Source: Oryzomonas sp. | GTDB taxonomy: Bacteria > Desulfobacterota > Desulfuromonadia > Geobacterales > Pseudopelobacteraceae | NCBI GenBank assembly: GCA_031292255.1 | Contig: JARLHN010000034.1 | Location: forward strand, 62,001-126,000 | Length of the DNA: 64,000 nucleotides | Direction of reading: 5' to 3' | Shown here: positions 1 to 64,000 of the stretch, in pieces | Position numbering within the stretch: position 1 is the first letter of the stretch | How the letters are laid out: every line of letters begins with the position of its first letter | Program-made: the position numbers and the translations under genes | The notes under the pieces: model-generated | Database searches by the model: none | The model's input: only the letters and a program-made list of their open reading frames with translations | Told to the model about the DNA's origin: nothing

Positions 1-1668
1 ACGGAGAAGTATCCGAGCGATTCCCGGCTGACCCGCTTCTACCGTCACTGGATGGGGCGGCTGCTCCATGAAAAGCCCTTGCGCTACAGCTTCCTGACGG
101 CAGTGGTCGTCCTGCTGCTTGCCTCGTGCTCGCTGATCTACTTCAAGGCCGTGACGGTCAAGATGCTCCCCTTCGACAATAAAAACGAAATGCAGGTCAT
201 TATCGATGCCCCTGACGGAACGCCGCTGGAGCAGACCGCCCGAATCACCAGGGAGATGGGTGATGCACTGCGGACAATGCCGGAGGTGACCGATTTCCAG
301 ATGTATGTGGGTACCAGCGCCCCCTTCAACTTCAACGGTCTGGTCCGGCATTACTACCTGCGCAAGGGCAGCAACCAGGCCGACATCCAGGTCAACCTGC
401 TTCCCAAGGACAAGAGGAAGGACCAGTCCCATGACACGGCCAAGCGCATCCGGCCGCTGGTCAAGGCCGTGGCCGACAGATACGGCGCACGGGTCAAGGT
501 GGCTGAGATCCCGCCCGGCCCGCCGGTACTGGCCACCCTGGTAGCTGAGGTCTATGGACCAAATGATGCCGGCCGCGCCGGTATTGCCGCCAAGGTCAAA
601 GCGATCATGCAGCAGACGGCCGGCGTGGTGGATGTGGACATGTACCGCGAGGACGACCAGCATAAACTGAGTTTCAACGTGGATCGCGAGAAGGCGGCAT
701 TGTCCGGAATTTCCGTGGAGGATGTTACCGCTACCATGGCCATGGCGCTGGGGGGGCGAAACGTTGGACTACTCCATCTGCCGAAGGAGAAGGAGCCTGT
801 CTTTATAAACCTGCGTCTGCCCACCGCAAGCCGCGGTTCCGTGGCTGACCTGGCGTCAGTCAACGTTCCGGGATCACGGGGCTCCGTGCCTCTTTCCCAG
901 TTGGTGCGGACTACCAGCGGCAGCGAGGAGAAGACACTCTATCGCAAGAACCTGAAGAATGTGGTCTACGTGATCGGTGATGTGGCCGGCCAGACCGAGG
1001 CGCCGGTCTACGCCATCCTTAAGATGCAGAAGGAGATTGCATCCTTGCCAACCCCTGACGGTCAGAAGATAGAAATCCTGGCATCCAAACAGCCCTGGTC
1101 CGAAGAGCACATGGGCATGAAGTGGGACGGAGAGTGGCATATCACCTACGAGGTTTTCCGTGATCTGGGCATGGCCTTCGGGGCGGTGATGGTGCTGATC
1201 TACATCCTTGTGGTGGCCTGGTTCCGCGACTTTACCACGCCGTTGGTGATCATGGCCCCGATCCCGCTGACCCTCATCGGCATTTTGCCGGGGCATGCCA
1301 TATTCGGGGCATTTTTTACCGCGACATCCATGATCGGCTTTATCGCCCTGGCCGGGATCATCGTACGCAATTCGATCATTTTGATCGACTTTGCTGAAAT
1401 GAAACGCCGTGAGGGGATGCCCCTGGACAAAGCCATCATCGAGGCCGGAGCGGTACGTTTCCGTCCCATGCTGCTGACCGCCGCCGCGGTGGTGGTGGGA
1501 AGTTTCGTGATCGTTTTCGATCCGATCTTCCAAGGATTGGCCCTGGCCATGATGTTCGGCGAAATCGCCTCGACAACCCTTTCCCGGGTAACCATTCCGA
1601 TACTGTACTATCTGGTGCAGTCGTGGAAAGAGCGGCGTCATATAGGTGAAACAAAGGAGGATGTTTGA
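1..1668 (+). CDS. RND efflux permease, C-terminal part (5' end outside window)
   Basis: The frame is open from base 1, so only the last 555 residues are visible; a full RND permease is about 1,000-1,060. The visible part holds the second large periplasmic (porter) region, roughly the first 330 residues, followed by a hydrophobic C-terminal bundle. It carries the RND-typical helix reading [13 protein letters not shown] and ends in a basic tail. RND pumps are inner-membrane proton-driven trimers that export drugs or metal ions with a membrane-fusion protein and an outer-membrane channel, which would lie upstream of the window. The internal ATG at 52 is not a real start. The stop overlaps the next start (TGATG), indicating an operon with the following redox/ArsR genes. 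Substrate is unknown. Confidence 0.9.
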
Positions 1669-2093
1669 TGTTTTGGTCGAAAAAGGCAAGACCATCAGGA
1701 GAAGGAATGGAGGTGGCCAAGCAGTGTCAACTGGAAGCGGAGGCGCTTTACCGGTCCGGTACCCATCACTGCGCCGAAGCTGTAATGGAAGCTGTCAGAA
1801 AGCACTTTGCGCCCGAAGTGCCTGAGTCCGCAGTCAAAGCCGTTGCCGGTTTTGGCGGCGGTTCCGGTTCCGGCTGCTTATGTGGGGCGGTGTCCGGCGG
1901 CACCGTGGCGTTGGGGGTGGTACTGGCAGATAAGAAGAGTACCTCGCATCTGACAAAGGAATTGCACACCTGGTTTAAGGAAAAGTACGGGGTTACCTGC
2001 TGCAAGACTATTCGCCAGACCCACGGGGGTGCCTGTCCGGTCTTGACGGGTGAAGTCGCGGGCAAGATCGCTGAAATGCTCGACAGAAAATAG
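1668..2093 (+). CDS. C-GCAxxG-C-C family redox protein
   Basis: A 141-aa protein matching the C_GCAxxG_C_C family: HHCAEAV near residue 25, a glycine-rich run leading to GCLCGAVSGG, then GVTCCKTI and a final conserved Cys (GGACPV). The spaced cysteines suggest redox or metal chemistry, but no function is established for the family. ATG 1668 overlaps the RND stop and has an AAAGGAGG Shine-Dalgarno 7 nt upstream; a TTG one codon earlier is less likely. Its position between an RND pump and an ArsR regulator points to metal/metalloid or thiol stress. Confidence 0.88.
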   Translation: MFWSKKARPSGEGMEVAKQCQLEAEALYRSGTHHCAEAVMEAVRKHFAPEVPESAVKAVAGFGGGSGSGCLCGAVSGGTVALGVVLADKKSTSHLTKELHTWFKEKYGVTCCKTIRQTHGGACPVLTGEVAGKIAEMLDRK

Positions 2094-2106
2094 AAAGGAG
2101 TGCACC

Positions 2107-2331
2107 ATGAAGGAAGAATTTTATATCGAACGTATTATCCGCACCGTGGCCGGGTCATTTGTCATGATATCTCTGTTGCTCGCCCACTTCCATTCGCCCT
2201 ACTGGCTCTTGTTTACCGGCTTTGTCGGGCTTAATCTGTTTCAATCCGGTTTTACCCAGTTCTGCCCGATGTTCACGATCCTGGAGAAATTTGGTGTGCC
2301 GCGCTTTCCCAAGGAATCATGCGGCAAATGA
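2107..2331 (+). CDS. DUF2892 (YgaP-like) membrane protein
   Basis: A 74-aa protein with two hydrophobic segments (about residues 13-28 and 33-48) and the DUF2892 pattern ending in FTQFCPMFTILEKFG. The same domain forms the membrane part of YgaP-type rhodanese proteins, where cysteines near the second helix are typical. ATG 2107 follows a GAAAGGAGTG Shine-Dalgarno; longer upstream reading is in the previous gene's tail and is not used. It lies 13 nt after the C-GCAxxG gene and is probably cotranscribed with it. Confidence 0.85.
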   Translation: MKEEFYIERIIRTVAGSFVMISLLLAHFHSPYWLLFTGFVGLNLFQSGFTQFCPMFTILEKFGVPRFPKESCGK

Positions 2332-2368
2332 GCTGTGAACAAACCTGAAAGCGGGAATTGGAGGTGAC

Positions 2369-2647
2369 ATGGATACTTTTAATTCAATAGCACACACCTT
2401 GAAACTGATTGGGCATCCCTTGCGGTTACAGATTGTCGCCGGCCTGATCAGGCAGCCAAAATGCGTAAAGGACATCTGGGAATGCCTTGACATGCCGCAG
2501 GCCGTGATCTCCCAACATCTGGCAAAGCTGAAAGCAGGCGGCATCATCGAGGGTAAGCGGTTCGGAGTCGAGATTCATTATACGGTGATTGATCCGATGG
2601 TAAAGATGGTGGTTGAACACCTGACAGACAATGAGGCAAATTTATGA
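2369..2647 (+). CDS. ArsR-family winged-helix regulator
   Basis: A 92-aa ArsR/SmtB-type repressor. The helix-turn-helix is visible around residues 30-60 (CVKDIWECLDMPQAVISQHL), followed by the beta-wing (EGKRFGVEIHYTV). Two cysteines, in KC-VKDIW-EC, lie in the helix where ArsR proteins often bind metalloids, although the spacing is not the classic CxC. GGAGGTGAC precedes ATG 2369. Placement at the distal end of the RND/DUF2892 operon suggests autoregulation of that operon in response to a metal, metalloid or redox cue. The last codons overlap the next small gene. Confidence 0.88.
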   Translation: MDTFNSIAHTLKLIGHPLRLQIVAGLIRQPKCVKDIWECLDMPQAVISQHLAKLKAGGIIEGKRFGVEIHYTVIDPMVKMVVEHLTDNEANL

Positions 2648-2733
2648 AAGACATTTTCGTTGTTCTCGTGATTTTCGTCATTTGGGTACTCCTGCAGAAA
2701 GTGATTCTTCCAAGGCTCGGCATTTCGACATGA
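2644..2733 (+). CDS. 29-aa single-pass membrane peptide
   Basis: A very short gene starting in the ATGA overlap with the arsR-like stop. It encodes 29 residues: MKD, then a strongly hydrophobic helix (IFVVLVIFVIWVLLQ), then a short basic tail KVILPRLGIST. The coupling to the regulator, the clean membrane profile and the clean stop argue that it is real. Function is unknown; it may be a small accessory of the RND/DUF2892 system. Confidence 0.6.
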   Translation: MKDIFVVLVIFVIWVLLQKVILPRLGIST

Positions 2734-2906
2734 ATGTCGAACTCATGCGATCTCGCGGGCCGAGATGCCAAAACAAAGAAAGTCAGTAGTACAGCTGCGG
2801 AAGATGAAAAGCAACATCGGTCAAACAAATGATTAATGAGTAGGTGTCCGAGGTATGCCACCATTTGCCGTGATGTGTTTATTCATGGCAGCATACCTCG
2901 ATCTGC

Positions 2907-3149
2907 TCAACTAAAGCTCGATTTGGAATGAAGCGTTGACAGCCGGCCGGTATGATCCGGTTCCATGTGATTGTGGATCAGATAATCAATATCGTTTGCT
3001 TGCAACGAGATGGAATTCGGCTTGTCTTCAAATGCCATCGTGTTGCAATCCACGTCCTCTGTCAAATCCGTCAATGCCGTTTTTTCGCCATGGACAACAT
3101 AGGGATTCCTGATTGGCATTGTTCTCCCGCAGGATGAAGAATGTTCAGC
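2907..3149 (-). pseudogene. flavodiiron protein (FprA/ROO-type) N-terminal remnant
   Basis: About 75 codons on the minus strand keep signatures of the flavodiiron metallo-beta-lactamase domain: NPYVVHGEKTALTD resembles the NSYLI-DEKTALID segment, and DIDYLIHNHMEPDHTGRL resembles the conserved 'IDY-VNH-EPDHSG' diiron motif. The usual N-terminal residues and the remaining roughly 300 residues are absent. Frame is lost on both sides, so this is read as a decayed fragment. Confidence 0.6.
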
Positions 3150-3156
3150 CGGAAAA

Positions 3157-3185
3157 AGGTTCCCCCTCCCCAGCGGGGGGAGGGA
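3157..3185. repeat. GC-rich palindromic repeat (CCCTCCCC-GGGGAGGG type)
   Basis: A C-rich arm TTCCCCCTCCCC and a G-rich arm GGGGGGAGGGAA around a short AGC centre form a strong dyad. It is one of about eight related copies in the window, here between the flavodiiron remnant and the cytochrome gene. Confidence 0.7.
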
Positions 3186-3224
3186 ACCAAAATAGCGGGA
3201 TATGGGTTCAACTCCGGTAGGAAT

Positions 3225-5099
3225 TTATTGTCTTGTCTCAAGCATCTTAATGGCCAAATCCAGGTTGTGATAGGCAATCGCCCTAATCTTGCTGATTTCG
3301 GGAGAAGCCGGCAGTTTGCCGAGATGGCCAAGGAACTTGTCGAGATTCCTGCGTGCCTGATTTGTTGTCTTCTCATCAAATGGAATGGATAAATCCATCC
3401 CCTTGACGTCCCAGGCATCTTTGGGTAACACCGTAAAGGGTGCCATATCCTCGTTCCTCCGGCCAGCTGCCAGTGGTGGCGGCTCCCATTTTGCATCCGT
3501 GAAACGCATCCCATTGCGATCCGCAATGACTTTATAGCTCCCCTTGAATGGCTTGGTCACATCTTTCTCTTCAAAGTACGTCCATTCTGAAACCCCGACC
3601 TGATCGTGGGAATCGTGACAGGTGCCACACTTCCTTGCCTTCCCCAGAGCATGGCTGAGCTTGTCCATTTGAATCCAGAGAATTGCTTTGTTCGCTGAAG
3701 GCAGGTCGTTTCTGGTGCCGACAACGATGAAGGCATCGTTCACATCGGTGGCTGAACGAGAAACTTCAAATGCCGGTGGCTCTCCAATCCTGACGTTGCC
3801 AGGTACTGTCCGTTTCGGTATCGCCCGGAATAATAGTCCGGTTGGTCCAAGCTCTTGCGTCTGGTTGAGGACGGCCATTGGATATGGCTTCACTGCGATC
3901 CAGCGTCCGGAGGCATCACGGATGAGTGTCGGGAGATCGCGGGTGCCATAATATTCCTTATGCTTTGCATAAGGCGTCTCGACACCTGCGATATTGCCTC
4001 TTCCCCAGAAGGTGTATTGGTAAGCCCCGGAAACGGTAACATGGCAGGCGCTACAATCCACGTTGGCGTGTGCTGACTTCCGAATCGCCTTGACGATGTC
4101 GCCATGGCAGGTCGCACAGGCAGATCTCGCATCGTCTGAAGCTAGATGCCCAAAGTTGTGACTAATGGGCTTGTGGCAGTCCAGGCATTGGATGCCTGCC
4201 TTGATATGCGCTCCTTGTGGCAGTGAATTCGGAAAGGAATATTCTCCACGAACATATCCGGCACCACGGCGACGATCCATGGGGCCGGCATGGCAAATGC
4301 TCGCTCGCCCGCCACCGTAGCAGCTCGGGGTATCAGGTTTCCCGAACGAGTGACTTCCCGCACCGGCAAAGGGCCGATAATGACAGTCGTTACAACTGGG
4401 GTGACACATATTGCAACTTCTATCAGAAATGGCATTCTGCGTTCCTGTAAAGGGTTGGGTGGTCTGGTTCTGCAAGCTTGTGCTGTTTTGCCCGAACCAC
4501 ATTCCGCAGTTCTGCGGGCCTGGAAGTTTCTCGGACCACATGCGAAAAGCTCGCTGATGCTTCATAAGCCCTTTGTCTGAACTGTTATAATCATTCACCT
4601 CCTTATCATGGCAACGTCCGCAGGTCTCTTTAGCAATTTTCGGTGAATATGCCAAAGTTTTCGGATCCCGGTCATGCCATTCGATTCCAACAATCATTTT
4701 TGCCCCAGCAGCCTTGAGCTTATCTGGATCACCCTTTGGAATCATGCTCTCCATTCCACCCCCGCTCGGTGAGAGCGGCTGCATTACCCCCGCCGCATTG
4801 CGGGAAAGGGCTTCCAGCTTGACCTTGGGGCCGACGGCTACTACGAAGGGCCGGAGTATTCCCTTGTGGGAAGATTCCTTGCCGGATTGTGAGCCATCTC
4901 CCAGGTGGCAGTCAACACAGGTTGCCCCCTTCATGCCGGTTTCCTTGTCAACCTGTGCCGGATCAAGGTACATGGACTCGGCTCCGAGCAATTTCATCCT
5001 GTTTTTGTCACGGTGGCATATCACACATTGAGATGTTGCATCAAAGCCCCACGACACTGATGCGGTTGCCAACAAAGTCAATATAATGAGCATTCTCAT
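3225..5099 (-). CDS. periplasmic multihaem c-type cytochrome (9 CXXCH + 1 CX8CH), ExtM-like
   Basis: A 624-aa exported cytochrome. A signal peptide (MRMLIILTLL...WGFDA) is followed by nine canonical haem sites at about residues 25, 61, 160, 229, 236, 305, 328, 349 and 491. A tenth, atypical C-X8-C-H (CYGGGRASICH) lies near 260, inside the block SCYGGGRASICHAGP-DRRRGAGY. That block is one I associate from memory with the Geobacter ExtM cytochromes of selenite/tellurite-linked operons. Start 5099 is chosen for AGGAGATAAC immediately upstream and the clean signal peptide; a longer reading to 5156 has no ribosome site. It is the last gene of the minus-strand cytochrome/porin cluster. Electron-transfer role is sure; the substrate is inferred. 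Confidence 0.9.
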   Translation of the reverse strand: MRMLIILTLLATASVSWGFDATSQCVICHRDKNRMKLLGAESMYLDPAQVDKETGMKGATCVDCHLGDGSQSGKESSHKGILRPFVVAVGPKVKLEALSRNAAGVMQPLSPSGGGMESMIPKGDPDKLKAAGAKMIVGIEWHDRDPKTLAYSPKIAKETCGRCHDKEVNDYNSSDKGLMKHQRAFRMWSEKLPGPQNCGMWFGQNSTSLQNQTTQPFTGTQNAISDRSCNMCHPSCNDCHYRPFAGAGSHSFGKPDTPSCYGGGRASICHAGPMDRRRGAGYVRGEYSFPNSLPQGAHIKAGIQCLDCHKPISHNFGHLASDDARSACATCHGDIVKAIRKSAHANVDCSACHVTVSGAYQYTFWGRGNIAGVETPYAKHKEYYGTRDLPTLIRDASGRWIAVKPYPMAVLNQTQELGPTGLLFRAIPKRTVPGNVRIGEPPAFEVSRSATDVNDAFIVVGTRNDLPSANKAILWIQMDKLSHALGKARKCGTCHDSHDQVGVSEWTYFEEKDVTKPFKGSYKVIADRNGMRFTDAKWEPPPLAAGRRNEDMAPFTVLPKDAWDVKGMDLSIPFDEKTTNQARRNLDKFLGHLGKLPASPEISKIRAIAYHNLDLAIKMLETRQ

Positions 5100-5159
5100 G
5101 TTATCTCCTAATGAAGACGGTTCTGTGCTGCAAATATCTGTAGTATCACGCGACACTAT

Positions 5160-5512
5160 AAGTGTGATAAAATGTCAAAGGCAAGTAGATTTTTAACTCA
5201 GCTCTGTTGAGCTTGCATGACATAGGAATTTCTTCCGTAAATAGCCTTATCTGACGAGTCGAGTATAAGTAATTATTCCTCTTTATTTGCAAACATAATT
5301 TGTTGCGTATGTCTGAAATATTCAATAGCTTGATTTGTAAATGATAAACGATACAAAGTATATCGAGCTTATCAGTAATCATAATTAACTCAATTATTCA
5401 GTGGCAATGAACAGATCCGGGGCCACCTCGATGAATACACGCCAGTAAAAGGTTGCCATACTATGGCTGTAACGGTTGTTTAATACGTATCAGGTCATAA
5501 ATGGCATTACAC
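5160..5512. other. AT-rich intergenic region, no gene seen
   Basis: This stretch between the decahaem-like cytochrome gene and the small Cys protein is AT-rich. It has only short open frames without ribosome sites or family motifs. It probably contains the cytochrome promoter (TTGACA near 5180 on the minus strand), but no convincing -10 at proper spacing was found. Confidence 0.4.
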
Positions 5513-5791
5513 CTAATCAATAAGGTACTTAATTATGAGCAGCTTCAACAAATTTTGGCAGTTAACATCTTTAGCCATATCAGGTATCAATAATTGCAAA
5601 TCATCTATACTGACTTCGAGGGAGCTGTCTGTAATTCCATCAATCAGGGGGTTTTTCTTGACCGCGCGATATCTTGAGCATGAGTCGTAACTACCGAAGC
5701 AGAGCTTGCTTTTGATATATTCAGCCGATTTGGGCATTTCCGTCATTGCGGTTTTAAAGAAGTTGCAACGACTGTAGAATTCACAAACCAT
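5513..5791 (-). CDS. small Cys-motif protein (CxxxxxC...CxxxxxxC)
   Basis: A 92-aa protein. Its N terminus has MVCEFYSRCNFF, then a helix-like stretch, then CFGSYDSCSRYRAVK. I recognise this arrangement of C-x5-C and C-x6-C-xRY as a recurrent small module in deltaproteobacteria, sometimes fused to signalling proteins, that could bind a metal or Fe-S centre. Function is unknown. GGAGACTGAAG precedes ATG 5791. A near-perfect dyad lies directly upstream. The gene sits between two cytochrome genes on the same strand, so a redox-linked role is a guess only. Confidence 0.65.
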   Translation of the reverse strand: MVCEFYSRCNFFKTAMTEMPKSAEYIKSKLCFGSYDSCSRYRAVKKNPLIDGITDSSLEVSIDDLQLLIPDMAKDVNCQNLLKLLIIKYLID

Positions 5792-5802
5792 CTTCAGTCT
5801 CC

Positions 5803-5836
5803 ATGGTCAGCCCCCGGCAGTGCCGGGGGTGACCAT
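5803..5836. terminator. strong dyad upstream of small Cys protein gene
   Basis: ATGGTCA-g-CCCCCGGCA-g-TGCCGGGGG-TGACCAT is an almost perfect palindrome, with only a single bulged and a single central base. It ends 12 nt before the start at 5791. It could terminate transcription from the upstream cytochrome gene or act as an operator or mRNA hairpin; no T-run follows on the minus strand. Confidence 0.55.
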
Positions 5837-6016
5837 TTAATTTGGATTCAGCTTATCCGGTTATACACGTGATGAATTTTGCTGACCCCATTTGCTGCTG
5901 ACGTCCGGGGCGAAACGGGTCCGCAATAAAGTCGGCATAGTGAAATTTACATGCCGCCACTATCCTCAGGTCAAGGAAGATCCTTCGACTTGAGTTTTAT
6001 AAACAACCCAATCTGA

Positions 6017-7450
6017 TTATTTCCTGATGTGTTGCTTGGCAAACCTTCCGCCGATCTTCATCGGGTCACCCTTGTAGCCCAGTGCCTTCCAATCCATCCG
6101 AGTGCCTCCCATGTGACATTCACCGCAGGCAAGCGCCTCTTCCTTTGGAGCGATCATATGATGCTGGCCGATGTAGGAAACGGTGCTGACGAACTTGTAC
6201 GTGCCACTGTAAGGGAGGCCAGACCCCTTGGCGCCATCCTCAAGCGACTTCTGCCAATTCAGCGTGTCCCAGAGACCCTTGTACTGCTGAAATACACTGA
6301 GATACTTGTACTGCGCATCCATTGGCTGCTTGCCGACGTAGGTTTTGAATGGATAGATCTTGGCGGCTTTCTCGTTGATGGAACCGTAGGGCGCCGTCAT
6401 GATTACCGGTTTGGAGGGGTCCTTGATCTTCTCGCCCTTCATGTAACGCTTGATAGTGCCGTCATACCACATATAGGTCGGCACAACGTTCCTGGCCCAG
6501 GAATATGTGCCCTTGCTATTGTCGAACGTGGCCCGCCCTTCTTGGGGTGGAATCTTCAAGTTTTTGCCGACAGTTGACCAATCCCAACTCATGCGCGTTG
6601 CCTTGCCGCGAGCGAAGTAGGCTATGTGGCAGGTCTGGCAGGCTACAGTCTTTAAGTGGTTGTTGAGAATGGCTTTGTTGCGCGACTTCTGGTGCGGGGC
6701 GTTTTTGCCGTTGTGGCAGTCCTCACAGAAGACTCGGCCGTCATAAGTGGCCATCATGGTAGAAGCGCCGGCGATGCGGTGATCTTTGGTCACATGGCAG
6801 GCCTGACATGTAAAGCCCTGCCCACCCTTGGCCTTGACGGCCATGTGAACGTCGAGGGACCTGTCCGCCGTATTGAGAGAGGATTCAAGGTCTCCGTGCT
6901 TCACACAGTTGTCGCCACCGCCGTTGAAGTGACAGAAACCGCAGTTTCTGAGTGTGGGGGCGGAGACACTGGCGGCTGCCTTGTCAAGGTCTGCGAACTC
7001 GGTGATTTTGTCGTCTTCCCTGCCGTAGTCCCCCTTTTGGGCGTGGCAGATGAGACAGTCGATCTTGGTCTTGTCAGATAAATCAAATTGTTTACTGTTC
7101 CAAAAATAGCTGGGGTGACACTCGGTGCAATGTCCGCGGGCTTCCTGATTCGGCCCGCCCTCGACGCTGACGCAGAAGGCATTAAGCATGTTGGTTTTAC
7201 CAAACTCGGCCTTACTGTGCTCATAACCACGGACATGTCCTTTCGTCGGCCCTTTCCAGAGCCAATGTGGTGTTTTGATGAAATCGGATGCCTGTTTATC
7301 GTGGCACTCCAAGCATGCCTTGGTGACGCTGGGACCATCTTTGAACGGCCCCTTGAGGAACTCTGCGTGGTCCGGCCCGGCAAAAGCCAAAGAAGCCGCC
7401 AGGCTTATGGATGCTGACAGGAAGAGTGCCACCAGTTGCTTCATTTTCAT
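6017..7450 (-). CDS. octahaem cytochrome c, tetrathionate-reductase (OTR) family
   Basis: A 477-aa exported cytochrome with a signal peptide (MKMKQLVALFLSASISLAAS-LAFA). It has eight CXXCH sites, at about residues 46, 108, 132, 170, 215, 242, 271 and near 447. Between the fourth and fifth is GGGDNCVKHGDLE, the OTR-family segment whose lysine is the distal ligand of the active-site haem in Shewanella OTR. OTR enzymes reduce tetrathionate, nitrite or hydroxylamine in vitro; their true substrate is unsettled. Start 7450 has GGAG 8-10 nt upstream and a clean leader; the longer frame to 7630 does not. Neighbours (porin, small periplasmic protein, multihaem cytochrome) suggest a reductase with an outer-membrane electron path. 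Confidence 0.92.
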   Translation of the reverse strand: MKMKQLVALFLSASISLAASLAFAGPDHAEFLKGPFKDGPSVTKACLECHDKQASDFIKTPHWLWKGPTKGHVRGYEHSKAEFGKTNMLNAFCVSVEGGPNQEARGHCTECHPSYFWNSKQFDLSDKTKIDCLICHAQKGDYGREDDKITEFADLDKAAASVSAPTLRNCGFCHFNGGGDNCVKHGDLESSLNTADRSLDVHMAVKAKGGQGFTCQACHVTKDHRIAGASTMMATYDGRVFCEDCHNGKNAPHQKSRNKAILNNHLKTVACQTCHIAYFARGKATRMSWDWSTVGKNLKIPPQEGRATFDNSKGTYSWARNVVPTYMWYDGTIKRYMKGEKIKDPSKPVIMTAPYGSINEKAAKIYPFKTYVGKQPMDAQYKYLSVFQQYKGLWDTLNWQKSLEDGAKGSGLPYSGTYKFVSTVSYIGQHHMIAPKEEALACGECHMGGTRMDWKALGYKGDPMKIGGRFAKQHIRK

Positions 7451-7573
7451 ATTCAAACTCCTTTTTTGTACTGATTGGCTGTTGTAAAATAAAATAATAT
7501 ATATATGCGGAAATATTGATTCGTTGGTGTGATAAAATCCCCGCCGGATGACTTCTGCTTCTCGCTGCGTAAG

Positions 7574-7620
7574 ACCTTCTCCATGAGGACTTCCACCGGG
7601 AGATTCCTCATGGAGAAGGT
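7574..7620. repeat. perfect 16-bp inverted repeat ahead of OTR gene
   Basis: ACCTTCTCCATGAGGA at 7574-7589 and its exact complement at 7605-7620 flank a 15-nt loop. The repeat lies between the small periplasmic gene (ends 7703) and the OTR start (7450). It could be a transcript-processing or terminating hairpin or an operator; no T-run is present on the minus strand. Confidence 0.7.
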
Positions 7621-7702
7621 ACGTATTCATTACAAATTGATATAAATATTTGCAGAAGCATCGGTATAAAACCGAGTGATCGACGAATCTAAAATAGGAC
7701 TT

Positions 7703-8026
7703 CTAACAGCCGGCCGTTTTTTTGAAGAGCTTACTGTTGTTTTTATTGTTTTCTTTTTCGAATTTGCAGCGGATCTCGTCACCTTCGACGATACGATGAT
7801 CCTTGAATTTGTCGAGAGTAAGATCATCGGTAATGGAGATAGGTACATTTTCGCTGGTCTTGTTATCCTTGAGGATAGCCGTTGCCGATTTGCCGTCCGC
7901 CGCCATTTCGATTTTAGTGATGACTCCCACCATCTTGATCTCATCGGCATGTGCGGAGTTCACCAACGACAGGCTCCCTGTAAACAGTATCGAAAGACAG
8001 AATATAATGGAATAAATGCGTTTCAT
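7703..8026 (-). CDS. small periplasmic protein, ExtJ-position protein
   Basis: A 107-aa protein with a signal peptide (MKRIYSIIFCLSILFTGSL...AHA) and a short soluble domain beginning DEIKMVGVITKIEMAADGKSATAILKD, which looks like a small beta-barrel fold. It ends in a Lys-rich tail with a terminal TAGC. AAAGGAG lies upstream of ATG 8026; the longer frame to 8128 is not supported. It sits directly after the porin gene, the same order as extI-extJ in Geobacter selenite/tellurite-type operons, so it is a candidate ExtJ analogue. I do not recognise the sequence well enough to assign it. Confidence 0.75.
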   Translation of the reverse strand: MKRIYSIIFCLSILFTGSLSLVNSAHADEIKMVGVITKIEMAADGKSATAILKDNKTSENVPISITDDLTLDKFKDHRIVEGDEIRCKFEKENNKNNSKLFKKTAGC

Positions 8027-8130
8027 TGTTCTACTCCTTTTGTGAATATAGGTAGTTATTTGTTTGGCCGTGTCGCTTGCAGAAAAAGCTGAAACCATCC
8101 GCCTGCACGCGACATGGATACAAAGCATGG

Positions 8131-9834
8131 TTAGAAATGCACCTCTAATGTCGTATAAATGTCCGTTGCGTGGGCCAGTGGTGTCAGTGCCATCATTTGC
8201 CCTTTTACGTCGGACATCTTGACTGGAGCGCCGACCCAGTTGTTGCTGCCGGTGTAGTCGAAGTCGTAATACTGGTAGCCGATGCGGATGAAGGTCTTGC
8301 TGAAGTATGAGGAGATCGGTTTCAATTTGAGTTCCTGGATAACATACGCTTCATACACGTTGCCGCGTGTCCCGACCTTTGAGGTCCACATGTCGTCGGA
8401 GGCAGGGGCAAAGGTGATCCAGTCCTTGGAACCGTGATTGTATTCAAATCCGAGCTTGGTCTTGGACGGCAGGTCGTAACGGAGACCGGTTGACACCGCC
8501 CAACCAGTCTTGCTGGTGGGAGCTTCCGGGGCGAAGAAGCCGCCGGTCATGAGCCCCTGGAAACCGAATTGCGAGGAAACATTGCCGTTGGGATGCGTTA
8601 CGCTCAGGGCTGTATCGGCGAAGACATTCAGGTCGCCGGAGCCGACCTTCTTGAAAGTACTCATAAAGCCTGCGCCCCACCAGTCGATGTCACCCAGGTT
8701 GGCTTTGGGGGCGGTATTGCCGAAGTAGGTGTTGTTCATGGTGGGTGCGTCGAAGATATTGAATCCGCGGTTCCACTGCAGCCAGACCCGCAGCGGATCG
8801 GTATCGACCGGGATCACGGCGATACCGAGCATATCGGTATCGGCGATGGAGTTGGCGGGGGTGGAACGGAAGCCGCTGTCGAACCCGCGGCCGTAGCAGA
8901 CCTTGGCATAGGCGCCGGGCAGCGCTTCGATATCCGGGGCATAACCGATGGTCATGCCGTCAAAGGCATAATCCACCAGAAGCGACGGGGTGCCGCCGTT
9001 ACCGGGACGCTCGTTGTTGAGGCGCAGGTTGCTTGGGGCGCCGTTGGTGGAGGGGCGGCGACCGACCGAGAACCAGAGCGGCTGATCGGCGATATTGCTC
9101 CAGGTGGCATAGGCCCGGTCCACGTCCAGGTAGCTGCTGGAGGGTACATGGGCGAGGGTGCCGTCAAAGACTCCAACGCGGTCCGCAAAGAAGGGGGCGG
9201 CGCCGCCATTGTCGACTGCCTGGTCATCCTGGGAACCGAAGACCTTATACATGGCGAGGCGAACCGTGGTAGTCACATTCTCGGTTGCCTTGATATGAAG
9301 ATCCAGGTTCAGCATGTTGGTATACAGCGTTGGCTCTTCCGGCTTGTAGGAGGGGACAGCCACGGCGTAGGCACCCAGACCTTGTGGCCCCAGCATGGCC
9401 TGATTGGCCCCCAAGAAGCTCAGGGCCTGGTTATAGGTCTTTACCTGCGCCATCTGCTGGGAAAAGCTCGTCATCCCGGCAATGGCCCCGGCAAATTGTT
9501 GGGTCGCCGCACTATTGCCCGCCGCCGCGGCGTTGAAATACCCCTGCTGCAACTGGCTCTGGGCGTTGTTGAAGGTTGCGGTTACATCGGTAAACGGTTT
9601 GGTTGCCCCACTCAGGTAGTCGTACCGAAAGCGATACTCACCACCGATGGTCAGCCATTTGCCGAGGGACTTGTCTTCGACCTTCTTGACCGAGCTCTTC
9701 AGGGTATCGATTTCTTTGTACAAATTGTCAATCTTCTGAAGTACTTCTCCGTCATCGGCAGCTTGTGCCGCAAGCGGAATGTTCATGCATGCCACCAATC
9801 CAATGGCTAGCATCTGTTGTATTCTGTTTCTCAT
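8131..9834 (-). CDS. DUF3373 family outer-membrane porin (ExtI-like)
   Basis: A 567-aa outer-membrane protein. It has a signal peptide (MRNRIQQMLAIGLVACM...AQA), a short coiled-coil (VLQKIDNLYKEIDTLKSSVKKVEDK), then a large beta-barrel domain starting KWLTIGGEYRFRYDYL and ending in an amphipathic strand with a terminal aromatic (TTLEVHF). I recognise the DUF3373 barrel common in Geobacter, including the block SVGRRPST-G-PSNLR. Such porins sit with multihaem cytochromes in outer-membrane electron conduits or substrate channels. GGAGGAGATA precedes ATG 9834. It is the first gene of the minus-strand cluster that continues with a small periplasmic protein and two cytochromes. Confidence 0.88.
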   Translation of the reverse strand: MRNRIQQMLAIGLVACMNIPLAAQAADDGEVLQKIDNLYKEIDTLKSSVKKVEDKSLGKWLTIGGEYRFRYDYLSGATKPFTDVTATFNNAQSQLQQGYFNAAAAGNSAATQQFAGAIAGMTSFSQQMAQVKTYNQALSFLGANQAMLGPQGLGAYAVAVPSYKPEEPTLYTNMLNLDLHIKATENVTTTVRLAMYKVFGSQDDQAVDNGGAAPFFADRVGVFDGTLAHVPSSSYLDVDRAYATWSNIADQPLWFSVGRRPSTNGAPSNLRLNNERPGNGGTPSLLVDYAFDGMTIGYAPDIEALPGAYAKVCYGRGFDSGFRSTPANSIADTDMLGIAVIPVDTDPLRVWLQWNRGFNIFDAPTMNNTYFGNTAPKANLGDIDWWGAGFMSTFKKVGSGDLNVFADTALSVTHPNGNVSSQFGFQGLMTGGFFAPEAPTSKTGWAVSTGLRYDLPSKTKLGFEYNHGSKDWITFAPASDDMWTSKVGTRGNVYEAYVIQELKLKPISSYFSKTFIRIGYQYYDFDYTGSNNWVGAPVKMSDVKGQMMALTPLAHATDIYTTLEVHF

Positions 9835-9837
9835 TAT

Positions 9838-10261
9838 CTCCTCCTTTTGCGTTTTTTATGACGGCATGCCATAAACCGCCATATATCGTCCTGGTGCTGC
9901 TACTCCGGCCAACGTCTATAATTCACCCCCTTTCCAACTTCCCGGCCTGGATGCTGTTTGAAATCCTCCCTATAAAGCGCATTAGCTATATATAAAAATA
10001 ATTGAATACATTGAATTGCAAATGCACGCGAGGTGCCAAAATTTACATTTAATTGTATTTTTACAATATATTGATTTTACGTTATATGGGTGGGTACAGC
10101 TTGAAGAAAATAAAACCGATAGGCTTGGATGGGTCGCGAAATCACGGTGCTGCTATCCAGAATTCCGTCAAATAGCGGACTTCTTGTTGTTCGGCAAAGT
10201 TCAAAACGCTATATATGGGAAACTGTAACAAAAATTCCAGTGACGAGATTTCTGGGTAAGG
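9838..10261. other. intergenic region left of the mobile island
   Basis: About 420 bp between the porin start and the recombinase remnant. It should hold the porin-cluster promoter near 9840-10020, an AT-rich stretch. No coding frame with a recognisable family was seen. Confidence 0.4.
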
Positions 10262-10450
10262 ATGGATCAGTTCGACGGAAACGTGCTGGAAGCCTTGGCC
10301 AACATTGTCTTCACGCCGGAGAGGGGTGAAGCGATGATGTTGGAACTCAAAAGAACGCTTGCCGCTGAGGGTGCGGATGCGCGGCGGTTGCCGCTCCCTG
10401 GCGGGAGCGATACGGCGGGCGACACAATGGAAAAACCCCGTACTCTCGAA
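10262..10450 (+). pseudogene. remnant of a second serine recombinase (plus strand)
   Basis: The frame reads DGNVLEALANIVFTPERGEAMM then LELKRTLA. This lines up with LDSLILQTVADKVFTPQRVELM then LKELQVNL of the intact recombinase encoded next door on the opposite strand. Only about 35-45 residues of the pre-coiled-coil segment remain, with a stop just upstream and no recombinase sequence after, so it is a fragment, probably left by an earlier integration. Confidence 0.6.
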
Positions 10451-10464
10451 AAAAGTTGTCGGGT

Positions 10465-12069
10465 TCAATGGGGGGTGGGGAGCCATAACGGGACAAAACT
10501 GGGCACCATTTCGAGTGCCGGTTTTGTTGACATAGAAAGTGCACCAGCCAAAGCTGAATAGCTCCCTGACAGGTGCACTTCTTTTTTGTCCACCCTGATC
10601 TCATCCACCAGAAGTTTCAGATATTCCTTTCCAAAGTTCGAAGCCTTGTTACACAGCCTTTCCTTGAGTGCCGAGCAGAAGGCGGCAATGTGCTTTTTGT
10701 TCAGCTTGGTCAGCGGCATTTCCTTCTGGCGTTTAAGGCTTGCCAGTTCCACCAGAATTTCCTGGCGGCGGACTTCATGCCGGTGCGCTCTTTCCTGCAA
10801 AGCGTTGTTGAGAGGTAAAAATCCTTTCTCGACAGCCTCGAAAATTTTGTCCGTCTGTTGTTTCAGCTCCTCAAGTTCCTTGGAAAGCTGCTTGATCTGC
10901 TCGTGCTGATCCGCATGGGCATGTTTGAGATTGACCTGCAATTCCTTCAACATCAATTCCACCCGTTGCGGAGTAAAAACCTTGTCGGCCACGGTCTGCA
11001 AAATGAGACTGTCTAGCTTTTCCATTGCGACGTTGCTATTTTGGCAGCGGTTGCCGGTTGAAAGATCGTTGATTTTGCGTGAACATTTGTAATAGCGATA
11101 TTTACCGCCCTTGCCGGTTGCAATGGTCATGCTGGCACCGCAGGAGCCGCACTTGATAAAGCCGGTCAATAGTGTGGGAGAGCCGGCAACGCGGGGCGGG
11201 ACTTTGGCCGGTGATTGTCCTTCGAGTTTCAAGCTGACCTGTTCGAAGGTCTCAGGGTCAATAATCGGCTCGATATTGACGGTGATCCATTCCGATTCGG
11301 GTTTAATCCGTCTGGTTTTTGCCTCGGTCTTGTTGAAGATGTATTCACCGAGATAAAGGCGGTTGGTGAGCATTTCATAGATAAAGGTCTTATTCCAGCG
11401 GTTTCCCCGCATGGTGGTGTCCCGGTCATTGAGGTAAGCGGCTATCCCCCTGACGCCGAGTTGTTGCCCTTGATGGCCGTTCAGGTGCAGTTGGAATATC
11501 TTGTTGACGATAGCCGCTTCCGCCGGGTCTATTTCAAGGCGTTTCTTCTTGCCCTTGTTCCCTTGAATATCAAGCTCCACCTTGCGGTAGCCATAGGGAG
11601 GAGTTGAGCCGTTGAAATAGCCCTGTCTCGCGTTCTCCTTCATGGCCCGTAGGGTATGCTTGCCGTTCTCCTTGCTCTGGTATTCATCGAACAGGCTAAA
11701 GATACGCCGTGCCATTTCACCGGCAGGGTCGTCGCTGGTCTGCTGGGTCATGGAGAGGACAACAACGCCATGTTTCTTCAAGCGCCGTTCGTACAGACCA
11801 AACTCGATCATGTCACGGAAGAAGCGGGAGAGGCTATGCGCGATGATGGCATCAAACGGCGGAGGAGAGGAGCAGGCTTCACCGATCATCTGTTGAAACA
11901 CCGGACGCCGGTCGTCGGTGGCGGAAGCCCCCGGCTCGGTATATTCAACCGCGATGTCATACCCTCGCGCCTTGCACCATTCCTTCATCTGGCGGAGCTG
12001 GTCGGGAATGGATAAATCCTTTTCAGCCTGTTTTGTTGTCGATACACGCGCATAGAGAGCCACGATCAT
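10465..12069 (-). CDS. large serine recombinase (resolvase/integrase family)
   Basis: A 534-aa site-specific recombinase. The N-terminal resolvase domain begins MIVALYARVSTTKQ, with the catalytic serine at residue 10, and includes SLSRFFRD with active-site arginines. The 'recombinase' domain spans about 170-280 (GYRKVELD, GIAAYLNDR, IYEMLTNRLYLGEY). A zinc-ribbon follows (KCGSCGASM, YKCSRK, NRC), then a long coiled coil (about 365-440). Such enzymes integrate and excise phage, ICE or other elements at att sites with a 2-bp core. GGAGGAATAACCC precedes ATG 12069. It is the last gene of a five-gene minus-strand operon and lies against a remnant of another recombinase, marking an element boundary near 10450. 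Confidence 0.93.
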   Translation of the reverse strand: MIVALYARVSTTKQAEKDLSIPDQLRQMKEWCKARGYDIAVEYTEPGASATDDRRPVFQQMIGEACSSPPPFDAIIAHSLSRFFRDMIEFGLYERRLKKHGVVVLSMTQQTSDDPAGEMARRIFSLFDEYQSKENGKHTLRAMKENARQGYFNGSTPPYGYRKVELDIQGNKGKKKRLEIDPAEAAIVNKIFQLHLNGHQGQQLGVRGIAAYLNDRDTTMRGNRWNKTFIYEMLTNRLYLGEYIFNKTEAKTRRIKPESEWITVNIEPIIDPETFEQVSLKLEGQSPAKVPPRVAGSPTLLTGFIKCGSCGASMTIATGKGGKYRYYKCSRKINDLSTGNRCQNSNVAMEKLDSLILQTVADKVFTPQRVELMLKELQVNLKHAHADQHEQIKQLSKELEELKQQTDKIFEAVEKGFLPLNNALQERAHRHEVRRQEILVELASLKRQKEMPLTKLNKKHIAAFCSALKERLCNKASNFGKEYLKLLVDEIRVDKKEVHLSGSYSALAGALSMSTKPALEMVPSFVPLWLPTPH

Positions 12070-12072
12070 GGG

Positions 12073-12225
12073 TTATTCCTCCGTGTCCGCTTCTCGGATG
12101 ATCTGCTGCAACAGTTCGCCCAGGTGTGCGGCAATAAGCCTAATTTCTTCAGGCAGTACAGATTTTTCAATCGCACTATGTTTGAAGCTTATATGCACAT
12201 CATTGACTATTTTGTAATTATCCAC
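12073..12225 (-). CDS. 50-aa protein coupled to the recombinase gene
   Basis: A small frame starts at GTG 12225 (ATGAGTG context) and ends 3 nt before the recombinase start, so the two are probably translationally coupled. The product reads like a short helical protein (KHSAIEKSVLPEEIRLIAAH then LGELLQQIIREADTEE) with an amphipathic C-terminal helix. No family is recognised. It may be a recombination directionality or accessory factor, but that is only inferred from position. Confidence 0.5.
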   Translation of the reverse strand: MDNYKIVNDVHISFKHSAIEKSVLPEEIRLIAAHLGELLQQIIREADTEE

Positions 12226-12269
12226 TCATAACACGATCCTTCTTTGCGTAATCTATTCCTGCCCGTGCC

Positions 12270-12452
12270 TTACCTTTCCTTACAACACAATTTTTCCAAC
12301 TCACGAGTCAAACCGCTTTTGCCCAGTTCATCAAGAATGAGCTTGCGACAGGCTTCAAACTGATGAGGTGCCGTAACACCGGCCTGGACATACAAAAGTA
12401 CTCGATTTATATGAGGTTTAAGAACCTTGTCAATGTCTTCAGTGGTCACCAT
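12270..12452 (-). CDS. small ORF of the mobile operon (60 aa)
   Basis: A 60-residue product, MVTTEDIDKVLKPHINRVLL..., largely helical with a terminal CCKER. The start overlaps the end of the Rep-like gene by 7 nt, which supports expression as part of the operon, although no strong ribosome site is visible. No family is recognised. Confidence 0.45.
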   Translation of the reverse strand: MVTTEDIDKVLKPHINRVLLYVQAGVTAPHQFEACRKLILDELGKSGLTRELEKLCCKER

Positions 12453-13516
12453 TGCCCAAGCCTGATTTCTTTGATCCGTTTTTCAACATCCGCCTGCCAA
12501 GCAAGCGGCACATGCAATTCCTGTATGCGGGAATCTATAACGCCCAAAGCCTCATTGACATCTATCAGCGGCTTATCGGTCTGGACACAGTGAACGGCGG
12601 CAACCTTCTTGAGATAGCCATATATGGCAATCGTCATGCGCACCATGCGCTCTTCGAGGACGGAGTTTTGCCCGTGGATGCGTGAGACGCCCAGGTGGTT
12701 CAACTCGCCGATTCGCTCAAGGAGATCGATCCACAGAGGATGCAGCGGCCAGCGGGAAGAATTGCTGTCACCGTTCGGTTGACGCAAGGAGGTGTGATCC
12801 GTTGCGAGATAGCGCAACAGGTCGCCTATCTGGGCCTTGAGGTCGTCAAAGGTGGCAATGCTGAAATCCTTGAGCACTTCTTTGCGTACCTGATATTCTA
12901 TGCGCCATACGTCGGCGTCCTGACCCCAGAGGGTATAAAACCACACCTTGTCGCTTTTCTGTTTAATCTCGGCCACTTTGTCATAGACGCGCAGCATGAT
13001 GTCGCCACCATTGCCGAAGGTAAATGTCTGATCTTTGCGGTTGCCTCGGTGCTTGCTGTCCTTGACGCTTAGGCTTTTGAAACAGTCCTCGTCAAAGTCA
13101 ATTTCCGGCAGGTCGTAATCAAAACAGTAATCCACACGGGAGAGGCTTTCTGGACGGTACGGAGTAAGGCCGACAGACGCCGCCCAGTCCAGGAACTTTT
13201 CATGGAGGAGATAGCCCGACTCGCGCCAAAGGGCTTGGCTGTAAAATTGGACGTAAAAATTCGGTTTGTTGTACTCGCCGAGCTGAATATTGAAATCACC
13301 ATTCATGATAACGAAGGGATAGCCGGACTTGGTGCCGTAGGGCGTGAGGAGGAAATCAGCGTTGCCCAGCGTGATCGGCAGGGAGTTTTTACGCTTTGAT
13401 TGCCGGATAGACTCCTGCTGTTCAGCCAGCTTGCCAAAGTCGAGCGGGTTGCGCCCGGTCGGCTTGAGGAAATAAGCGCAGTAAACGGAATCGAAGCCGT
13501 GGAGGAGAAGTTTCAT
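12446..13516 (-). CDS. Rep_trans-like replication initiation/relaxase protein
   Basis: A 356-aa protein with features of rolling-circle initiators of the Rep_trans/NicK type: SRVDYCFDYDLPEIDF (beta-strand with acidic metal ligands) near residue 125, then GGDIMLRVYDKVAEI, where the YDK tyrosine is the candidate nicking residue, then DVWRIEYQVRKEVLKDF. These proteins nick one strand at an origin or oriT of plasmids and integrative elements. ATG 13516 overlaps the upstream gene by 4 nt (ATGA). The family call rests on motif shape; a phage or plasmid replication initiator of another subfamily is possible. Confidence 0.7.
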   Translation of the reverse strand: MKLLLHGFDSVYCAYFLKPTGRNPLDFGKLAEQQESIRQSKRKNSLPITLGNADFLLTPYGTKSGYPFVIMNGDFNIQLGEYNKPNFYVQFYSQALWRESGYLLHEKFLDWAASVGLTPYRPESLSRVDYCFDYDLPEIDFDEDCFKSLSVKDSKHRGNRKDQTFTFGNGGDIMLRVYDKVAEIKQKSDKVWFYTLWGQDADVWRIEYQVRKEVLKDFSIATFDDLKAQIGDLLRYLATDHTSLRQPNGDSNSSRWPLHPLWIDLLERIGELNHLGVSRIHGQNSVLEERMVRMTIAIYGYLKKVAAVHCVQTDKPLIDVNEALGVIDSRIQELHVPLAWQADVEKRIKEIRLGQW

Positions 13517-14013
13517 TTGATACCCGCTTTGAAAGCCTTAAATGCTTTTTTCATAATCAATTCAAATGATTTATACAACTTTGGCTCAACCACGCCGAAT
13601 TCATACGACTTATAGTCTGTAATACTCTCAAGCTCTTCGATGCCGATGATGATCATGTTTTTCATTAATTGATGGTTTGACATATTTGCCCTGGAGGCAA
13701 ACCGCTCTATATCAAAAATGGCAGCTTCGCCAAGTTTAATGGGAAAAGCCTTTTCAGGCACGCGAGAATCAGGAATTTCGCGTTGTGATCGCAATATGCC
13801 TTTCGTCAGAGCTTCAAAGTCTCTTAATATGATTGCAAAATGAAAAAGAGCCGCCATGTCAGCATTTTTAAGGACGCTTATCCAAATATTGACGAAACTA
13901 AGCATAAGATGATGCCTGTTTACCGCCCCATTCCGAGCCAATCTGTCCAGACGATCTTTGGTATATTCATCATATTTGACAGCAACTTGCGTTAACTCGA
14001 TATCTGGTGTCAT
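13513..14013 (-). CDS. ribbon-helix-helix-like protein of the mobile operon
   Basis: A 166-aa protein. Residues from about 95 on (FPIKLGEAAIFDIERFASRA then NMSNHQLMKNMIIIGIEELE) have the strand-helix-helix pattern of ribbon-helix-helix DNA-binding proteins such as relaxosome accessories. The N-terminal half is helical with a hydrophobic stretch (MLSFVNIWISVLKNADMAAL). GGAGGAAATGAA precedes ATG 14013; the longer frame to 14136 runs through a palindrome and is not used. It is the first gene of the operon, adjacent to a candidate origin-like dyad, which suggests it binds there and helps the Rep-like protein. Confidence 0.62.
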   Translation of the reverse strand: MTPDIELTQVAVKYDEYTKDRLDRLARNGAVNRHHLMLSFVNIWISVLKNADMAALFHFAIILRDFEALTKGILRSQREIPDSRVPEKAFPIKLGEAAIFDIERFASRANMSNHQLMKNMIIIGIEELESITDYKSYEFGVVEPKLYKSFELIMKKAFKAFKAGIK

Positions 14014-14074
14014 TTCATTTCCTCCGCAATGTATACCTGAGTATATTTTAGACAAAAGTATATTGCAAGAAAAA

Positions 14075-14136
14075 ATGATGGCCGGTCGGCAGGGTACCTC
14101 CCTACAGGGAGGAAACCCCACCGGTCCGGCCATCAT
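14075..14136. repeat. large nested dyad upstream of the mobile operon
   Basis: The outer arms ATGATGGCCGG (14075-14085) and CCGGCCATCAT (14126-14136) are exact complements. Inside lie GGGT/ACCC and a perfect small hairpin CCTCCC-TACA-GGGAGG (14097-14112). The dyad lies 60 nt upstream of the first operon gene. It is a candidate double-strand origin, oriT or operator; termination of rightward transcription is an alternative. Confidence 0.6.
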
Positions 14137-14192
14137 CTTAATTCACTTTTGCTCATATGAAAAATGTGATATTGAGGGGATGTATTTGGAAG

Positions 14193-14215
14193 GCCCCGTG
14201 TTACTGAAACGGGGC
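14193..14215. repeat. short hairpin GCCCCGT-N9-ACGGGGC
   Basis: A 7-bp perfect stem with a 9-nt loop in the otherwise AT-rich stretch 14137-14389, which has no supported gene. No T-run follows, so its role is unclear. Confidence 0.5.
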
Positions 14216-14389
14216 GACTGCTACAAGATACGAATAAACTAACAAAAACCCGTATTGCATTCGAAAGGTATATTTGAAATATTTGTGTAACAGAGCAATA
14301 TTACATGATGATTTATCATTTTAAACAAAGCAACCTGTAATATATTACGGCTAATACGCAGCTAATTATTATGTTAGACCAACAACGAA

Positions 14390-14683
14390 ATGATGGAAAC
14401 CATGAATGATAAATTGATAATAATGGAATCAAGAATCCTTACCACTATTTTCTTTGTTTTCCTTTTGACTGCGATTGTCCTTGTTTCGAAGGCAACATTA
14501 GCAGCTCTCAAAATTAATTCCTCTACAGCTTACTCTATTACGTATTTTGCTCTATTCGGCGCTGGTGTATTATTCACCAAATACATCTATTATTCAATGT
14601 TTCGGGTTTATCAATATGCCGCACTGGCAATAACAGCAGCTATCGGTGGATTGTGTTTCTTATGGTTGCAATATTTACACTGA
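14390..14683 (+). CDS. AT-rich hypothetical membrane protein (97 aa)
   Basis: A 97-residue product with three hydrophobic segments (about 16-36, 47-64, 73-92). Base composition is far more AT-rich than the chromosome around it, suggesting transfer with the adjacent mobile island. Start may be ATG 14390 or ATG 14402; neither has a clear ribosome site. No family is recognised, and expression is uncertain. Confidence 0.4.
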   Translation: MMETMNDKLIIMESRILTTIFFVFLLTAIVLVSKATLAALKINSSTAYSITYFALFGAGVLFTKYIYYSMFRVYQYAALAITAAIGGLCFLWLQYLH

Positions 14684-14808
14684 AAACAGGTCTAACAAAG
14701 GGCGGCAGACGGTTTCTGTTCAGATGACGATTCACTACACCGCTGCGCCCCAAAAACGTCCGTCCGCCAAACAAAGAAGGCAGGGAGATTCACCCGGGAG
14801 AAAACTCT
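14684..14808. other. spacer with imperfect dyad between two membrane ORFs
   Basis: GGCGG-cag-ACGG (14701-14712) and CCGT-CCGCC (14760-14768) form a stem with a 3-nt bulge and a 47-nt loop, preceded by GTCTAAC. The layout resembles an integron attC but lacks the matching GTTRRRY end. Confidence 0.35.
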
Positions 14809-15213
14809 ATGCCGGCGGCAAAACTTGATTATCTAAGAATTGTTTTTTACGGGATATTGTTGGTCGTGCTTTCAAGTTTGGTGGCAATCGTGGCAACCAT
14901 ATTAATCACTAAACAATCTGGAACAGCGATTGTTTTAGGTTCAGTAACGCCAGTAATTCTACTTGTTATATATTTTGTTGTAATATTTAAATGCCCAGGA
15001 AAATTTGGTATTTGTACAACAGATGGTCAAAATAATTGGCAAATCAAGTTAATTATGATCATTTCAATAATAGGCTACGTAATTGCTTCCCTTTGGATGT
15101 TATATGCTGAATCACAGATAGTTGGAAAAATAATGTTGTTGATAACGCCGATATTTATTTTAATCGGCAAGGCCATAGATTCATATCTTAAACGTAACAG
15201 CATAGCCAAATAA
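14809..15213 (+). CDS. AT-rich hypothetical membrane protein (134 aa)
   Basis: A 134-residue product with four hydrophobic segments (about 9-32, 38-60, 77-97, 105-122). It is AT-rich like the preceding ORF. A GGGAG lies 9 nt upstream of ATG 14809, making translation plausible. No family is recognised. With the preceding gene it forms a small block of probably foreign cargo beside the serine-recombinase element. Confidence 0.5.
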   Translation: MPAAKLDYLRIVFYGILLVVLSSLVAIVATILITKQSGTAIVLGSVTPVILLVIYFVVIFKCPGKFGICTTDGQNNWQIKLIMIISIIGYVIASLWMLYAESQIVGKIMLLITPIFILIGKAIDSYLKRNSIAK

Positions 15214-15322
15214 CGTGAATGGAACGAGCGTACGGCTAACCATGTGTATCAGCTGACAAGCAGCTTCGCTCGAAACCGTTACAATGATAAGTGCTCTTGC
15301 CAGTGCCCATTTTTGTCCGCGC

Positions 15323-15347
15323 TGGGGAGCCGGAGCAGACTCGAACC
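15323..15347 (-). other. tRNA 3'-end-like remnant (possible att site)
   Basis: Read on the minus strand, the segment is GGTTCGAGT, then CTGCT, then CCGGCTC, then CCCA. It fits a T-loop, the 3' half of a T-stem, a 7-nt acceptor strand, a discriminator base and CCA. The 5' half of the T-stem does not pair and no tRNA body is present. This is the form left when an element integrates into a tRNA 3' end. Confidence 0.4.
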
Positions 15348-15394
15348 GAATAAACTTTGCAATATTTCAAAATTAAGTTGCTTATGACATGGTC

Positions 15395-15417
15395 TGTAAT
15401 TTGGTAGCCAAATTACA
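15395..15417. repeat. perfect 10-bp inverted repeat
   Basis: TGTAATTTGG-TAG-CCAAATTACA is an exact dyad with a 3-nt loop in the gene-free stretch 15214-15479. It could be a protein-binding site or a terminator remnant. Confidence 0.55.
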
Positions 15418-15479
15418 AATAGTTGAATGCGAGGCCGAAAACTGATGGAATTAAGCAGCTGATATTTAGTCACCATTAG

Positions 15480-15517
15480 GAATGAGAAAGGCGGCCGCTT
15501 GGCCGCCTTTCTCATTC
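15480..15517. terminator. bidirectional terminator hairpin
   Basis: A perfect 17-bp stem (arms 15480-15496 and 15501-15517) with a GCTT loop. The AGAAAGGCGGCC/GGCCGCCTTTCT core gives U-rich 3' tails in both directions. It lies 8 nt after the stop of the BioD/DRTGG gene and marks the right edge of the island. Confidence 0.85.
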
Positions 15518-15524
15518 CGGGGTA

Positions 15525-16667
15525 TCATGCGGCTCGGGCAAGGGACATGGAGCCGGCGGTGGGTGGCGCACCCGTCTCAAGGAGGGTTTCTATGGCGTCG
15601 AAGTCGATCACCTGCTCGGCTTGGCTGGTTATCAACGATATCTTCTCGGTATCCTCGGCCGATATCTTGGAAACATGGCCGCTCAGGGCGCTGAAAGCCT
15701 CGGCCGTGGTCTCCTCGATGCGTATGTAGGGGATGCCGCTGTCGTCGATGATGCGCTGGGTAATGGCCGACACCGGCGCATGGCCGGGTATGACGATCCC
15801 GGCGATCAGCTTGTGAAACGAGGGGATGTTGTACAACGACGAGAGGGTAACCAGAAGTTCGTCACGGGAACTGGTGGAGATCAGCATGGTCGATTCCCGC
15901 AGGTTGTCGATCACCTGTTGGGAGGAGGCTGCCCCCAGGTGAATGTGATGGACGATGCGCAGTCTTTTGCTCTGATCCCCCATCAGCGGGTGTTCGAGCA
16001 GCTTGGCGACGCTTCGCAATGTCGGGTCGGCCAGGACGGGCGAATAGTCGAAGGCCCCGCAGACCCGGATCTTCTTGTCCTCGAAATATCGCTCCAGGTA
16101 GGAAAGGGATGATTCGCGCTTTTCCGCAATCAGCTTGTTGACCAGCAGCATGCGCACATCCACCCCCTCCTGCTCATACAGCGCCAGGTTGAGCCGCACT
16201 GAATCGATGACGTTGCCGATGCCGCCGCCGGCAACCATCACGACCGGCGCATCCAGCAATTTTGCCATGTCGGCGTTGTTGAGGCCGATGACCGATCCGA
16301 CGCCGCCGTGGCCTGCGCCTTCGATCAGCAGCAGATCATGGCGTGATTCCAACTCCCGGCAGGCCGCGACGACCTTCTCCATGGCCCATTCCCTGGACAA
16401 TTCGCCGTCCACGAACTTTTTGGTGGCGCCTCTGCCGATGACCAGCGGCGACATGAGGGCAATATCGTTTTCCAGGCCAAAGACCTGGGCCATCAGGGCC
16501 GCGTCCTTGTCCACAACGACTCCGCCGAACGCCTGGCATTTGGGGCCCAGCGGCTTGATATAGCCGACCCGTCCATACCGTTGCCGAGCAAGATGCATCA
16601 ACGAGAGGCTGATGGTGGTCTTGCCGCAGTGCTGGCCGGTGGCTGAAATAAAGAGTTTTTTGCACAT
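15525..16667 (-). CDS. BioD/Pta-N-like ATPase with DRTGG domain
   Basis: A 380-aa cytosolic protein. The N-terminal P-loop domain begins LFISATGQHCGKTTIS, as in dethiobiotin synthetase and the N-terminal domain of long phosphotransacetylases, with LLLIEGAGHGG-VGSVIGL as the second motif (about 100). The C-terminal part (about 205-330) matches the DRTGG domain. Such stand-alone proteins are common in anaerobes and are thought to regulate or sense acyl-phosphate or CoA metabolism; their exact function is unknown. Start 16667 is chosen because the fold begins at once and GGGAGCC lies upstream; ATG 16697 lacks a ribosome site. Confidence 0.85.
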   Translation of the reverse strand: MCKKLFISATGQHCGKTTISLSLMHLARQRYGRVGYIKPLGPKCQAFGGVVVDKDAALMAQVFGLENDIALMSPLVIGRGATKKFVDGELSREWAMEKVVAACRELESRHDLLLIEGAGHGGVGSVIGLNNADMAKLLDAPVVMVAGGGIGNVIDSVRLNLALYEQEGVDVRMLLVNKLIAEKRESSLSYLERYFEDKKIRVCGAFDYSPVLADPTLRSVAKLLEHPLMGDQSKRLRIVHHIHLGAASSQQVIDNLRESTMLISTSSRDELLVTLSSLYNIPSFHKLIAGIVIPGHAPVSAITQRIIDDSGIPYIRIEETTAEAFSALSGHVSKISAEDTEKISLITSQAEQVIDFDAIETLLETGAPPTAGSMSLARAA

Positions 16668-16856
16668 GGATGTGGGCTCCCTGAATATGCGAAACATACA
16701 AATATCACGTCCAGTATAGCGGCCTGTTTTTACATAGCCAATCATGTATACCGGTAAACGCGTATACGATACGCGGCGCTTGGATCTGAAATCCGGTGCC
16801 CGGCTGCCCGTATCGTGCTATAGTGGCTCCATGTTCCGTCGCGAAAGGAGTTCCCC

Positions 16857-17516
16857 ATGGACAATCTGCTGGATGGTGTGGAGATACGGGTTCTCGGTTG
16901 CCTGATCGAAAAGGAGATGACCACCCCGGAATATTATCCACTTACCCTGAATGCGCTCACCAATGCCTGCAATCAGAAGTCTAACCGCGACCCGATCATG
17001 GCCTTGGCGGAGGAGGATGTGGTCCGCGCCCTCGATGGTTTGCGCTTCAAGCAACTGGCGGTGGTGTCGGCCGATGGGGGGCGGGTGCCCAAGTACCGCC
17101 ATCTCCTGGCTGAAAAGCTGGGCCTGGTGCCGGCGGAGTTGGCCCTTGTGTGCGAGATGATGGTGCGCGGACCCCAGACCGTGGGGGAGTTGCGCACCAG
17201 GGGGGAGCGGATGCATCCCTTCGCCGGCCTGGCGGCGGTGGAGGAGGTGCTGGGGGAGCTGACGGAGCGTGAAACGCCCCTGGTGGCGCGACTGCCGCGT
17301 CAGCCGGGGAGGAAGGAGTCCCGCTATGCCCAGCTTTGGAGCGGCGAACCCGAATCCGCGGCTGATGAAGGCGGCAGGCCCCCCGAAGCGGCCCGGCAGC
17401 GGGTGATGGCGGAGAATGAGCGGATCGCCAGGCTGGAAGAAGAGGTCGCCGGTCTGCGTGGAGAGGTTGCGGGCTTGCGGCAGATGGTGGAGGATTTCAA
17501 GAAGCAGTTCGAGTGA
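16857..17516 (+). CDS. yceH: YceH/UPF0502 (DUF480) winged-helix protein
   Basis: A 219-aa protein beginning with the DUF480 signature VEIRVLGCLIEKEMTTPEYY then PLTLNALTNACNQKSNRDP. Two winged-helix domains follow (about 5-90 and 95-165), then a C-terminal coiled coil (about 180-219, repeated EE-VAGLRGEVAGL). It is a widely conserved predicted transcription-related protein of unknown function. GAAAGGAGTT precedes ATG 16857. It is convergent with hflX and probably monocistronic. Confidence 0.88.
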   Translation: MDNLLDGVEIRVLGCLIEKEMTTPEYYPLTLNALTNACNQKSNRDPIMALAEEDVVRALDGLRFKQLAVVSADGGRVPKYRHLLAEKLGLVPAELALVCEMMVRGPQTVGELRTRGERMHPFAGLAAVEEVLGELTERETPLVARLPRQPGRKESRYAQLWSGEPESAADEGGRPPEAARQRVMAENERIARLEEEVAGLRGEVAGLRQMVEDFKKQFE

Positions 17517-17629
17517 TTGGGCAGTACGGCGAGATCCCGGCCTTGCAAATCGGGATGACGCCCTTGCAAAACTCCGGCGAACCGCCCCTGCCACTTACGG
17601 TAGGACTAAAGGCGACGGTGGCGGGCACA

Positions 17630-19294
17630 TCAATCCGCCTCTTCCGGCCAGAACCTCTGCTGTAACTCCAGGATCAGCGGCGCAAGGCTCTTCCGGTCCC
17701 GGGCCGAAATGGTCAGGCCGCCCTTGGTGCGGGCGATCTGGCGCACCTTGAGGAAAGCCACCGTATCCTTCTTCTTCAGGTCATTCAGGATATCGGCCTT
17801 GTTGAAGACCAGGAGTTCCGGCTTGTCCCCCAGTCCCAACTCGGCAAGAATGGTCCGCACTTGGGCGACCTGATCCTCGAAGCGCGGGTTGGCCGCATCC
17901 ACCACATGCAGCAGCAGATCGGCATCCTGCAACTCTTCCAGGGTGGCCTTGAAGGCGCCCATCAGCGATTTGGGGAGGGAGCGGATGAAGCCGACCGTGT
18001 CGGTGATGATAACCTCCCGTTCGCGGGGGAAACGCAGGCGGCGGGTGGAGGTGTCCAGGGTGGCGAAGAGCAGGTCTTCGGTAAAGACCTCGCTCTGGGT
18101 AAGGGCATTGAGCAGGGTGGATTTGCCGGCATTGGTGTAGCCGACGATGGAGATGATCGGCACGCCGGCCTTGACCCGCTGGCGGCGGCGCTGGTCGCGG
18201 CCCCTGGAGAGTTCCTTCAATACCCGCTCCAGGCTGGCGATACGATCACGGATGCGCCGGCGGTCGGTCTCCAGTTTGGTCTCGCCAGGTCCGCGCCCAC
18301 CGATGCCGCCCATCAGCCGCGACATTTGCACACCCCGCCCGGTCAGGCGCGGCAGCAGGTATTTGAGCTGGGCCAGTTCCACCTGGACCTTGCCGTCCAG
18401 GCTTTTGGCCCGGCGGGCAAAGATGTCCAGGATCAACTGGCTGCGGTCGATGACCTTCAGTTCGGTCATGGCGGAGATAGAACGGATTTGGGCCGGCGTC
18501 AGTTCCTGGTCGAAGACCAGCATGGTGGCGCCCCGCTGGAGGGCGCGGATGACAACGTCGCGCATCTTGCCTTCACCCATCAGGAAGCGGGGGTTGAGGT
18601 TTCGCGGGCGCTGGATGAAACTGTCCAGTGCTTCAATGCTGGCGGTCCTCGCCAGTTCGCGCAGTTCGGCGATGGAATCCTCGGCCTCCTGCCGTGTCCC
18701 GCTGGTAGTGACCGAGATCAGGATGGCGCTCTCTACGGCATCCCTGACATGGGCAGCGGTACGCGTGGCACGTTCCAGGTCGGCTTCCAGCTCGGGGATG
18801 AAATGGGTGCAGTCCAGATCGATGCGGTCGAGCGGCTCGACGGGCCCGATAACGGCCGAAGGGCCGCCGTGGGCCGGGGAAAGATGGGCTATCTGGGCGG
18901 AGATATGCTGCCTGGCGGGGGCTGCGAACAGGGCGCCCAGAAGGTCGAGCCGCAGCAGCGAAAGGTCGGTGATATCGTCTTCGCTGACCGGTTCGTTCTT
19001 GAGGTGGGTATGGATCAGGCGCAGTCCCCGCAACAGGTGCTTGCCCAGCGGGTAGTCGCGCAGCTCGGGTATGACCAGCCCCTTTTCGTCGCCTACGACA
19101 ACATATTCCACCATGCCCTGGCGGTTGACCAGGATGCCGATCTGGCGGCGGATGTCGGAGGAAATCTCGACGAGGCGGGCGGCCAGTTCGGAGGAGCAGA
19201 ACTCGGCCGGTGGGACGCGCCTCCGGTAGAGGCGTTCAAGCGCCTGGATCTGGCTCTGTTTGAGTCCTGCGAGATTACCGTAAGGTTCTTTGAT
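17630..19294 (-). CDS. hflX: GTPase HflX, probably initiated at AUC
   Basis: HflX is a ribosome-associated GTPase that splits stalled or hibernating 70S ribosomes. G1 GYTNAGKS, G3 DTVGF and G4 NKAD are present, with the glycine-rich linker GGIGGRGPGETKLE before them. The first ATG (19114) has no ribosome site, and the frame stays open upstream with clear HflX-type sequence (GNLAGLKQSQIQALERLY then RRRVPP). No ATG, GTG or TTG occurs there. ATC at 19294-19292 lies 7 nt after GGAG and directly before KEPYGNLAGLK, giving 554 aa. Either AUC is used, or the start was mutated or mis-sequenced and a shortened protein results. The gene follows fabI with hairpins between them. Confidence 0.9.
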   Translation of the reverse strand: MKEPYGNLAGLKQSQIQALERLYRRRVPPAEFCSSELAARLVEISSDIRRQIGILVNRQGMVEYVVVGDEKGLVIPELRDYPLGKHLLRGLRLIHTHLKNEPVSEDDITDLSLLRLDLLGALFAAPARQHISAQIAHLSPAHGGPSAVIGPVEPLDRIDLDCTHFIPELEADLERATRTAAHVRDAVESAILISVTTSGTRQEAEDSIAELRELARTASIEALDSFIQRPRNLNPRFLMGEGKMRDVVIRALQRGATMLVFDQELTPAQIRSISAMTELKVIDRSQLILDIFARRAKSLDGKVQVELAQLKYLLPRLTGRGVQMSRLMGGIGGRGPGETKLETDRRRIRDRIASLERVLKELSRGRDQRRRQRVKAGVPIISIVGYTNAGKSTLLNALTQSEVFTEDLLFATLDTSTRRLRFPREREVIITDTVGFIRSLPKSLMGAFKATLEELQDADLLLHVVDAANPRFEDQVAQVRTILAELGLGDKPELLVFNKADILNDLKKKDTVAFLKVRQIARTKGGLTISARDRKSLAPLILELQQRFWPEEAD

Positions 19295-19315
19295 GGGAAG
19301 GCTCCGGAGAAATCG

Positions 19316-19351
19316 GGTTAAGGCGGGAAAGGGATAATTCCTGCCTTAACC
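19316..19351. terminator. hairpin between fabI and hflX
   Basis: GGTTAAGGC... and ...GCCTTAACC arms form a stem of about 14 bp with one mismatch and a short AT-rich loop. In the minus direction it precedes the hflX ribosome site by about 10 nt, so it could be a fabI terminator or an hflX leader structure. Confidence 0.55.
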
Positions 19352-19366
19352 TCGTTTTTACTTGCA

Positions 19367-19397
19367 CCTGAATCCGTGACATTTTCACGGCTTCAGG
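19367..19397 (-). terminator. hairpin directly after fabI stop
   Basis: CCTGAA-t-CCGTGA (19367-19379) and TCACGG-c-TTCAGG (19385-19397) pair around a 5-nt loop, immediately downstream of the fabI stop codon. No T-run follows. A similar ATCCGTG...CACGG hairpin follows cobU. Confidence 0.6.
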
Positions 19398-20168
19398 TTA
19401 CAGGCCGATTACGTTGTAGCCGCCGTCCACGTAGTGTATCTCTCCGGTCACCCCGCTGGCCATGTCGCTGCACAGGTAGAGGGCGGAGCGGGCTACATCC
19501 TCCTGGGTGATGGTGCGGCGCAAGGGGGCCTTGGACTCGACGTGGTTGAGTATATGGATGAAGCCGTTCACGCCGGAGGCGGCCAGCGTACGGATGGGCC
19601 CTGCCGAGATGGCATTGACGCGGATGCCTTCGGGGCCAAGCGCCTCGGACAGGTAGCGTACGGATGCCTCCAGGGCTGCCTTGGCTATCCCCATGACGTT
19701 GTAGCTCGGGAACACCTTCACGGCGCCGTGGTAGGAGAGGGTCAGGACGGCGGCCTTGCGGCCCTGCATCAACGGATGGGCCTGCTTCAGTATGCCGAGT
19801 AAGGAATAGACGCTGATATCCATGGCAGTAGCAAAACCCTCGCGGGTGGTATTGATGATGCTCCCCTTCAGCTCTTCCTTGTTGGCAAAGGCCACGGCAT
19901 GAATGATGATGTCGATACCATCCCACAGTTTTCCCAATTCCGAGAATACCGCCTGAATCTCGTCATCGTTGGTGACGTTGCAGGGGAGGACCGCCGCGGC
20001 GTCCAACGATTCGGCCAGGGGCCGGACCCGTTTTTCGATTGCCTCGCCGGCGTAGGTAATGGCCAGTTCCGCACCCTGCGCATGAAAAGCCCGGGCTATG
20101 GCCCAGGCAATACTTTTCTCGTTTGCAATACCGAAAATCACTACTTTTTTGCCATGCAGCAACGGCAT
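19398..20168 (-). CDS. fabI: enoyl-[ACP] reductase FabI
   Basis: A 256-aa short-chain-dehydrogenase-type enoyl-ACP reductase, the last step of each fatty-acid elongation cycle (NADH-dependent). GIANEKSIAWAIA is the FabI dinucleotide-binding signature. The catalytic Tyr/Lys pair appears as SYHG...YNVMGIAKAALEA (Y-x6-K), followed by the GPIRTLAASG loop. Length is typical. GGAGGATGTGAAAG precedes ATG 20168. It is divergent from the trmB side and probably the first gene before hflX. Confidence 0.96.
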   Translation of the reverse strand: MPLLHGKKVVIFGIANEKSIAWAIARAFHAQGAELAITYAGEAIEKRVRPLAESLDAAAVLPCNVTNDDEIQAVFSELGKLWDGIDIIIHAVAFANKEELKGSIINTTREGFATAMDISVYSLLGILKQAHPLMQGRKAAVLTLSYHGAVKVFPSYNVMGIAKAALEASVRYLSEALGPEGIRVNAISAGPIRTLAASGVNGFIHILNHVESKAPLRRTITQEDVARSALYLCSDMASGVTGEIHYVDGGYNVIGL

Positions 20169-20235
20169 CTTTCACATCCTCCGATTCTTATTGTTGCGTG
20201 AATTCTATCGTAAAATGGTTGCCCAGGCAAGGGGG

Positions 20236-20514
20236 TCAGGAAGCGGGCAGGTCCCCGGCCCGGTCCTGGTCCGGGGGCGAGATGTCCGAAACGTGGGCAG
20301 CAGGCTCGGACGCGGCCGGCCGGCCAACATGTTGAAGCTCCGCCAGCCGGGTATCCATCTCCGCCAGCCGCTTTTCGATACGTTCCATCACTTCCACAGT
20401 GCGGTCCTGTTTCCCCTTGATGGCGAACACAACGAACGGCATGATAAGCCAGATAACCGCCAGGAAAAAGCCGATAATGCTCATCATTACCATGAAGCCG
20501 CCAAAGATTTCCAT
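20236..20514 (-). CDS. small membrane-anchored coiled-coil protein
   Basis: A 92-aa protein with one or two hydrophobic segments in the first 33 residues (GGFMVMMSIIGFFLAVIWLI), a Lys-rich turn, then a heptad helix (VEVMERIEKRLAEMDTRLAE) and a disordered acidic tail. CGGAGAACGC precedes ATG 20514. Function is unknown; it lies upstream of fabI on the same strand with a 67-nt gap. Confidence 0.7.
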   Translation of the reverse strand: MEIFGGFMVMMSIIGFFLAVIWLIMPFVVFAIKGKQDRTVEVMERIEKRLAEMDTRLAELQHVGRPAASEPAAHVSDISPPDQDRAGDLPAS

Positions 20515-20707
20515 GCGTTCTCCGATGCCGCGCTATTTCTGAACGTCTATACCACAGCAGAGGGGAAATGTTAAGGCGAAAAGTGCTGGACAGCGTTGCC
20601 TGATCGACGACATTCTTGCGGTTATTTTGCGGGTTGAAGCAAAAAGCGATGAATTATTGCCGCAAGGTGTGGTAAATATATACGATTAATACTCAAAAGG
20701 TGAATGT

Positions 20708-21328
20708 GTGACGCTTATCCCCATAACTTCCCCCCGATTTATCGACGCTGAATCGCTGGTTTCCATGCCTGCCTGGAACGAAATTTTTGCCAACGACAAC
20801 CCCCTGGCGCTGGAGATCGGTTGCGGCACAGGGCATTTCGTGGCCCAGATGGCCCACCTGCACCCCGACTGGAATTTCATAGCCGTGGATTATTATAACA
20901 AGGGGTGCCTGAAGACCTCCAAACGGGTCGATAAGGCCGGGCTGGACAATGTGCGGGTCATCCGTGCCGAGGCGCGCTCCTTCATGGAACGATGCATCCC
21001 GCGCCGCTCGTTGCGGGCGGTGGTCATCAACTGTCCCGATCCGTGGCCTAAAATGCGCCACCGCAAGCGGCGGCTGGTCAATGGGGAGTTCGTCGGCTAT
21101 CTTTCGGAGTTCATGCTGCCTGGCGGAGATTTTCATTTTGCCACCGACTTCGACGATTACGGCGAGGATGTAGCCCGGTTCATGCCGGATATGGCCGGGT
21201 TTGTAAACGTGCTCTCTCCCGATCCCTACCGGCATGCGCTGGAAGGTTACCCGCTTTCCAAGTACATGCTCAAATTCATGGACGCCGGCAAGCAGATATA
21301 CTTTATTCATTACCGCAGGCTTTCATAG
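20708..21328 (+). CDS. trmB: tRNA (guanine-N7-)-methyltransferase TrmB
   Basis: A 206-aa SAM-dependent methyltransferase that makes m7G46 in t[20 protein letters not shown] is the SAM-binding motif [21 protein letters not shown] is the near-diagnostic TrmB PDPWPK-RH-KRRL motif; [11 protein letters not shown] follows. The start is GTG 20708 with an AAAGGTGAA ribosome site; the ATG at 20704 is out of frame. Length is normal. Confidence 0.94.
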
Positions 21329-21354
21329 CGGGGCGTCGAAACGGGGATAAAGCC

Positions 21355-21630
21355 ATGGAGGGTCCAGGACGGACAGGGACGGGAACATCGCCTGCCGGGA
21401 CACGGCAATTGCCGCTGACCCGCTTCCTGAACCACTTGCGCAACACCGATTATCAGAGTAGTGTTACAATTGAGTTTGACCCGTCCGAGTTCCCCAAGGC
21501 GGGGCACATCATCCTGAAAAGCCTGAAGGAAATTCTGCCGTACCTTCGAGCCAAGACCGGCACGCAGGACGATGCGGTCCTGCCCCACGACCGGGGCTTT
21601 CAGGCAGTTCCCATGCCCGAGGCGGGATAA
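21355..21630 (+). CDS. hypothetical 91-aa protein
   Basis: The N terminus is Gly/Thr-rich and low-complexity. The core (LPLTRFLNHLRNTDYQSSVT then IEFDPSEFPKAGHIILKSLK) looks like the last strand and helix of a TIM-barrel sugar-phosphate isomerase/AP-endonuclease-2 family protein. It may be a small stand-alone gene or a fragment. ATG 21355 lies 27 nt after trmB without a clear ribosome site. Function is not assigned. Confidence 0.45.
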   Translation: MEGPGRTGTGTSPAGTRQLPLTRFLNHLRNTDYQSSVTIEFDPSEFPKAGHIILKSLKEILPYLRAKTGTQDDAVLPHDRGFQAVPMPEAG

Positions 21631-21684
21631 CCTCCCAACCGGCATATCCGATCGGCTCTATCTTTTTCCAAGTGACCATCCTGC

Positions 21685-22545
21685 ATGTCAAATAGATATA
21701 TCGAAAAAGTTTTTATCTACCTTCTGGTAATCTCGGTGGCGCTCCATATCGGGTTGTTTGCCCTGATATACTACCTGCCCCACGAGCAACAGCCGCCTCC
21801 CAAGGAGCCGGTGTTCATCGACATACAGCAGGTGCCGGCGCCCAAACTCCAGGAGGCGCCGCGGCAGCAGGAGGCAAAACGCTTCTCGGTTCAGCGACAG
21901 CGTGTTCCCAGAGAGATGGCTCCCCGCGGAGATGCCGCCCGCGACAGTTTCGGGCCGTTGTCCCGGCCAGCCGCAAAACCGAAGCCCCAGGAGGCCGAAC
22001 GGCAAGGCCCATCAGCCAAGCCGTCCATGGCGACGCCCTCGAAACGCCAGGAGTCCCCTCTGACTCCCGGCTCATCGGTCTCCAGTCTGCTCAGGCCCAA
22101 GTCCCAGAGCGTGCCGCAGGTCGCTCAGCCCCGACTCTTCCCCGGCGCGCAGCGCCTGGCCAAGCTGGAAGAGGGGTATCGCCGCAAATTCGAAAACGAC
22201 GTGGCCGAGGGGGATACCCGTTTCCTCAACAGTGACGACATCCAGTTCGGTTCGTTCTTGCGCCACTTCGAAGACGCCGTGTACGGTGTCTGGCGTTACC
22301 CCCAGGAAGCGGCCCAAAAGGGGATCGAGGGCATCACGCCGGTACGGATTACCTTTAACCGCAGCGGAGAGATCATAAAGTTGGAACTGCTGGAAAGCTC
22401 CGGAGCCCGGATACTGGATGACGAGGTCATGCGTACCCTGCGTGCCATCGGCCCGGTGGGGTCGTTTCCCCGGGGGTATGATAAGGATGAATTTCACCTG
22501 ATCGCGTTTTTCCAGTACGGCGGATCGAGGAAGTCACTGCGGTGA
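21685..22545 (+). CDS. TonB-family energy transducer
   Basis: A 286-aa protein with the TonB plan: a short cytoplasmic N terminus, one membrane helix (about 8-29, [22 protein letters not shown]), a long Pro/Gln/Arg-rich periplasmic linker (about 30-150), and a C-terminal TonB domain (about 190-280; [20 protein letters not shown] ...). TonB links the ExbBD proton motor to outer-membrane receptors. Its last 4 nt overlap the GTG of cbiA, so a role in corrinoid or cobalt-chelate uptake is plausible. Confidence 0.85.
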
Positions 22546-23954
22546 CAAGGCGCGCTTTCCTCATAGCCGCCCCCCAGAGCGGTTCCGGCAAGACCACCGT
22601 GACCCTGGCCGTCATGGCCGCTTTCAGGCGCCGCGGCATGACGGTCGCGCCCTTCAAGTGCGGCCCTGATTTCATCGACCCCGGTTATCATCGCCTGGCC
22701 GCCGGCCGCCCCTCCGTCAACCTGGACGGCTGGATGTGCCCGGAGGCGTTCGTGGCCGATACCTTCCGCCTGCATGCGGCCGATGCCGATGTGGCGGTCG
22801 TGGAGGGGGTGATGGGACTGTTCGACGGCATCGGCAGCGCATCCATGGAGGGAAGCAGCGCCCAGGTGGCCGCCGTTTGCGGATTGCCGGTGGTGCTGGT
22901 GGTCAACGCCCGCGGCATGGCGGCCAGCGCGGCGGCCTTGGTCAAAGGATTCGCCGGGTACGACGAGCGCGTCAGGGTGGCCGGCGTGATTTTCAACAAT
23001 GTGGGCAGCGACTCCCACTGCGAGCTGCTGCGCCAATCCCTGGCAACGGCACTGCCGGAGCTGACCGTGTTCGGCTGCATCCCTCGCGACGACTCCCTGG
23101 GGATTCCCTCGCGCCACCTGGGATTGGTCACGGTCGAGGATTATCAGCCGGCGCCGGACTACCTGGAGCGGCTGGCCGCTCTGGCGGAGAATAATCTGGA
23201 TCTGGATGGGCTGGCTCAGATTCAAATCCCCCCCGACCCCCCTTTTTTAAAGGGGGGGGAGAAGCCCATACAGGCGTCGGGCGTGATAAAAGGCGTTCTG
23301 GGTGGGATTTCGCCCGTCCGCATCGCCGTGGCCCGGGACGCGGCCTTCTGCTTCGTGTACGAAGACAACCTGCGCCTGCTGCGGGAGGCGGGCGCCGAGG
23401 TGGTCGCCTTCTCTCCGCTGGATGATGCCGGCCTGCCGGCCGGTATCCACGGCATCTACCTGCCGGGCGGCTACCCGGAATTGTATGCCGGACGCCTGGC
23501 AGCCAACAGCGCCATGAAGGCCGCCGTGCGCAACGCCGTCGAGGCGTGCATGCCGGTGTATGCCGAGTGCGGCGGCTTCATCTACCTGACCCGCGGGATG
23601 GAGGCCGGGGACGGCGCGCCGTCGGCCGATTTCGTCGGCATATTCCCGGTGCGGGCGCGCATGTTGCCGAAACGCAAGGCCCTCGGTTACCGCCAGGTCG
23701 AGTTCGGGTCCTATTACGGCGACACTGCTGCCGGCGGGAGCGCACGCGGCCACGAATTCCACTACTCGGAGATCGGGGCGATGCCCGATGATATGGAGCG
23801 CTGTTACCGGGTGTCGCGGCAGGGGCTTGAGCTTGACTCGGAGGGGTATCGTTACCGAAACTGCCTGGCATCCTACATCCATCTGCATTTCGGCAGCAAT
23901 GGAGGGCTCGCGCCCGCCTTTGCGGATGCCTGCCGGAACTACGGCAACGTTTGA
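22542..23954 (+). CDS. cbiA: cobyrinate a,c-diamide synthase
   Basis: A 470-aa ATP- and glutamine-dependent enzyme that amidates the a and c side chains of the corrin ring. The N-terminal dethiobiotin-synthetase-like P-loop is [15 protein letters not shown], then [13 protein letters not shown] and EGVMGLFDG. The C-terminal type-I amidotransferase domain has the nucleophile in [10 protein letters not shown] and a late GHEFHYSE. The start GTG 22542 overlaps the tonB stop. The linker at about residues 228-248 is encoded by a GC-rich palindromic repeat ([10 protein letters not shown]) present elsewhere as non-coding DNA. The cobalamin riboswitch lies just downstream, not upstream, so regulation of this gene is unclear. 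Confidence 0.93.
23227..23262. repeat. GC-rich palindromic repeat inserted in-frame in cbiA
   Basis: CCCCCCCGACCCCCC then TTTTTTAAAGGGGGGGG forms a dyad centred on TTTAAA. It belongs to the window's C-rich/G-rich short repeat family but here is translated as [12 protein letters not shown] between the two cbiA domains without breaking the frame. Confidence 0.75.
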
Positions 23955-23975
23955 GTTGTCTTTACTATTTCCCCG

Positions 23976-24140
23976 TGCTACAAGTTGAAAATACTGCTTC
24001 CGGTCCAAGGGAAGCCGGTGCAAATCCGGCGCTGCCCCGCAACTGTGAGGGGGGACTGCCACCGCACAAGGCCACTGTCCGCAAAGGATGGGAAGGCGCG
24101 GTGACGGGACGATCCCCGAGCCAGGAGACCTGGCTGGAAG
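23976..24140 (+). promoter_or_regulatory. cobalamin riboswitch upstream of cbiM
   Basis: The conserved core is present: AAGCCGGTGCAAATCCGGC then GCTGCCCCGCAACTGT, a GCCACTG B12-box segment, GGGAAGGCG and the closing GAGCCAGGAGACCTGGCT. No strong intrinsic terminator follows before ATG 24179, so control is probably at translation by masking the GGGAAGGGAG ribosome site. It senses adenosylcobalamin-type cobamides and would repress cobalt uptake. Confidence 0.93.
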
Positions 24141-24178
24141 GCACATATTCACTCCAACCGCGGGGAAGGGAGCGTATC

Positions 24179-24928
24179 ATGAAACACCCAGCAATACTGT
24201 TGTTGTCCGTTGTCCTGCCTGTCGTTCTTCTGCCGTCTGCATCATTTGCCATGCACATCTCCGAGGGGATCCTGCCTTTTTCCTGGGCAGCGTTCTGGTT
24301 TGCCGCATCGGCGCCGTTTCTGGCCCTGGGGCTGCGCAGCCTGACGCGCAGGTCGGCCCATGACCTGTCCAGCAAGCCGCTGGTGGGGATGGTGGCGGCC
24401 GTGGTGTTCGTCATTTCCTGCATGCCGGTGCCGGTGCCGACCGCCGGAACCTGCTCCCATCCCTGCGGCACGGGACTGGCCGCGATCCTTCTCGGCCCGG
24501 CCATGGGGGTCGTGGTTGCGGCGGTAGCCCTTTTGATCCAGGCGCTCTTTCTCTCCCATGGCGGCCTTTCCACCTGGGGCGCCAATCTTTTTTCCATGGG
24601 GGTTGTCGGTTCGTTTACCGGGTTTTTCGTTTTTCGGGCCTTGCGCGCCTGTGGCGTCGGGGCGGTCGTGGCCGCCTTCACAGCCGGCATGCTGGCCGAC
24701 TGGGCGACCTATGCCACGACCGCCGTGATCCTGGCTGCCGGCATCCGGGGAGCAAGTCCGTTCTGGCCTCTGGCCGGAAAGATCGCCCTGGCGTTTGTGC
24801 CCACCCAGTTGCCCCTGGGGATCATCGAAGGCGTCATCACCGCCGGCATGGTCTCCCTGCTGTGCAGGAAGCGGCCGGACCTGTTGTCCCGGACAGCCCT
24901 GGCGGGCATGGAGGTCGGGAAGCGATGA
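24179..24928 (+). CDS. cbiM: cobalt ECF transporter S component CbiM
   Basis: A 249-aa membrane protein of the CbiM/NikM family. After a cleaved leader (to ...SFA) the mature protein starts MHISEGILP, the metal-binding N terminus with its conserved Met-His. FISCMPVPVPTAGTCSHPCG and several membrane helices follow. It binds Co(II) for energy-coupling-factor import. The start is within a longer open frame that runs through the riboswitch; 24179 is chosen for the ribosome site and signal sequence. The stop overlaps the next start (ATGA). Confidence 0.92.
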   Translation: MKHPAILLLSVVLPVVLLPSASFAMHISEGILPFSWAAFWFAASAPFLALGLRSLTRRSAHDLSSKPLVGMVAAVVFVISCMPVPVPTAGTCSHPCGTGLAAILLGPAMGVVVAAVALLIQALFLSHGGLSTWGANLFSMGVVGSFTGFFVFRALRACGVGAVVAAFTAGMLADWATYATTAVILAAGIRGASPFWPLAGKIALAFVPTQLPLGIIEGVITAGMVSLLCRKRPDLLSRTALAGMEVGKR

Positions 24929-25215
24929 GACGTCACGCTATCGTCATGGTAAGCGCGTTCCTGTTGTCGGTGGGAGGCCTGTCCCAGGCGGCGGAGCAAT
25001 GGCAGGGGGTCGATGAGACCGTTGTCCAGAAGATCGCCAAGGAGCATGGCCGTGAAGCCAGAAAACCGCTGTTCGATACCGGCGAGGGGGATCTGCAGCT
25101 GTTCATGTTCCTGCTGGCGGGAACCGTGGGCGGCTTTGCGGCCGGCTATTGCTGGCGCGCCCTGCTGGACGGCAGGAAAAGGCAGGACGAGGAGAAGTCA
25201 GGACATGATATCTAG
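24925..25215 (+). CDS. CbiN-like small membrane subunit
   Basis: A 96-aa protein with an N-terminal leader (VMVSAFLLSVGGLSQAAEQW), a short periplasmic stretch and one C-terminal membrane helix (LQLFMFLLAGTVGGFAAGYC) followed by a charged tail. That two-helix layout and the ATGA coupling to cbiM match CbiN, which helps CbiM load cobalt. Sequence similarity to classical CbiN is not obvious, so the name is positional. No cbiQ or cbiO follows; its stop shares the bases CTAG with the convergent recO stop. Confidence 0.65.
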   Translation: MRRHAIVMVSAFLLSVGGLSQAAEQWQGVDETVVQKIAKEHGREARKPLFDTGEGDLQLFMFLLAGTVGGFAAGYCWRALLDGRKRQDEEKSGHDI

Positions 25216-25940
25216 GGAGTGACCTGCCCCAGAAACTCCAGGCTTTTCAGCCCGCGTCCGGCATGGATGGAGATGGACCTGTCCAGAAGCATCCCCCCTT
25301 CCGCCAGGAGTTCGGGTGGAAAGGCGACCTTGCCGAAGGTGCCGGTTGCCATGCAGGCGTTCAGCGCCTTGAGCGTGGAGAGATGAAGCGGCCTGCCGGT
25401 CGCCGCGCATGCCCGGCACACCGGCTCGCCGTTTTCCTGCAACAGCGCGCCGGCCGCGCCAAACGGGGCATTGCAGCGGGAGCAGCTCTCCAGCGAGGGG
25501 CGATACCCCAGGATGTTCAGCAGGTTGATTTCAAAGAACCGCCGATCTGCCGCGGCCGCCGCTTCCGATTCCAGCCGGTCAAGATAGACGGCCAGCAATC
25601 GGTAGAGCCGTGGCAGCGGGTGTCCTTCGGGGGTCATGGCCTCCACCACCTCGCAGGCATAGAGCGCATGGGCGATGGCGGACAGGTCGCCGCGGATGCG
25701 GGGATAGATGGAGACGAGTTCGGCCTGCTGAAGGCCCGCCAGCCCCTCCTTGACCCGAACCTGGGCCTCGATGCGGGCAAAGGCCTCCAGTGTTGCGCCG
25801 TAACGCTTGCGGCTGCTGCGCGCGCCGCGGGCAAAGGCCTTGAGGCGGCCATGTTCAAGTGAAAACAGCGACACGATACGGTCGCTGTCGCCGTAATCAA
25901 TGGTCGAGAGAACTATGGCCTGGAGCTTTTCGACATGCAT
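25212..25940 (-). CDS. recO: DNA repair protein RecO
   Basis: A 242-aa recombination mediator acting with RecF/RecR to load RecA on SSB-coated gaps. The N-terminal OB fold starts AIVLSTIDYGDSDRIVSLFS with GRLKAFARGARSSRKRYG; the helical domain carries a zinc site (CSRC...CRAC) and ends LKSLEFL. Length is standard. The start at 25940 follows AAAGGCCATCC. The gene converges on the CbiN-like gene with a 4-bp stop overlap. Confidence 0.93.
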   Translation of the reverse strand: MHVEKLQAIVLSTIDYGDSDRIVSLFSLEHGRLKAFARGARSSRKRYGATLEAFARIEAQVRVKEGLAGLQQAELVSIYPRIRGDLSAIAHALYACEVVEAMTPEGHPLPRLYRLLAVYLDRLESEAAAAADRRFFEINLLNILGYRPSLESCSRCNAPFGAAGALLQENGEPVCRACAATGRPLHLSTLKALNACMATGTFGKVAFPPELLAEGGMLLDRSISIHAGRGLKSLEFLGQVTP

Positions 25941-26000
25941 GGATGGCCTTTTGCCTTGTAACGGCTGCGATTCCGGAAAAGTCCCTTTCAGCCCCGGAGT

Positions 26001-26097
26001 CTCCTCCCCCCCGCTGGGGGAGGCTGTGAGGGGGGCTCAGTTGAATTTGCAGATATTTCCCCCTCCCTAACCCTCCCCCGCTGGGGGAGGGGACTCC
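26001..26097. repeat. two GC-rich palindromic repeats upstream of recO
   Basis: Copies CTCCTCCCCCCCGCTGGGGG (26001-26020 onward) and CCCTCCCCCGCTGGGGGAGG (26071-26090) are separated by about 50 bp. Both belong to the C-rich/G-rich family scattered through the window. Confidence 0.75.
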
Positions 26098-26246
26098 ATG
26101 CCGAACTTTCAATGATGTAATGAACTGACGATGCATTGAAAGGTACTATTGATTGTATTGAAAAGTAAGATGGATTTATTTATTCTCGGTCGGAAGGCAA
26201 GGCGAGAAAAAAATAAGAACTTGTCCGTTTCCGCGATGGAGGTATT

Positions 26247-27500
26247 ATGAACCGTTTTTCGCCATTTGTATATCCGGCCGCAGCCTTGTGTCTGTTCGCC
26301 ATGACCGCCTGCGCGCCCGTCGGCAAGCAGGTGATGGGCGATCCCCAGGAACCTTATCCGCTCGCGGCGCCGCCCCGGATCGGCCAGATCGTTCACCTGC
26401 CGACCGGCCTCCCGGTCAGCCAGGCCCAGATGCTGGCGGTGGCCGGGGACGCCCGCATCGTCTACGTCGGAGAGACCCATGACAACCCGGCTTCCCACCG
26501 CTTGGAACTGCAGGTCCTTCAGGCCCTTGCCGAACGCTATCCCGGCCGTGTCGCGCTGGGCATGGAGATGTTCGTGCGTTCGCAGCAGCCGGCCCTTGAT
26601 CTCTGGGTTGACGGCAAGCTTGACGAAAAGGCTTTTCTCAAGAAGTCACGCTGGTTCGATATCTGGAACATGGATTTTGCTTATTACCGCGATCTGCTGA
26701 ACTTCGCCCGTTTGCGGCACATCCCGGTCATTGCCCTGGATGCCGAGAAGAGCCTGGTAAGGGCGGTGCGCAGCAAGGCCCCTGAGCAACTCAGCCCGGC
26801 AGAACGGGCCCAGTTGCCGGAACTCGATCTGGCCGACCCCTATGAGCGTGGTCTGGTGACAGCCATCTTCGGCGAGCATAGCCACGGGGCGATGTCGATC
26901 GATGGTTTCATCCGCGCCCAGGCCCTGCGGGACGAGACCATGGCCGAATCGGCGGCCCGCTACCTGGCAAGTCCCGCAGGGGAGGACAAACACCTGCTGG
27001 TAATCGCCGGCGGAGACCACGTCAGCAACGGTTTCGGCATCCCACGCCGGGTATTCCGCCGCTTAGCCGCTTCCTATACCATCATCGGCGGCAAGGAAAT
27101 CGATATCCCGTCCGACAAGAACGATCGTCTGATGAACGTCGATATTCCCGGTTTTCCCATGGTGCCCTATGATTTCCAGGTGTATCAGGCCTACGAGGAT
27201 CTGCCGGAAACCGGGGTCCGTCTCGGCGTGATGATCGAACCGGCGCCCGGCGGCCACGGCCTGGTGGTGAAGGAAGTGCTGCCCGGTTCCAGCGCCGAAC
27301 GGGCCGGCCTGCAACAGGGGGATCTGCTCCTCTCCCTCGACAGCGAGTCCTTGACGGATATTTCTGATTTGACCGGTGCCGTGCAGCAGAAACATCCCGG
27401 CGATCGCGGGATTGTGCAGGTCGTGCGACAGGGTAAAACCCTGAAGGTGGAGGTTGTGTTCCTGGCTGCGCGGAAGGAGCATCAGCACGGCAAACAGTGA
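26247..27500 (+). CDS. ChaN-family haem-binding lipoprotein with PDZ domain
   Basis: A 417-aa lipoprotein: signal peptide with lipobox (LFAMTAC, Cys about 23), then a ChaN/DUF399 domain (about 60-290; IVYVGETHDNPASHRLELQV, LGMEMFVRSQQ, GGDHVSNGFGIPRR) and a C-terminal PDZ domain (about 320-405; LVVKEVLPGSSAERAGLQQG then DLLLSLD). ChaN proteins bind haem and are tied to iron uptake; the PDZ fusion suggests binding of a peptide or partner. GGAGGTATT precedes ATG 26247. It stands alone between repeats. Confidence 0.87.
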   Translation: MNRFSPFVYPAAALCLFAMTACAPVGKQVMGDPQEPYPLAAPPRIGQIVHLPTGLPVSQAQMLAVAGDARIVYVGETHDNPASHRLELQVLQALAERYPGRVALGMEMFVRSQQPALDLWVDGKLDEKAFLKKSRWFDIWNMDFAYYRDLLNFARLRHIPVIALDAEKSLVRAVRSKAPEQLSPAERAQLPELDLADPYERGLVTAIFGEHSHGAMSIDGFIRAQALRDETMAESAARYLASPAGEDKHLLVIAGGDHVSNGFGIPRRVFRRLAASYTIIGGKEIDIPSDKNDRLMNVDIPGFPMVPYDFQVYQAYEDLPETGVRLGVMIEPAPGGHGLVVKEVLPGSSAERAGLQQGDLLLSLDSESLTDISDLTGAVQQKHPGDRGIVQVVRQGKTLKVEVVFLAARKEHQHGKQ

Positions 27501-27550
27501 TCAGGGAAAACGGGAGGGGCTCATGGACAGGAAACTGTGAACTGAGGATG

Positions 27551-27600
27551 GCCACCACCCCCGGCCCCTCCTTGATAAGGAGGGGGGCAGGGGTGGTTGA
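27551..27600. repeat. GC-rich palindromic repeat (CCTCCTTGATAAGGAGG type)
   Basis: The dyad CCACCACCCC...CCCCTCCTTGATAAGGAGGGG...AGGGGTGGTTGA has its centre at TGATA. It is close in sequence to the copy at 42773-42810 and lies between the ChaN-like gene and the end of polA. Confidence 0.75.
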
Positions 27601-27669
27601 TCCCCCGCAGGGTGAGGACCCTCAAGAGCCTAAAGGATTTTTCCGAAATAGTATTAATGTTACAAGGTA

Positions 27670-30435
27670 TCAGTGCGCCTCGCTCCAGTTCTTCCCGTAG
27701 CTGATATCCACCCTGAGCGGCACCTTCATTTCCGCGGCGTGGGACATCTCCTCCTCCACCAAGAGTTCCATGCGCAGCAGTTCGTCCTCCGGTATCTCGA
27801 AGACCAGTTCGTCGTGCACCTGCATGGTCAGGCGGCTTTTCAGCCCCTCGGCCCGCAGCCGCGCATCCACCCGGATCATGGCGCTCTTGATGATGTCGGC
27901 CGCCGAGCCCTGAATGGGGTAGTTGATGGCGTTGCGCTGGGCAAAGGCCCGCACGTTGCCGTTACTGCTGTGGATATCGGGTATGGGGAGCCGCCTGCCC
28001 AGGATGGTCGTTACGTATCCCGTCTCTTCCGCCTGGCGGATACAGGAATCCAGGAAACCGACCGCGCCGCTGTGTCGTTCCTTGTAGGCGGCGATGAAAT
28101 CCTCGGCTGTCTTGCGGGCAATGCCCAGCTGCTTTGCCAGGCTGAAGGCGCCCTGGCCGTAGATGATGCCGAAATTGATGGTCTTGGCCTGGCGGCGCAT
28201 CTCGGTGGTGACCATCTCGGGGAACAGGCCGAAGACCTCGGCCGCTGTGCGGGTGTGGATGTCTTCGTTGTTGGCGAAGGCGCGGCAGAATACCTGGTCG
28301 CCGGAAAGGTGGGCCAGCACGCGCAACTCGATCTGGGAGTAGTCGGCCGAGAGGATGACGTGCCCCGGCGGGGCGATGAAGGCGTGGCGGATACGGCGCC
28401 CCTCATCGGTGCGGACCGGGATGTTCTGCAGATTGGGGTCGGAGGACGAGAGCCGGCCGGTGGCGGTGACGGTCTGATTGTAGGATGTGTGTACCCGGCC
28501 GGTTTTGGTGCAGATCAGGCGCTCCAGGGCGTCGCTGTAGGTGGACTTGAGCTTGGTCAGCCCGCGGTAATCCAGGATCAGCCGGGCGATCTCCTGCTCC
28601 TCGGCTATGGCGCTCAGCACCTCGTTGTCCGTGGACCAGCCGGTCTTGCCCTTGGTCTTCTTGCCGGTCTTCAGTCCCATGCGCTCGAAGAGCACCTCGC
28701 CCAACTGCCTGGGGGAATTGAGATTGAAGGGGGCGCCGGCAATGGCGAATATCTGCCCTTCAAGCTCGGCCAGGCGGACGGCAAAGTCACGGGAAAGCTC
28801 TTTCAGCATCTCCCTGTCCAGCAGAACCCCATGGTTTTCCATCGCGGCCAGGATCGTCACCAACGGCATCTCAATGGTATGAAAAAGCTGCTCAAGGCCC
28901 GTTTCGGCAAGGAGCGGCCCGAATTTACGCCGCAGGAGCCAGGTGGCGTCGGCATCCTCGCAGGCATACCGGGAGGCTGCCCCGATCTCCACCTGGGAAA
29001 AATTCTTCTGCCCCTTGCCGGTCCCGGTCACTTCGCTGTAACTGATCATGCGGTGGTTGAGGTGCTCCTGGGCCAGGGCATCCAGGCCGTGCCCGCTGCG
29101 GGCCGGGTTGAGCACGTAGGAGGCCAGCATGGTGTCGAACCAGACCCCCCTGACCGTGACGCCGCTGTTGGCCAGCACCTGCATGTCGAACTTACAGTTT
29201 TGGCCGACCTTGCGCAGTTCAGGGTTCATGAACAGCGGGCGCAGGCGTTCCAGCACCAGGTCCCGCGGGATCTGGCCGGGAGCGAAAGAGACGCCGGCCC
29301 CGCCATGGCCGTCATCCCGGACGGGAGCGGAAAACAATGTTCCCTCTTCCATGGGTGACGGGTGAGGGGGGGGCGAGGTCACATGCCCCACCGGCACATA
29401 GTACGCCTCATGATCGCGAAAAGAGAACGACAGGCCGACGATCTCGGCCAGACGCGGGTCGAGGCCGGTGGTCTCCAGGTCGAAGGCGAATTCGCCGGCC
29501 TGTTCCAGGGCCGCGGCCAGCGCCTCCAACTCCTCGGCAGTGGTTACGGTTCTGTAGCTCTCCGTGGGCAGGGTGGCGCGCCCAGTCAAATCCTTGATGA
29601 GCGTGGTGAAACCGTACTGCTTGAAAAAGGCGTTCAGGGCAGGGGTGTCCGGCTCCCGCGCCGCCAGTTGCTCCAGGTTGAACTCCAGCGGCACATTGAG
29701 CTCGATGGTTGCCAGCTTGCGCGACAGAAGCGCCTGGTCGCGGAACTCCCGCAGCTTTTCGCCGTTCTTCCCCTTGACCTCGGCGGCCCGCTCCAGGAGA
29801 GTGTCCATCGAGCCGAATTCCTGGATCAGCTTGATGGCGGTCTTCTCGCCGATGCCCGGTACGCCGGGGATGTTGTCCGAGCTGTCGCCGGCCAGGCCGA
29901 GGATGTCCGGCACCAGCCCGGGCCCGACGCCGAAGCGCTCGTTCACCTCGGTCAGGCCCGATTCCTTGTCCTTCATGGTGTCCAGTAACGTGACGTTCTC
30001 CGTCACGATCTGCATCAGGTCCTTATCGCCGGTCACCACCACGACCCGGCCGTTTTTGGCGCTGTAGCGGGCGGCCAGGGCGCCGATGATGTCGTCCGCC
30101 TCAAACCCTTTCAACTCCAGTACCGGGATATTGAAGGCGCGCACCGCCTCGCGGATCGGACCGACCTGCTGGCGCAGGTCATCCGGCATGGCCGCGCGGT
30201 TGGCCTTGTATTCAGGGTAGAGTTCGGTGCGGAAGGTGATCCGCCCGGCATCGAAGACCACCGCCAGATGCTTGGGATCGTGGTCCTTGATCAGCTTCAG
30301 CAGCATCTGGACGAAACCGTAGATGGCGTTGGTGGGGTGGCCGCTGGGTGAGGAAAGATGGCGGATGGCGTAATAGGCTCGGTAGATGTAGGAAGAGCCG
30401 TCGATCAGGTAGAGGGTGTCGTCGTGGGTAGTCAT
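27670..30435 (-). CDS. polA: DNA polymerase I
   Basis: A 921-aa polymerase with all three domains. The 5'-nuclease (about 1-290) has LYLIDGSSYIYRAYYA, VVTGDKDLMQ and GLAGDSSDNIPGVPGIGEKT. The proofreading domain keeps its acidic residues (FAFDLETTGLDP, GQNCKFDMQVL, YACEDADATW). The polymerase has SADYSQIELRVLAHLSGD, RRQAKTINFGIIYGQGAF and MQVHDELVFEI. Residues about 365-385 (HVTSPPPHPSPMEEGTLFS) are a loop encoded by a GC-rich repeat-like insert inside the proofreading domain. ATG 30435 overlaps the DUF4177 stop (ATGA) after AAGGACTCACC; the longer frame to 30552 is that gene's shadow. Confidence 0.96.
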   Translation of the reverse strand: MTTHDDTLYLIDGSSYIYRAYYAIRHLSSPSGHPTNAIYGFVQMLLKLIKDHDPKHLAVVFDAGRITFRTELYPEYKANRAAMPDDLRQQVGPIREAVRAFNIPVLELKGFEADDIIGALAARYSAKNGRVVVVTGDKDLMQIVTENVTLLDTMKDKESGLTEVNERFGVGPGLVPDILGLAGDSSDNIPGVPGIGEKTAIKLIQEFGSMDTLLERAAEVKGKNGEKLREFRDQALLSRKLATIELNVPLEFNLEQLAAREPDTPALNAFFKQYGFTTLIKDLTGRATLPTESYRTVTTAEELEALAAALEQAGEFAFDLETTGLDPRLAEIVGLSFSFRDHEAYYVPVGHVTSPPPHPSPMEEGTLFSAPVRDDGHGGAGVSFAPGQIPRDLVLERLRPLFMNPELRKVGQNCKFDMQVLANSGVTVRGVWFDTMLASYVLNPARSGHGLDALAQEHLNHRMISYSEVTGTGKGQKNFSQVEIGAASRYACEDADATWLLRRKFGPLLAETGLEQLFHTIEMPLVTILAAMENHGVLLDREMLKELSRDFAVRLAELEGQIFAIAGAPFNLNSPRQLGEVLFERMGLKTGKKTKGKTGWSTDNEVLSAIAEEQEIARLILDYRGLTKLKSTYSDALERLICTKTGRVHTSYNQTVTATGRLSSSDPNLQNIPVRTDEGRRIRHAFIAPPGHVILSADYSQIELRVLAHLSGDQVFCRAFANNEDIHTRTAAEVFGLFPEMVTTEMRRQAKTINFGIIYGQGAFSLAKQLGIARKTAEDFIAAYKERHSGAVGFLDSCIRQAEETGYVTTILGRRLPIPDIHSSNGNVRAFAQRNAINYPIQGSAADIIKSAMIRVDARLRAEGLKSRLTMQVHDELVFEIPEDELLRMELLVEEEMSHAAEMKVPLRVDISYGKNWSEAH
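29338..29380. repeat. repeat-like insert within polA
   Basis: The plus-strand sequence CCCTCTTCCATGGGTGACGG then GTGAGGGGGGGGCGAGG has the form of the short C/G-rich repeats and adds about 15 codons to polA in frame. It is less palindromic than the cbiA copy, so the assignment is weaker. Confidence 0.5.
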
Positions 30436-30620
30436 GGTGAGTCCTTGTCCGCCTGCTCGCGCGTAAACATCACAAAGGCCATGCTCGGCCGCCTGCTGGA
30501 CTCGCGCATGGCGAACTGCATGCTGTCGAATCGCCATCCCTTGGCGGTCCATTCGTTGATCGTCTCCTCGATGGCCTCTGCGGTGACGGTGCCCAGTTCG
30601 ATCACTTTATAGGTCGGCAT
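30432..30620 (-). CDS. DUF4177 domain protein
   Basis: A 62-aa protein: TYKVIELGTVTAEAIEETIN then EWTAKGWRFDSMQFAM, the strand-helix-strand pattern of DUF4177 ('E-x-Lnxx-a-GW-l'). Function is unknown. GAGGTACGAAC precedes ATG 30620, and its stop overlaps the polA start, so the two are translationally coupled. Confidence 0.8.
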   Translation of the reverse strand: MPTYKVIELGTVTAEAIEETINEWTAKGWRFDSMQFAMRESSRRPSMAFVMFTREQADKDSP

Positions 30621-30719
30621 GTTCGTACCTCGAAAGGTTTGGTGATTGACGCTTCAGTAAAGGTTTTGGCAATGACCCGATAGTAGCCAACGGCGGCCAT
30701 ATCTTCAAGCGGAAACAGC

Positions 30720-30743
30720 GAAGGCGGCCTGAAGGCCGCCTTC
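30720..30743 (-). terminator. terminator of the IclR-type gene
   Basis: A perfect 10-bp stem, GAAGGCGGCC-TGAA-GGCCGCCTTC, lies 26 nt after the stop of the regulator gene at 30769. The tail is only weakly U-rich on either strand. Confidence 0.75.
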
Positions 30744-30768
30744 TTCGTCGATATGATGGTTGGGGCAG

Positions 30769-31548
30769 TTATTGAAAACCGAGCTTGGAGGATATTTCCT
30801 TGGCCGCTTTTGTCACCAGCGGGATGAGTTCCTTGTTCATGCGGTCGTCCGTGAAGCGCATGGAAGGGCCGGAGATGCTGACCGCGCCGATGATCCGGCG
30901 GGTGTAGTCGCGGATCGGGGCGCTGACGCACTTGACGCCGACATCAAGCTCCTCGTCGTCGATGGCGTAGCCCTGCTCGGCGATGGTCTTCAATTGCTTC
31001 TTGAGGAGTTCGCGGTCGGTGATGGTATTTTTCGTGTAACGTTTGATCTCTTTGGCAGGGAGATAGTTTTCCAATTCCTCGTCGCTCATGTGTGCGATCT
31101 GGACCTTGCCGGCGGCGGTGCAGTAGGCCGGCAGCCGCGAACCGACCCGCGGCACGACGCGGACGGTCATGTCGGTTTCAACGGCATCCAGGTAGATGAT
31201 GTTGGAGTCTTTGAGGATGGCCACATAGGTGGTTTCGTTGCACTCCTTGACCAGCGCTTCCAACACCGGTTTCGACTGGCGCAGAAGGCCCATTTGGCGG
31301 ATAAAGGTTTGCCCGAGTTCAAGGGTCTTGAGTCCGAGGCGATAGTTTTCGGTCACCCTGTTCTGCTCGATGTAACCGCGCGCTTCCAGTGTCGCAAGAA
31401 GCCTGAAGACGTTGTTCTTGTGCAGTTTCAAACGTTTGCTGAGCTCGGTGACCCCCAGTTCGTCGGTTTCGCCGTGGAATTGTTCCAGCAGGTCCAGGGC
31501 GTGGGAGACGGCCTGAATGAGATATTCCGATTTTTCTTTCTTTGCCAT
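30769..31548 (-). CDS. IclR-family transcriptional regulator
   Basis: A 259-aa regulator. The N-terminal winged helix (about 10-75) has VSHALDLLEQFHG and LGVTELSKRLKLHKNNVFRL then LATLEARGYIEQ. The C-terminal IclR effector domain (about 80-255) has LPAYCTAAGKVQIAHMSDEE and GYAIDDEELDVGVKCVSAPI. IclR proteins bind small carboxylates or aromatics; no adjacent metabolic operon hints at the ligand. It is divergent from the 6S RNA candidate, sharing an AT-rich intergenic stretch. Confidence 0.92.
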   Translation of the reverse strand: MAKKEKSEYLIQAVSHALDLLEQFHGETDELGVTELSKRLKLHKNNVFRLLATLEARGYIEQNRVTENYRLGLKTLELGQTFIRQMGLLRQSKPVLEALVKECNETTYVAILKDSNIIYLDAVETDMTVRVVPRVGSRLPAYCTAAGKVQIAHMSDEELENYLPAKEIKRYTKNTITDRELLKKQLKTIAEQGYAIDDEELDVGVKCVSAPIRDYTRRIIGAVSISGPSMRFTDDRMNKELIPLVTKAAKEISSKLGFQ

Positions 31549-31684
31549 GGTCGGTACCTTGTATTATTTGATATAATGAAAATTGAAGAGAGTAACGTTG
31601 TGAAAACTAATAAAAAATTTTAACAAGTTCGAAAAAGTGTACGAAAACGGTGTCTCGTCATAAATGTAGAATAATGTTTTATAA

Positions 31685-31713
31685 TTGTCAAGTCCTAAAA
31701 ATTACATTATATT
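31685..31713 (+). promoter_or_regulatory. sigma70-type promoter of the 6S RNA candidate
   Basis: TTGTCA (31685-31690), a 17-bp AT-rich spacer, then TATATT (31708-31713). The predicted transcript would start near 31720, directly before the structured RNA. Confidence 0.7.
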
Positions 31714-31720
31714 CCTATTC

Positions 31721-31918
31721 AAAGGGTAGAGGTGTTCCCTGGACAAAGGTGTGCGAATAAAACATGCGGGGTGCGGCATGCTGAACCTGGGGGAAAAGAT
31801 ACTTGCCGCCATCGGCAGTTACGGCAAGGGGTTCGCCCGGCATCGTCTCAAGGGAAGCGTTTTCCACCGGGTGGCACGCAGTGCCCCCTGTTCCGTGTAG
31901 ACCGTCAGGGGATGAACC
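31721..31918 (+). ncRNA. ssrS: candidate 6S RNA
   Basis: The region has no coding frame of note but folds by eye into one long rod. End pairing is UUCCCUGGAC (31735-) with GUCAGGGGA (31904-31912). An inner stem GGGGUGCG pairs with CGCA-gug-CCCC, then GAACC with GGUUC, and an apical hairpin CUUGCCG/CGGCAAG closes it. The 3' side has a large central bulge, CUCAAGGGAAGCGUUUUC, followed by the small hairpin CCAC-CGG-GUGG, as in 6S RNA, which traps sigma70 RNA polymerase. A consensus-like promoter sits just upstream. The call rests on structure and the GGGAAGC segment. Another structured leader for the deacetylase gene is possible. Confidence 0.55.
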
Positions 31919-31959
31919 CCGGACCGGTAACTTGTTTACGGTTAAAAAACAGATAGTGT

Positions 31960-31976
31960 TCATCCGGAGTTTCCGA
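31960..31976. repeat. short repeat TCATCCGGAGTTTCCGA (copy 1, inverted)
   Basis: This is the inverse complement of the 17-bp sequence TCGGAAACTCCGGATGA found at 37475-37491 and, with one base different, at 54603-54618. The core CGGA-AAC-TCCG is a small dyad. Here it places a GGAG just upstream of ATG 31977. Confidence 0.65.
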
Positions 31977-32012
31977 ATGAACACTAACTCTCTTTCAGAA
32001 AGGTTTTATCTG

Positions 32013-32807
32013 ATGGTGTTGCGTTTTGTATGTAGTCTGCTGCTGGCCGCTTCTCTCTGGTGTGCCCCCTGTTCCGCTTCCGCTGCCGAGAATTTCCGCG
32101 TTCCGATCCTGCTTTATCACCGTTTCGGCCCCACGGTGGCCGATGGCATGACGGTCACGACGCCGGTTTTCGAGTCCCAGATGAAATACCTGCACGACAA
32201 CGGTTATACCGTCATCCCGCTGCGCCGCCTCGTGGATCACTACCGAGGCCTAGCGCCGGCCCCAAAGCCCAAATCGGTGGTTATCGTTGCGGACGATGGC
32301 CATAAGTCCGTGTACGGCTACATGCTGCCGGTCATCCGCAAGTACGGCTATCCGGTCACGATCTTTGCCTATCCCTCCGCCATTTCCAATGCAAAGTACG
32401 CCATGACCTGGGATCAGTTGCGGGAGCTGAAAAAAACGGGGCTATTCGATATCCAGTCCCATACCTATTGGCACCCGAATTTCAAGAAAGACCGGAAAAA
32501 GCTCAGCAGCGAAGCCTACGACAAGTTCGTTACGACCCAGTTGGTGAAGTCGAAGGTCAAGCTCGATTCGGAGCTTGGCACAAAGGTTGACCTGCTTGCC
32601 TGGCCGTTCGGCATCTACGACGATTACCTGATCAAGAAGGCCGTCGAGGCGGGTTACGTGGCCAGCTTTACCATCGAACGCCGCCACGCGACACCCCGCG
32701 ACCCGGTTATGAAACTCCCGCGCTACCTGCTGGTCAATGCCGACAGCGGCAAGGCGTTTGCCCAGCTTTTGGAAGGGAATGCCGTCAAGCGGAACGTGGT
32801 CTACTGA
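32013..32807 (+). CDS. polysaccharide deacetylase family protein
   Basis: A 264-aa exported protein with a signal peptide (MVLRFVCSLLLAASLWCAP...ASA) and the NodB-type fold. LLYHRFG is motif-1-like, VVIVADDGHKSVYGYMLPVI carries the metal-site aspartates (usual T/SFDDG reads VADDG here), and DIQSHTYWHPNF is the His-containing motif. LLAWPFGIYDDYL and a late arginine follow. It would deacetylate or hydrolyse a cell-surface polysaccharide in the periplasm. Start 32013 gives a clean signal peptide with AAAGG upstream; ATG 31977 is possible, but its ribosome site comes from a repeat. Confidence 0.85.
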   Translation: MVLRFVCSLLLAASLWCAPCSASAAENFRVPILLYHRFGPTVADGMTVTTPVFESQMKYLHDNGYTVIPLRRLVDHYRGLAPAPKPKSVVIVADDGHKSVYGYMLPVIRKYGYPVTIFAYPSAISNAKYAMTWDQLRELKKTGLFDIQSHTYWHPNFKKDRKKLSSEAYDKFVTTQLVKSKVKLDSELGTKVDLLAWPFGIYDDYLIKKAVEAGYVASFTIERRHATPRDPVMKLPRYLLVNADSGKAFAQLLEGNAVKRNVVY

Positions 32808-32813
32808 TCTCCC

Positions 32814-33008
32814 GTGACACAGGAAGACACAAAGAAGCACCCCTGTCCCGACTGCATCTGCTGCCAGTGGTGTTCCGACGACCGCTGCCGGCTCTGCCGC
32901 GCCAAGGATGCCTGCCGCCGCCGCAAATTGTCGCTTGACGAGCAGATCGCCCTGTATGAATCGCTCAACAGGCCTGCCGGCGGTGCTAAGCCGAACGACG
33001 AGGATTGA
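32814..33008 (+). CDS. small Cys-rich (zinc-ribbon-like) protein
   Basis: A 64-aa protein with eight cysteines in a tight block (CPDCICCQWCSDDRCRLCRA then KDACRRR), followed by an acidic helix. The CxxCxxCxxC spacing suggests Zn or Fe-S binding. The start GTG 32814 lies 6 nt after the deacetylase stop with no clear ribosome site, consistent with coupling. Function is unknown. Confidence 0.6.
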   Translation: MTQEDTKKHPCPDCICCQWCSDDRCRLCRAKDACRRRKLSLDEQIALYESLNRPAGGAKPNDED

Positions 33009-33227
33009 CCGGAAAAAGCATTTGCCACGGAGACACGGAGATAAATATTTCAAAGGGGTAGGGAACAGATAGTCAACATATTGGGGGCGCAGGATATTCC
33101 CCCCGCCTGATCTTGTCTCCCGAGATCAATCTTCCCCAAAATCGGCCTGGGGCCGGGCTGGAATAACTTCACTCCGAAAGGGGCCGCCGTCAGAACGTTC
33201 GGAGGAGGCGGTTGAAGTGGACAAGCG

Positions 33228-33509
33228 ATGAAGGAGGCGCGCGTGAGCGAACGGATTGAAGCCCCACTGGATATAAAGGTTACGTGGCCCGACATGCAGC
33301 AGGTCAAGAGGGCAACCACCAAGGACTTCAGCGACGGCGGGGCATTTGTGCACGTTGACTTCGACCCCCGGCCGCCGGTCGATGCCGAGATGCACCTGCA
33401 ACTCAACGGGACGGTGCTGGGCAAGGAACCGCCGGTGCTCAAGGCGCGTGTGGTGCGGGTCACGGATGAGGGAGTGGCTTTCCGGTTCGTGCGGGGGGAG
33501 GCGGAGTGA
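33228..33509 (+). CDS. PilZ-domain protein (c-di-GMP binding candidate)
   Basis: A 93-aa single-domain protein. RVSER near the N terminus fits RxxxR, and TKDFSDGGAFVHVD fits the D/NxSxxG motif of PilZ; a beta-barrel follows and ends EGVAFRFVRG. It would bind cyclic di-GMP and affect a partner in motility or exopolysaccharide control. The start is ambiguous: ATG 33228 keeps the first Arg of RxxxR but has a distant ribosome site, whereas GTG 33243 has a perfect AAGGAGG 5 nt upstream but loses that Arg. A terminator follows. Confidence 0.82.
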   Translation: MKEARVSERIEAPLDIKVTWPDMQQVKRATTKDFSDGGAFVHVDFDPRPPVDAEMHLQLNGTVLGKEPPVLKARVVRVTDEGVAFRFVRGEAE

Positions 33510-33580
33510 GCCTGATAAAAAGGCATTTGGAAACAAAGCGTTTGTAACCGGGATGAATGGGATAAACGCGGATACATCGA

Positions 33581-33616
33581 AATAAAGCGGGCGGCTTCAG
33601 GGCCGCCCGCTTTATT
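33581..33616 (+). terminator. intrinsic terminator after the PilZ gene
   Basis: A perfect 15-bp stem, AATAAAGCGGGCGGC with its complement, around a 6-nt loop, ending in a U-rich tail (TTTATTTTC). Confidence 0.85.
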
Positions 33617-33639
33617 TTCATCTGAAAAGGGCAGTTAGC

Positions 33640-33769
33640 AACCGCAAAGACACAAAGGGCACGAAGAAATTCAAACCTTTATGAAAATAAAGACTCGAAC
33701 CTATCAGGTGAAAGACTTTGGTAAGACAACTGACGGATTTTCCTTCGCGTACTTTGCTCCATTGCGGTT
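33640..33769. repeat. 130-bp element with 27-bp imperfect terminal inverted repeats
   Basis: The left end AACCGCAA-n6-AAAG-n3-ACGAAG (33640-33666) matches the complement of the right end (33743-33769) position by position: AACCGCAA-n6-AAAG-n3-GCGAAG. No gene is inside. It has the form of a small non-autonomous element or degenerate repeat. Confidence 0.55.
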
Positions 33770-33798
33770 CAAATGCTTTTTTAGGTTAAATGGTGCGA

Positions 33799-34611
33799 CT
33801 ATTTCTCGGATAATTCCTTTGAGCGGCGACAGGCGCTATCCACGGCATCCATGATAAGGCCCCGGAAACGGCCGTTTTCCAAGGTGTGCAGTGCTGCAAT
33901 CGTGGTGCCGCCGGGCGATGTCACCTTCTCCCTCAGCAGTGCCGGATGTTCGCCGGTTTCCGCTGCCATGCGGGCGGCCCCGACCACGGTCTGCACCGCA
34001 AGTTGCGCCGCGATGTCCCTGGGCAGGCCGTTTTTCACCCCGGCATCGGCCAAGGCCTCGATGAAGGCGAAGACATAGGCCGGGCCGCTGCCGGACAGGC
34101 CGGTTACCGCATCCATCTGTTTCTCCGGTACGGTGACGACGGTGCCGACCAGGGAGAATATCTCGCGGCTAATCTCCAGGTCCTGTTGGGTTGCCTTCCT
34201 GCCGGGGCAGATCGCCGTGGCCGCCGCTTGGATCAGGGCCGGCGTATTGGGCATCACCCTTACGACCCGCACGCCGTTGGTGAGTGTTTTTTCGATAAAA
34301 TCGGTGGAGATGCCGGCCATGATGGATATGATCAGCGTGTCGGCCAAAATGGCCGGTTCCAGCCCTGTCAGGACGCTGGCCGCCACCTGGGGTTTTATCG
34401 CCAGGATGGTGATGTCGGCTTGGCGGATTATGTCAAGGTTTTCGTCGTGAAGTTTCACGCCGTACTCGCTGGAGAGGAAATCCCTGCGGGTTGGGTCAGG
34501 CTCCGCCACCATGATGGAGGCGGCCGGAAGTCCACCGGCCAGGAGCCCCTTGATGATCGCCCCGGCCATGTTGCCGCCGCCGATAAATCCGATTGTTTTT
34601 CCGTCAAGCAT
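33799..34611 (-). CDS. proC: pyrroline-5-carboxylate reductase
   Basis: A 270-aa NAD(P)H-dependent enzyme, the last step of proline synthesis. The Rossmann motif is TIGFIGGGNMAGAIIKGL, then AIKPQ and VVRVMPNTPALI. The C-terminal dimerisation domain has the signature VTGLSGSGPAYVFAFIEALA and REKVTSPGGTT-AAL. AAAGGAGAAATCC precedes ATG 34611. It is the last gene of the hpnJ-hpnK-EamA-proC minus-strand run. Confidence 0.95.
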   Translation of the reverse strand: MLDGKTIGFIGGGNMAGAIIKGLLAGGLPAASIMVAEPDPTRRDFLSSEYGVKLHDENLDIIRQADITILAIKPQVAASVLTGLEPAILADTLIISIMAGISTDFIEKTLTNGVRVVRVMPNTPALIQAAATAICPGRKATQQDLEISREIFSLVGTVVTVPEKQMDAVTGLSGSGPAYVFAFIEALADAGVKNGLPRDIAAQLAVQTVVGAARMAAETGEHPALLREKVTSPGGTTIAALHTLENGRFRGLIMDAVDSACRRSKELSEK

Positions 34612-34637
34612 GGATTTCTCCTTTGTGTAATTCGGGT

Positions 34638-35036
34638 CTATTGCGCCCCGCCGCTCTTCGTAATCATCATTACTCCCACACAGACCAGGATGGTACCGGC
34701 CCAACGCAGGGGCGTCACGGTTTCATGCAGAAAGTACTGGGAGAGGAACGCCACCAGCACGTAGTTGATGGCCTGCATGGGGAGCGCCACCGACAGGTCT
34801 TCCCAGGAAAGCACTGCCAGCCAGAGAAAGAAAAAAATGGCCAGCATGGCGGTGCCCATGATGAGTTTGGGTGTGGTCAGGGCCTTGAAAGCGGTATCCA
34901 TGATGCCCCGCAGGTTCATGGCCGAGATGTCCCCCATTTCCTTCATCCCCTTGGCCAGCAGGATATCGCCCACCGTTCCGGCGGTTACCGCCATGAACAT
35001 GATGATCACGGTCTTAAACATGTTGTTTGCTGTCAC
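34638..35036 (-). CDS. small EamA/DMT-type transporter
   Basis: A protein of 127-132 aa with four hydrophobic segments and the half-size EamA layout (AGTVGDILLAKGMKEMG in helix 1, AINYVLVAFLSQYFLHETVT then PLRWAGTILVCVGVMMI). Half-size members pair as dimers to move small molecules or lipid-linked sugars. The start may be GTG 35036 or ATG 35021 (GAGGTG 11-14 nt upstream); both overlap the end of hpnK, suggesting translational coupling and a role with the hopanoid genes. Confidence 0.8.
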   Translation of the reverse strand: MTANNMFKTVIIMFMAVTAGTVGDILLAKGMKEMGDISAMNLRGIMDTAFKALTTPKLIMGTAMLAIFFFLWLAVLSWEDLSVALPMQAINYVLVAFLSQYFLHETVTPLRWAGTILVCVGVMMITKSGGAQ

Positions 35037-35880
35037 CTCGATAATTGGTCAATTCAATAGTTAAAGCAGCCAGTTTATGCCTGACCCGCGGACTGGTGAT
35101 GGCGGCCAGTTCGTCTTCATGGCGATAATCCGGCATGCGGCGTGTAATCTCGCCATCCGGCAGGATGCCGGGGTGAAAGTATATCTCCGTCACTCCTTCG
35201 CCCAATCCGTCCAGTATGTTGAGGAGATAGGCCTCGTTCATCCGTCCGGAGTTGAGAACCCCCTTGACCTCGCCGGCATGGCGGATGCCCATCCGTTTCA
35301 GTTCCGGGCGGGCATGGGAGGAGAGCGCCCCGAAAATGATCCGCTCCAGGGCCTTCCCCGCGACGCGTTCCCGGTTGAAGGCCAGGTTGTGCAAGAGCCG
35401 CTCTCGCGAGAGGCGGAAGCTGGTGATGCCGTAGCGGGGCATCAATTCCCCGAGGATCGAGAAGACCGTGGGGTGCAGGTGGATATTGAGATGCCCGTCG
35501 ATGTGCGTCAGGGGGATGCTCGCGTCCTTCACCCGCCTGATCTGGGCCTCGATCTCCCGTTCCAGTTGTTTGCGCAGCCCCTTGTCGAAAAAATAGCGCA
35601 TGCCGGCAGCCACGGGATCGTCCCTGAAGTTGCCCGCCGCATCCACCAGGCCGGGGATCTCGTTCGGGGGCAGCACTGCCGAACCTTGGACCAGGGTCAG
35701 GTGCAGACCCACCTGGAGGCCGGGATTGCGGCGGGCAATCTCCACTGCTTCGTCGAATGCCGCTGCCCCCGCCATGACCGAGGCGCAAGTCAGGATACCG
35801 TCGCGCCAGGCCTTCTCCACTGCCTTATTGACGCCGGGGGAGAGGCCGAAGTCGTCGGAGGTGATGATGAGTCGTTTCAT
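35014..35880 (-). CDS. hpnK: hopanoid deacetylase HpnK (YdjC/ChbG family)
   Basis: A 288-aa YdjC-fold deacetylase: KRLIITSDDFGLSPGVNKAV holds the metal-site Asp pair; LQVGLHLTL, LTHIDGHLNIHLHPTVF and EIYFHPG give the other ligands. In hopanoid producers HpnK removes acetyl from N-acetylglucosaminyl bacteriohopanetetrol before HpnJ acts. The assignment leans on the adjacent hpnJ, 16 nt upstream; without it the enzyme could be a generic chitooligosaccharide-type deacetylase. Start 35880 is chosen where the fold begins; no strong ribosome site is present, so coupling to hpnJ is likely. Confidence 0.85.
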   Translation of the reverse strand: MKRLIITSDDFGLSPGVNKAVEKAWRDGILTCASVMAGAAAFDEAVEIARRNPGLQVGLHLTLVQGSAVLPPNEIPGLVDAAGNFRDDPVAAGMRYFFDKGLRKQLEREIEAQIRRVKDASIPLTHIDGHLNIHLHPTVFSILGELMPRYGITSFRLSRERLLHNLAFNRERVAGKALERIIFGALSSHARPELKRMGIRHAGEVKGVLNSGRMNEAYLLNILDGLGEGVTEIYFHPGILPDGEITRRMPDYRHEDELAAITSPRVRHKLAALTIELTNYRGDSKQHV

Positions 35881-35896
35881 GCCGGTGCCGTGCGCT

Positions 35897-37318
35897 TCAG
35901 GGCGCGGCCAGCTTGCGCTTGCGCATGTAGGCAAGATACTGCTTGCCTTCCTTGAGCAGCTTTTTGCGTTCCTCGCTGTTGACGATCATCTTGCCGATGC
36001 TGCGCAGGATGTATTTGGGGCGGAAGTAGAACTTGTTGTAGAACTCTTCCACGGAGTTGAATATCTCGGCGTTGGAGAGGTTCGGGTAGTTGATCACGCA
36101 CTTCTGATGGCCGGTATCGTCGATAAAGGCGTCCGAGGAGATCCAGCCCTGATCCTTGCACAGGTCGTAGAATTCGGTGCCGGGATAGGGTGAGGCCAGC
36201 GAGGCCTGAATGGAGTTGAGGTCCAGCATTTTGGCGTATTCGATGGTCTCGCGGATGGTCTCCCTGGTCTCGCCCGGCAAGCCCATTATGAAGGCGCCGT
36301 GGACGGAGAGCCCCAGCTTCCGGCAGTCCTTGGTGAACTGGATCGCCTGTTCCTTGGTGACCCCTTTTTTAATGTTCTTGAGGATTTGCTCGTTGCCGGA
36401 CTCATAGCCCACCACCACGTGGCGCAGGCCCGCCTCGCGCATGATTTTCAAGGTCTCGTAGTCGCAGTTGGCGCGGGCGTTGATGGTCCAGGAGATGCCA
36501 AGCGGCTTGATCAGCCCGGCCACGGCCCGGGCATGCTTCTTGTCCGCGGAGAAGGTGTCGTCGTCAAAGGAGAGTTCGCGCATCTCGGGGATGTTGTCCA
36601 CGATCCACTTGATCTCCTCGTAGACGTTTTGCGGGCTGCGGGTGCGCATCTGGCGGCCCGAAAAAGTCTGGGGCCAGAGGCAGTAGATGCAGCGTGCCGG
36701 GCAGCCGCGGCTGGAGTAGATCGAGACATAGGGGCTCTTGAAGTGCGGGATGACGTACTCCTTGATCGGCAGGTCGCGCTTGTAGATCGGCGCGACAAAG
36801 GGGAGTGCGTCCAGGTCCGCAATCGGCGACCGGTCGGGGGTGTGAACGACCTTGTCGTCTTTCAGGAAACTGATGCCGTCCACCCGGTCCCAATCGCGCC
36901 CTTCGCAGAGTTCCTTGGTGGAATAGTCGAATTCTCCGCGACAGACGATATCGATGGCACCCTTGCCGGCCCTGAGCGATTCCTCCGGCAGGATGGTGAC
37001 GTGCGGCCCGGTCAGGACCGTGACGATGCCCGGTTTTATCTCCTTGATGCGGCGGGCGGTCTCGATGTCGATCGGCAGCGTGGGGGTGGAGGTATACATC
37101 ACCACCATGTCGAAATCCCTGGCAATCTTCAGGCAGTCGTCCAGGGTGAATTTCTGTACCGGAGCATCCACCACGCGGCTTCCTTCGATCATCCCGGCCG
37201 GAAAGCAGAGCCAGGTGGGATACCAGAATGAGGTCACTTCACGGGATGCCTGGTAACGGGCGCCGGCACCGCCGTCAAAGTCTTCGAAGGTGGGAGGATT
37301 CAAAAAGAGTGGTTTCAT
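35897..37318 (-). CDS. hpnJ: hopanoid B12-binding radical SAM protein HpnJ
   Basis: A 473-aa radical SAM enzyme with an N-terminal B12-binding-like domain (about 60-170; YTSTPTLPIDIETARRIKE, LTGPHVTILPEE) and the cluster motif CPARCIYC at about 198, followed by ELSFDDDTFSADK and VVGYESGNEQILKNIKKG then VTKEQA. HpnJ converts glucosaminyl bacteriohopanetetrol to the cyclitol ether in hopanoid-making bacteria. AAGGAGTTGAA precedes ATG 37318, with a promoter upstream. hpnI, the sugar transferase for the step before, is not in the window. Confidence 0.9.
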   Translation of the reverse strand: MKPLFLNPPTFEDFDGGAGARYQASREVTSFWYPTWLCFPAGMIEGSRVVDAPVQKFTLDDCLKIARDFDMVVMYTSTPTLPIDIETARRIKEIKPGIVTVLTGPHVTILPEESLRAGKGAIDIVCRGEFDYSTKELCEGRDWDRVDGISFLKDDKVVHTPDRSPIADLDALPFVAPIYKRDLPIKEYVIPHFKSPYVSIYSSRGCPARCIYCLWPQTFSGRQMRTRSPQNVYEEIKWIVDNIPEMRELSFDDDTFSADKKHARAVAGLIKPLGISWTINARANCDYETLKIMREAGLRHVVVGYESGNEQILKNIKKGVTKEQAIQFTKDCRKLGLSVHGAFIMGLPGETRETIRETIEYAKMLDLNSIQASLASPYPGTEFYDLCKDQGWISSDAFIDDTGHQKCVINYPNLSNAEIFNSVEEFYNKFYFRPKYILRSIGKMIVNSEERKKLLKEGKQYLAYMRKRKLAAP

Positions 37319-37349
37319 TTCAACTCCTTACGACTATTGTAAAATATTA

Positions 37350-37378
37350 AATCTACAACTATTCGTCGTTTAAGTCAA
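37350..37378 (-). promoter_or_regulatory. sigma70-type promoter of hpnJ
   Basis: On the minus strand TTGACT (37378-37373), 17 bp, TAGATT (37355-37350), giving a leader of about 25 nt before the hpnJ ATG. The remaining 37379-37612 holds no recognised gene. Confidence 0.6.
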
Positions 37379-37474
37379 GGTATACCGTTGTCGTACGGCT
37401 AATTCCGGTTTCACATCGAAGATGACATCAAGGCGGCGAGGATTGAGGCGACGAAGGCGTATAGGTTGTTTCCA

Positions 37475-37491
37475 TCGGAAACTCCGGATGA
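37475..37491. repeat. short repeat TCGGAAACTCCGGATGA (copy 2)
   Basis: Identical, in the opposite orientation, to 31960-31976. It lies in the gene-free stretch between hpnJ and the hydrolase gene. Confidence 0.65.
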
Positions 37492-37612
37492 GAAACCAAT
37501 GTTTCCGTGGTTAACTATCTGAATCGTAGGGGCGAACTGCTGTTCGTCCAATCGGGATGCATGCAGGGTGCAATCGGGGCATGTGCAATGCGCCCTTACG
37601 TCACCGGCGCCG

Positions 37613-38464
37613 TCAACCGGACTCTCCGGCCCAAAACGCCTGGATCAGGCCAAAGGTTTTTTCCGGCAGTTCCTCGTGGGGATTATGGCCACAGTCGGCG
37701 ATGGTGACGAGACGGGAGCCGGCAATCTCCTGCTGCAGCTTTCGGCCCTGCCACGGTTTGACGATCCGGTCGTGCACTCCCCACAGTATCAGGACCGGAA
37801 TGGTGATAGTGGCGTAACGGCCGGTTATCTGCTCCACATTGTCCGGAATCAATTGCCGTGCCGTTTCGGCCAGGCCGCAGGCTGCGGCCAGCCCACGGTA
37901 ACCGGCTGCATAGCGCTCGATGTGTTGCTCCGTGATCCGTTCGTGCCGGTAAAAGACCGATTCAAGACCCTTGCGGGCGACCACGCGGGGGGAGAGGAGC
38001 GCCAGGAACAGCGGACCTATGAAGGGAATGCACAGGATCCTCATGAACCGGGGGATCTTCTGGGGGAAGCCGGGGGCGTCGATCAGGACCAGGCGGGAGA
38101 TGCGGGGACATTCAAGGGCTGCGTACATCCCCACCAGCCCGCCGAAGGAGTGCCCTACCAGGTCCACCTCGTCCACTCCGAGGGAGAGGATGTAGGCGTT
38201 GACGATATTGGCGTTGTGCGAGGCGGAATAATCGCCCCTGCAATATTCCACGGAACGGCCATGCCCCTTCAGGTCCAGCAGATGGAGGGTGTATTCGCCG
38301 GCCGGGAAAAAGGGCACGAGGCTGTCCCAGGTATGGAGCGAGGCGGCAAAGCCGTGCAGAAAAAGGATGTGACGGCGGCCGCTTCCGATTACGCGACAAT
38401 AGATCCTGTCGTTGGAGGAGAAACGAAAATATCCCTCCTTCGTCTCTAGCGTTTGGTCAGCCAT
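37613..38464 (-). CDS. alpha/beta hydrolase
   Basis: A 283-aa alpha/beta-hydrolase fold protein: HILFLHGFAASLHTWDSL (oxyanion HG), DLVGHSFGGLVGMYAA with the nucleophile Ser (about 106), LILWGVHDRIVKPWQ with the acid, and ADCGHNPHEELPE with the catalytic His. It could be an esterase, lipase or haloperoxidase-type enzyme; the substrate is not evident. Its start overlaps the end of the upstream DUF4350-like gene by 19 nt. Confidence 0.88.
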   Translation of the reverse strand: MADQTLETKEGYFRFSSNDRIYCRVIGSGRRHILFLHGFAASLHTWDSLVPFFPAGEYTLHLLDLKGHGRSVEYCRGDYSASHNANIVNAYILSLGVDEVDLVGHSFGGLVGMYAALECPRISRLVLIDAPGFPQKIPRFMRILCIPFIGPLFLALLSPRVVARKGLESVFYRHERITEQHIERYAAGYRGLAAACGLAETARQLIPDNVEQITGRYATITIPVLILWGVHDRIVKPWQGRKLQQEIAGSRLVTIADCGHNPHEELPEKTFGLIQAFWAGESG

Positions 38465-39213
38465 GTCCCCAGGTTGATTGCCAGTTTCCGGTTGTTGTCG
38501 TCCAGGAAACGGTTCTGGAAGATGGCGTCGTCCCCGAAGACGACAAAGTCGCCTTTTCCCAGGGGGCCCATGACTACCATCGCGAAGGCGCCGACGGCGT
38601 CGCCCTCGGAGAGGGTATTGTTGCCCTTCAGGTCAATCCAGGCCTCGGGCGAGGTACGGGCGATGGCGTGGGATGACGCCCCGGGCTTGAGCGCCCAGAC
38701 GCCATAGGCGGAGAAGCTGTTGATCCCCGAAAAGAGCGGGCCGGCTGTAAGGTCGGTGACACGGAAGTTAATGTCTTTGTCGATGACGTTCTTGCGTTCG
38801 TGCAGGACCGAGTTTGAATAGTCCACGTCCAGCCGGGTCAGCAGGCTATCCAGGGGGGTGGCTATGTGCAGCATGATGGCCAGCCTGCCGCCATTTTGCA
38901 CAAAGCGGACAACCGCCTCGACCTCCTCCGGCTGGAGCGGCTTGAAGGCGCCGGATATGACCAACCCGGAGGCGCCTTTGAGCGTGTCGTCGCTCAACGG
39001 GGTTGTGACCTGGGTGATGGTGATCTTCGAGGCCCGCAGGGTATCCGCCAGTTTTGAAAGCTGAAGCTCGCCAGGGGCGCTGACGGTGAATCGCTGACCA
39101 TGCCCCTGATCGAAAACAACGGTCGGCGCGGCTTCTGCGGCGAACGGCAGGGAACCCGCCAGAATCATTGCAGATACGAGGTGAAAATAGGGCAAAATTC
39201 GTTTGATCTTCAA
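38446..39213 (-). CDS. exported DUF4350/GATase-like protein
   Basis: A 255-aa exported protein starting at TTG 39213: GGGAGGGATAC sits directly upstream and a signal peptide follows (MKIKRILPYFHLVSAMILAG...AEA). The mature part resembles DUF4350/GldG-type domains (FDQGHGQRF; VISGAFKPLQPEEVEAVVRF then VQNGGRLAIMLH; VVFGDDAIFQNRFLDDNNRK). These beta-alpha domains often accompany transport systems; function is unknown. The much longer frame to 39429 lacks a ribosome site. Confidence 0.78.
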   Translation of the reverse strand: MKIKRILPYFHLVSAMILAGSLPFAAEAAPTVVFDQGHGQRFTVSAPGELQLSKLADTLRASKITITQVTTPLSDDTLKGASGLVISGAFKPLQPEEVEAVVRFVQNGGRLAIMLHIATPLDSLLTRLDVDYSNSVLHERKNVIDKDINFRVTDLTAGPLFSGINSFSAYGVWALKPGASSHAIARTSPEAWIDLKGNNTLSEGDAVGAFAMVVMGPLGKGDFVVFGDDAIFQNRFLDDNNRKLAINLGTWLTKR

Positions 39214-39320
39214 GTATCCCTCCCGCAAAACAAGACTTTTATGATCTTTTATAACCGCCGGCCAGCTATTTTGCAATATTTTCTTTTCCTCCTCCTGGCT
39301 GTATGATAAGTGACATGGGA

Positions 39321-39447
39321 GGTTGTTGAAAAGCGTGACGAGGAGGCTGGTATGCAAGGCGCAAGCGAGCGGGGAAGCGTAGCGTGCCACTTGGCACGAT
39401 GTGCTTGTGAGCGAGCGGCAATGCCGCATGCCGGATTTTCAACGACC
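39321..39447. repeat. palindromic element (GGTTGTTGAAAA ends)
   Basis: The ends GGTTGTTGAAAA (39321-39332) and TTTTCAACGACC (39436-39447) pair with one mismatch; the centre is GTGCCACTTGGCAC. It shares its ends with the elements at 54381 and 60531. This is the only copy not lying directly after a stop codon. Confidence 0.65.
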
Positions 39448-39509
39448 CGATGGGACGGCATGGCTACGATACGATCAAATGATCAAGCACATGAAAAGGA
39501 GAGCATGAA

Positions 39510-39884
39510 ATGAACACCAAGAAACCCGAGCTCGTCTTCAAGTATATCTTTAATTACGGATACAATCCCACCTATGTCAATGGCGCCCAGGGGGGCTTTT
39601 CGCCCCGCGGCGAGATGGTGATACATTTTTATCTGGAGCGCCAGCCTCTGCCCGAGTCGATCAGCCACGAGATTACCCCCGAAGGCGCCATCGGCCGGGA
39701 AGTCAGTGTCGAGCCCGAGGGCCTGACCGGCAGCATGGTGCGCTTTATCGACACCGGCGTGGTGATGAGTTATGAAAATGCCAGGGTCTTTCACGCCTGG
39801 CTGGGCGACAAATTGCGGGAGATGGAGGAGTTGCACAAGATGCGTAACGCATTCGAGAGCGCTCCCACCGGCGGACAGGCTTGA
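39510..39884 (+). CDS. conserved hypothetical protein (124 aa)
   Basis: A soluble 124-aa protein: NYGYNPTYVNGAQGGFSPRG then EMVIHFYLERQPLPESISHE, followed by an acidic loop and a C-terminal helix (HAWLGDKLREMEELHKMRNA). The strand-rich core and final helix recall DUF3467-like small proteins, but I would not assign it. AAAAGGAGAGCATGAA precedes ATG 39510. It is probably cotranscribed with the DUF3108 gene 31 nt downstream. Confidence 0.7.
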   Translation: MNTKKPELVFKYIFNYGYNPTYVNGAQGGFSPRGEMVIHFYLERQPLPESISHEITPEGAIGREVSVEPEGLTGSMVRFIDTGVVMSYENARVFHAWLGDKLREMEELHKMRNAFESAPTGGQA

Positions 39885-39915
39885 AAACTGGTGAAAGGTG
39901 AAATGGGGTGAGGCA

Positions 39916-40683
39916 ATGAATAATCCGGGAAGAGTCGTTTTCCTGGTCATGGCGCTGGCGTTATTCACGGCGCTGACGGTGATGCCGCGTCGCGCATCGG
40001 CATTTCCCATGCCGGAGCGGCTGGAGTTCGAAATATCCTATACCGGTATCCCGGCCGGCCGGGCGGTGCAGGAGGTGACCCTCGAAGGCAACGAGGTGCA
40101 TATCGTATCAACCGCCAAATCCGCCAGCTGGCTGCGGGTCTTTTTCCCGGTGGATGACCGGATCGAGTCGGTGTTGATCTCAGGCACGCCGCCACTCAAC
40201 ATCGGGGTGCCGCGATTGTACCGCGAACGCATCCACGAAGGGTGGACCCGCTACAAGAAGGACGCGGTCTATGATCGCCAGAAGCTTGAGGTCAATACCA
40301 AGGACCTGCTGAAGAACAGCGAAACGACCAAGAGCATCACCGCGCGGACCTACGACACCCTGTCCAGTTTCTTTTATTTTCGCTCCGTTCCCCTTCAGGT
40401 GGGTACCTCCTACTACATCGACATATTCGATTGCAAAAGACTATGGAACACCGAGGTGCAGGTTCTGCGGCGGGAGGTGATCGAAACCCCCCTGGGCAGG
40501 TTCCGTACCGTTGTGATCAAGCCGCTGCTCAAATCGGAGGGGATCTTCGCCCGCACCGCCGACATGTATATCTGGCTGACGGACGATGAACGCCGCATAC
40601 CGGTACTGATGAAATCCAAGGTCAAGGTCGGCAGCATCACGGCAACCCTGGTGGGCGGAACCTACTGGCCCAAAAAAAAGTAG
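39916..40683 (+). CDS. DUF3108 exported protein
   Basis: A 255-aa exported protein (signal peptide FLVMALALFTALTVMPRRAS A) with the DUF3108 beta-structure: RLEFEISYTGIPAGRAVQEV, YDTLSSFFYFRSVPLQVGTS and RRIPVLMKSKVKVGSITATL. Family members are periplasmic and of unknown role. ATG 39916 is preferred over GTG 39898 because GGTGAGGC lies directly before it and the signal peptide follows. Confidence 0.85.
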   Translation: MNNPGRVVFLVMALALFTALTVMPRRASAFPMPERLEFEISYTGIPAGRAVQEVTLEGNEVHIVSTAKSASWLRVFFPVDDRIESVLISGTPPLNIGVPRLYRERIHEGWTRYKKDAVYDRQKLEVNTKDLLKNSETTKSITARTYDTLSSFFYFRSVPLQVGTSYYIDIFDCKRLWNTEVQVLRREVIETPLGRFRTVVIKPLLKSEGIFARTADMYIWLTDDERRIPVLMKSKVKVGSITATLVGGTYWPKKK

Positions 40684-40828
40684 CTTGTTTCCATCGGTTC
40701 CGCCGATTCAAATAAGCGTACTTCAGCCGGAAGCGCATGATTTTGAGGGTATTCAAGGCCGAATTTTGCTACAATAATCTTATCGACGGGGAAGAACCCG
40801 GAGATTATTGAGAAAGAAGGTGGCACAG

Positions 40829-40981
40829 ATGACGGCAACGAAAGAGGTCAACGCCGGGAAAACGGTGGCAGCGACACCGGTAAAGGAGGGTGCAACGTCT
40901 ACCAAACAGGAGATTTGTCACCCCAGCGTGTGCGTCGGCAATACGAAGCCGGCCAATTGTGTTTGTCCTACGAATAAATAA
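40829..40981 (+). CDS. 50-aa Cys-rich peptide (possible RiPP precursor)
   Basis: A short gene with a good ribosome site (GAAGGTGGCACAG) and its own terminator downstream. The first 29 residues are polar and Cys-free (MTATKEVNAGKTVAATPVKE ...). The last 21 carry four cysteines: CHPSVCVGNTKPANCVC then PTNK. A leader plus Cys-rich core resembles ribosomally made, modified peptides, but no maturase or exporter is adjacent. A small metal-binding protein is the alternative. Confidence 0.6.
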   Translation: MTATKEVNAGKTVAATPVKEGATSTKQEICHPSVCVGNTKPANCVCPTNK

Positions 40982-41102
40982 TAGTTGCATTGTTACTTGA
41001 GAAGCGTATACTGAAATCAGGAAGCAGCACAAAGACAAAAACCAAATATAAGAAATAAAAAGCTTATAAAAGGAAAAAGTCTAAATGCTACTTCTGTTTT
41101 TT

Positions 41103-41142
41103 AGAACTCCTTGGAAAATCCCGAGGGGTTCTTTGTGTTTTT
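41103..41142 (+). terminator. intrinsic terminator after the Cys-rich peptide gene
   Basis: A 12-bp stem with G-U pairs (AGAACTCCTTGG / CCGAGGGGTTCT) and a 6-nt loop, followed by TTGTGTTTTTA. Confidence 0.8.
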
Positions 41143-41219
41143 AGGGGGCAACTCCGCAAAGTAAATCGCAAGTCGAACACGTGATCTTGATGCAGTAATC
41201 GTAATTTGTTTTCGGCGCC

Positions 41220-41972
41220 TCATTGCAGTGCCGCGAAAGCCGCTTTAAGGAGAGCGGCGCTCTCCGCAAGCTGTCCATACGCATCATCGGCACTCATGAG
41301 TGTTTTTTGCGGCTTCGAGTCCTGCATGGCATAACCGAAAGCGATTGACTTGTTGGCGATCTCGGCGATCTTCTTCGCAAGTTCGCGATTGAACTTCACG
41401 AGGTCATCCTTGGCCCGAGGGAGTCGATAAGCCGGGCGCCCTGCCATCCTTTTCTTGATTTCCGCCGCTATCCTGGCCACTTTGGCATCGGTCGCCTCGT
41501 CTTCGCCACCCTCGACCACGCCGTCGTTGGCCCTGTGGTGGGCCTTGTTGAAATCGTTGTAGTCGGTGTTATGGAGCGGCATAGAGAGGTCGCCGATATA
41601 ATGGGCGGCAAAACCGAGGGGATAGCGGGCATACCTGCCATTGTTCTTGTACTCCCGATATTGGGTAAGGGCGGCGACGATGGCGCCGTAGAGATGCCCT
41701 TTGTCCTTGTCCCGGCTGTTGTAGTCGCGAACCTGGTCAAGAACCATATCGGCGGTGACTTTAACCCCTTTGGCGTTGTTGCGGTAATGGTTGCCGTCTT
41801 CATGGCCGCCGGACTTCATCTTCGACATATCCGCACCCACGGCAAGATAGGCATAGTTGTCCAGGCCCGCGGCCTTCATCACGGCCATGTGGGTTGCATC
41901 GTCCCAGGCGAGGGCGGGGGAAGAGAGGTAGAGGAGGATGGCCAGGGTGAGTGGCAAGAGGTGCCGCTGCAT
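41220..41972 (-). CDS. S1/P1 nuclease / phospholipase C-like exported zinc enzyme
   Basis: A 250-aa exported protein. The signal peptide ends at ...PALA and the mature chain starts with Trp (WDDATHMAV), as in S1/P1 nucleases and bacterial phospholipase C, whose N-terminal Trp is a zinc ligand. AAHYIGDLSMPLHNTDYNDF is the family's H-x3-D-x-x-x-P-H motif; HHRAND follows. The fold binds three Zn ions and cleaves phosphodiesters, in nucleic acid or phospholipid. No secretion partner is adjacent. Confidence 0.85.
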   Translation of the reverse strand: MQRHLLPLTLAILLYLSSPALAWDDATHMAVMKAAGLDNYAYLAVGADMSKMKSGGHEDGNHYRNNAKGVKVTADMVLDQVRDYNSRDKDKGHLYGAIVAALTQYREYKNNGRYARYPLGFAAHYIGDLSMPLHNTDYNDFNKAHHRANDGVVEGGEDEATDAKVARIAAEIKKRMAGRPAYRLPRAKDDLVKFNRELAKKIAEIANKSIAFGYAMQDSKPQKTLMSADDAYGQLAESAALLKAAFAALQ

Positions 41973-42009
41973 GTCGGGCTCCTTTTATTAGTTTTTATTT
42001 CACTTGATA

Positions 42010-42558
42010 CTATGATTTTAAGTCGCTGCAAACGACTTTGTCATGCATCTCAATGGTCAACACTTCAATACGTTGGCTTAGCTCTTTTACAAGTTCGGTC
42101 AGTTCCGTATTCTGTTGGAGCAAATTCAGTATTTGACTAGCCTGCTGTGCGGCCAGCGTTTGGCGTTGTTCAGCAGCGAATGCAAGAGCTTCCCTATGTT
42201 GCGCGTCGGCATCTGCGTGCATCTTATCGCGGTCTGCCTGACGTGTCTGCGCAAGCAAGATAAGTGGGGCAGCGTAAGCTGCCTGGAGGCTGAACGCAAG
42301 ATTGAGCAGAATAAACGGATAAACATCGAACGTGGTGAAGCCGATAGCGTTCACACCAATCCAGATGGCAACTATTGCCGTCTGTGCTACAAGAAAAACC
42401 GGTGTCCCAAAAAAACGTGCAAAAGCCTCAGCCTTCAGGGCAAACCAATCATCCCCAAAAGGAGAAAAATGATGCAGATTCGGAAGATGAAAGCGGAAGT
42501 AATCGTCCGGCACTTCGTTAACCGGGACAGGATTCGGCGTTTTTGAGTCTATTGCCAT
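42010..42558 (-). CDS. DUF1003 membrane protein
   Basis: A 182-aa protein with the DUF1003 pattern: FFGTPVFLVAQTAIVAIWIG, YPFILLNLAFSLQAAYAAPL then ILLAQTRQADRDK, giving two membrane helices, followed by a long cytoplasmic coiled coil (QILNLLQQNTELTELVKELS ...). Function is unknown. ATG 42558 is chosen because AAAGGAGTATGT lies directly upstream; the ATG 21 nt earlier lacks one. Confidence 0.88.
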   Translation of the reverse strand: MAIDSKTPNPVPVNEVPDDYFRFHLPNLHHFSPFGDDWFALKAEAFARFFGTPVFLVAQTAIVAIWIGVNAIGFTTFDVYPFILLNLAFSLQAAYAAPLILLAQTRQADRDKMHADADAQHREALAFAAEQRQTLAAQQASQILNLLQQNTELTELVKELSQRIEVLTIEMHDKVVCSDLKS

Positions 42559-42579
42559 ACATACTCCTTTATTTGTCAT

Positions 42580-42906
42580 ATCAGTCTATCTGAATAACAA
42601 CAAGTTGGTGGCATGTCCAGACATTGAACGCTTTGTGATAATATTCAAATTATCGATGAGTTTATGCTCCACGACACAGTTGTATAAAGGCAAGAATGTG
42701 AGAAGGGGGCTGGACTTGGTTGTTTATCGGAGGGAGCTGCCACCTTCGATCCTTTCTGGGCAGAAAAATACTCAACCACCCCCTGTCCCCCTCCTTATCA
42801 AGGAAGGGAAGAACTGGGCGTTTTTCCTCCTCTCCTGGTTTAGGATGACCCTCTGGGGCCTAAAGGGCTGGGGGGCGGTAGTATTTACAAGTATACCCGA
42901 TTGAAT
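42580..42906. other. intergenic region holding a GC-rich repeat
   Basis: No gene is seen. A repeat at 42773-42810 (CAACCACCCCCTGTCCCC then CTCCTTATCAAGGAAGGG) closely matches the 27551-27600 copy. Confidence 0.6.
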
Positions 42907-43512
42907 TCACTCATTGAACTGGTCCGCAAAATCGATGACACACATGCTCCCAAATCCCGGATGGGGACCGCAGGCGACCCCGGCGGTGCGGTAAACCGGG
43001 CTGAAAGTGTTCTTGCGATGCCCCCGGTCAGGCACCCCGTCGTCGACGATCAGTTGCATGACCATGTTTCGGGCTTCCGTGGGGCCATAGCCGATGTTCT
43101 CGCCGATCTGCCGGTTCCATTTCCCGTGCCGGTCGATCCGCTCTCGTATGCCGCCGCCGTGGCCGGTGGTGCCGGACTCGCCCTGTTCCTTTGCCAGTTC
43201 GGCCGCTGCCGCGGCCAGACCGTCCGACCAGGCGAGCGGCGGCAACGGTTTCTGGCGTGAGAGGACCTTGATCGCCTCATCCACGGCCTTGACCCCTTCG
43301 TTGGTCTGCATGTGGGTGTCGCTTCCCGGCAGCACGAAGTATTTTCCCCGGAACATGCTGCGGAACTCGCGCAGAAAGCCGACATAGGCGCGCGGAGAGG
43401 TGCGGGCCAGGTTGATCTCCGCCAGGACCTGGCCGGCCAGATCATGATCCTGGGCAGCAGCCGGGGCTGCCAACGCGAGAAACACGCAAATAGTTGAATA
43501 GAATAGTCTCAT
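42907..43512 (-). CDS. CAP-domain (SCP/PR-1) exported protein
   Basis: A 201-aa exported protein: signal peptide to ...AAPAAAQ, then a CAP fold with LAGQVLAEINLARTSPRAYV, ELAKEQGESGTTGHGGG (first His of the cavity), GENIGYGPTEARNMVMQLIV then DDGVPDRGHRKNTFSP (second His) and GVACGPHPG. Bacterial CAP proteins are secreted and of uncertain function (lipid or peptide binding, possibly proteolysis). It is alone between repeat-bearing regions. Confidence 0.88.
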   Translation of the reverse strand: MRLFYSTICVFLALAAPAAAQDHDLAGQVLAEINLARTSPRAYVGFLREFRSMFRGKYFVLPGSDTHMQTNEGVKAVDEAIKVLSRQKPLPPLAWSDGLAAAAAELAKEQGESGTTGHGGGIRERIDRHGKWNRQIGENIGYGPTEARNMVMQLIVDDGVPDRGHRKNTFSPVYRTAGVACGPHPGFGSMCVIDFADQFNE

Positions 43513-43614
43513 CTTTTCGTACCGCCGATGAATGGGATGAACGCGGATTAAGACAAAAAACTGGCACGATTCGGGCTGGGAAGCGATTGTGTCTCGCGGC
43601 GCGAAACAGTGGCC

Positions 43615-43929
43615 CTATTTGCTGAGATAATCCCCCAGCAGGTCCCTGCTGTGCTCGTCATCGTGGCAGTGGGTGCAGAGGTTTTCCCAGTTGCTGCCGT
43701 CGGAGGGGTTGTTGTTGTGGTTGCCGTCCTTGTGGTGGACGGTCAACTGGTGCAGGTTGGCCTGGTCGAATTCCCGGCCGCATTTGGCGCAGATCGGGCC
43801 GTGTATCTTCAAGGATTTTGTCCGGTAGTTGGTGGTGTCCTCTGTTTGCCTGCGCATGGCTTCTATGCGGGCTGCGGCTTCGGCGGCCGAGGGGAGTTTG
43901 ACCGTGACCGGTCGATTGGGTCGTGCCAT
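43615..43929 (-). CDS. HNH nuclease, YajD-like
   Basis: A 104-aa HNH protein: CAKCGREF and CTHCHDDEH form the zinc site and LTVHHKDGNHNNNPSDGSNW then ENL is the HNH core. YajD-like members are small stand-alone nucleases of unclear role, sometimes linked to phage. It lies after cobC on the same strand, separated by a palindromic element. Confidence 0.87.
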   Translation of the reverse strand: MARPNRPVTVKLPSAAEAAARIEAMRRQTEDTTNYRTKSLKIHGPICAKCGREFDQANLHQLTVHHKDGNHNNNPSDGSNWENLCTHCHDDEHSRDLLGDYLSK

Positions 43930-43956
43930 GATGATCCTCTCCGGAAGATTTTTTTC

Positions 43957-44070
43957 AACGGCTGGGCAAAAAGCTCCAGCTGCAAGGCTTGCGACCCCTG
44001 AAGAGTGAGGCGTACCCCTCGGTACGCCGCAGGGATGAAGGGGGCGGATGGACTTTTGGCGCAGCCGTTT
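43957..44070. repeat. palindromic element abutting the cobC stop
   Basis: The ends AACGGCTGGGCAAAAAG and CTTTTGGCGCAGCCGTT pair imperfectly over 17 bp; the centre is GGCGTACCCCTCGGTACGCC. In the transcribed (minus) direction it starts at the cobC stop codon. Confidence 0.7.
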
Positions 44071-44671
44071 ACCCGTTCAGCAGCTTGACCGTGGTCATGC
44101 CGTCGGCATAATAATCGATGATGTTCAGGCAGCCGTAGTTCTGTTCGATGTTGAACATCCCGGCCAGCGGGGCGCCGATGGCGTTCAGGAGCACGATGCG
44201 GTTGACGCCGCCGTGTCCCACTACCAGGATTTCCTGCCCCTTGTGGCGCTCCACGATCTCCGCGATGACCGGCATGACCCGCGCCCCCACGTCCAGCAAG
44301 TTCTCTCCCCGGGGCACCCGGTAGTTGACCAGGTCGTCCATCCGGGCCTGCCATTCCATTGGCCAGCGTTGAGCTATCTCCTGCCAGGTCAGGCCCTCCC
44401 ATACGCCGATGTTCAGCTCGCGCAGCTCGGGGCGGCGCACCGGTTCGATGCCGAACCGGCCGCAGATGATCTTCGCGCCGATGGCGCAGCGGGACAGGTC
44501 GCTGGTGTAGCAGGCTGCGAGGGGGGTGCCGGCCAGGCGCTCCTTGAGAACATGGTACTGCTCCAGGCCGACATCGGTTAAGCCCACATCGGTCTGGCCG
44601 TTGTAGCGGGGTTGGTCATGGCCTGCCACTTGGCCGTGGCGGATGAGGTAGATGCGTGTCGCCGGGGTCAT
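44069..44671 (-). CDS. cobC: alpha-ribazole phosphatase (histidine phosphatase family)
   Basis: A 200-aa histidine phosphatase: RIYLIRHGQ holds the phospho-accepting His (RHG), SDLSRC the second arginine region, and LVVGHGGVNRIVL the second active-site His. In a cobamide operon this family removes the phosphate of alpha-ribazole(-like) phosphate or of the cobamide 5'-phosphate. Start 44671 is the first ATG before the fold; the far longer upstream frame is a shadow of cobS. It is the last gene of the cobU-cobC operon. Confidence 0.88.
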   Translation of the reverse strand: MTPATRIYLIRHGQVAGHDQPRYNGQTDVGLTDVGLEQYHVLKERLAGTPLAACYTSDLSRCAIGAKIICGRFGIEPVRRPELRELNIGVWEGLTWQEIAQRWPMEWQARMDDLVNYRVPRGENLLDVGARVMPVIAEIVERHKGQEILVVGHGGVNRIVLLNAIGAPLAGMFNIEQNYGCLNIIDYYADGMTTVKLLNG

Positions 44672-44707
44672 GGGTGTGTCCGTCCTTTCAAAAGGGAGTG
44701 AGGGATT

Positions 44708-44749
44708 AGAAGGCTGGCAATAATAAGTTATTGTTGCTAGTAGCCTTCT
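44708..44749. repeat. mini palindromic element abutting the cobS stop
   Basis: AGAAGGCTGGCAATAATAA and TTATTGTTGCTAGTAGCC then TTCT form an imperfect stem with almost no loop. Its ends match those of the longer element at 57890-58067, so it looks like an internal-deletion form. It begins at the cobS stop codon. Confidence 0.65.
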
Positions 44750-45486
44750 TAGGGGAGCCTGACCGAGATGACCGCCAGGGCTGCAATCTCGGCCAGTTCG
44801 TTGATGCAGCCCAGAACGTCGCCGGTCAGGCCGTCGAGGCGGCGCTGGAAGTAGCAGCGTAGCGCCACGGTCGCCAGGATAACGACGATATAGGCTGCCA
44901 GGCCGGTAAGAGGCGGCAGCACGAAGGCCGCCGCCAGGGTCAGGGCCAGGGCGGTGATCAATTGGGCATGGCCGGCGCCCTGGATGAAGACGGTCCCCAG
45001 GCCTTCCTTGCGCGCATGGCGGGCCCCGGTCATGGCAAGGACCTGGGCCATGCGGGCCAGGGCGGGAACGAACAGCAGGGCCTGCATCTTGATGCCGGCC
45101 GGCACCGCCAGCAAGGCCTGCCACTTCAGCAGCAGGCCGAGGACGACGCCGACGACGCCGACGGCGCCGACACGGGAGTCCTTCATGACTTCCAAAAAGC
45201 GTTCACGGCCGCCGCGGGCCGCAATGCCGTCGCAGATATCGGCCAGGCCGTCAAGGTGCAGGGCGCCGGTCACGGCGGCCAGGGCGGTAATCAGCAGGGC
45301 GTCGGTCAGCGGCCGGGCCAGCCAGGGGGCGATCAGCCAGTTGAGCCCGGCCAGCAGGGCGCCGATGGTCAGACCCACCAGGGGGAAGACGGCCGTGGAG
45401 CGCCCCAGGTCCTGCGCTTCGCAGTCGGTCTTGAAGGGAAGCGGGATGATGGTCAGGAACTGAAAGGCGACAAGGTACTTTTTCAC
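44749..45486 (-). CDS. cobS: adenosylcobinamide-GDP ribazoletransferase
   Basis: A 245-aa membrane enzyme that joins the lower-ligand nucleotide to GDP-cobinamide. KYLVAFQFLTIIPLP is the family N terminus; HLDGLADICDGIAARGGRER then FLEVMKDSRVGAVGV is the signature metal-binding region, and several helices follow. The start is GTG 45486, which overlaps the stop of the PPC gene (GTGA); no good ATG exists. Confidence 0.93.
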   Translation of the reverse strand: MKKYLVAFQFLTIIPLPFKTDCEAQDLGRSTAVFPLVGLTIGALLAGLNWLIAPWLARPLTDALLITALAAVTGALHLDGLADICDGIAARGGRERFLEVMKDSRVGAVGVVGVVLGLLLKWQALLAVPAGIKMQALLFVPALARMAQVLAMTGARHARKEGLGTVFIQGAGHAQLITALALTLAAAFVLPPLTGLAAYIVVILATVALRCYFQRRLDGLTGDVLGCINELAEIAALAVISVRLP

Positions 45487-45905
45487 GGTGTTGCTTCGAC
45501 AGGGGTTGTGATGACCAGTTCCGCATAGCCGGTGGCTGCGTCGTGGCGCCGTGAGAAGCGCACCTCCGGCAGGATCGCCAAGACGATCTCGGCCGTGGTC
45601 AGGACGATGCAGCCGTCCAGCAGGTGCCCGCCCAGCACGCGGCCGATGCTGTCGGCAAAGGCGATGTGCAGGTGCGGCCCATGGGGCGACAGGGTGCCGG
45701 AGAGGGAGACGATCTCCAGCGGCCCCTCGATGATGGTGCCGCCGCCGCTTCCGGCCAGCCTCAAGGCCGCCCGGCTCAGGCTGCCGGCGCAACTGAGCAC
45801 GCAGGCTGCCGGCAGTTCCCGGTCAAGGAGCAGACGGGACAACGAGCTGTGAATGTCATCCCCCGGCTTTAGCCGTATCGACAACGATGTGATGGAACTG
45901 TACAT
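45483..45905 (-). CDS. PPC/DUF296 domain protein
   Basis: A 140-aa single-domain protein with the PPC (DUF296) fold: LPAACVLSCAGSLSRAALRL, GGGTIIEGPLEIVSLSGTLS and GPHLHIAFADSIGRVLGGHL then LDGCIV. Archaeal and bacterial single-domain members are trimers of unknown function; in plants the domain is fused to AT-hooks. Tight coupling to cobS (4-nt overlap) puts it in the cobamide operon, perhaps as a regulatory or accessory subunit. Confidence 0.85.
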   Translation of the reverse strand: MYSSITSLSIRLKPGDDIHSSLSRLLLDRELPAACVLSCAGSLSRAALRLAGSGGGTIIEGPLEIVSLSGTLSPHGPHLHIAFADSIGRVLGGHLLDGCIVLTTAEIVLAILPEVRFSRRHDAATGYAELVITTPVEATP

Positions 45906-45969
45906 GTCTTGATTCCATCCTTGATTTGAAATCGATATTTCCCTGTGTTTTCCCCTGCCGATGTGCCCG

Positions 45970-47277
45970 TCAGATCTTATCCTTTTTCAGGTCGTCTGCA
46001 AAGAGCTTTCCTGCGCCCCGCGAGGCGCAGAAATTGCCGCACATGGTGCAGGTGGCACTGTCCTCGGGAACCCGGCTGGCGCGGATGGCGCGGGCGTCTT
46101 CGGGATAGAGGGCCAGTTGGAACTGTTTTTCCCAGTCCAGGTCGCGGCGGGCCTTGGACATTTCCCGGTCCCGCTCCCGCATCCTGTCGGGGTACTTGTT
46201 CATGTCCCCGACGTAGGCGGCGATCTTGGCGGCCTTGACCCCCAGGCGCACGTCATCTTCGGTGGGGAGGGCCAAGTGTTCGGCCGGCGTGATGTAGCAG
46301 ATCAGGTCGGCGCCGAAGCGGGCCGACTGGGCCGCGCCAATGGCCGAGGTGATGTGGTCGAAGCCGGGCGCCACGTCGGTGGTGATCGGTCCCAGCATGT
46401 AGTAGGGCGCGCCGCCGCTCATCCGCTTTTGCAGCTTGATGTTCCCCTCGATCTCGTCCAGGGGGACGTGCCCCGGTCCCTCCACCAGCATCTGGCACCC
46501 CATGTCGCGTCCCAGTTCGGCCAGCTCGCAGTTGAAGACGAGTTCCTGGATCTGGGCCCTATCGCTGGAGTCATGGATGGCCCCGGCCCTGAGGCCGTTT
46601 CCCAGGGAGAGCACGGTGTCGTGTTTCTTCAGGATGGCCACCACCCGGTCGAAATGTTCATAGAGCGGGTTCTCGCGATTGTTGGCCAACATCCAGGCCA
46701 CCATGGAGACGCCCCCCTTGGAGACCAGGCCGCCATAGCGGTACCCCTGTTTTCTGAGGCGTTCGATGGTGCAGAGGTTGATGCCGCAGTGCACCGCCAT
46801 GAAGGCCATGCCGTCGGCGCACTGGCGCTCGATCAGGTCGAAGAGTTCCTCCGGGTCGAGCCGGTTCGGGTCGCCGTATTTGCGGGCCGCCTCGCAGAAA
46901 GCCTGGTAGAGAGGCACGTTGCCCACCGGCAGGTCCACGCAGGCGATCACCTCGCGCCGCACCCGGTCCAGGTCGCCCCCCACGGAGAGTTCCATCAGGG
47001 TGTCGGCCCCGCTTTCCATGGCTGCCCGCGCCTTGGCGACCTCGGCCTGGTAGTCTATGATGTCGGAGGAGGTGCCGATGGAGGCATTGACCTTGGTGCG
47101 CAGGCCGGCGCCGATACCGGTTGCCGTGGGCCGGCGGCCGTGATTCCAGGGGATGACGATCCTCCCCTCTGCCACCATGCTGCGCACGAACTCCGCCGAA
47201 AGTGCTTCGTCAGCGGCCACTGCCGCCATCTGGGGGGTGATGATGCCCTCGCGGGCGGACTCGATCTGGGTCAGCAT
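45970..47277 (-). CDS. bzaF: ThiC-family radical SAM enzyme, probably 5-hydroxybenzimidazole synthase
   Basis: A 435-aa ThiC-fold protein with the C-terminal cluster motif CTMCGNFC, NASIGTSSD, VEGPGHVPLDEIEGNIKLQK and CYITPAEHLALP. Both ThiC (pyrimidine of thiamin) and BzaF (5-hydroxybenzimidazole, an anaerobic lower ligand) use aminoimidazole ribotide. The setting favours BzaF: it lies inside a riboswitch-led cobT-cobS-cobC operon with no thiamin genes and no TPP riboswitch. It also has IPWNHGRRPTATGIG and LGNGLRAG where ThiC normally has IPANINH and LGDGLRPG. From memory it resembles the Geobacter BzaF. ThiC remains the alternative. Confidence 0.8.
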   Translation of the reverse strand: MLTQIESAREGIITPQMAAVAADEALSAEFVRSMVAEGRIVIPWNHGRRPTATGIGAGLRTKVNASIGTSSDIIDYQAEVAKARAAMESGADTLMELSVGGDLDRVRREVIACVDLPVGNVPLYQAFCEAARKYGDPNRLDPEELFDLIERQCADGMAFMAVHCGINLCTIERLRKQGYRYGGLVSKGGVSMVAWMLANNRENPLYEHFDRVVAILKKHDTVLSLGNGLRAGAIHDSSDRAQIQELVFNCELAELGRDMGCQMLVEGPGHVPLDEIEGNIKLQKRMSGGAPYYMLGPITTDVAPGFDHITSAIGAAQSARFGADLICYITPAEHLALPTEDDVRLGVKAAKIAAYVGDMNKYPDRMRERDREMSKARRDLDWEKQFQLALYPEDARAIRASRVPEDSATCTMCGNFCASRGAGKLFADDLKKDKI

Positions 47278-47375
47278 GTCTGTTCTCCTTGTCTGGGAAT
47301 GAAATGTTTTTTGCTGGAATTCTTTCTGCGAACAAAAACAGGGGTTGCGGGAGTTGCCCCAATGTCAGGATGAAT

Positions 47376-47406
47376 ATCCCCTGCCCCTTTTAATCAGGGG
47401 AGGGGG
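47376..47406. repeat. GC-rich repeat at the end of pabBC
   Basis: TCCCCTGCCCCTTTTAATCA then GGGGAGGGGGCA is a dyad of the C-rich/G-rich family. Its right half encodes the last residues (APSPD) and stop codon of the pabBC gene. Confidence 0.65.
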
Positions 47407-49168
47407 CAATGTTGCATTCCCGCCAGCCGCGCACCGAGTTGATCAGCCAGAGGGTGTCGGCGTCTTCCAGGTCCGCCGGGGTCAGAATCGCCTCCCGGAT
47501 GCCCCCTGCCTCGATCAACTCCTCCCGCAGCAGCCCGGGCAGCAGGCCGCACGAGAGGAGCGGAGTCAGCAGTTCGCCGTGCAGCGAGACGACGATATTG
47601 TTGTAGCTCCCCTCGGTCACTTCTCCCCGCTCGTTCAGGAATACGACATCGATACAATCGGGATGCCGCCGCCGTTCCTCCTCGAACCGCTCTCTGCGGG
47701 TGGTCTTGTGGTAGAGAAGCGCGTCGGCCGAGTCCACCCGTACTTTCGACACGGCAATCATGCCGGGTGGGGAAGGGCAGGGCGGCTGCGCCAGGGGTTC
47801 TGCCTCCAGGGTCAGTTCGCCCCCCCCGGCCAAAAGGACGCGCACCTTGTGGACCCCGTTCAACTTCCCGCCCAGCCCGGCGAGCCGGACGCGCAGGGAG
47901 TCGCTATCGTGGCGGAAGCCAAAATACGTCGCCGATGCCGCCAGCCGCCGCAGGTGCCGCTCCAGCAGCATAAAACCGTCCCTGTTGTGGCGCAAGGTTT
48001 CGATCAGGCAAAAGTCGGGTGGTTCACGATGCAGGAAGTTGCCCTTGGCCAGGCACTCCCGGTATTCCGCACCAGCCTCGGAATCCCAGGTGATGCCGCT
48101 GCCGAGGCCGAGTTCGCCGGTTTGTGCCGCCATGTCCAGCACCACGGTGCGGATGGCCACGCTGAAGGTCGCCTCCCGGCCGGGGGAGAGGTAGCCGATG
48201 GCGCCGCAGTAGACGCCGCGCGGTTCCTGCTCCAGGTCGCGGATGATCTCCATGGTGCGCCGTTTTGGGGCTCCGGTGACCGAACCGCAGGGAAAGAGCG
48301 ACCTGAAGATGTCGGTAAGCCCTATACCCGGCCTGGGACGTGCGGTGACCGTGGAGGTCATCTGGTGCACCGTGGGGTAAGTCTCGATGTCGAAGAGCGA
48401 CGGCACCGCGACGCTGCCGGTCTCGGCAATGGCGGAGAGGTCGTTGCGTACCAGATCGACGATCATCAGGTTCTCGGCCCGCTCCTTGGGGCTTGAGGCC
48501 AGCCGCTCCCGCTCTGCCGAGTCTGCGGCGGAATGCGCTGCCCGCGGCGCGGTCCCCTTCATGGGGCGCATGGTCAGCAGGCCGTTTTCCAGGCTGAAGA
48601 ACAACTCCGGCGAGGCGGAGAGGATCCGGTGGCTGCCGGTATCGATCCAGGCGCAGAAGGGGGCCTGCTGGTTACGGCACATGCGGCGGTAGAGGGCGAA
48701 GGGGGTGCCGCTGAAACCGAAGCGCTGGCGGGTGGTGAAGTTGACCTGATAGGTCTCGCCCCTGGCGATGGCCGCCCGGATGGTCTGTATCGCATCTCCG
48801 TAGGGGGCTCGGCCGATTGCGGTTGCGGGCGGCGAGATGTTGCCGTCGCCGTTGTCCGTCGGCTCCGTACCGGGTATGTACTCATGTCGTTCGTTGAAGA
48901 TCCCGAACCAGATCAGCGGCAGGTCGCCCGACCCGGCGGCAGGCAGATCGGGATTGAGGCCGGACGCGGCTTCGTAACTGACGAAACCGGCCGCGTGCCT
49001 GCCCAGTTCCACGGCCTGTTCCACCTCCCGCAGGGCCGGGACGACCTCGGCCGGTGTACGGGCAATCACCACCGTTTTCAGGCCGTCAAAACGGAAGGAG
49101 CGGGGAAACCCTGCCCTGGCGAACGACTCCAGGAGGACCGTCGGGCATTGGGGGGGCGAGGTCAGCAT
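47390..49168 (-). CDS. pabBC: fused aminodeoxychorismate synthase / aminodeoxychorismate lyase
   Basis: A 592-aa fusion. The N-terminal chorismate-binding half (about 1-370) has GETYQVNFTTRQRF, RPMKGTAPR and IVDLVRNDLSAIAETGSV then the FPCGSVTGAPKRRTMEI signature. The C-terminal class-IV aminotransferase half (about 385-590; LIETLRHNRDGFMLLERHLR, YHKTTRRERFEEE with the PLP Lys region, NERGEVTEGSYNNI) matches PabC lyase. Together they make p-aminobenzoate for folate. Its place inside the cobamide operon is unexpected. ATG 49168 is the first start before the fold, with a weak ribosome site. Confidence 0.88.
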   Translation of the reverse strand: MLTSPPQCPTVLLESFARAGFPRSFRFDGLKTVVIARTPAEVVPALREVEQAVELGRHAAGFVSYEAASGLNPDLPAAGSGDLPLIWFGIFNERHEYIPGTEPTDNGDGNISPPATAIGRAPYGDAIQTIRAAIARGETYQVNFTTRQRFGFSGTPFALYRRMCRNQQAPFCAWIDTGSHRILSASPELFFSLENGLLTMRPMKGTAPRAAHSAADSAERERLASSPKERAENLMIVDLVRNDLSAIAETGSVAVPSLFDIETYPTVHQMTSTVTARPRPGIGLTDIFRSLFPCGSVTGAPKRRTMEIIRDLEQEPRGVYCGAIGYLSPGREATFSVAIRTVVLDMAAQTGELGLGSGITWDSEAGAEYRECLAKGNFLHREPPDFCLIETLRHNRDGFMLLERHLRRLAASATYFGFRHDSDSLRVRLAGLGGKLNGVHKVRVLLAGGGELTLEAEPLAQPPCPSPPGMIAVSKVRVDSADALLYHKTTRRERFEEERRRHPDCIDVVFLNERGEVTEGSYNNIVVSLHGELLTPLLSCGLLPGLLREELIEAGGIREAILTPADLEDADTLWLINSVRGWRECNIAPSPD

Positions 49169-49208
49169 CGTACATCCCGCGCGGTTCGTTCTCCGGGAAA
49201 GGGATACC

Positions 49209-50261
49209 TCACTCTTTCGATACCCCGGCCTGTTCAAAGGTCGCCATCTCGTTCAGTATCTTCACCCCGGCCTCGATCAGGCTCATGGCCAGGGCCGCGC
49301 CGGTTCCTTCCCCCAGGCGCAGGTTCAGGTCCAGGATCGGTGCGGCGCCGATCCGCTCCAGCATGAACCGGTGGCCGATTTCCACCGACGCATGGGCGGC
49401 GAAGACGTAGTCGCGCACGTTGGGGTGCAGTTCCGAGGCGATCAGGGCGCCGGCGGTGGAGATGAAGCCGTCGATCACCACCGGGATAGCGTTGGCCGCG
49501 CATCCCAGCACCAGGCCGGCAATGGCGGCGATCTCCAGCCCGCCCACCTTGGCCAGCACATCCAGCGGGTTCTTCGGGTCGGGGCGGTTGAAGGCCAGCC
49601 CCTGTTCGATGACCCGGATCTTGTTCTCCAGGGCGATATCGTTGATGCCGGTGCCCCGGTGGGTCAACTCCCTGGCCGAAATACCGGAGAAGGCGGCGAT
49701 GATGGCCGACGAAGGGGTGGTGTTGCCGATGCCCATGTCGCCGGTTCCCGTCAGGGCCACTCCTTCCGCCTTGCACTGGTCGGCCAGGTCGATGCCGACT
49801 TTCAGGGCGGCCAGGGTCTCGTCACGGGTCATGGCCGGCCCCTTGGCGAGGTTTCGGGTGCCGCGGGCCACCTTCCGTGGGATCAGGCCTTCGGCGCCGT
49901 TGAAATCATAGTCAACTCCCACGTCCACCACCCGTACCTCGATCCCGGCATGGCGGGCGAGTACGTTGATGCCGGCCCCGCCGGCCAGCATGTTGAGCAC
50001 CATCTGGGGCGTGACCTCCTTGGGGCAGGCCGAGACCCCCTCGTCGGTCACACCGTGGTCGCCGGCAAAGGTAAAGATGACCTTTTTCCCGGTGTCGGGG
50101 CTCAACGTGCCGCTGATGGCGGCGACACGGCGTCCGAACTCCTCCAGCCTCCCCAGGGCGCCGAGCGGCTTGGTTTTGTTGTCCAGTTTGGCCTGGGCCT
50201 GGTGCAGCAGTTCGGTGTTGACCGGTTTGATGCGTTCCAGCGTGGCCTTTACAAAGTCCAT
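49209..50261 (-). CDS. cobT: nicotinate-nucleotide:benzimidazole phosphoribosyltransferase
   Basis: A 350-aa CobT that activates the lower-ligand base to its alpha-ribotide. [40 protein letters not shown] then [40 protein letters not shown] and the catalytic Glu near the C terminus ([13 protein letters not shown]) are all present. AAGGAGACCCTCA precedes ATG 50261, with a strong hairpin upstream. Confidence 0.96.
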
Positions 50262-50280
50262 TGAGGGTCTCCTTTTTTAA

Positions 50281-50342
50281 AACCAGATATTCCATTAGGC
50301 GGAGCAAAGCTCCTGCACGTGCCCTAATGGAATATCTGGGTT
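50281..50342. repeat. long hairpin between cobU and cobT
   Basis: AACCAGATATTCCATTAGGC (50281-50300) and GCCCTAATGGAATATCTGGG then TT (50321-50342) pair almost perfectly over 20 bp with two single-base bulges. An inner GGAG-CAAAG-CTCC hairpin sits in the loop. It lies in the leader of cobT about 10 nt before its ribosome site. Confidence 0.7.
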
Positions 50343-50352
50343 AAACCTACCC

Positions 50353-50374
50353 GAATCCGTGGCACCTTCACGGG
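50353..50374 (-). terminator. small hairpin after cobU
   Basis: TCCGTG-gcacctt-CACGGGA, 10 nt downstream of the cobU stop, resembles the hairpin after fabI (19367-19397). No T-run follows, so attenuation rather than full termination is likely. Confidence 0.5.
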
Positions 50375-50383
50375 AGCCAGGAC

Positions 50384-50917
50384 CTATTTCAACCTGAGCG
50401 GTATCCCGCTGATGACTATGTGTGCCTCGTCCGCCATAGCCGCCAGGAGCTGGTTGGCCTGGCCGGCGATGTCGCGGAAGCGCCGCGCCAGGCGGTTTTC
50501 CGGCACGATGCCCTGACCCACCTCGTTGGAGACCACAATGACCGGTGTCCGCATCCCGGCCAGGGTTGCCGCCAGGCGCCGCACATCCTCCATGATGTGC
50601 GTCTCGGCGTCCTCTTGCCGCTCTTCGTAGTAAAAGAGCAGGTTGGACAGCCAGAGGGTGAGGCAGTCCACCAGCACCGCCTTGAAGGCGCCGTCGCAAC
50701 CGGCCAGGGCCTGGGACAGATACAGGGGCTCCTCCATGGTCTGCCATGCGTCGCCGCGGCGCAGGCGGTGCTTGTTGATCCGCTCCGCCATCTCGTCGTC
50801 CAGTGCCCGGGCCGTTGCCAGGTAGCCGAGCGGTGTACCGAACCGATGGGCCAACTCCTCGGCGAAACGGCTTTTGCCGCTTCGCGCCCCGCCGGTAATG
50901 AAGATCGTTGTGGCCAT
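50384..50917 (-). CDS. cobU: adenosylcobinamide kinase / guanylyltransferase
   Basis: A 177-aa bifunctional enzyme that phosphorylates cobinamide and then transfers GMP. The P-loop GGARSGKSRFAEELA is at the N terminus; INKHRLRRGDAW includes the guanylylated His region, and DCLTLWLSNLL and VIVVSNEVGQGIVPENRLAR then RFRD are family signatures. It is the first gene after the riboswitch and its terminator. Length is normal. Confidence 0.95.
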   Translation of the reverse strand: MATTIFITGGARSGKSRFAEELAHRFGTPLGYLATARALDDEMAERINKHRLRRGDAWQTMEEPLYLSQALAGCDGAFKAVLVDCLTLWLSNLLFYYEERQEDAETHIMEDVRRLAATLAGMRTPVIVVSNEVGQGIVPENRLARRFRDIAGQANQLLAAMADEAHIVISGIPLRLK

Positions 50918-50931
50918 ACGCCCCTCCGACG

Positions 50932-50968
50932 AAAAAAGCCCCTGCCAAATAACGCCATGGGCAGGGGC
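50932..50968 (-). terminator. riboswitch expression-platform terminator ahead of cobU
   Basis: On the minus strand GCCCCTGCC-N13-GGCAGGGGC is followed by TTTTTT, a textbook intrinsic terminator between the cobalamin aptamer and the cobU start. Confidence 0.9.
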
Positions 50969-51035
50969 TCGAAAATACCTGGATGAAGATGCTATCCGGC
51001 TTCGGCCCCTCGTTCCACGGAGGTCCCAAAGGCAT

Positions 51036-51200
51036 CGGAATGGCAGGTTTCCTGGCTTGGGGATCGTTCCACTGCCGCGCCTTCCCAGGTTTCCCCAGTG
51101 GCATGATGCGGCGTCGGTCCCCCCTTACAGTTGCGGGACAGCGAGGGAGTTGCACCCTCTTCCCTTTTAACCACGCTGAGCTGCAGCGCGGCACCAGACC
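51036..51200 (-). promoter_or_regulatory. cobalamin riboswitch of the cobU operon
   Basis: Minus strand: GGGTGCAACTCCCTCGCTGT then CCCGCAACTGTAAG, ATGCCACTGGG, GGGAAGGCGCGGCAGTGGAA and AAGCCAGGAAACCTGCC are the conserved cobalamin-aptamer parts in order. With the terminator at 50932-50968 it should stop transcription of the lower-ligand operon when cobamide is plentiful. Confidence 0.94.
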
Positions 51201-51396
51201 GGTTGATAAACAATTTCGCGTTTTGTACCAGACCACAGGCGGATTGTCAAAACGGAAAGTGACGGCAATAAACTACCCTGCCGGTAAATACCGATACCTA
51301 GCTGTATTTGTTCGTATATTAATTATGCATCCGTTCGATGGCCGTCACGATTTTCCGGCGATATGACAGACTTTGGGAAAAAAATTACCACACCCC

Positions 51397-51425
51397 TTGA
51401 TTTTTGCCCACCTGTTGATTATATT
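51397..51425 (+). promoter_or_regulatory. sigma70-type promoter of groESL
   Basis: TTGATT (51397-51402), 17 bp, TATATT (51420-51425). The CIRCE operator begins 8 nt further on, at the expected start of transcription. Confidence 0.75.
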
Positions 51426-51432
51426 CCTCCCG

Positions 51433-51459
51433 TTAGCACTCAATGGACGCGAGTGCTAA
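51433..51459. promoter_or_regulatory. CIRCE operator (HrcA site)
   Basis: TTAGCACTC-N9-GAGTGCTAA is an exact match to the CIRCE consensus. HrcA binding here would repress groESL outside heat stress. Confidence 0.97.
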
Positions 51460-51511
51460 TCGCGTCTGCGACTTTACACCACCAACCGGTAATAGAAAGG
51501 AGAAGGACAAC

Positions 51512-51799
51512 ATGAATTTGAGACCACTTCAGGACCGCATCCTCGTCAAGAGGGTCGAAGAGGAAACCAAGACCGCAGGGGGGCTTTTCATCCCCGAAAC
51601 CGCCAAGGAGAAGCCGCAGCGCGGCGAAATCGTGGCTGCCGGCAACGGCAAGAAGACCGAAGAAGGCAAGGTGCTGCCTCTGGACGTGAAGGTGGGCGAC
51701 AAGGTGCTGTTCGGCAAGTATTCGGGCACCGAGATCAAGGTTGATGGCGAAGAATATTTGATTATGCGGGAAGATGACATCCTGGCCGTCGTAGAATAG
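51512..51799 (+). CDS. groES: co-chaperonin GroES
   Basis: A 95-aa co-chaperonin. [18 protein letters not shown] at the start, a mobile loop with [20 protein letters not shown], and the C-terminal [14 protein letters not shown] are typical. AAAGGAGAAGGACAAC precedes ATG 51512; the longer frame to 51443 is CIRCE leader. The stop is followed at once by a 120-bp palindromic element and then groEL. Confidence 0.98.
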
Positions 51800-51800
51800 A

Positions 51801-51920
51801 GAAACGGTCTTTTTTCGCCCTAGCCTCGCCAATCTTCGGAACGCCTGTGTGCGACGTACCTCCGGTACGTCTCCGCGACATTCCTCGATTGGCAAACCCA
51901 GGACAAAAAAAACTCGTTTC
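51801..51920. repeat. palindromic element between groES and groEL
   Basis: The ends GAAACGgtCTTTTTTCGCCC and GGACAAAAAAAACTCGTTTC pair imperfectly. Inner arms (CGCCAATCTTCGG / CCTCGATTGGCAAA) and a centre GACGTACCTCCGGTACGTC continue the hairpin. It starts 2 nt after the groES stop and lengthens the groES-groEL gap to 176 bp. Confidence 0.8.
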
Positions 51921-51972
51921 TAATTCAGACAATAACTTCAAAAACTAAATCATATTCTATATGGAGGAATAA

Positions 51973-53622
<1,650 letters not shown>

Positions 53623-53627
53623 TCGGG

Positions 53628-53746
53628 AAAACGTCTCTTTTCCGCCCTGGCTGGGTCAATCGGCGGGCTTGCTTGTGCGGCGTAGCGCTGCTACGCCTCC
53701 GCGCAACCCCTTGATTTCCTGCCCAGGACGAAAAACAGAGCGTTTT
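53628..53746. repeat. palindromic element after groEL
   Basis: The ends AAAACGTCTCTTTTCCGCCC and GGACGAAAAACAGAGCGTTT then T pair imperfectly; the centre GCGGCGTAGCGCTGCTACGC then CTCCGC is shared with the 54381 and 60531 copies. It begins 5 nt after the groEL stop. Confidence 0.8.
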
Positions 53747-53775
53747 CACCCTCGACGTTCCCTTTATTGCCCGGG

Positions 53776-53810
53776 AAAAGGCCGGAGACATCATGTCTCC
53801 GGCCTTTTTT
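53776..53810 (+). terminator. intrinsic terminator of groESL
   Basis: A perfect 15-bp stem, AAAAGGCCGGAGACA-TCA-TGTCTCCGGCCTTTT, runs into TTT GTTT. Confidence 0.92.
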
Positions 53811-53914
53811 GTTTAAAACTGTTGCCTGAAGGTTGTTTAGGTCATATTATGACGTCGCAGAAAGGTTACAATTAGTACCTTTGAACCTTTGAACCTTTGA
53901 ATTAACGAATTAAT

Positions 53915-54012
53915 GACCCCCTCCCCCAGCGGGGGAGGGTAAGGGAGGGGGAAAAGGCTGCAAACTCAGTTGATCCACCCTCCCAACCTCCACCCGCAAG
54001 GAGAGGGGAACT
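53915..54012. repeat. GC-rich palindromic repeats upstream of the cupin gene
   Basis: CCCCCTCCCCCAGCGGGGGA then GGG, and about 40 bp later CACCCTCCCAACC...AGGAGAGGGGA, form one or two copies of the C-rich/G-rich family. Confidence 0.7.
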
Positions 54013-54061
54013 CGCCGAAATACTTAATGTTACGTAACACGAGATTGAAAAAGGAGGGAAT

Positions 54062-54379
54062 ATGGAGTTGATCGGTAAAGCCCTGACCATGAGCGACCTG
54101 GTGGCGTATCAGGAGGGCTCGGTGGTCAGCAAGACGTTGATCGACAAGAAGATCGGGACGTTGACGCTGTTTTCGTTTGATGCCGGACAGGGGCTTTCCG
54201 AGCATGCCGCCCCCTACGACGCCTTTGTGCAGGTCGTGGACGGCGAGGCCGAGGTGACCATCGAGGGGAGCGCCCAGACGGTGGCGGCCGGCCAGATGAT
54301 CATCATGCCGGCCAACAAGCCCCATGCGCTCAAGGCGGTCAAGCCGTTCAAGATGCTGCTGGTGATGATTCGAGCGTAG
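54062..54379 (+). CDS. small cupin-domain protein
   Basis: A 105-aa single cupin: FDAGQGLSEHAAPYDAFVQV then VDGEAEVTIEG is motif 1 and MIIMPANKPHALKAVKPFKM motif 2; the His/Glu metal ligands are only partly conserved. Small cupins bind metals or act as sensors; the substrate is unknown. AAAAGGAGGGAAT precedes ATG 54062. Its stop is followed at once by a palindromic element. Confidence 0.87.
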   Translation: MELIGKALTMSDLVAYQEGSVVSKTLIDKKIGTLTLFSFDAGQGLSEHAAPYDAFVQVVDGEAEVTIEGSAQTVAAGQMIIMPANKPHALKAVKPFKMLLVMIRA

Positions 54380-54380
54380 G

Positions 54381-54581
54381 AGGTTGTTGAAAAACAGCCA
54401 TCTCGCCGCCATCCTCGAAGGCCCTTTTGTGACTTCGGCCTGCGGCCTCACCCTTCGGGCGCCTTCGCGGTCCAATTTCACAAGTGAAATTGTGCGGCGT
54501 AGCGCTGCTACGCCTCCGCAAGGCCTTCTGCGGGTGCGACGATCTGACTGTTTTTGAACAACCTGAGTTTTTCAACAGCCG
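54381..54581. repeat. palindromic element after the cupin gene
   Basis: The ends AGGTTGTTGAAAAACAG (54381-54397) and CTGTTTTTGAACAACCT (54548-54564) pair with one mismatch. A second end-like TTTTTCAACAGCC lies just beyond. The centre holds GCGGCGTAGCGCTGCTACGC then CTCCGC. It starts 1 nt after the stop codon. Confidence 0.8.
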
Positions 54582-54602
54582 GCTCGAAAAATAATTTCCA
54601 CC

Positions 54603-54618
54603 CGGAAACTCCGGATGA
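54603..54618. repeat. short repeat CGGAAACTCCGGATGA (copy 3)
   Basis: Matches copies at 31960-31976 (inverted) and 37475-37491. It lies upstream of hemH. Confidence 0.6.
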
Positions 54619-54675
54619 GAAGCAATTTGATTTCAATATTTCTTTGTGCCGATGTGATGAGAAAGGGATTTCATA

Positions 54676-55626
54676 ATGTCTGAAAAAACCGCAGTATTGC
54701 TGCTCCAGATGGGGGGGCCGGATTCCCTGGACGCTGTCGAACCGTTTCTCTGCAACCTGTTTTCGGACCGGGACATCATCCGTATCGGGCCGGCCTTCCT
54801 GCAACCGGTGATTGCACGCATCATCTCCCGCCGGCGCGCCCGCACGGTGGTCGAGTATTACCGCCGGATGGGGGGCAAGTCGCCCCTGCGCGAGCTGACC
54901 GAGCAACAGGGCGCAGAGCTGGAAAAGGTCCTGGGCGAAGGGTACCGCTGTTTCGTGGCCATGCGCTATTGGAAGCCGGACACGATCGAAGCCCTTGCGG
55001 CCATCAAGCGTGAAGGCATCAGCCGGATCGTGGCATTGTCGCTCTATCCCCATTATTCACGGGCCACCGGCGGTTCCAGCTTCAACGAACTTAAGCGGGT
55101 GCTGGCCCAGTCAAAAGTGCATTTCGACATGGCATATATCCGCCAATTCTACGATCATCCCGGCTATATCGGGGCTCTGGTGGAGAAGATCGAACAGGGG
55201 CTGGCCGAATTCGCCGACCGAAGCGCCGTCCAGCTCGTTTTCTCCGCCCACGGTCTTCCCCAGTCGTTCATCGATTCCGGCGATCCCTACCTCGAACACA
55301 TCCAGGGCACGGTGCGGCTGGTGATGGAGCATTTCGGCGGTATCTCGCACCATCTGGCCTTCCAGTCGCGGGCCGGCCCGGTCAAGTGGCTTGAGCCCTC
55401 CACCGAGGGGAAGATCACCGAACTGGCAGCGGCAGGATGCAAGGATCTGCTGATGGTGCCGCTTTCGTTCGTGTCCGACCACATCGAGACCCTCTACGAG
55501 ATCGACATTCAGTACCGTGAAGAGGCCCAGAAATTGGGCATTGTAAACTTCCGGCGCAGCGGGTCCCTCAACAGTTCGCCCGCCTTTATCGGGTGCCTGG
55601 CCGACCTGGTGCGTTCGCTGGGGTAG
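54676..55626 (+). CDS. hemH: ferrochelatase
   Basis: A 316-aa enzyme that inserts Fe(II) into (copro)porphyrin. [20 protein letters not shown] at the N terminus, [18 protein letters not shown] with the catalytic His, and [20 protein letters not shown] with the second His/Glu site are all present. The demand for haem fits the cytochromes nearby. Start ATG 54676 follows GAAAGGGATTTCATA. Whether the protoporphyrin or coproporphyrin route is used cannot be told here. Confidence 0.95.
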
Positions 55627-55813
55627 CGGTCGCGGCAGAACGATGAAACAGGCACAAAATGGCACAACCTGGAAAGGCCTATGGAACTGGGATGAATGCG
55701 GATAGCATCTGAAACCGACTGGATTTTGGTTTTATCTGCGACCATCTCATTCATCGGCGGTTGCATGAAGCGCGATGCGCGCCATTAGATCTATTACTCA
55801 AAGGAGAACCGCA

Positions 55814-56386
55814 ATGTTCAAAAAATTGGTAGTTGCACTCATGGCTGTTTTCATGTCCGCAGGTATCGCCTGTGCCGAAGGCAAGGCGAAGAACCCGGTC
55901 GTCCAGATGGAGACCAGCCAGGGAACCATCAAGATTGAGTTGTTCGAAAAGGAGGCGCCCATCAGCGTCAAGAATTTCCTGGGCTACGTCAACAAGGGGT
56001 TCTATGGCGGAACGATCTTCCACCGCGTCATTAACGGCTTCATGATCCAGGGGGGCGGCTTTACCACCGATTTCGCCCAGAAGCCGACCGACGAGCCCAT
56101 CAGGAACGAGGCGGCCAACGGCCTGAAAAACGACGTCGGCACCATCGCCATGGCCCGCACCGGCATGCCGGACAGCGCCACGTCTCAATTCTTCATCAAT
56201 GTGGTGAACAACGACATGCTGAACCGGCCCAAACCGGACGGCTACGGCTATGCCGTCTTCGGCAAGGTCATCGAGGGCATGGATGTGGTGGACAAGATCA
56301 AGGCGGTCAAAACCGGCTTCTACCACGGCATGAGGGATGTGCCGGAACAGCAGGTGGTGATAAAGTCCGTGAAGGTGTTGAAATAG
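55814..56386 (+). CDS. exported cyclophilin-type peptidyl-prolyl isomerase
   Basis: A 190-aa periplasmic isomerase: signal peptide (VALMAVFMSAGIACAEG), then the cyclophilin core TIFHRVINGFMIQGGGF, GTIAMARTGMPDSATSQFFI and GYGYAVFGKVIEGMDVVDKI, as in PpiA/PpiB. It speeds proline cis-trans changes in exported proteins. AAGGAGAACCGCA precedes ATG 55814; the longer frame to 55775 is not used. Confidence 0.94.
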   Translation: MFKKLVVALMAVFMSAGIACAEGKAKNPVVQMETSQGTIKIELFEKEAPISVKNFLGYVNKGFYGGTIFHRVINGFMIQGGGFTTDFAQKPTDEPIRNEAANGLKNDVGTIAMARTGMPDSATSQFFINVVNNDMLNRPKPDGYGYAVFGKVIEGMDVVDKIKAVKTGFYHGMRDVPEQQVVIKSVKVLK

Positions 56387-56437
56387 GCCGCTATTTCGGG
56401 AAGTTCACAGCTTGACGTCGAAGGCTCGGGAGAGGAT

Positions 56438-57889
56438 ATGAGGGTTTATGCAATGCGCAGGATGATCACTGCGGCGGCCTTGGTTGCGGCGATGGCTCAT
56501 CAGGTATGGGGCGCCGGCGGCGAAGCGGCAATAACGACCACGACCATTGCAGAACAGACCGGCGTGGCGGTAACCATCTACAATTCCAACCTGGGGTTGG
56601 TCAAGGACCTCCGTGTGCTGCATCTGTCCAAGGGGCGCAGCGAACTGCGTTTCATGGATGTGGCTACCGCCATCATACCCGCCAGTGTCCATATCCGATC
56701 CCTCTCGGATGCCGACGGCCTGAATGTCCTGGAACAGAACTACGAGTATGACCTGCTCAGCCCGCAGAAACTGATGGACAAGTATGTGGGCAAAGAGGTC
56801 AAGCTCTACCAGAAGAACCCCTACAGCGAGCGGGAAGAGGTAGTGACCGCCACGCTCCTCTCCAACAACAACAACGGTCCGGTATACAAGATCGGCAACG
56901 AGATAACCTACGGCTATCCGGGGCGGGTCATCTTCCCTCAGTTGCCTGAGAGTCTGATCGCCAGCCCCACCCTGGTGTGGCTTCTGGAGAACGACCGTGA
57001 AAAACCGCACACGGTGGAGGCCACCTACCTGACCAACGGCATCAACTGGCGCGCCGACTACGTCATGACCCTCAACGAGCGGGACGACACGGCCGATCTG
57101 GGGGGATGGGTCACCATCACCAACAACAGCGGGGCAACCTATCGCGATGCCGCGGTAAAACTGGTGGCCGGGGACGTCAACCGGGTCCGCGATGAGGTGC
57201 CGCCGCGCGCAGCAGGCAGGGCCATGCTGATGGAGGCCGCCGCCCGGGCTCCCCAGTTCAGGGAGGAAGGGTTGTTGGAGTATCACATGTACACGCTCCA
57301 GCGCCCTTCCACCATCAAGGACAACGAGTCCAAGCAGATCAGCCTGCTCTCGGCCGCCGGCATACCGGTGCGCAAGGAGCTGCTCCTGTCCGGGGCTTCC
57401 TATTACTACCAGGAGGGCTACAGCGGGGACATCGCCAAGAAGCAGAAGGTCGGTGTCTATATCGAACTGGATAATCGCGAGAAGAATCACCTGGGGATGC
57501 CGCTCCCCAAAGGAACCGTGCGGGTCTACAAAAAGGACGGCGACGCGTCGCTCCAGTTTGTGGGCGAGGATGCCATCGATCACACCCCCAAGGACGAGAA
57601 GGTGCGGATCAAGCTGGGTGAGGCCTTCGACGTGGTGGCCGACAGGAAGCAGACCGACTGGAAAAAACGGGCAAGCGACAGCTATGAGGCGGCCTACGAG
57701 ATCTCGATCCGTAACCACAAGAAAGAGGCCGTCATGGTGCGGGTAACCGAACCGGTTCCCGGCGACTGGCAGGTGCTGAACTCCAGCCACGACTACATCA
57801 AGGCCGACTCCGGCATGCTGGAATACAAGGTGCCGGTAGCGGCGGATGGAGAGACGAAGCTGACCTACCGGGTTTTGATGCGGTATTGA
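56438..57889 (+). CDS. DUF4139 exported protein
   Basis: A 483-aa exported protein with signal peptide (MITAAALVAAMAHQVWG) and the DUF4139 plan: VAVTIYNSNLGLVKDLRVLH, then VEATYLTNGINWRADYVMTL in the middle, and a C-terminal beta-sandwich with GTVRVYKKDGDASLQFVGED and EISIRNHKKEAVMVRVTEPV. The family occurs in many bacteria without assigned function. GGGAGAGGAT precedes ATG 56438. A palindromic element begins directly after the stop. Confidence 0.87.
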   Translation: MRVYAMRRMITAAALVAAMAHQVWGAGGEAAITTTTIAEQTGVAVTIYNSNLGLVKDLRVLHLSKGRSELRFMDVATAIIPASVHIRSLSDADGLNVLEQNYEYDLLSPQKLMDKYVGKEVKLYQKNPYSEREEVVTATLLSNNNNGPVYKIGNEITYGYPGRVIFPQLPESLIASPTLVWLLENDREKPHTVEATYLTNGINWRADYVMTLNERDDTADLGGWVTITNNSGATYRDAAVKLVAGDVNRVRDEVPPRAAGRAMLMEAAARAPQFREEGLLEYHMYTLQRPSTIKDNESKQISLLSAAGIPVRKELLLSGASYYYQEGYSGDIAKKQKVGVYIELDNREKNHLGMPLPKGTVRVYKKDGDASLQFVGEDAIDHTPKDEKVRIKLGEAFDVVADRKQTDWKKRASDSYEAAYEISIRNHKKEAVMVRVTEPVPGDWQVLNSSHDYIKADSGMLEYKVPVAADGETKLTYRVLMRY

Positions 57890-58067
57890 GGAGGCTGGCA
57901 ACAATAACATGAACATCTTGCATCTCATCTTCCGGCCATCTTTGACCGCGGCTCAATCACAAAATCCTCGGCGCAGCCTGCTACGCCTGCAGTTTTGTTC
58001 AATCGCTACGGCCAAATCCGACCAAAATCCGAGCGCAATTTTGTTCAACTTATTATTACCAGCCTCC
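57890..58067. repeat. 178-bp palindromic element between DUF4139 and comF genes
   Basis: The ends GGAGGCTGGCAACAATAA (57890-57907) and TTATTATTACCAGCCTCC (58050-58067) are inverted repeats with two mismatches; the centre includes GGCGCAGCCTGCTACGCC. It starts at the base after the TGA and ends 8 nt before the next ATG, so it fills the whole intergenic space. Confidence 0.8.
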
Positions 58068-58075
58068 TAAGCCCC

Positions 58076-58801
58076 ATGAACAAATTTTTCACCGCATTCC
58101 TGGATGTTCTTTTCCCGCCGCTTTGCCACATCTGCCGGGCGTACATCCCCGAGGCAGGCACATTACACATCTGTCCGGCGTGCCGGGAATGCATGCCCAT
58201 CGTGGGGCATCCGCTCTGCCCGGTGTGCGGCATTTCCTTCCTGGGAGCGGGTGATGACCATGTTTGCGGCGACTGTCAAGAGTCGCAACCGGTTTTCAGG
58301 GCGGCACGGGCGGCCATGATCTACGAGGGGGGCTGCCGAGACCTGATCCATGCCTACAAATACCGCCATAAAACCTACCTGCGCCGTCCCCTGGCGCTAT
58401 TGGCGGCCGATTCTCTACGGGATTTCGTCGCCACATGCGCCCCTGAACTGATGGTGCCGGTGCCGTTGCATGTCCGGCGGCTCAGGGAGCGCGGTTTCAA
58501 CCAGGCGGTGCTCCTGGGCGAGATCTGGGCGCGCGAGTGGAACCTCCCCCTGGATCGCGACGCGATGCGTCGCATCCGGTGGACCGAACCGCAGATCAAT
58601 CTGACGGCCGCACAACGGCGCGACAATGTAAAGGGCGCCTTTGACGTCAGGGATGCCAATGCCGTAACGGGTCGGCGCGTGTTGCTGGTGGACGACGTCT
58701 ACACCACCGGCAGCACCGTGAAGGAGTGCGCCGTGGCGCTCAAGGCGGCCGGTGCCCGGGAGGTGGCGGTCGTGACGGTGGCTCGTGCCCCATGCGGTTA
58801 G
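58076..58801 (+). CDS. comF: ComF-family phosphoribosyltransferase-like protein
   Basis: A 241-aa protein: an N-terminal double zinc finger (LCHICRAYIP, CPACRECMP, CPVCG, CGDCQ) and a C-terminal PRTase fold with the PRPP motif VLLVDDVYTTGSTVKECA, plus RRLRERGFNQAVLLGEIWA. ComF is needed for DNA uptake in competent bacteria, and also appears in non-competent ones. ATG 58076 has no ribosome site of its own because the palindromic element ends 8 nt upstream; coupling to the DUF4139 gene would have to cross that element. Confidence 0.88.
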   Translation: MNKFFTAFLDVLFPPLCHICRAYIPEAGTLHICPACRECMPIVGHPLCPVCGISFLGAGDDHVCGDCQESQPVFRAARAAMIYEGGCRDLIHAYKYRHKTYLRRPLALLAADSLRDFVATCAPELMVPVPLHVRRLRERGFNQAVLLGEIWAREWNLPLDRDAMRRIRWTEPQINLTAAQRRDNVKGAFDVRDANAVTGRRVLLVDDVYTTGSTVKECAVALKAAGAREVAVVTVARAPCG

Positions 58802-59104
58802 ATTGCACTCGTAAATTCGGCTTTTTCAGCCGCTGCCGTCGTTGCGGTTCCTTGATGTAGACCCTGCTGCACCTGCGTCGCCGCGCCTCGGAACCAGTCA
58901 ATATAGCTCGGGATTACTTCCCGCGACTAACCGCACGGGGACGAGGAATGCGGAAAGTTGAGCAGCAGCCTGTATGGGCGACAGGAAAAATCATCATTGC
59001 CATGTGTTGAAATCAGGAATTGTTGCGGTGAGTTTTGTTGACGTATACGGTGTATATTTGCTATAGATTACGTTGCGCAAAGATATGACTGTCCGGGAGG
59101 AACT
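58802..59104. other. intergenic region with promoter of the Rrf2 gene
   Basis: About 300 bp without a gene. TTGACG (59038-59043), 18 bp, TATAGA (59062-59067) is a plausible promoter. The overlapping GTATACGGTGTATAT is a dyad that could be the autoregulatory operator. The earlier part (58802-58960) has no recognisable feature. Confidence 0.55.
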
Positions 59105-59581
59105 ATGCGTCTGTCAACAAAAAGTCGGTACGGCCTGAGGGCTCTTTTCGACATTGCCTACAATTGCGGCAATATGCCGGCCCAGATCCAGGACATCTCC
59201 CGTCGTCAGCAGATCTCGCCTCGCTATCTGGAGCAGATTTTTCAAAACCTCAAGCGGGCAGGGATATTGAAAAGCAAGCGAGGCCCCCAGGGGGGGTACT
59301 GCCTGGCCAAAAAGCCTGAGGAGATCACGGTGTTGGATGTTCTATGCGCCACGGAACAGGATGTGCTCCTGGTGGATTGCGCGGGGGTGACGCCGAAAAA
59401 ACGCAAGCGCAAGAACGACTGCCCCTTTGAGGGGCAGTGCGTGACCCAAACGGTCTGGGAAGAGGCCTCCACTCTGCTCAACACGCTGTTTTCCGGTATT
59501 ACCATCCAAACGCTGTGCCAGCGCGGCCAGGAGATGGGAATCAAGAAGGAGCAGGACCACCGTTTCATGTACTATATCTAG
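59105..59581 (+). CDS. Rrf2-family regulator (CymR/IscR type)
   Basis: A 158-aa Rrf2 protein: MRLSTKSRYGLRALFDIAYN, then the winged helix (QDISRRQQISPRYLEQIFQN) and the wing GILKSKRGPQGGYCLAKKPE. Cysteines at about 94 and 109-115 (VDCAGV; NDCPFEGQC) lie in the region that holds an Fe-S cluster in IscR-like members, though their spacing is non-standard. The cysK gene follows after 25 nt, so control of cysteine synthesis, as by CymR, is likely. Confidence 0.88.
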   Translation: MRLSTKSRYGLRALFDIAYNCGNMPAQIQDISRRQQISPRYLEQIFQNLKRAGILKSKRGPQGGYCLAKKPEEITVLDVLCATEQDVLLVDCAGVTPKKRKRKNDCPFEGQCVTQTVWEEASTLLNTLFSGITIQTLCQRGQEMGIKKEQDHRFMYYI

Positions 59582-59606
59582 GAAATCAGTGTTCCGGGAC
59601 AATATC

Positions 59607-60530
59607 ATGCCTATAGTTATCAGCACGAACGTCATAGAACAGATCGGCGCCACGCCGTTGGTGAAACTTTCCGGAATGACGGAACAAGGGGCGGCCGCCA
59701 TCTACGCCAAGGTTGAATTCTTTAACCCGGGCGGCAGCATCAAGGACCGCATCGCCCTGGCGATGATCGAACAGGCCGAGCGGGATGGCTGTATCAGGCC
59801 GGGGGGCACGATCGTCGAGCCGACCAGCGGCAATACCGGTATTGGCCTGGCACTGGTCTGTGCGGTGAAGGGGTACCGGCTGGTGCTGACCATGCCCGAA
59901 TCCATGAGCCTGGAGCGGCGGCGCCTATTAACGGCTTACCGGGCCGAACTGGTGCTGACGCCGGCTTCGCAAGGCATGAAGGGGGCGGTGCAGAAGGCTG
60001 AAGAACTGGCTACCGGAAATGGCTGGCTGCTGCCGCAGCAGTTCAACAATCCTGCCAACCCGGAGGCCCATCGCCGTACGACCGGCCCTGAGATCATCGC
60101 TGCGATGAAGGGGTTGAGCATCGACGGCTTCGTGGCCGGGGTCGGTACAGGAGGCACCATTACCGGCGCCGGCGAGGTGCTCCGCCGGCACAATCCGGCT
60201 GTCCACATCGCTGCCGTCGAGCCGGCCGGATCTCCCGTACTATCCGGCGGGCAGGCCGGCCCCCATAAGATTCAAGGGATCGGGGCCGGCTTCATTCCGG
60301 AAGTGCTCAATACCTCCATCTACCAAGAGGTGATTGCCGTGTCGGATGCGGACGCCTATAGCGCTGCCCGAATGCTGGCAGCCAAACAGGGGCTCTTGTG
60401 CGGGATATCGAGCGGCGCGGCGCTGGCCGGTGCAGTGCGGGTGGCTCAAAAGCTGGGGGCCGGCAAGAACGTTGTGGTGGTGTTGCCGGATACGGGGGAG
60501 CGCTATCTCTCCATGGATGTGTTCGATTAG
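59607..60530 (+). CDS. cysK: cysteine synthase (O-acetylserine sulfhydrylase)
   Basis: A 307-aa PLP enzyme: IGATPLVKL, KVEFFNPGGSIKDRIALAMI with the PLP lysine in the usual PGGSIKDR, EPTSGNTGIGLALV and GTGGTITGAGEVLR. It makes cysteine from O-acetylserine and sulfide. ATG 59607 matches the family N terminus (MPIVISTNVIEQIGATPL); GTG 59589 is possible and has GGAAATCA upstream. A palindromic element abuts the stop. Confidence 0.95.
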   Translation: MPIVISTNVIEQIGATPLVKLSGMTEQGAAAIYAKVEFFNPGGSIKDRIALAMIEQAERDGCIRPGGTIVEPTSGNTGIGLALVCAVKGYRLVLTMPESMSLERRRLLTAYRAELVLTPASQGMKGAVQKAEELATGNGWLLPQQFNNPANPEAHRRTTGPEIIAAMKGLSIDGFVAGVGTGGTITGAGEVLRRHNPAVHIAAVEPAGSPVLSGGQAGPHKIQGIGAGFIPEVLNTSIYQEVIAVSDADAYSAARMLAAKQGLLCGISSGAALAGAVRVAQKLGAGKNVVVVLPDTGERYLSMDVFD

Positions 60531-60672
60531 CAGGTTGTTGAAAAAAACAGCTATCTCGCCGCCGTCCTCGAAAGCCGCCTTGTGCGGCGTAGCGCTGCTA
60601 CGCCTTCGCGAGGCTTTCTGCGGGTGCAACGATCTGACTGTTTTTGAACAGACTGAGTTTTTCAGCAACCTG
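60531..60672. repeat. palindromic element after cysK
   Basis: The ends CAGGTTGTTGAAAAA and TTTTTCAGCAACCTG pair with one mismatch; the centre GCGGCGTAGCGCTGCTACGC then CTTCGC matches the 53628 and 54381 elements. It begins on the base after the TAG. Confidence 0.82.
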
Positions 60673-60685
60673 TTTGCCGGTGTCC

Positions 60686-61138
60686 TTAGTCCAGGTCCAG
60701 GATCATGGCGTTTTCGTCACAGTCCGGGAACTTGACGCACTTGATGCAGTCGCCCCATACCTTGTGGGGCAGCTCTGACTTGTCCACCAGTCGGAAGCCG
60801 AGCTTGGCGAAGAACTCGGGTTTGTAGGTGAGGCAGAAGATGCGTTTGAGGCCGATCTGACGCGCTTCGCTGATGCAGGCCTGCACCAGTTGACTGCCGA
60901 TGCCCTTGCGGCCGACCTCTTCGGCTACCGCAACGGAGCGTACCTCGGCCAGATCATCCCAGACGATATGGAGGGCGGCGGTCCCCAGGAGGGTGCCGTC
61001 ATCCGCGGAAACAAAAAAATCGCGCAGCGATTCATACAGTTCCGACAGGGAGCGGGAAAGCATATCCCCCTGGCCGGCATACTTCATCAACAGCTTCTGG
61101 ATTTCCTTGACGTCATTTATCTGGGCCTTACGGATCAT
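60686..61138 (-). CDS. GNAT acetyltransferase, short ArgA-like (N-acetylglutamate synthase candidate)
   Basis: A 150-aa GNAT domain: RKAQINDVKEIQKLLMKYA, EVRSVAVAEEVGRKGIGSQL with the acetyl-CoA loop (V-x-R-K-G-I-G), and the C-terminal ELPHKVWGDCIKCVKFPDCD. I associate that ending with the short, stand-alone N-acetylglutamate synthases of arginine biosynthesis. It is 21 nt downstream of ybaK and probably shares its transcript. Confidence 0.85.
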   Translation of the reverse strand: MIRKAQINDVKEIQKLLMKYAGQGDMLSRSLSELYESLRDFFVSADDGTLLGTAALHIVWDDLAEVRSVAVAEEVGRKGIGSQLVQACISEARQIGLKRIFCLTYKPEFFAKLGFRLVDKSELPHKVWGDCIKCVKFPDCDENAMILDLD

Positions 61139-61159
61139 TTTTTTCTCCTTGGGACACTG

Positions 61160-61642
61160 TCATATCCCCACGCGTACCATGACCGGTCTCAGCACCCTCA
61201 CCAGGTCCGACGGTGCCATCCCTACCAGGTACCCACGCTTTCCGCCATTGATGTAGATCTTCTCCAACCCGGTGATGGTCTCCTCCAGATACACCGGCAT
61301 CGGCCTGCGCGTGCCGAAAGGCGAGGTGCCTCCCACCTGGTAGCCGCTGTGCTTTTGGGCTGTTTCCGGCGAGCAGGGGGTGATCTGCTTGACGCCGATT
61401 ATCCGGGACAACTCCTTGGTCGAAACCTGTAAATCGCCGTGCATCAGGATGATGAGCGGTTTCTTGGCATCATCCTCCATGATCAGGGTCTTGATCACGC
61501 AATGTTCGCCAACCCCCAGTTCGCGGGAGGAAACCGCAGTGCCCCCTTTTTCCTCGTAGGCGTAGATATGGTCCGTGAATTCGACCTTTTCGGCCCGCAA
61601 TTGGCGGATGGCGGGGGTTATGGGCGTTTTATCCTTTGCCAT
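61160..61642 (-). CDS. ybaK: Cys-tRNA(Pro) deacylase YbaK/EbsC
   Basis: A 160-aa editing protein with the YbaK fold: TPAIRQLRAEKVEFTDHIYA, VIKTLIMEDDAKKPLIILMH, YQVGGTSPFGTRRPMPVYLE with the conserved GG-SPFG. It hydrolyses misacylated Cys-tRNA(Pro). First gene of a two-gene minus-strand unit with the acetyltransferase. Confidence 0.93.
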   Translation of the reverse strand: MAKDKTPITPAIRQLRAEKVEFTDHIYAYEEKGGTAVSSRELGVGEHCVIKTLIMEDDAKKPLIILMHGDLQVSTKELSRIIGVKQITPCSPETAQKHSGYQVGGTSPFGTRRPMPVYLEETITGLEKIYINGGKRGYLVGMAPSDLVRVLRPVMVRVGI

Positions 61643-61832
61643 TTCTTGAAACCTTGTAATTTGCCGCGGAGACTCGGAAAAAATCGGGAGTAAGGCATAA
61701 ATCCTAAAATTAAAACAAAACCGGAAAGATACATTTAACCTAATAAAAGCATTTGCCGTTTTAAGGTTAAAATGAATGATTTTGTTTTTTGTTTGTCAGC
61801 AGTTCTCCATATCCCTGTGGTAGATGTCGAAT
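61643..61832. other. AT-rich spacer between ybaK and hypE
   Basis: It contains a weak dyad (TTAACCT...AGGTTAA) and A/T-rich runs that would serve as the ybaK promoter and hypE 3' region. No gene is seen. Confidence 0.4.
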
Positions 61833-62846
61833 TCAACAGATCCTGGGCAGTTGCTCCCCGGCCAGCATCTCCACCGCCCGCGTGCCGCCCACGCTGGTTT
61901 CCATGCGGACCCGGCCCGGTTCTCCGTCAACGACCTCGCCGATGATGGCGGCGTGGGCGCCGAGGGGATGCCGTTTCATCGTTGCCACGATCCGTTCCGC
62001 GGCCTGGGGTGCGACGAAGGCCAGCAGTTTCCCCTCGTTGGCGACGAAGAGCGGGTCAAGGCCGAGGATCGAGCAGACTCCGCGTACCGCCGGGTTCACC
62101 GGAATTTGCTGCTCGCGCAGGGTAATTGCCACGCCCGACTGCTGGGCGATTTCCTTGATGGTGGTGGCAATGCCGCCGCGGGTCGGGTCGCGGAGCACGT
62201 GCAGCTGATCTCCCGCCTCGGCGATGGTGTCTGCCACCAGGCTGTTGAGGGCGGCCGAGTCGCTGCGGATGTCGGTCCCGACGTTGAGCCCTTCGCGGCC
62301 GGCCATGACGGCAATGCCGTGGTCGCCCACGGTGCCGTTGATTATGATCATGTCGCCCGGTCGGGCATTGGCGCCGTGAATGTCGAGGTCGTGCTCCATG
62401 GCGCCTATCCCGGCGGTTGTGATGAATATCTTGTCCGCCTTGCCGCGGGGGACGACCTTGGTGTCGCCGGTTACGATCCGTACTTCGGCTTTGTCGGCGG
62501 CTTGGCGCATGTCGTCCAGCACGGTCTTCAGGTCGGCCCGGCTGAAACCCTCTTCGATGATCAGGCCGACGCTCAGATAGAGAGGCCGCGCACCCATCAT
62601 GGCCAAGTCGTTCACCGTGCCGTGGACCGCCAGACTGCCGATGGTACCGCCGGGGAAAAAGATCGGATCGACCACGAAGGAATCGGTAGTGTAGGCCAAC
62701 CGTCCAGCAATCGGGGCCAGAAGGGCCGCATCGTTCTGCCCGGAAGGGGCGATTCCGCTCAGTGCGGGAATGATCAGTTCATCCAAAAGTTGGTGGGAAA
62801 GCCGGCCGCCACTGCCATGGCCGAGAAGGATGAGGTCGTTGTTCAC
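61833..62846 (-). CDS. hypE: hydrogenase maturation factor HypE
   Basis: A 337-aa protein that dehydrates the thiocarboxamide on its C-terminal Cys to thiocyanate, the CN source for [NiFe] hydrogenases. LGHGSGGRLSHQLLDELIIP, YTTDSFVVDPIFFPGGTIGS then LAVHGTVNDLAMMGARP, and the C-terminal ...LPRIC with the final Cys are diagnostic. No other hyp gene is in the window; the remainder of the system presumably lies elsewhere. Confidence 0.95.
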   Translation of the reverse strand: MNNDLILLGHGSGGRLSHQLLDELIIPALSGIAPSGQNDAALLAPIAGRLAYTTDSFVVDPIFFPGGTIGSLAVHGTVNDLAMMGARPLYLSVGLIIEEGFSRADLKTVLDDMRQAADKAEVRIVTGDTKVVPRGKADKIFITTAGIGAMEHDLDIHGANARPGDMIIINGTVGDHGIAVMAGREGLNVGTDIRSDSAALNSLVADTIAEAGDQLHVLRDPTRGGIATTIKEIAQQSGVAITLREQQIPVNPAVRGVCSILGLDPLFVANEGKLLAFVAPQAAERIVATMKRHPLGAHAAIIGEVVDGEPGRVRMETSVGGTRAVEMLAGEQLPRIC

Positions 62847-63007
62847 GGTGAGGTTGAGTCTCCTGCCGATTATTTTTACCTACAATAGCACGAAAGGCCT
62901 ACATTGTCACGGCAGCTTTTTCTATTCACTTTGCCGGGCGGTTCATGATAAGAGTACCCAACTTTGAAAAATCCCGTCGAGAAGCGGGAGAGCAGGCGGA
63001 GGATCGG

Positions 63008-64000
63008 ATGACTGAATACAGGCCACTGGAAAAGCTGCCGGATACGGCGGGATACAAACAGGGCGATGTGCTGGTGCTGGTTGGGGAACTTTTTGGCCGC
63101 GGGTATGCCAACGGTCTGGTGGAGGAGGCCCGGCGCATCGGCATGGACGTGATCGGCACTACCGTGGGCCGCCGCGACAGCGACGGTTCCTTGCGGCGGT
63201 TGAGCGCCGATGAGCTGGCTGAGGCCGAAACGCTGCTGGGGGGGAGCGTCATCAACATCCCGCTGGAAGCGGGCTTTGACATGGAACAGGTGGATGGGCA
63301 GCCGTCGGTCGCCGAACAGCTCAAGAAGGCCAAGCTGGACGAGTGGGCTTCCATCAGTTTCAGCCCTGATTTTATCGAGAAGGCGAGGAATGCCGGTACG
63401 GCCCGTATCCGCGCCGCGCTGGCGCAGGTGATGCAGCAGCTCGCACCACGCATTCCGGCCGGAGCCAATGTGCTTTTTGCCCATTCCATGGCCGGCGGCA
63501 TACCCCGGGCGCGAGTCTTCATGCCGCTCCTCAATCGGGTATTCAAGGGAACCGGCGACAAATACCTTGCCTCGGAGGGGTTCTGGAACAGCGATCTGGG
63601 ACGCCTGTGCGACGCCAGTTTCAACGAGGTGACGGGCGATACCTTCCGCTATCTGATCGATGAGTCTGCCGTTCTGCGCGGGGAACTCGCCGCAGCGGGC
63701 GGGCAGGTTCGCTACGCCGCCTACGGCTACCATGGCACCTCCGTTTTGGTGGGGGGTGAGTACCGCTGGCAGTCCTACACCCCCTACGTGCAGGGGTGGG
63801 CCAAGATGCGCCTCGAGGCGATCGCTGCCGAGGCGACCGGGAACGGTGTTGTCGCCACGGTGTTCAACTGCCCCGAGATACAGACCAACTCCAGCGCCCT
63901 TTTCCTGGGGGTGGAGATATCGCTGTACCCGTTGTTGTCTGCCATTCGGCGGGTGGCCGGCGAGCGGGCCGCTGCACCGCTCTTTGAGCGATGCCAGGCG
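63008..64000 (+). CDS. FabMG-like enoyl-ACP reductase family protein (3' end outside window)
   Basis: The frame is open from ATG 63008 to the end, giving 331 codons. GGAGGATCGG lies directly before the ATG; an in-frame ATG at 62945 is less likely. The protein starts TEYRPLEKLPDTAGYKQGDV, then LVLVGELFGRGYANGLVEEA (Rossmann-like nucleotide-binding), then IGTTVGRRDSDGSLRRL and NVLFAHSMAGGIPRARVFMP. I recognise this from memory as the FabMG-type family annotated in Geobacter-like genomes, but no diagnostic motif confirms the reaction. Confidence 0.6.
   Translation, partial: MTEYRPLEKLPDTAGYKQGDVLVLVGELFGRGYANGLVEEARRIGMDVIGTTVGRRDSDGSLRRLSADELAEAETLLGGSVINIPLEAGFDMEQVDGQPSVAEQLKKAKLDEWASISFSPDFIEKARNAGTARIRAALAQVMQQLAPRIPAGANVLFAHSMAGGIPRARVFMPLLNRVFKGTGDKYLASEGFWNSDLGRLCDASFNEVTGDTFRYLIDESAVLRGELAAAGGQVRYAAYGYHGTSVLVGGEYRWQSYTPYVQGWAKMRLEAIAAEATGNGVVATVFNCPEIQTNSSALFLGVEISLYPLLSAIRRVAGERAAAPLFERCQA

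Follow-up and report, generated by a model that had tools for sequence, protein, structure and literature searches.

Palindromic elements docked after stop codons in an Oryzomonas genome: several probably mobile families, some with a common central hairpin

Why should long imperfect palindromes accumulate directly behind the stop codons of bacterial genes? The question is raised by a window of 64,000 nucleotides from Oryzomonas sp. (contig JARLHN010000034.1), in which a preliminary description had reported eight such palindromes next to genes that it named cobC, cobS, groES, groEL, cupin, DUF4139 and cysK, assignments that are its own. Sequence reading and folds confirm that all eight lie where it placed them (Table 1). 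Seven start 0-4 nt past the stop of the preceding gene and on the same strand, the exception being the element at 39321, which lies between divergent genes. Folding was compared with 200 dinucleotide shuffles for two of the eight, and gave z = -4.37 at 60531 and z = -5.20 at 53623, with no shuffle folding equally well in either case. None of the elements matches Rfam at the gathering score, the two matches in the window being cobalamin riboswitches.

Table 1. Palindromic elements of the window and their placement relative to neighbouring genes
Element	Position	Strand	Placement
Family C, ends GAGGTTGTTGAAAAG...ATTTTCAACGACCC	39319..39448	+	between divergent genes, undocked
Family E, start ACGGCTGCGCCAAAAG..., centre GGCGTACCGAGGGGTACGCC	43957..44068	-	adjoins stop 44069-44071 of upstream gene 44069-44671 (minus strand)
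Small hairpin with D arms, bare 40 bp, without centre	44709..44748	-	adjoins stop of gene 44749-45486 (minus strand); CTAA on either edge, the far-end CTAA overlapping the hairpin's final C
B-type, AGAAACGGTC...CTCGTTTCT, centre CGACGTACCTCCGGTACGTCTCC	51800..51921	+	follows groES stop 51797-51799
B-type, centre TGTGCGGCGTAGCGCTGCTACGCCTCC at 53674-53700	53625..53750	+	follows groEL stop 53620-53622
Family A, long form with nested cassette	54380..54582	+	follows cupin stop TAG 54377-54379
Cassette TGACTTCGGCC...GTGAAATTGT	54430..54493	+	nested, adjoining the centre of the 54381 family A element
Family D, GGAGGCTGGCAACAATAA...TTATTATTACCAGCCTCC	57890..58067	+	follows DUF4139 stop TGA 57887-57889
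Family A, short form	60531..60672	+	follows cysK stop TAG 60528-60530

These elements do not form the single family that had been supposed, as at least four end-families can be told apart among them. Family A comprises the elements at 54381 and 60531 and family B those at 51801 and 53628, and the two share a central hairpin motif; three further families are set apart by their ends, namely C (39321), D (57890, with the small 44708) and E (43957). The proposal of a shared centre stands for 53628, 54381 and 60531, where the central palindrome GRCGTAGCGCTGCTACGCC is exact, but not for the bare 40-bp hairpin at 44708, which lacks it, and the centres of 51801 and 43957 are of a related GTACC..GGTAC type. 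Across the own genome we found 70 matching pieces for the 54381 element, 45 for the 53628 element and 17 matches for the 39321 element, itself counted, and the TGACTTCGGCC...GTGAAATTGT cassette reappears in identical position within some B-armed copies elsewhere. Among 277 genomes of the class, 63 contain GCGGCGTAGCGCTGCTACGCCTC, the reversed-pattern control giving 0. We consider it probable (roughly 0.7, a joint figure for the whole explanation developed here) that the elements belong to several mobile palindromic families, some with a common central hairpin, that dock sense-wise directly after stop codons.

The GRCGTAGCGCTGCTACGCC palindrome itself is not new. A full-text search for the letters of the motif returned one paper, which in 2009 presented it among predicted short RNAs of Geobacter metallireducens, with further members of the family in G. 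sulfurreducens, G. uraniireducens and Desulfotalea psychrophila (PMC2700814, Additional file 4). The likeness lies in the central palindrome, the multiple copies and the intergenic position; the available parts of that source describe predicted RNAs, and say nothing of docking at stops, of a duplicated target or of a transposase (PMC2700814). A MITE of Geobacter uraniireducens named Chunjie is also similar by description and may be related: it is 178-235 bp long with conserved ends, direct repeats and intergenic copies, and the title of the paper on it tells of an operon entered with its structure undisturbed (Chen et al. 2008, as summarised in the review PMC10969869, whose relevant passage does not mention stop docking). 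The pneumococcal BOX, RUP and SPRITE elements are likewise small structured repeats, RUP being tied to IS630-Spn1 and BOX being modular, but they are over-represented between convergent genes, and stop docking does not figure in the available parts of their description (PMC3049150). Our search of the open-access literature yielded no report of stop docking by such elements.

Concerning mobility, it had been suggested that a MITE-like element targets terminators. The MITE-like character holds for families A and C, which have terminal inverted repeats CAGGTTGTTGAAAA / TTTTCAACARCCTG, no coding capacity and a length of about 120-205 bp; the terminator as target does not, and an intact intrinsic terminator persists downstream of the groEL element (53776-53808). 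Insertion into the loops of terminator hairpins was also considered and dismissed, the apparent inverted flanks of some C copies having come from comparing one end with its own opposite strand. Family A is bordered by direct 4-bp YTAR target duplications: among the 23 of 63 copies usable for this test, flanks read as direct repeats agree at 35 of 46 informative positions (two per copy) against 21.4 after shuffling, a value reached by 0 of 20,000 shuffles, whereas flanks read as inverted repeats agree at 25 of 46 against 22.1 (p 0.21). For family C, the flanks of a few copies were inspected by eye.

A transposase gene with similar terminal repeats, which the preliminary description had proposed to look for, does exist. 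The candidate parent is an IS of about 1.32 kb, which 18 of 137 genomes of the order carry, all in other genera, and whose ends match those of A and C and are identical to A over up to 16 nt. Its transposase scores 292 bits against the NCBIfam IS5 model NF033581 (cut-off 140) and also matches PF05598 and PF01609. Of 17 loci inspected for inverted ends with 4-bp duplications, 11 have them (NTAR at 7 and ATAT at 4), although the search gave preference to end pairs with a matching 4-mer; the other six (L370, L372, L373, L377, L382 and L393) offered no clean end pair, some of them being near contig ends. YTAR duplication in the IS5 family has been published (PMC10359306). The 4-bp YTAR duplication is common to such insertion sequences and family A, and the ends of the IS described here match A and C, the difference being that the elements of the window span 40-205 bp and carry no transposase. 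Relatives of the transposase number 0 in six genomes of this genus, so that mobility is here read from its traces. A PF05598 search of eight genomes gave eight matches in four of them, with one matching end, in L286. The IS itself touches a stop at only two of nine loci, and weakly. A and C are miniature inverted-repeat elements with ends matching those of an IS5-family IS, whose transposase is the putative agent of their movement. This links the Geobacter 'predicted short RNAs' to mobile elements and points to a candidate parent IS.

The same evidence bears on two other origins. REPs are shorter than the elements described here and are linked to RAYT. Palindromes mobilised by such a Y1 transposase, like REP or BIME, would also occupy operon spacers, and the genome does contain three PF01797 matches, one of them an intact frame of 246 aa; but a reading of the 3.3-kb locus of this one intact gene shows another repeat on its flanks, and the direct duplication of 4 bp at family A is of a kind that Y1 transposition is not known to make. 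We therefore regard a RAYT origin as very improbable. That the elements are ordinary intrinsic terminators can scarcely be upheld at all. They are hairpins located downstream of genes, but seven of the eight measure 110-205 bp with no T-tract seen on reading beyond them, 42 of 58 A copies sit between co-directional genes, and groEL retains its own terminator past the element. Intrinsic terminators are short GC hairpins with a T-run behind them, a description that the elements do not fit, and we reject this interpretation.

The docking extends well beyond the window. A family-blind palindrome scan, covering 1.194 Mb or 32% of the genome, bears out the expected excess near stops: at a score cut-off of 10, a stop has a long palindrome starting at -3..+6 in 27 cases and within the 10 nt beyond in 14, as compared with 2 that start at -3..+6 of a start codon, the corresponding numbers being 9, 4 and 1 at cut-off 14, and 1, 1 and 0 at cut-off 18. 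In the own genome, an in-frame stop ends at -6..-1 from the element in 15 of the 21 family A copies, and in three more the in-frame gene stop lies 10 nt inside it. Outside the genus, 26 of 31 exact centres (30 loci in 30 genomes) have a sense gene upstream, and in 24 of these 26 the distance from stop to centre is 56-65 nt. Docked copies that lack the A end pattern (n=21) follow any of the three stops (9 TAG, 7 TGA, 5 TAA) with no fixed YTAR, and in 20 of them the foot lies 0-10 nt past the stop (median 1) and the centre at 56-65 nt. The stop falls precisely at the TTTCC junction in eight docked B-type copies, although by our test 17 of 31 B left ends are undocked, and family C is mostly undocked (8 of 21 left ends and 5 of 16 right ends docked).

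It had been argued that random insertions would show no preference for the base behind a stop. This is too strong for family A, because its target YTAR can itself be the stop codon. Insertion of A duplicates its 4-bp YTAR target. Wherever C or T precedes a TAA or TAG stop, the four letters together make up a YTAR, so that insertion there restores the stop and leaves the protein unchanged. In short operon spacers the stop is often the sole YTAR on offer: the median pre-insertion spacer of 29 tandem sense A copies is 34 nt, and in 50 of 58 A copies the whole spacer holds 0-1 YTAR. Insertions elsewhere would have been lost or proved harmful, so that mainly stop-docked copies would remain. Such a scheme would provide a simple and checkable reason for the pile-up of hairpins at gene ends. 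The argument nevertheless retains some force, as stop use exceeds site supply: 14 of 21 A copies are at stops, against about 12-17% predicted from YTAR sites alone. Since stops are over-used beyond the YTAR supply in 3' spacers, target choice and avoidance of harm may be incomplete as an explanation, even for A.

Could the elements then be purely selfish MITEs, docked through YTAR choice and the purging of harmful insertions, with no function for the host? The YTAR duplication and matching IS, the scarcity of YTAR in the spacers, the remnants and losses at orthologous sites, and the three own A copies with a stop inside, as expected for insertion into coding sequence, are all in keeping with this. 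But it leaves the sense bias unexplained, TAG, TGA and TAA all occur as docking stops of copies with other arms, with no fixed YTAR, and arm pairing is kept across genera; we hold it unlikely as a full account.

These last traits bring us back to our preferred reading, in which sense-wise docking is part of what the families share. Family A is oriented sense to antisense at 33:7 (p 4e-5, two copies being counted on both sides), mixed-arm copies at 26:4 and B at 14:0, no reverse-docked B copy having been seen, while family C displays no clear orientation bias. The arms diverge and yet still pair: own arms reach -34.2 kcal/mol against -22.9 for chimeric ones, at a left-arm identity of 0.40. In an RNAalifold analysis of 57 A copies most pairs are invariant, and there are 5 double-change cells where shuffled alignments average 0.6 and do not exceed 3; we think that this dominance of invariant pairs is due to indels that misalign the variable stem, and the covariation that we take as support comes from a separately tested variable 8-bp stem and from the chimeric arm duplexes. 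The possible roles in RNA that had been listed, namely a transcript end, a stability module or a protein-bound hairpin, draw support from the sense bias, from the constant distance between stop and centre and from the covariation of the arms. The sense bias could instead reflect harm done by antisense copies rather than benefit from sense ones.

The nearest precedent is that of the E. coli REPs, extragenic hairpins of which some lie within 15 nt of a stop and for which ribosome stalling has been reported (RepRanger, PMC12306157). Of the 4,072 REPs counted there, 446 are no more than 15 nt from a stop (PMC12306157); in our elements the distance is at most about 12 nt for 15 of 21 own A copies and for 14 of 31 B copies. 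As with these REPs, selection may act on the transcript. B-type elements, whose relatives dock at TGA too and of which none has been seen docked in reverse, may have kept the docked sense hairpin for an action in the mRNA; the likeliest such actions would be to protect the message upstream or to slow down the ribosome as it terminates. A stricter version, in which a REP-like sense hairpin would be required 0-10 nt past the stop in order to stall terminating ribosomes or shield upstream mRNA, falls somewhat short of an even chance. The fixed foot and centre distances, the covariation and the uniform sense docking of B agree with it, as does the REP precedent (PMC12306157), but most of these traits would also be expected of a long palindrome avoiding harm, and groES carries a centre element in only 9 of 30 genomes, from which it follows that groES does not need one. 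More tentatively still, and with the odds against it, the elements may form a class of mobile post-stop RNA hairpins, sense-oriented, with the foot at 0-10 nt and an apical hairpin about 60 nt past the stop, where the terminating ribosome would meet it; they would spread through operons on borrowed ends of IS5 type, for which a stop codon can serve as target, and one and the same stop would repeatedly receive an element with different arms, as the two families at groES might indicate. If the sense bias is functional, groES-groEL, the cobalamin genes and cysK would be natural tests of post-stop hairpins, the questions at such loci being their effect on termination, mRNA decay and the next gene.

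Orthologous sites are found both filled and empty, with flanks at the empty ones too diverged for a duplication to be read. The cysK and cupin sites and a further one (C2:79225) are element-free in some relatives, the cysK site for instance in G004, and the D element at DUF4139 is present in one of five genomes, the four relatives in which the site was located having none there. The cupin stop lies at the identical position in six species, with no element in three, a 22-nt remnant in one and an element in two.

The eight palindromes reported in the preliminary description are all present in the window as stated, both on reading the sequence and on folding it, and seven of them begin 0-4 nt past the stop codon of the preceding gene, in the sense of that gene. 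However, they do not make up a single family: real as the palindromes are, their end sequences split them into families A to E (Table), and the exact centre, GCGGCGTAGCGCTGCTACGC, is present in three of the eight. The names cobC, cobS, DUF4139 and the like come from the earlier sequence-only reading, and genes were called with a simple custom hexamer caller, whose stops are more dependable than its starts. In the whole genome (3.72 Mb, 44 contigs; the window is C14:62001-126000), BLAST with one copy as query, which is itself counted, recovered 70 matching pieces for A, 45 for B and 17 matches for C.

Table. Palindromic elements of the window, carriers of the ~58-nt cassette and neighbouring features.
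Feature	Position (strand) or locus	Remark
Element	39321	Family C, from ends
Element	43957	Family E, from ends
Element	44708	Family D, from ends; D-arm hairpin without middle
Element	51801	B-type, from ends; follows groES
Element	53628	B-type, from ends; follows groEL
Element	54381	Family A, from ends; follows cupin gene
Element	57890	Family D, from ends; follows DUF4139 gene
Element	60531	Family A, from ends; follows cysK
~58-nt cassette	window 54430-54493; L021-L024	A-armed
~58-nt cassette	L033, L039, L040, L043, L047, L048, L049	B-armed
CCCTC-rich repeats	53925-54010; 42710-42850	
Cobalamin riboswitch	51025-51213 (-)	Rfam, 128.5 bits
Cobalamin riboswitch	23984-24152 (+)	Rfam, 116.2 bits
REP-like hairpins	54590-54620	past A element ending 54582

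Family A docks at stop codons mainly by its left end. Among the 21 copies of this genome with both ends, an in-frame stop ends at -6 to -1 in 15, exactly at -1 in 11; in three the stop lies 10 nt inside the element, and three show neither arrangement, while the right end contacts an antisense stop in five. In 43 copies from loci of five same-genus relatives (G001-G005, mainly G002 and G001), chosen non-exhaustively from hit lists, 24 are left-docked (-8 to +1), one has its stop at +10, 18 are undocked, and the right end is docked in seven. The 58 copies with both neighbours called comprise 33 left-docked, seven right-docked (two counted on both sides) and three at +10; they lie between tandem sense (29), tandem antisense (13) or convergent (16) genes, and never between divergent ones. 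At three loci (L025, L044 and L223) the gene frame enters the element and ends at a TGA in its end (+10), so that the element supplies the last codons of the gene. Of the 13 copies between tandem antisense genes, 10 have their left end 12-19 nt ahead of the neighbour's start codon (starts being approximate), beside its likely ribosome-binding site.

A YTAR tetranucleotide flanks A copies on each side. A duplication test could use 23 of 63 copies, those with middle bases T[AG] and TA. When their flanks are read as direct repeats, left and right match at 35 of the 46 free positions (two per copy) against 21.4 in shuffles, none of 20,000 reaching 35; read as inverted repeats, they show no excess (25 against 22.1). 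YTAR is therefore a target duplication of A. A TAA or TAG stop preceded by C or T is itself a YTAR. The 43 left-end stops are 17 TAG, 15 TAA and 11 TGA, four of these TGA being +10 stops within the element, against a background of 435 TGA, 259 TAA and 226 TAG in the sample (Fisher p 0.007). Two usable flank pairs read TTGA on the left and TTAA on the right, which fits an original TTAA that drifted while constrained to remain a stop. Site supply alone is insufficient to explain docking, since stops are occupied by 14 of the 21 copies of this genome (left end 11, right end three; p 8e-7), while YTAR sites number 184 in stops and 873 in the spacer sequence that follows (at most 300 nt each). The excess is partly explained by spacers that are short and poor in sites: tandem sense copies entered spacers of median 34 nt, and the spacers of 50 of the 58 copies hold zero or one YTAR in total. 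For A, the stop codon is a self-healing insertion target.

A candidate parent was found in another genus of the family (loci L286/L369): an IS of ~1.32 kb with ends CAGGTCGTTGAATTTCGACC and CAGGTTGTTGAAATTCAAC, flanked on each side by TTAG and encoding an IS5-family transposase (NF033581, 292 bits for a cut-off of 140; PF05598, PF01609). Among 137 genomes sampled from the order, 18 carry a relative of it; the six genomes of this genus covered by that search carry none. Of 30 loci fetched, 17 were examined with a scoring that favours pairs with a matching 4-mer: 11 have inverted ends with a 4-bp duplication (ATAT four times; TTAG, CTAA, ATAA, TTAA, GTAG, CTAG and GTAA once each), and six lack a clean pair. 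In one IS (L374), the first 16 nt are identical to the A consensus. IS5 is described as making YTAR duplications in PMC10359306. Families A and C are IS5-type MITEs. This genome also has, at L018 (C32:100185), a 246-aa frame for a RAYT-like Y1 transposase between inverted GGGGACAGGCTRC repeats, by eye unrelated to the hairpin elements.

Orthologous sites occur with and without an element. The cupin stop holds the same position in six species; it carries A in this genome and G001, no element in G003, G004 and G005, and in G002 (L211) a 22-nt end-to-end remnant, the scar CAGGTTGTTGAAAAACAGCCTG, which looks like what a deletion from one end of the palindrome to the other would leave. At DUF4139, D is present solely in this genome; the site is empty in G001, G002, G003 and G005 and was not found in G004. 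The cysK stop carries A here, no element in G003 and G004, and fragments resembling C ends (by eye) in G001, G002 and G005. At C2:79225, A lies in sense orientation in this genome, G001, G003 and G005 and is absent from G002; the copy in G004 (L267) is reversed at the same stop relative to that of this genome (L259), which may reflect inversion in situ or re-insertion. At the groES stop, this genome and G003 have a B-type element and G001, G002 and G005 an E-type one, all at the stop; at groEL, dock and centre are alike and the arms differ between the same two groups, a cassette splitting the centre in G005. A loose motif search found a centre element at the groES stop in nine of 30 loci across the order, five in family f1 and four in f4, each with both arm types (by eye).

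The centre also occurs beyond family A. Of 277 genomes in the class, 63 contain its exact 23-nt form, with up to 89 copies in one, and none contains the reversed pattern used as control. For 47 centres in the relatives' loci, the upstream gene is in sense in 35 of 46, and in 27 of these 35 the centre lies 50-73 nt past its stop. Outside the genus (31 centres, 30 loci, 30 genomes), the upstream gene is sense for 26, antisense for four and uncalled for one, one antisense case (L198) being a caller miss really docked at groES of genome G172; the centre lies 56-65 nt past the stop in 24 of the 26, and at 73 and 1,051 in the others. The A end pattern is missing from 21 of 25 docked copies there, although those at L187 and L189 have related ends. 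In these 21, pairing begins 0-10 nt past the stop and all three stops are used (9 TAG, 7 TGA, 5 TAA), so YTAR is not the whole reason for their docking. Within the genus, B is left-docked in 14 of 31 copies and right-docked in 0 of 27, and C in 8 of 21 and 5 of 16. B-type copies have the centre and geometry of A, but not evidently its target, and their one-sided orientation suggests selection on the transcript. A may have adopted a pre-existing stop hairpin, or B may derive from A. The nearest functional precedent is that of E. coli REPs near stops, those within 15 nt being reported to stall ribosomes (PMC12306157).

Aligned from the centre, left arms have diverged to an identity of 0.40. Pairing is nonetheless stronger between own arms than in chimeras (-34.2 vs -22.9 kcal/mol), and for 16 of 31 arms the own partner is the best of all, falling as low as rank 14 in the others, both without correction for kinship among copies. 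Across 58 A copies, kinship likewise uncorrected, pairing holds in 344 of the 464 cells of the variable 8-bp stem, where shuffles average 322 and never exceed 341; double changes number 25, against a shuffle mean of 10.6 and a maximum of 21. The ~58-nt cassette, flanked TTGTG/TTGTG, occupies the same position beside the centre in A- and B-armed copies. Arms and centre seem to exchange, and the nested cassettes, together with arms changing round a constant centre, suggest separate histories for the middle and arms. The centre was already published in 2009 (PMC2700814), and a Geobacter MITE (Chunjie) has been known since 2008 according to a review; what is new, within the literature searched, is the docking at stops, the duplicated YTAR target, a candidate for the parent IS and the change of arms at a stop that stays fixed. 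Small REP-like hairpins, TTTCCGGATGGAAAC / CCGGAAACTCCGG, lie next to B copies (flanks of L054-L066) and, in the window, past the A element that ends at 54582. By eye, the CCCTC-rich repeats look similar to the 'CCYTC' sites of class 4 described in the G. metallireducens genome paper. Lastly, at G005 groEL (L213) and at L401 in G003, other palindromic cassettes lie within the central hairpin, a palindrome inside a palindrome.
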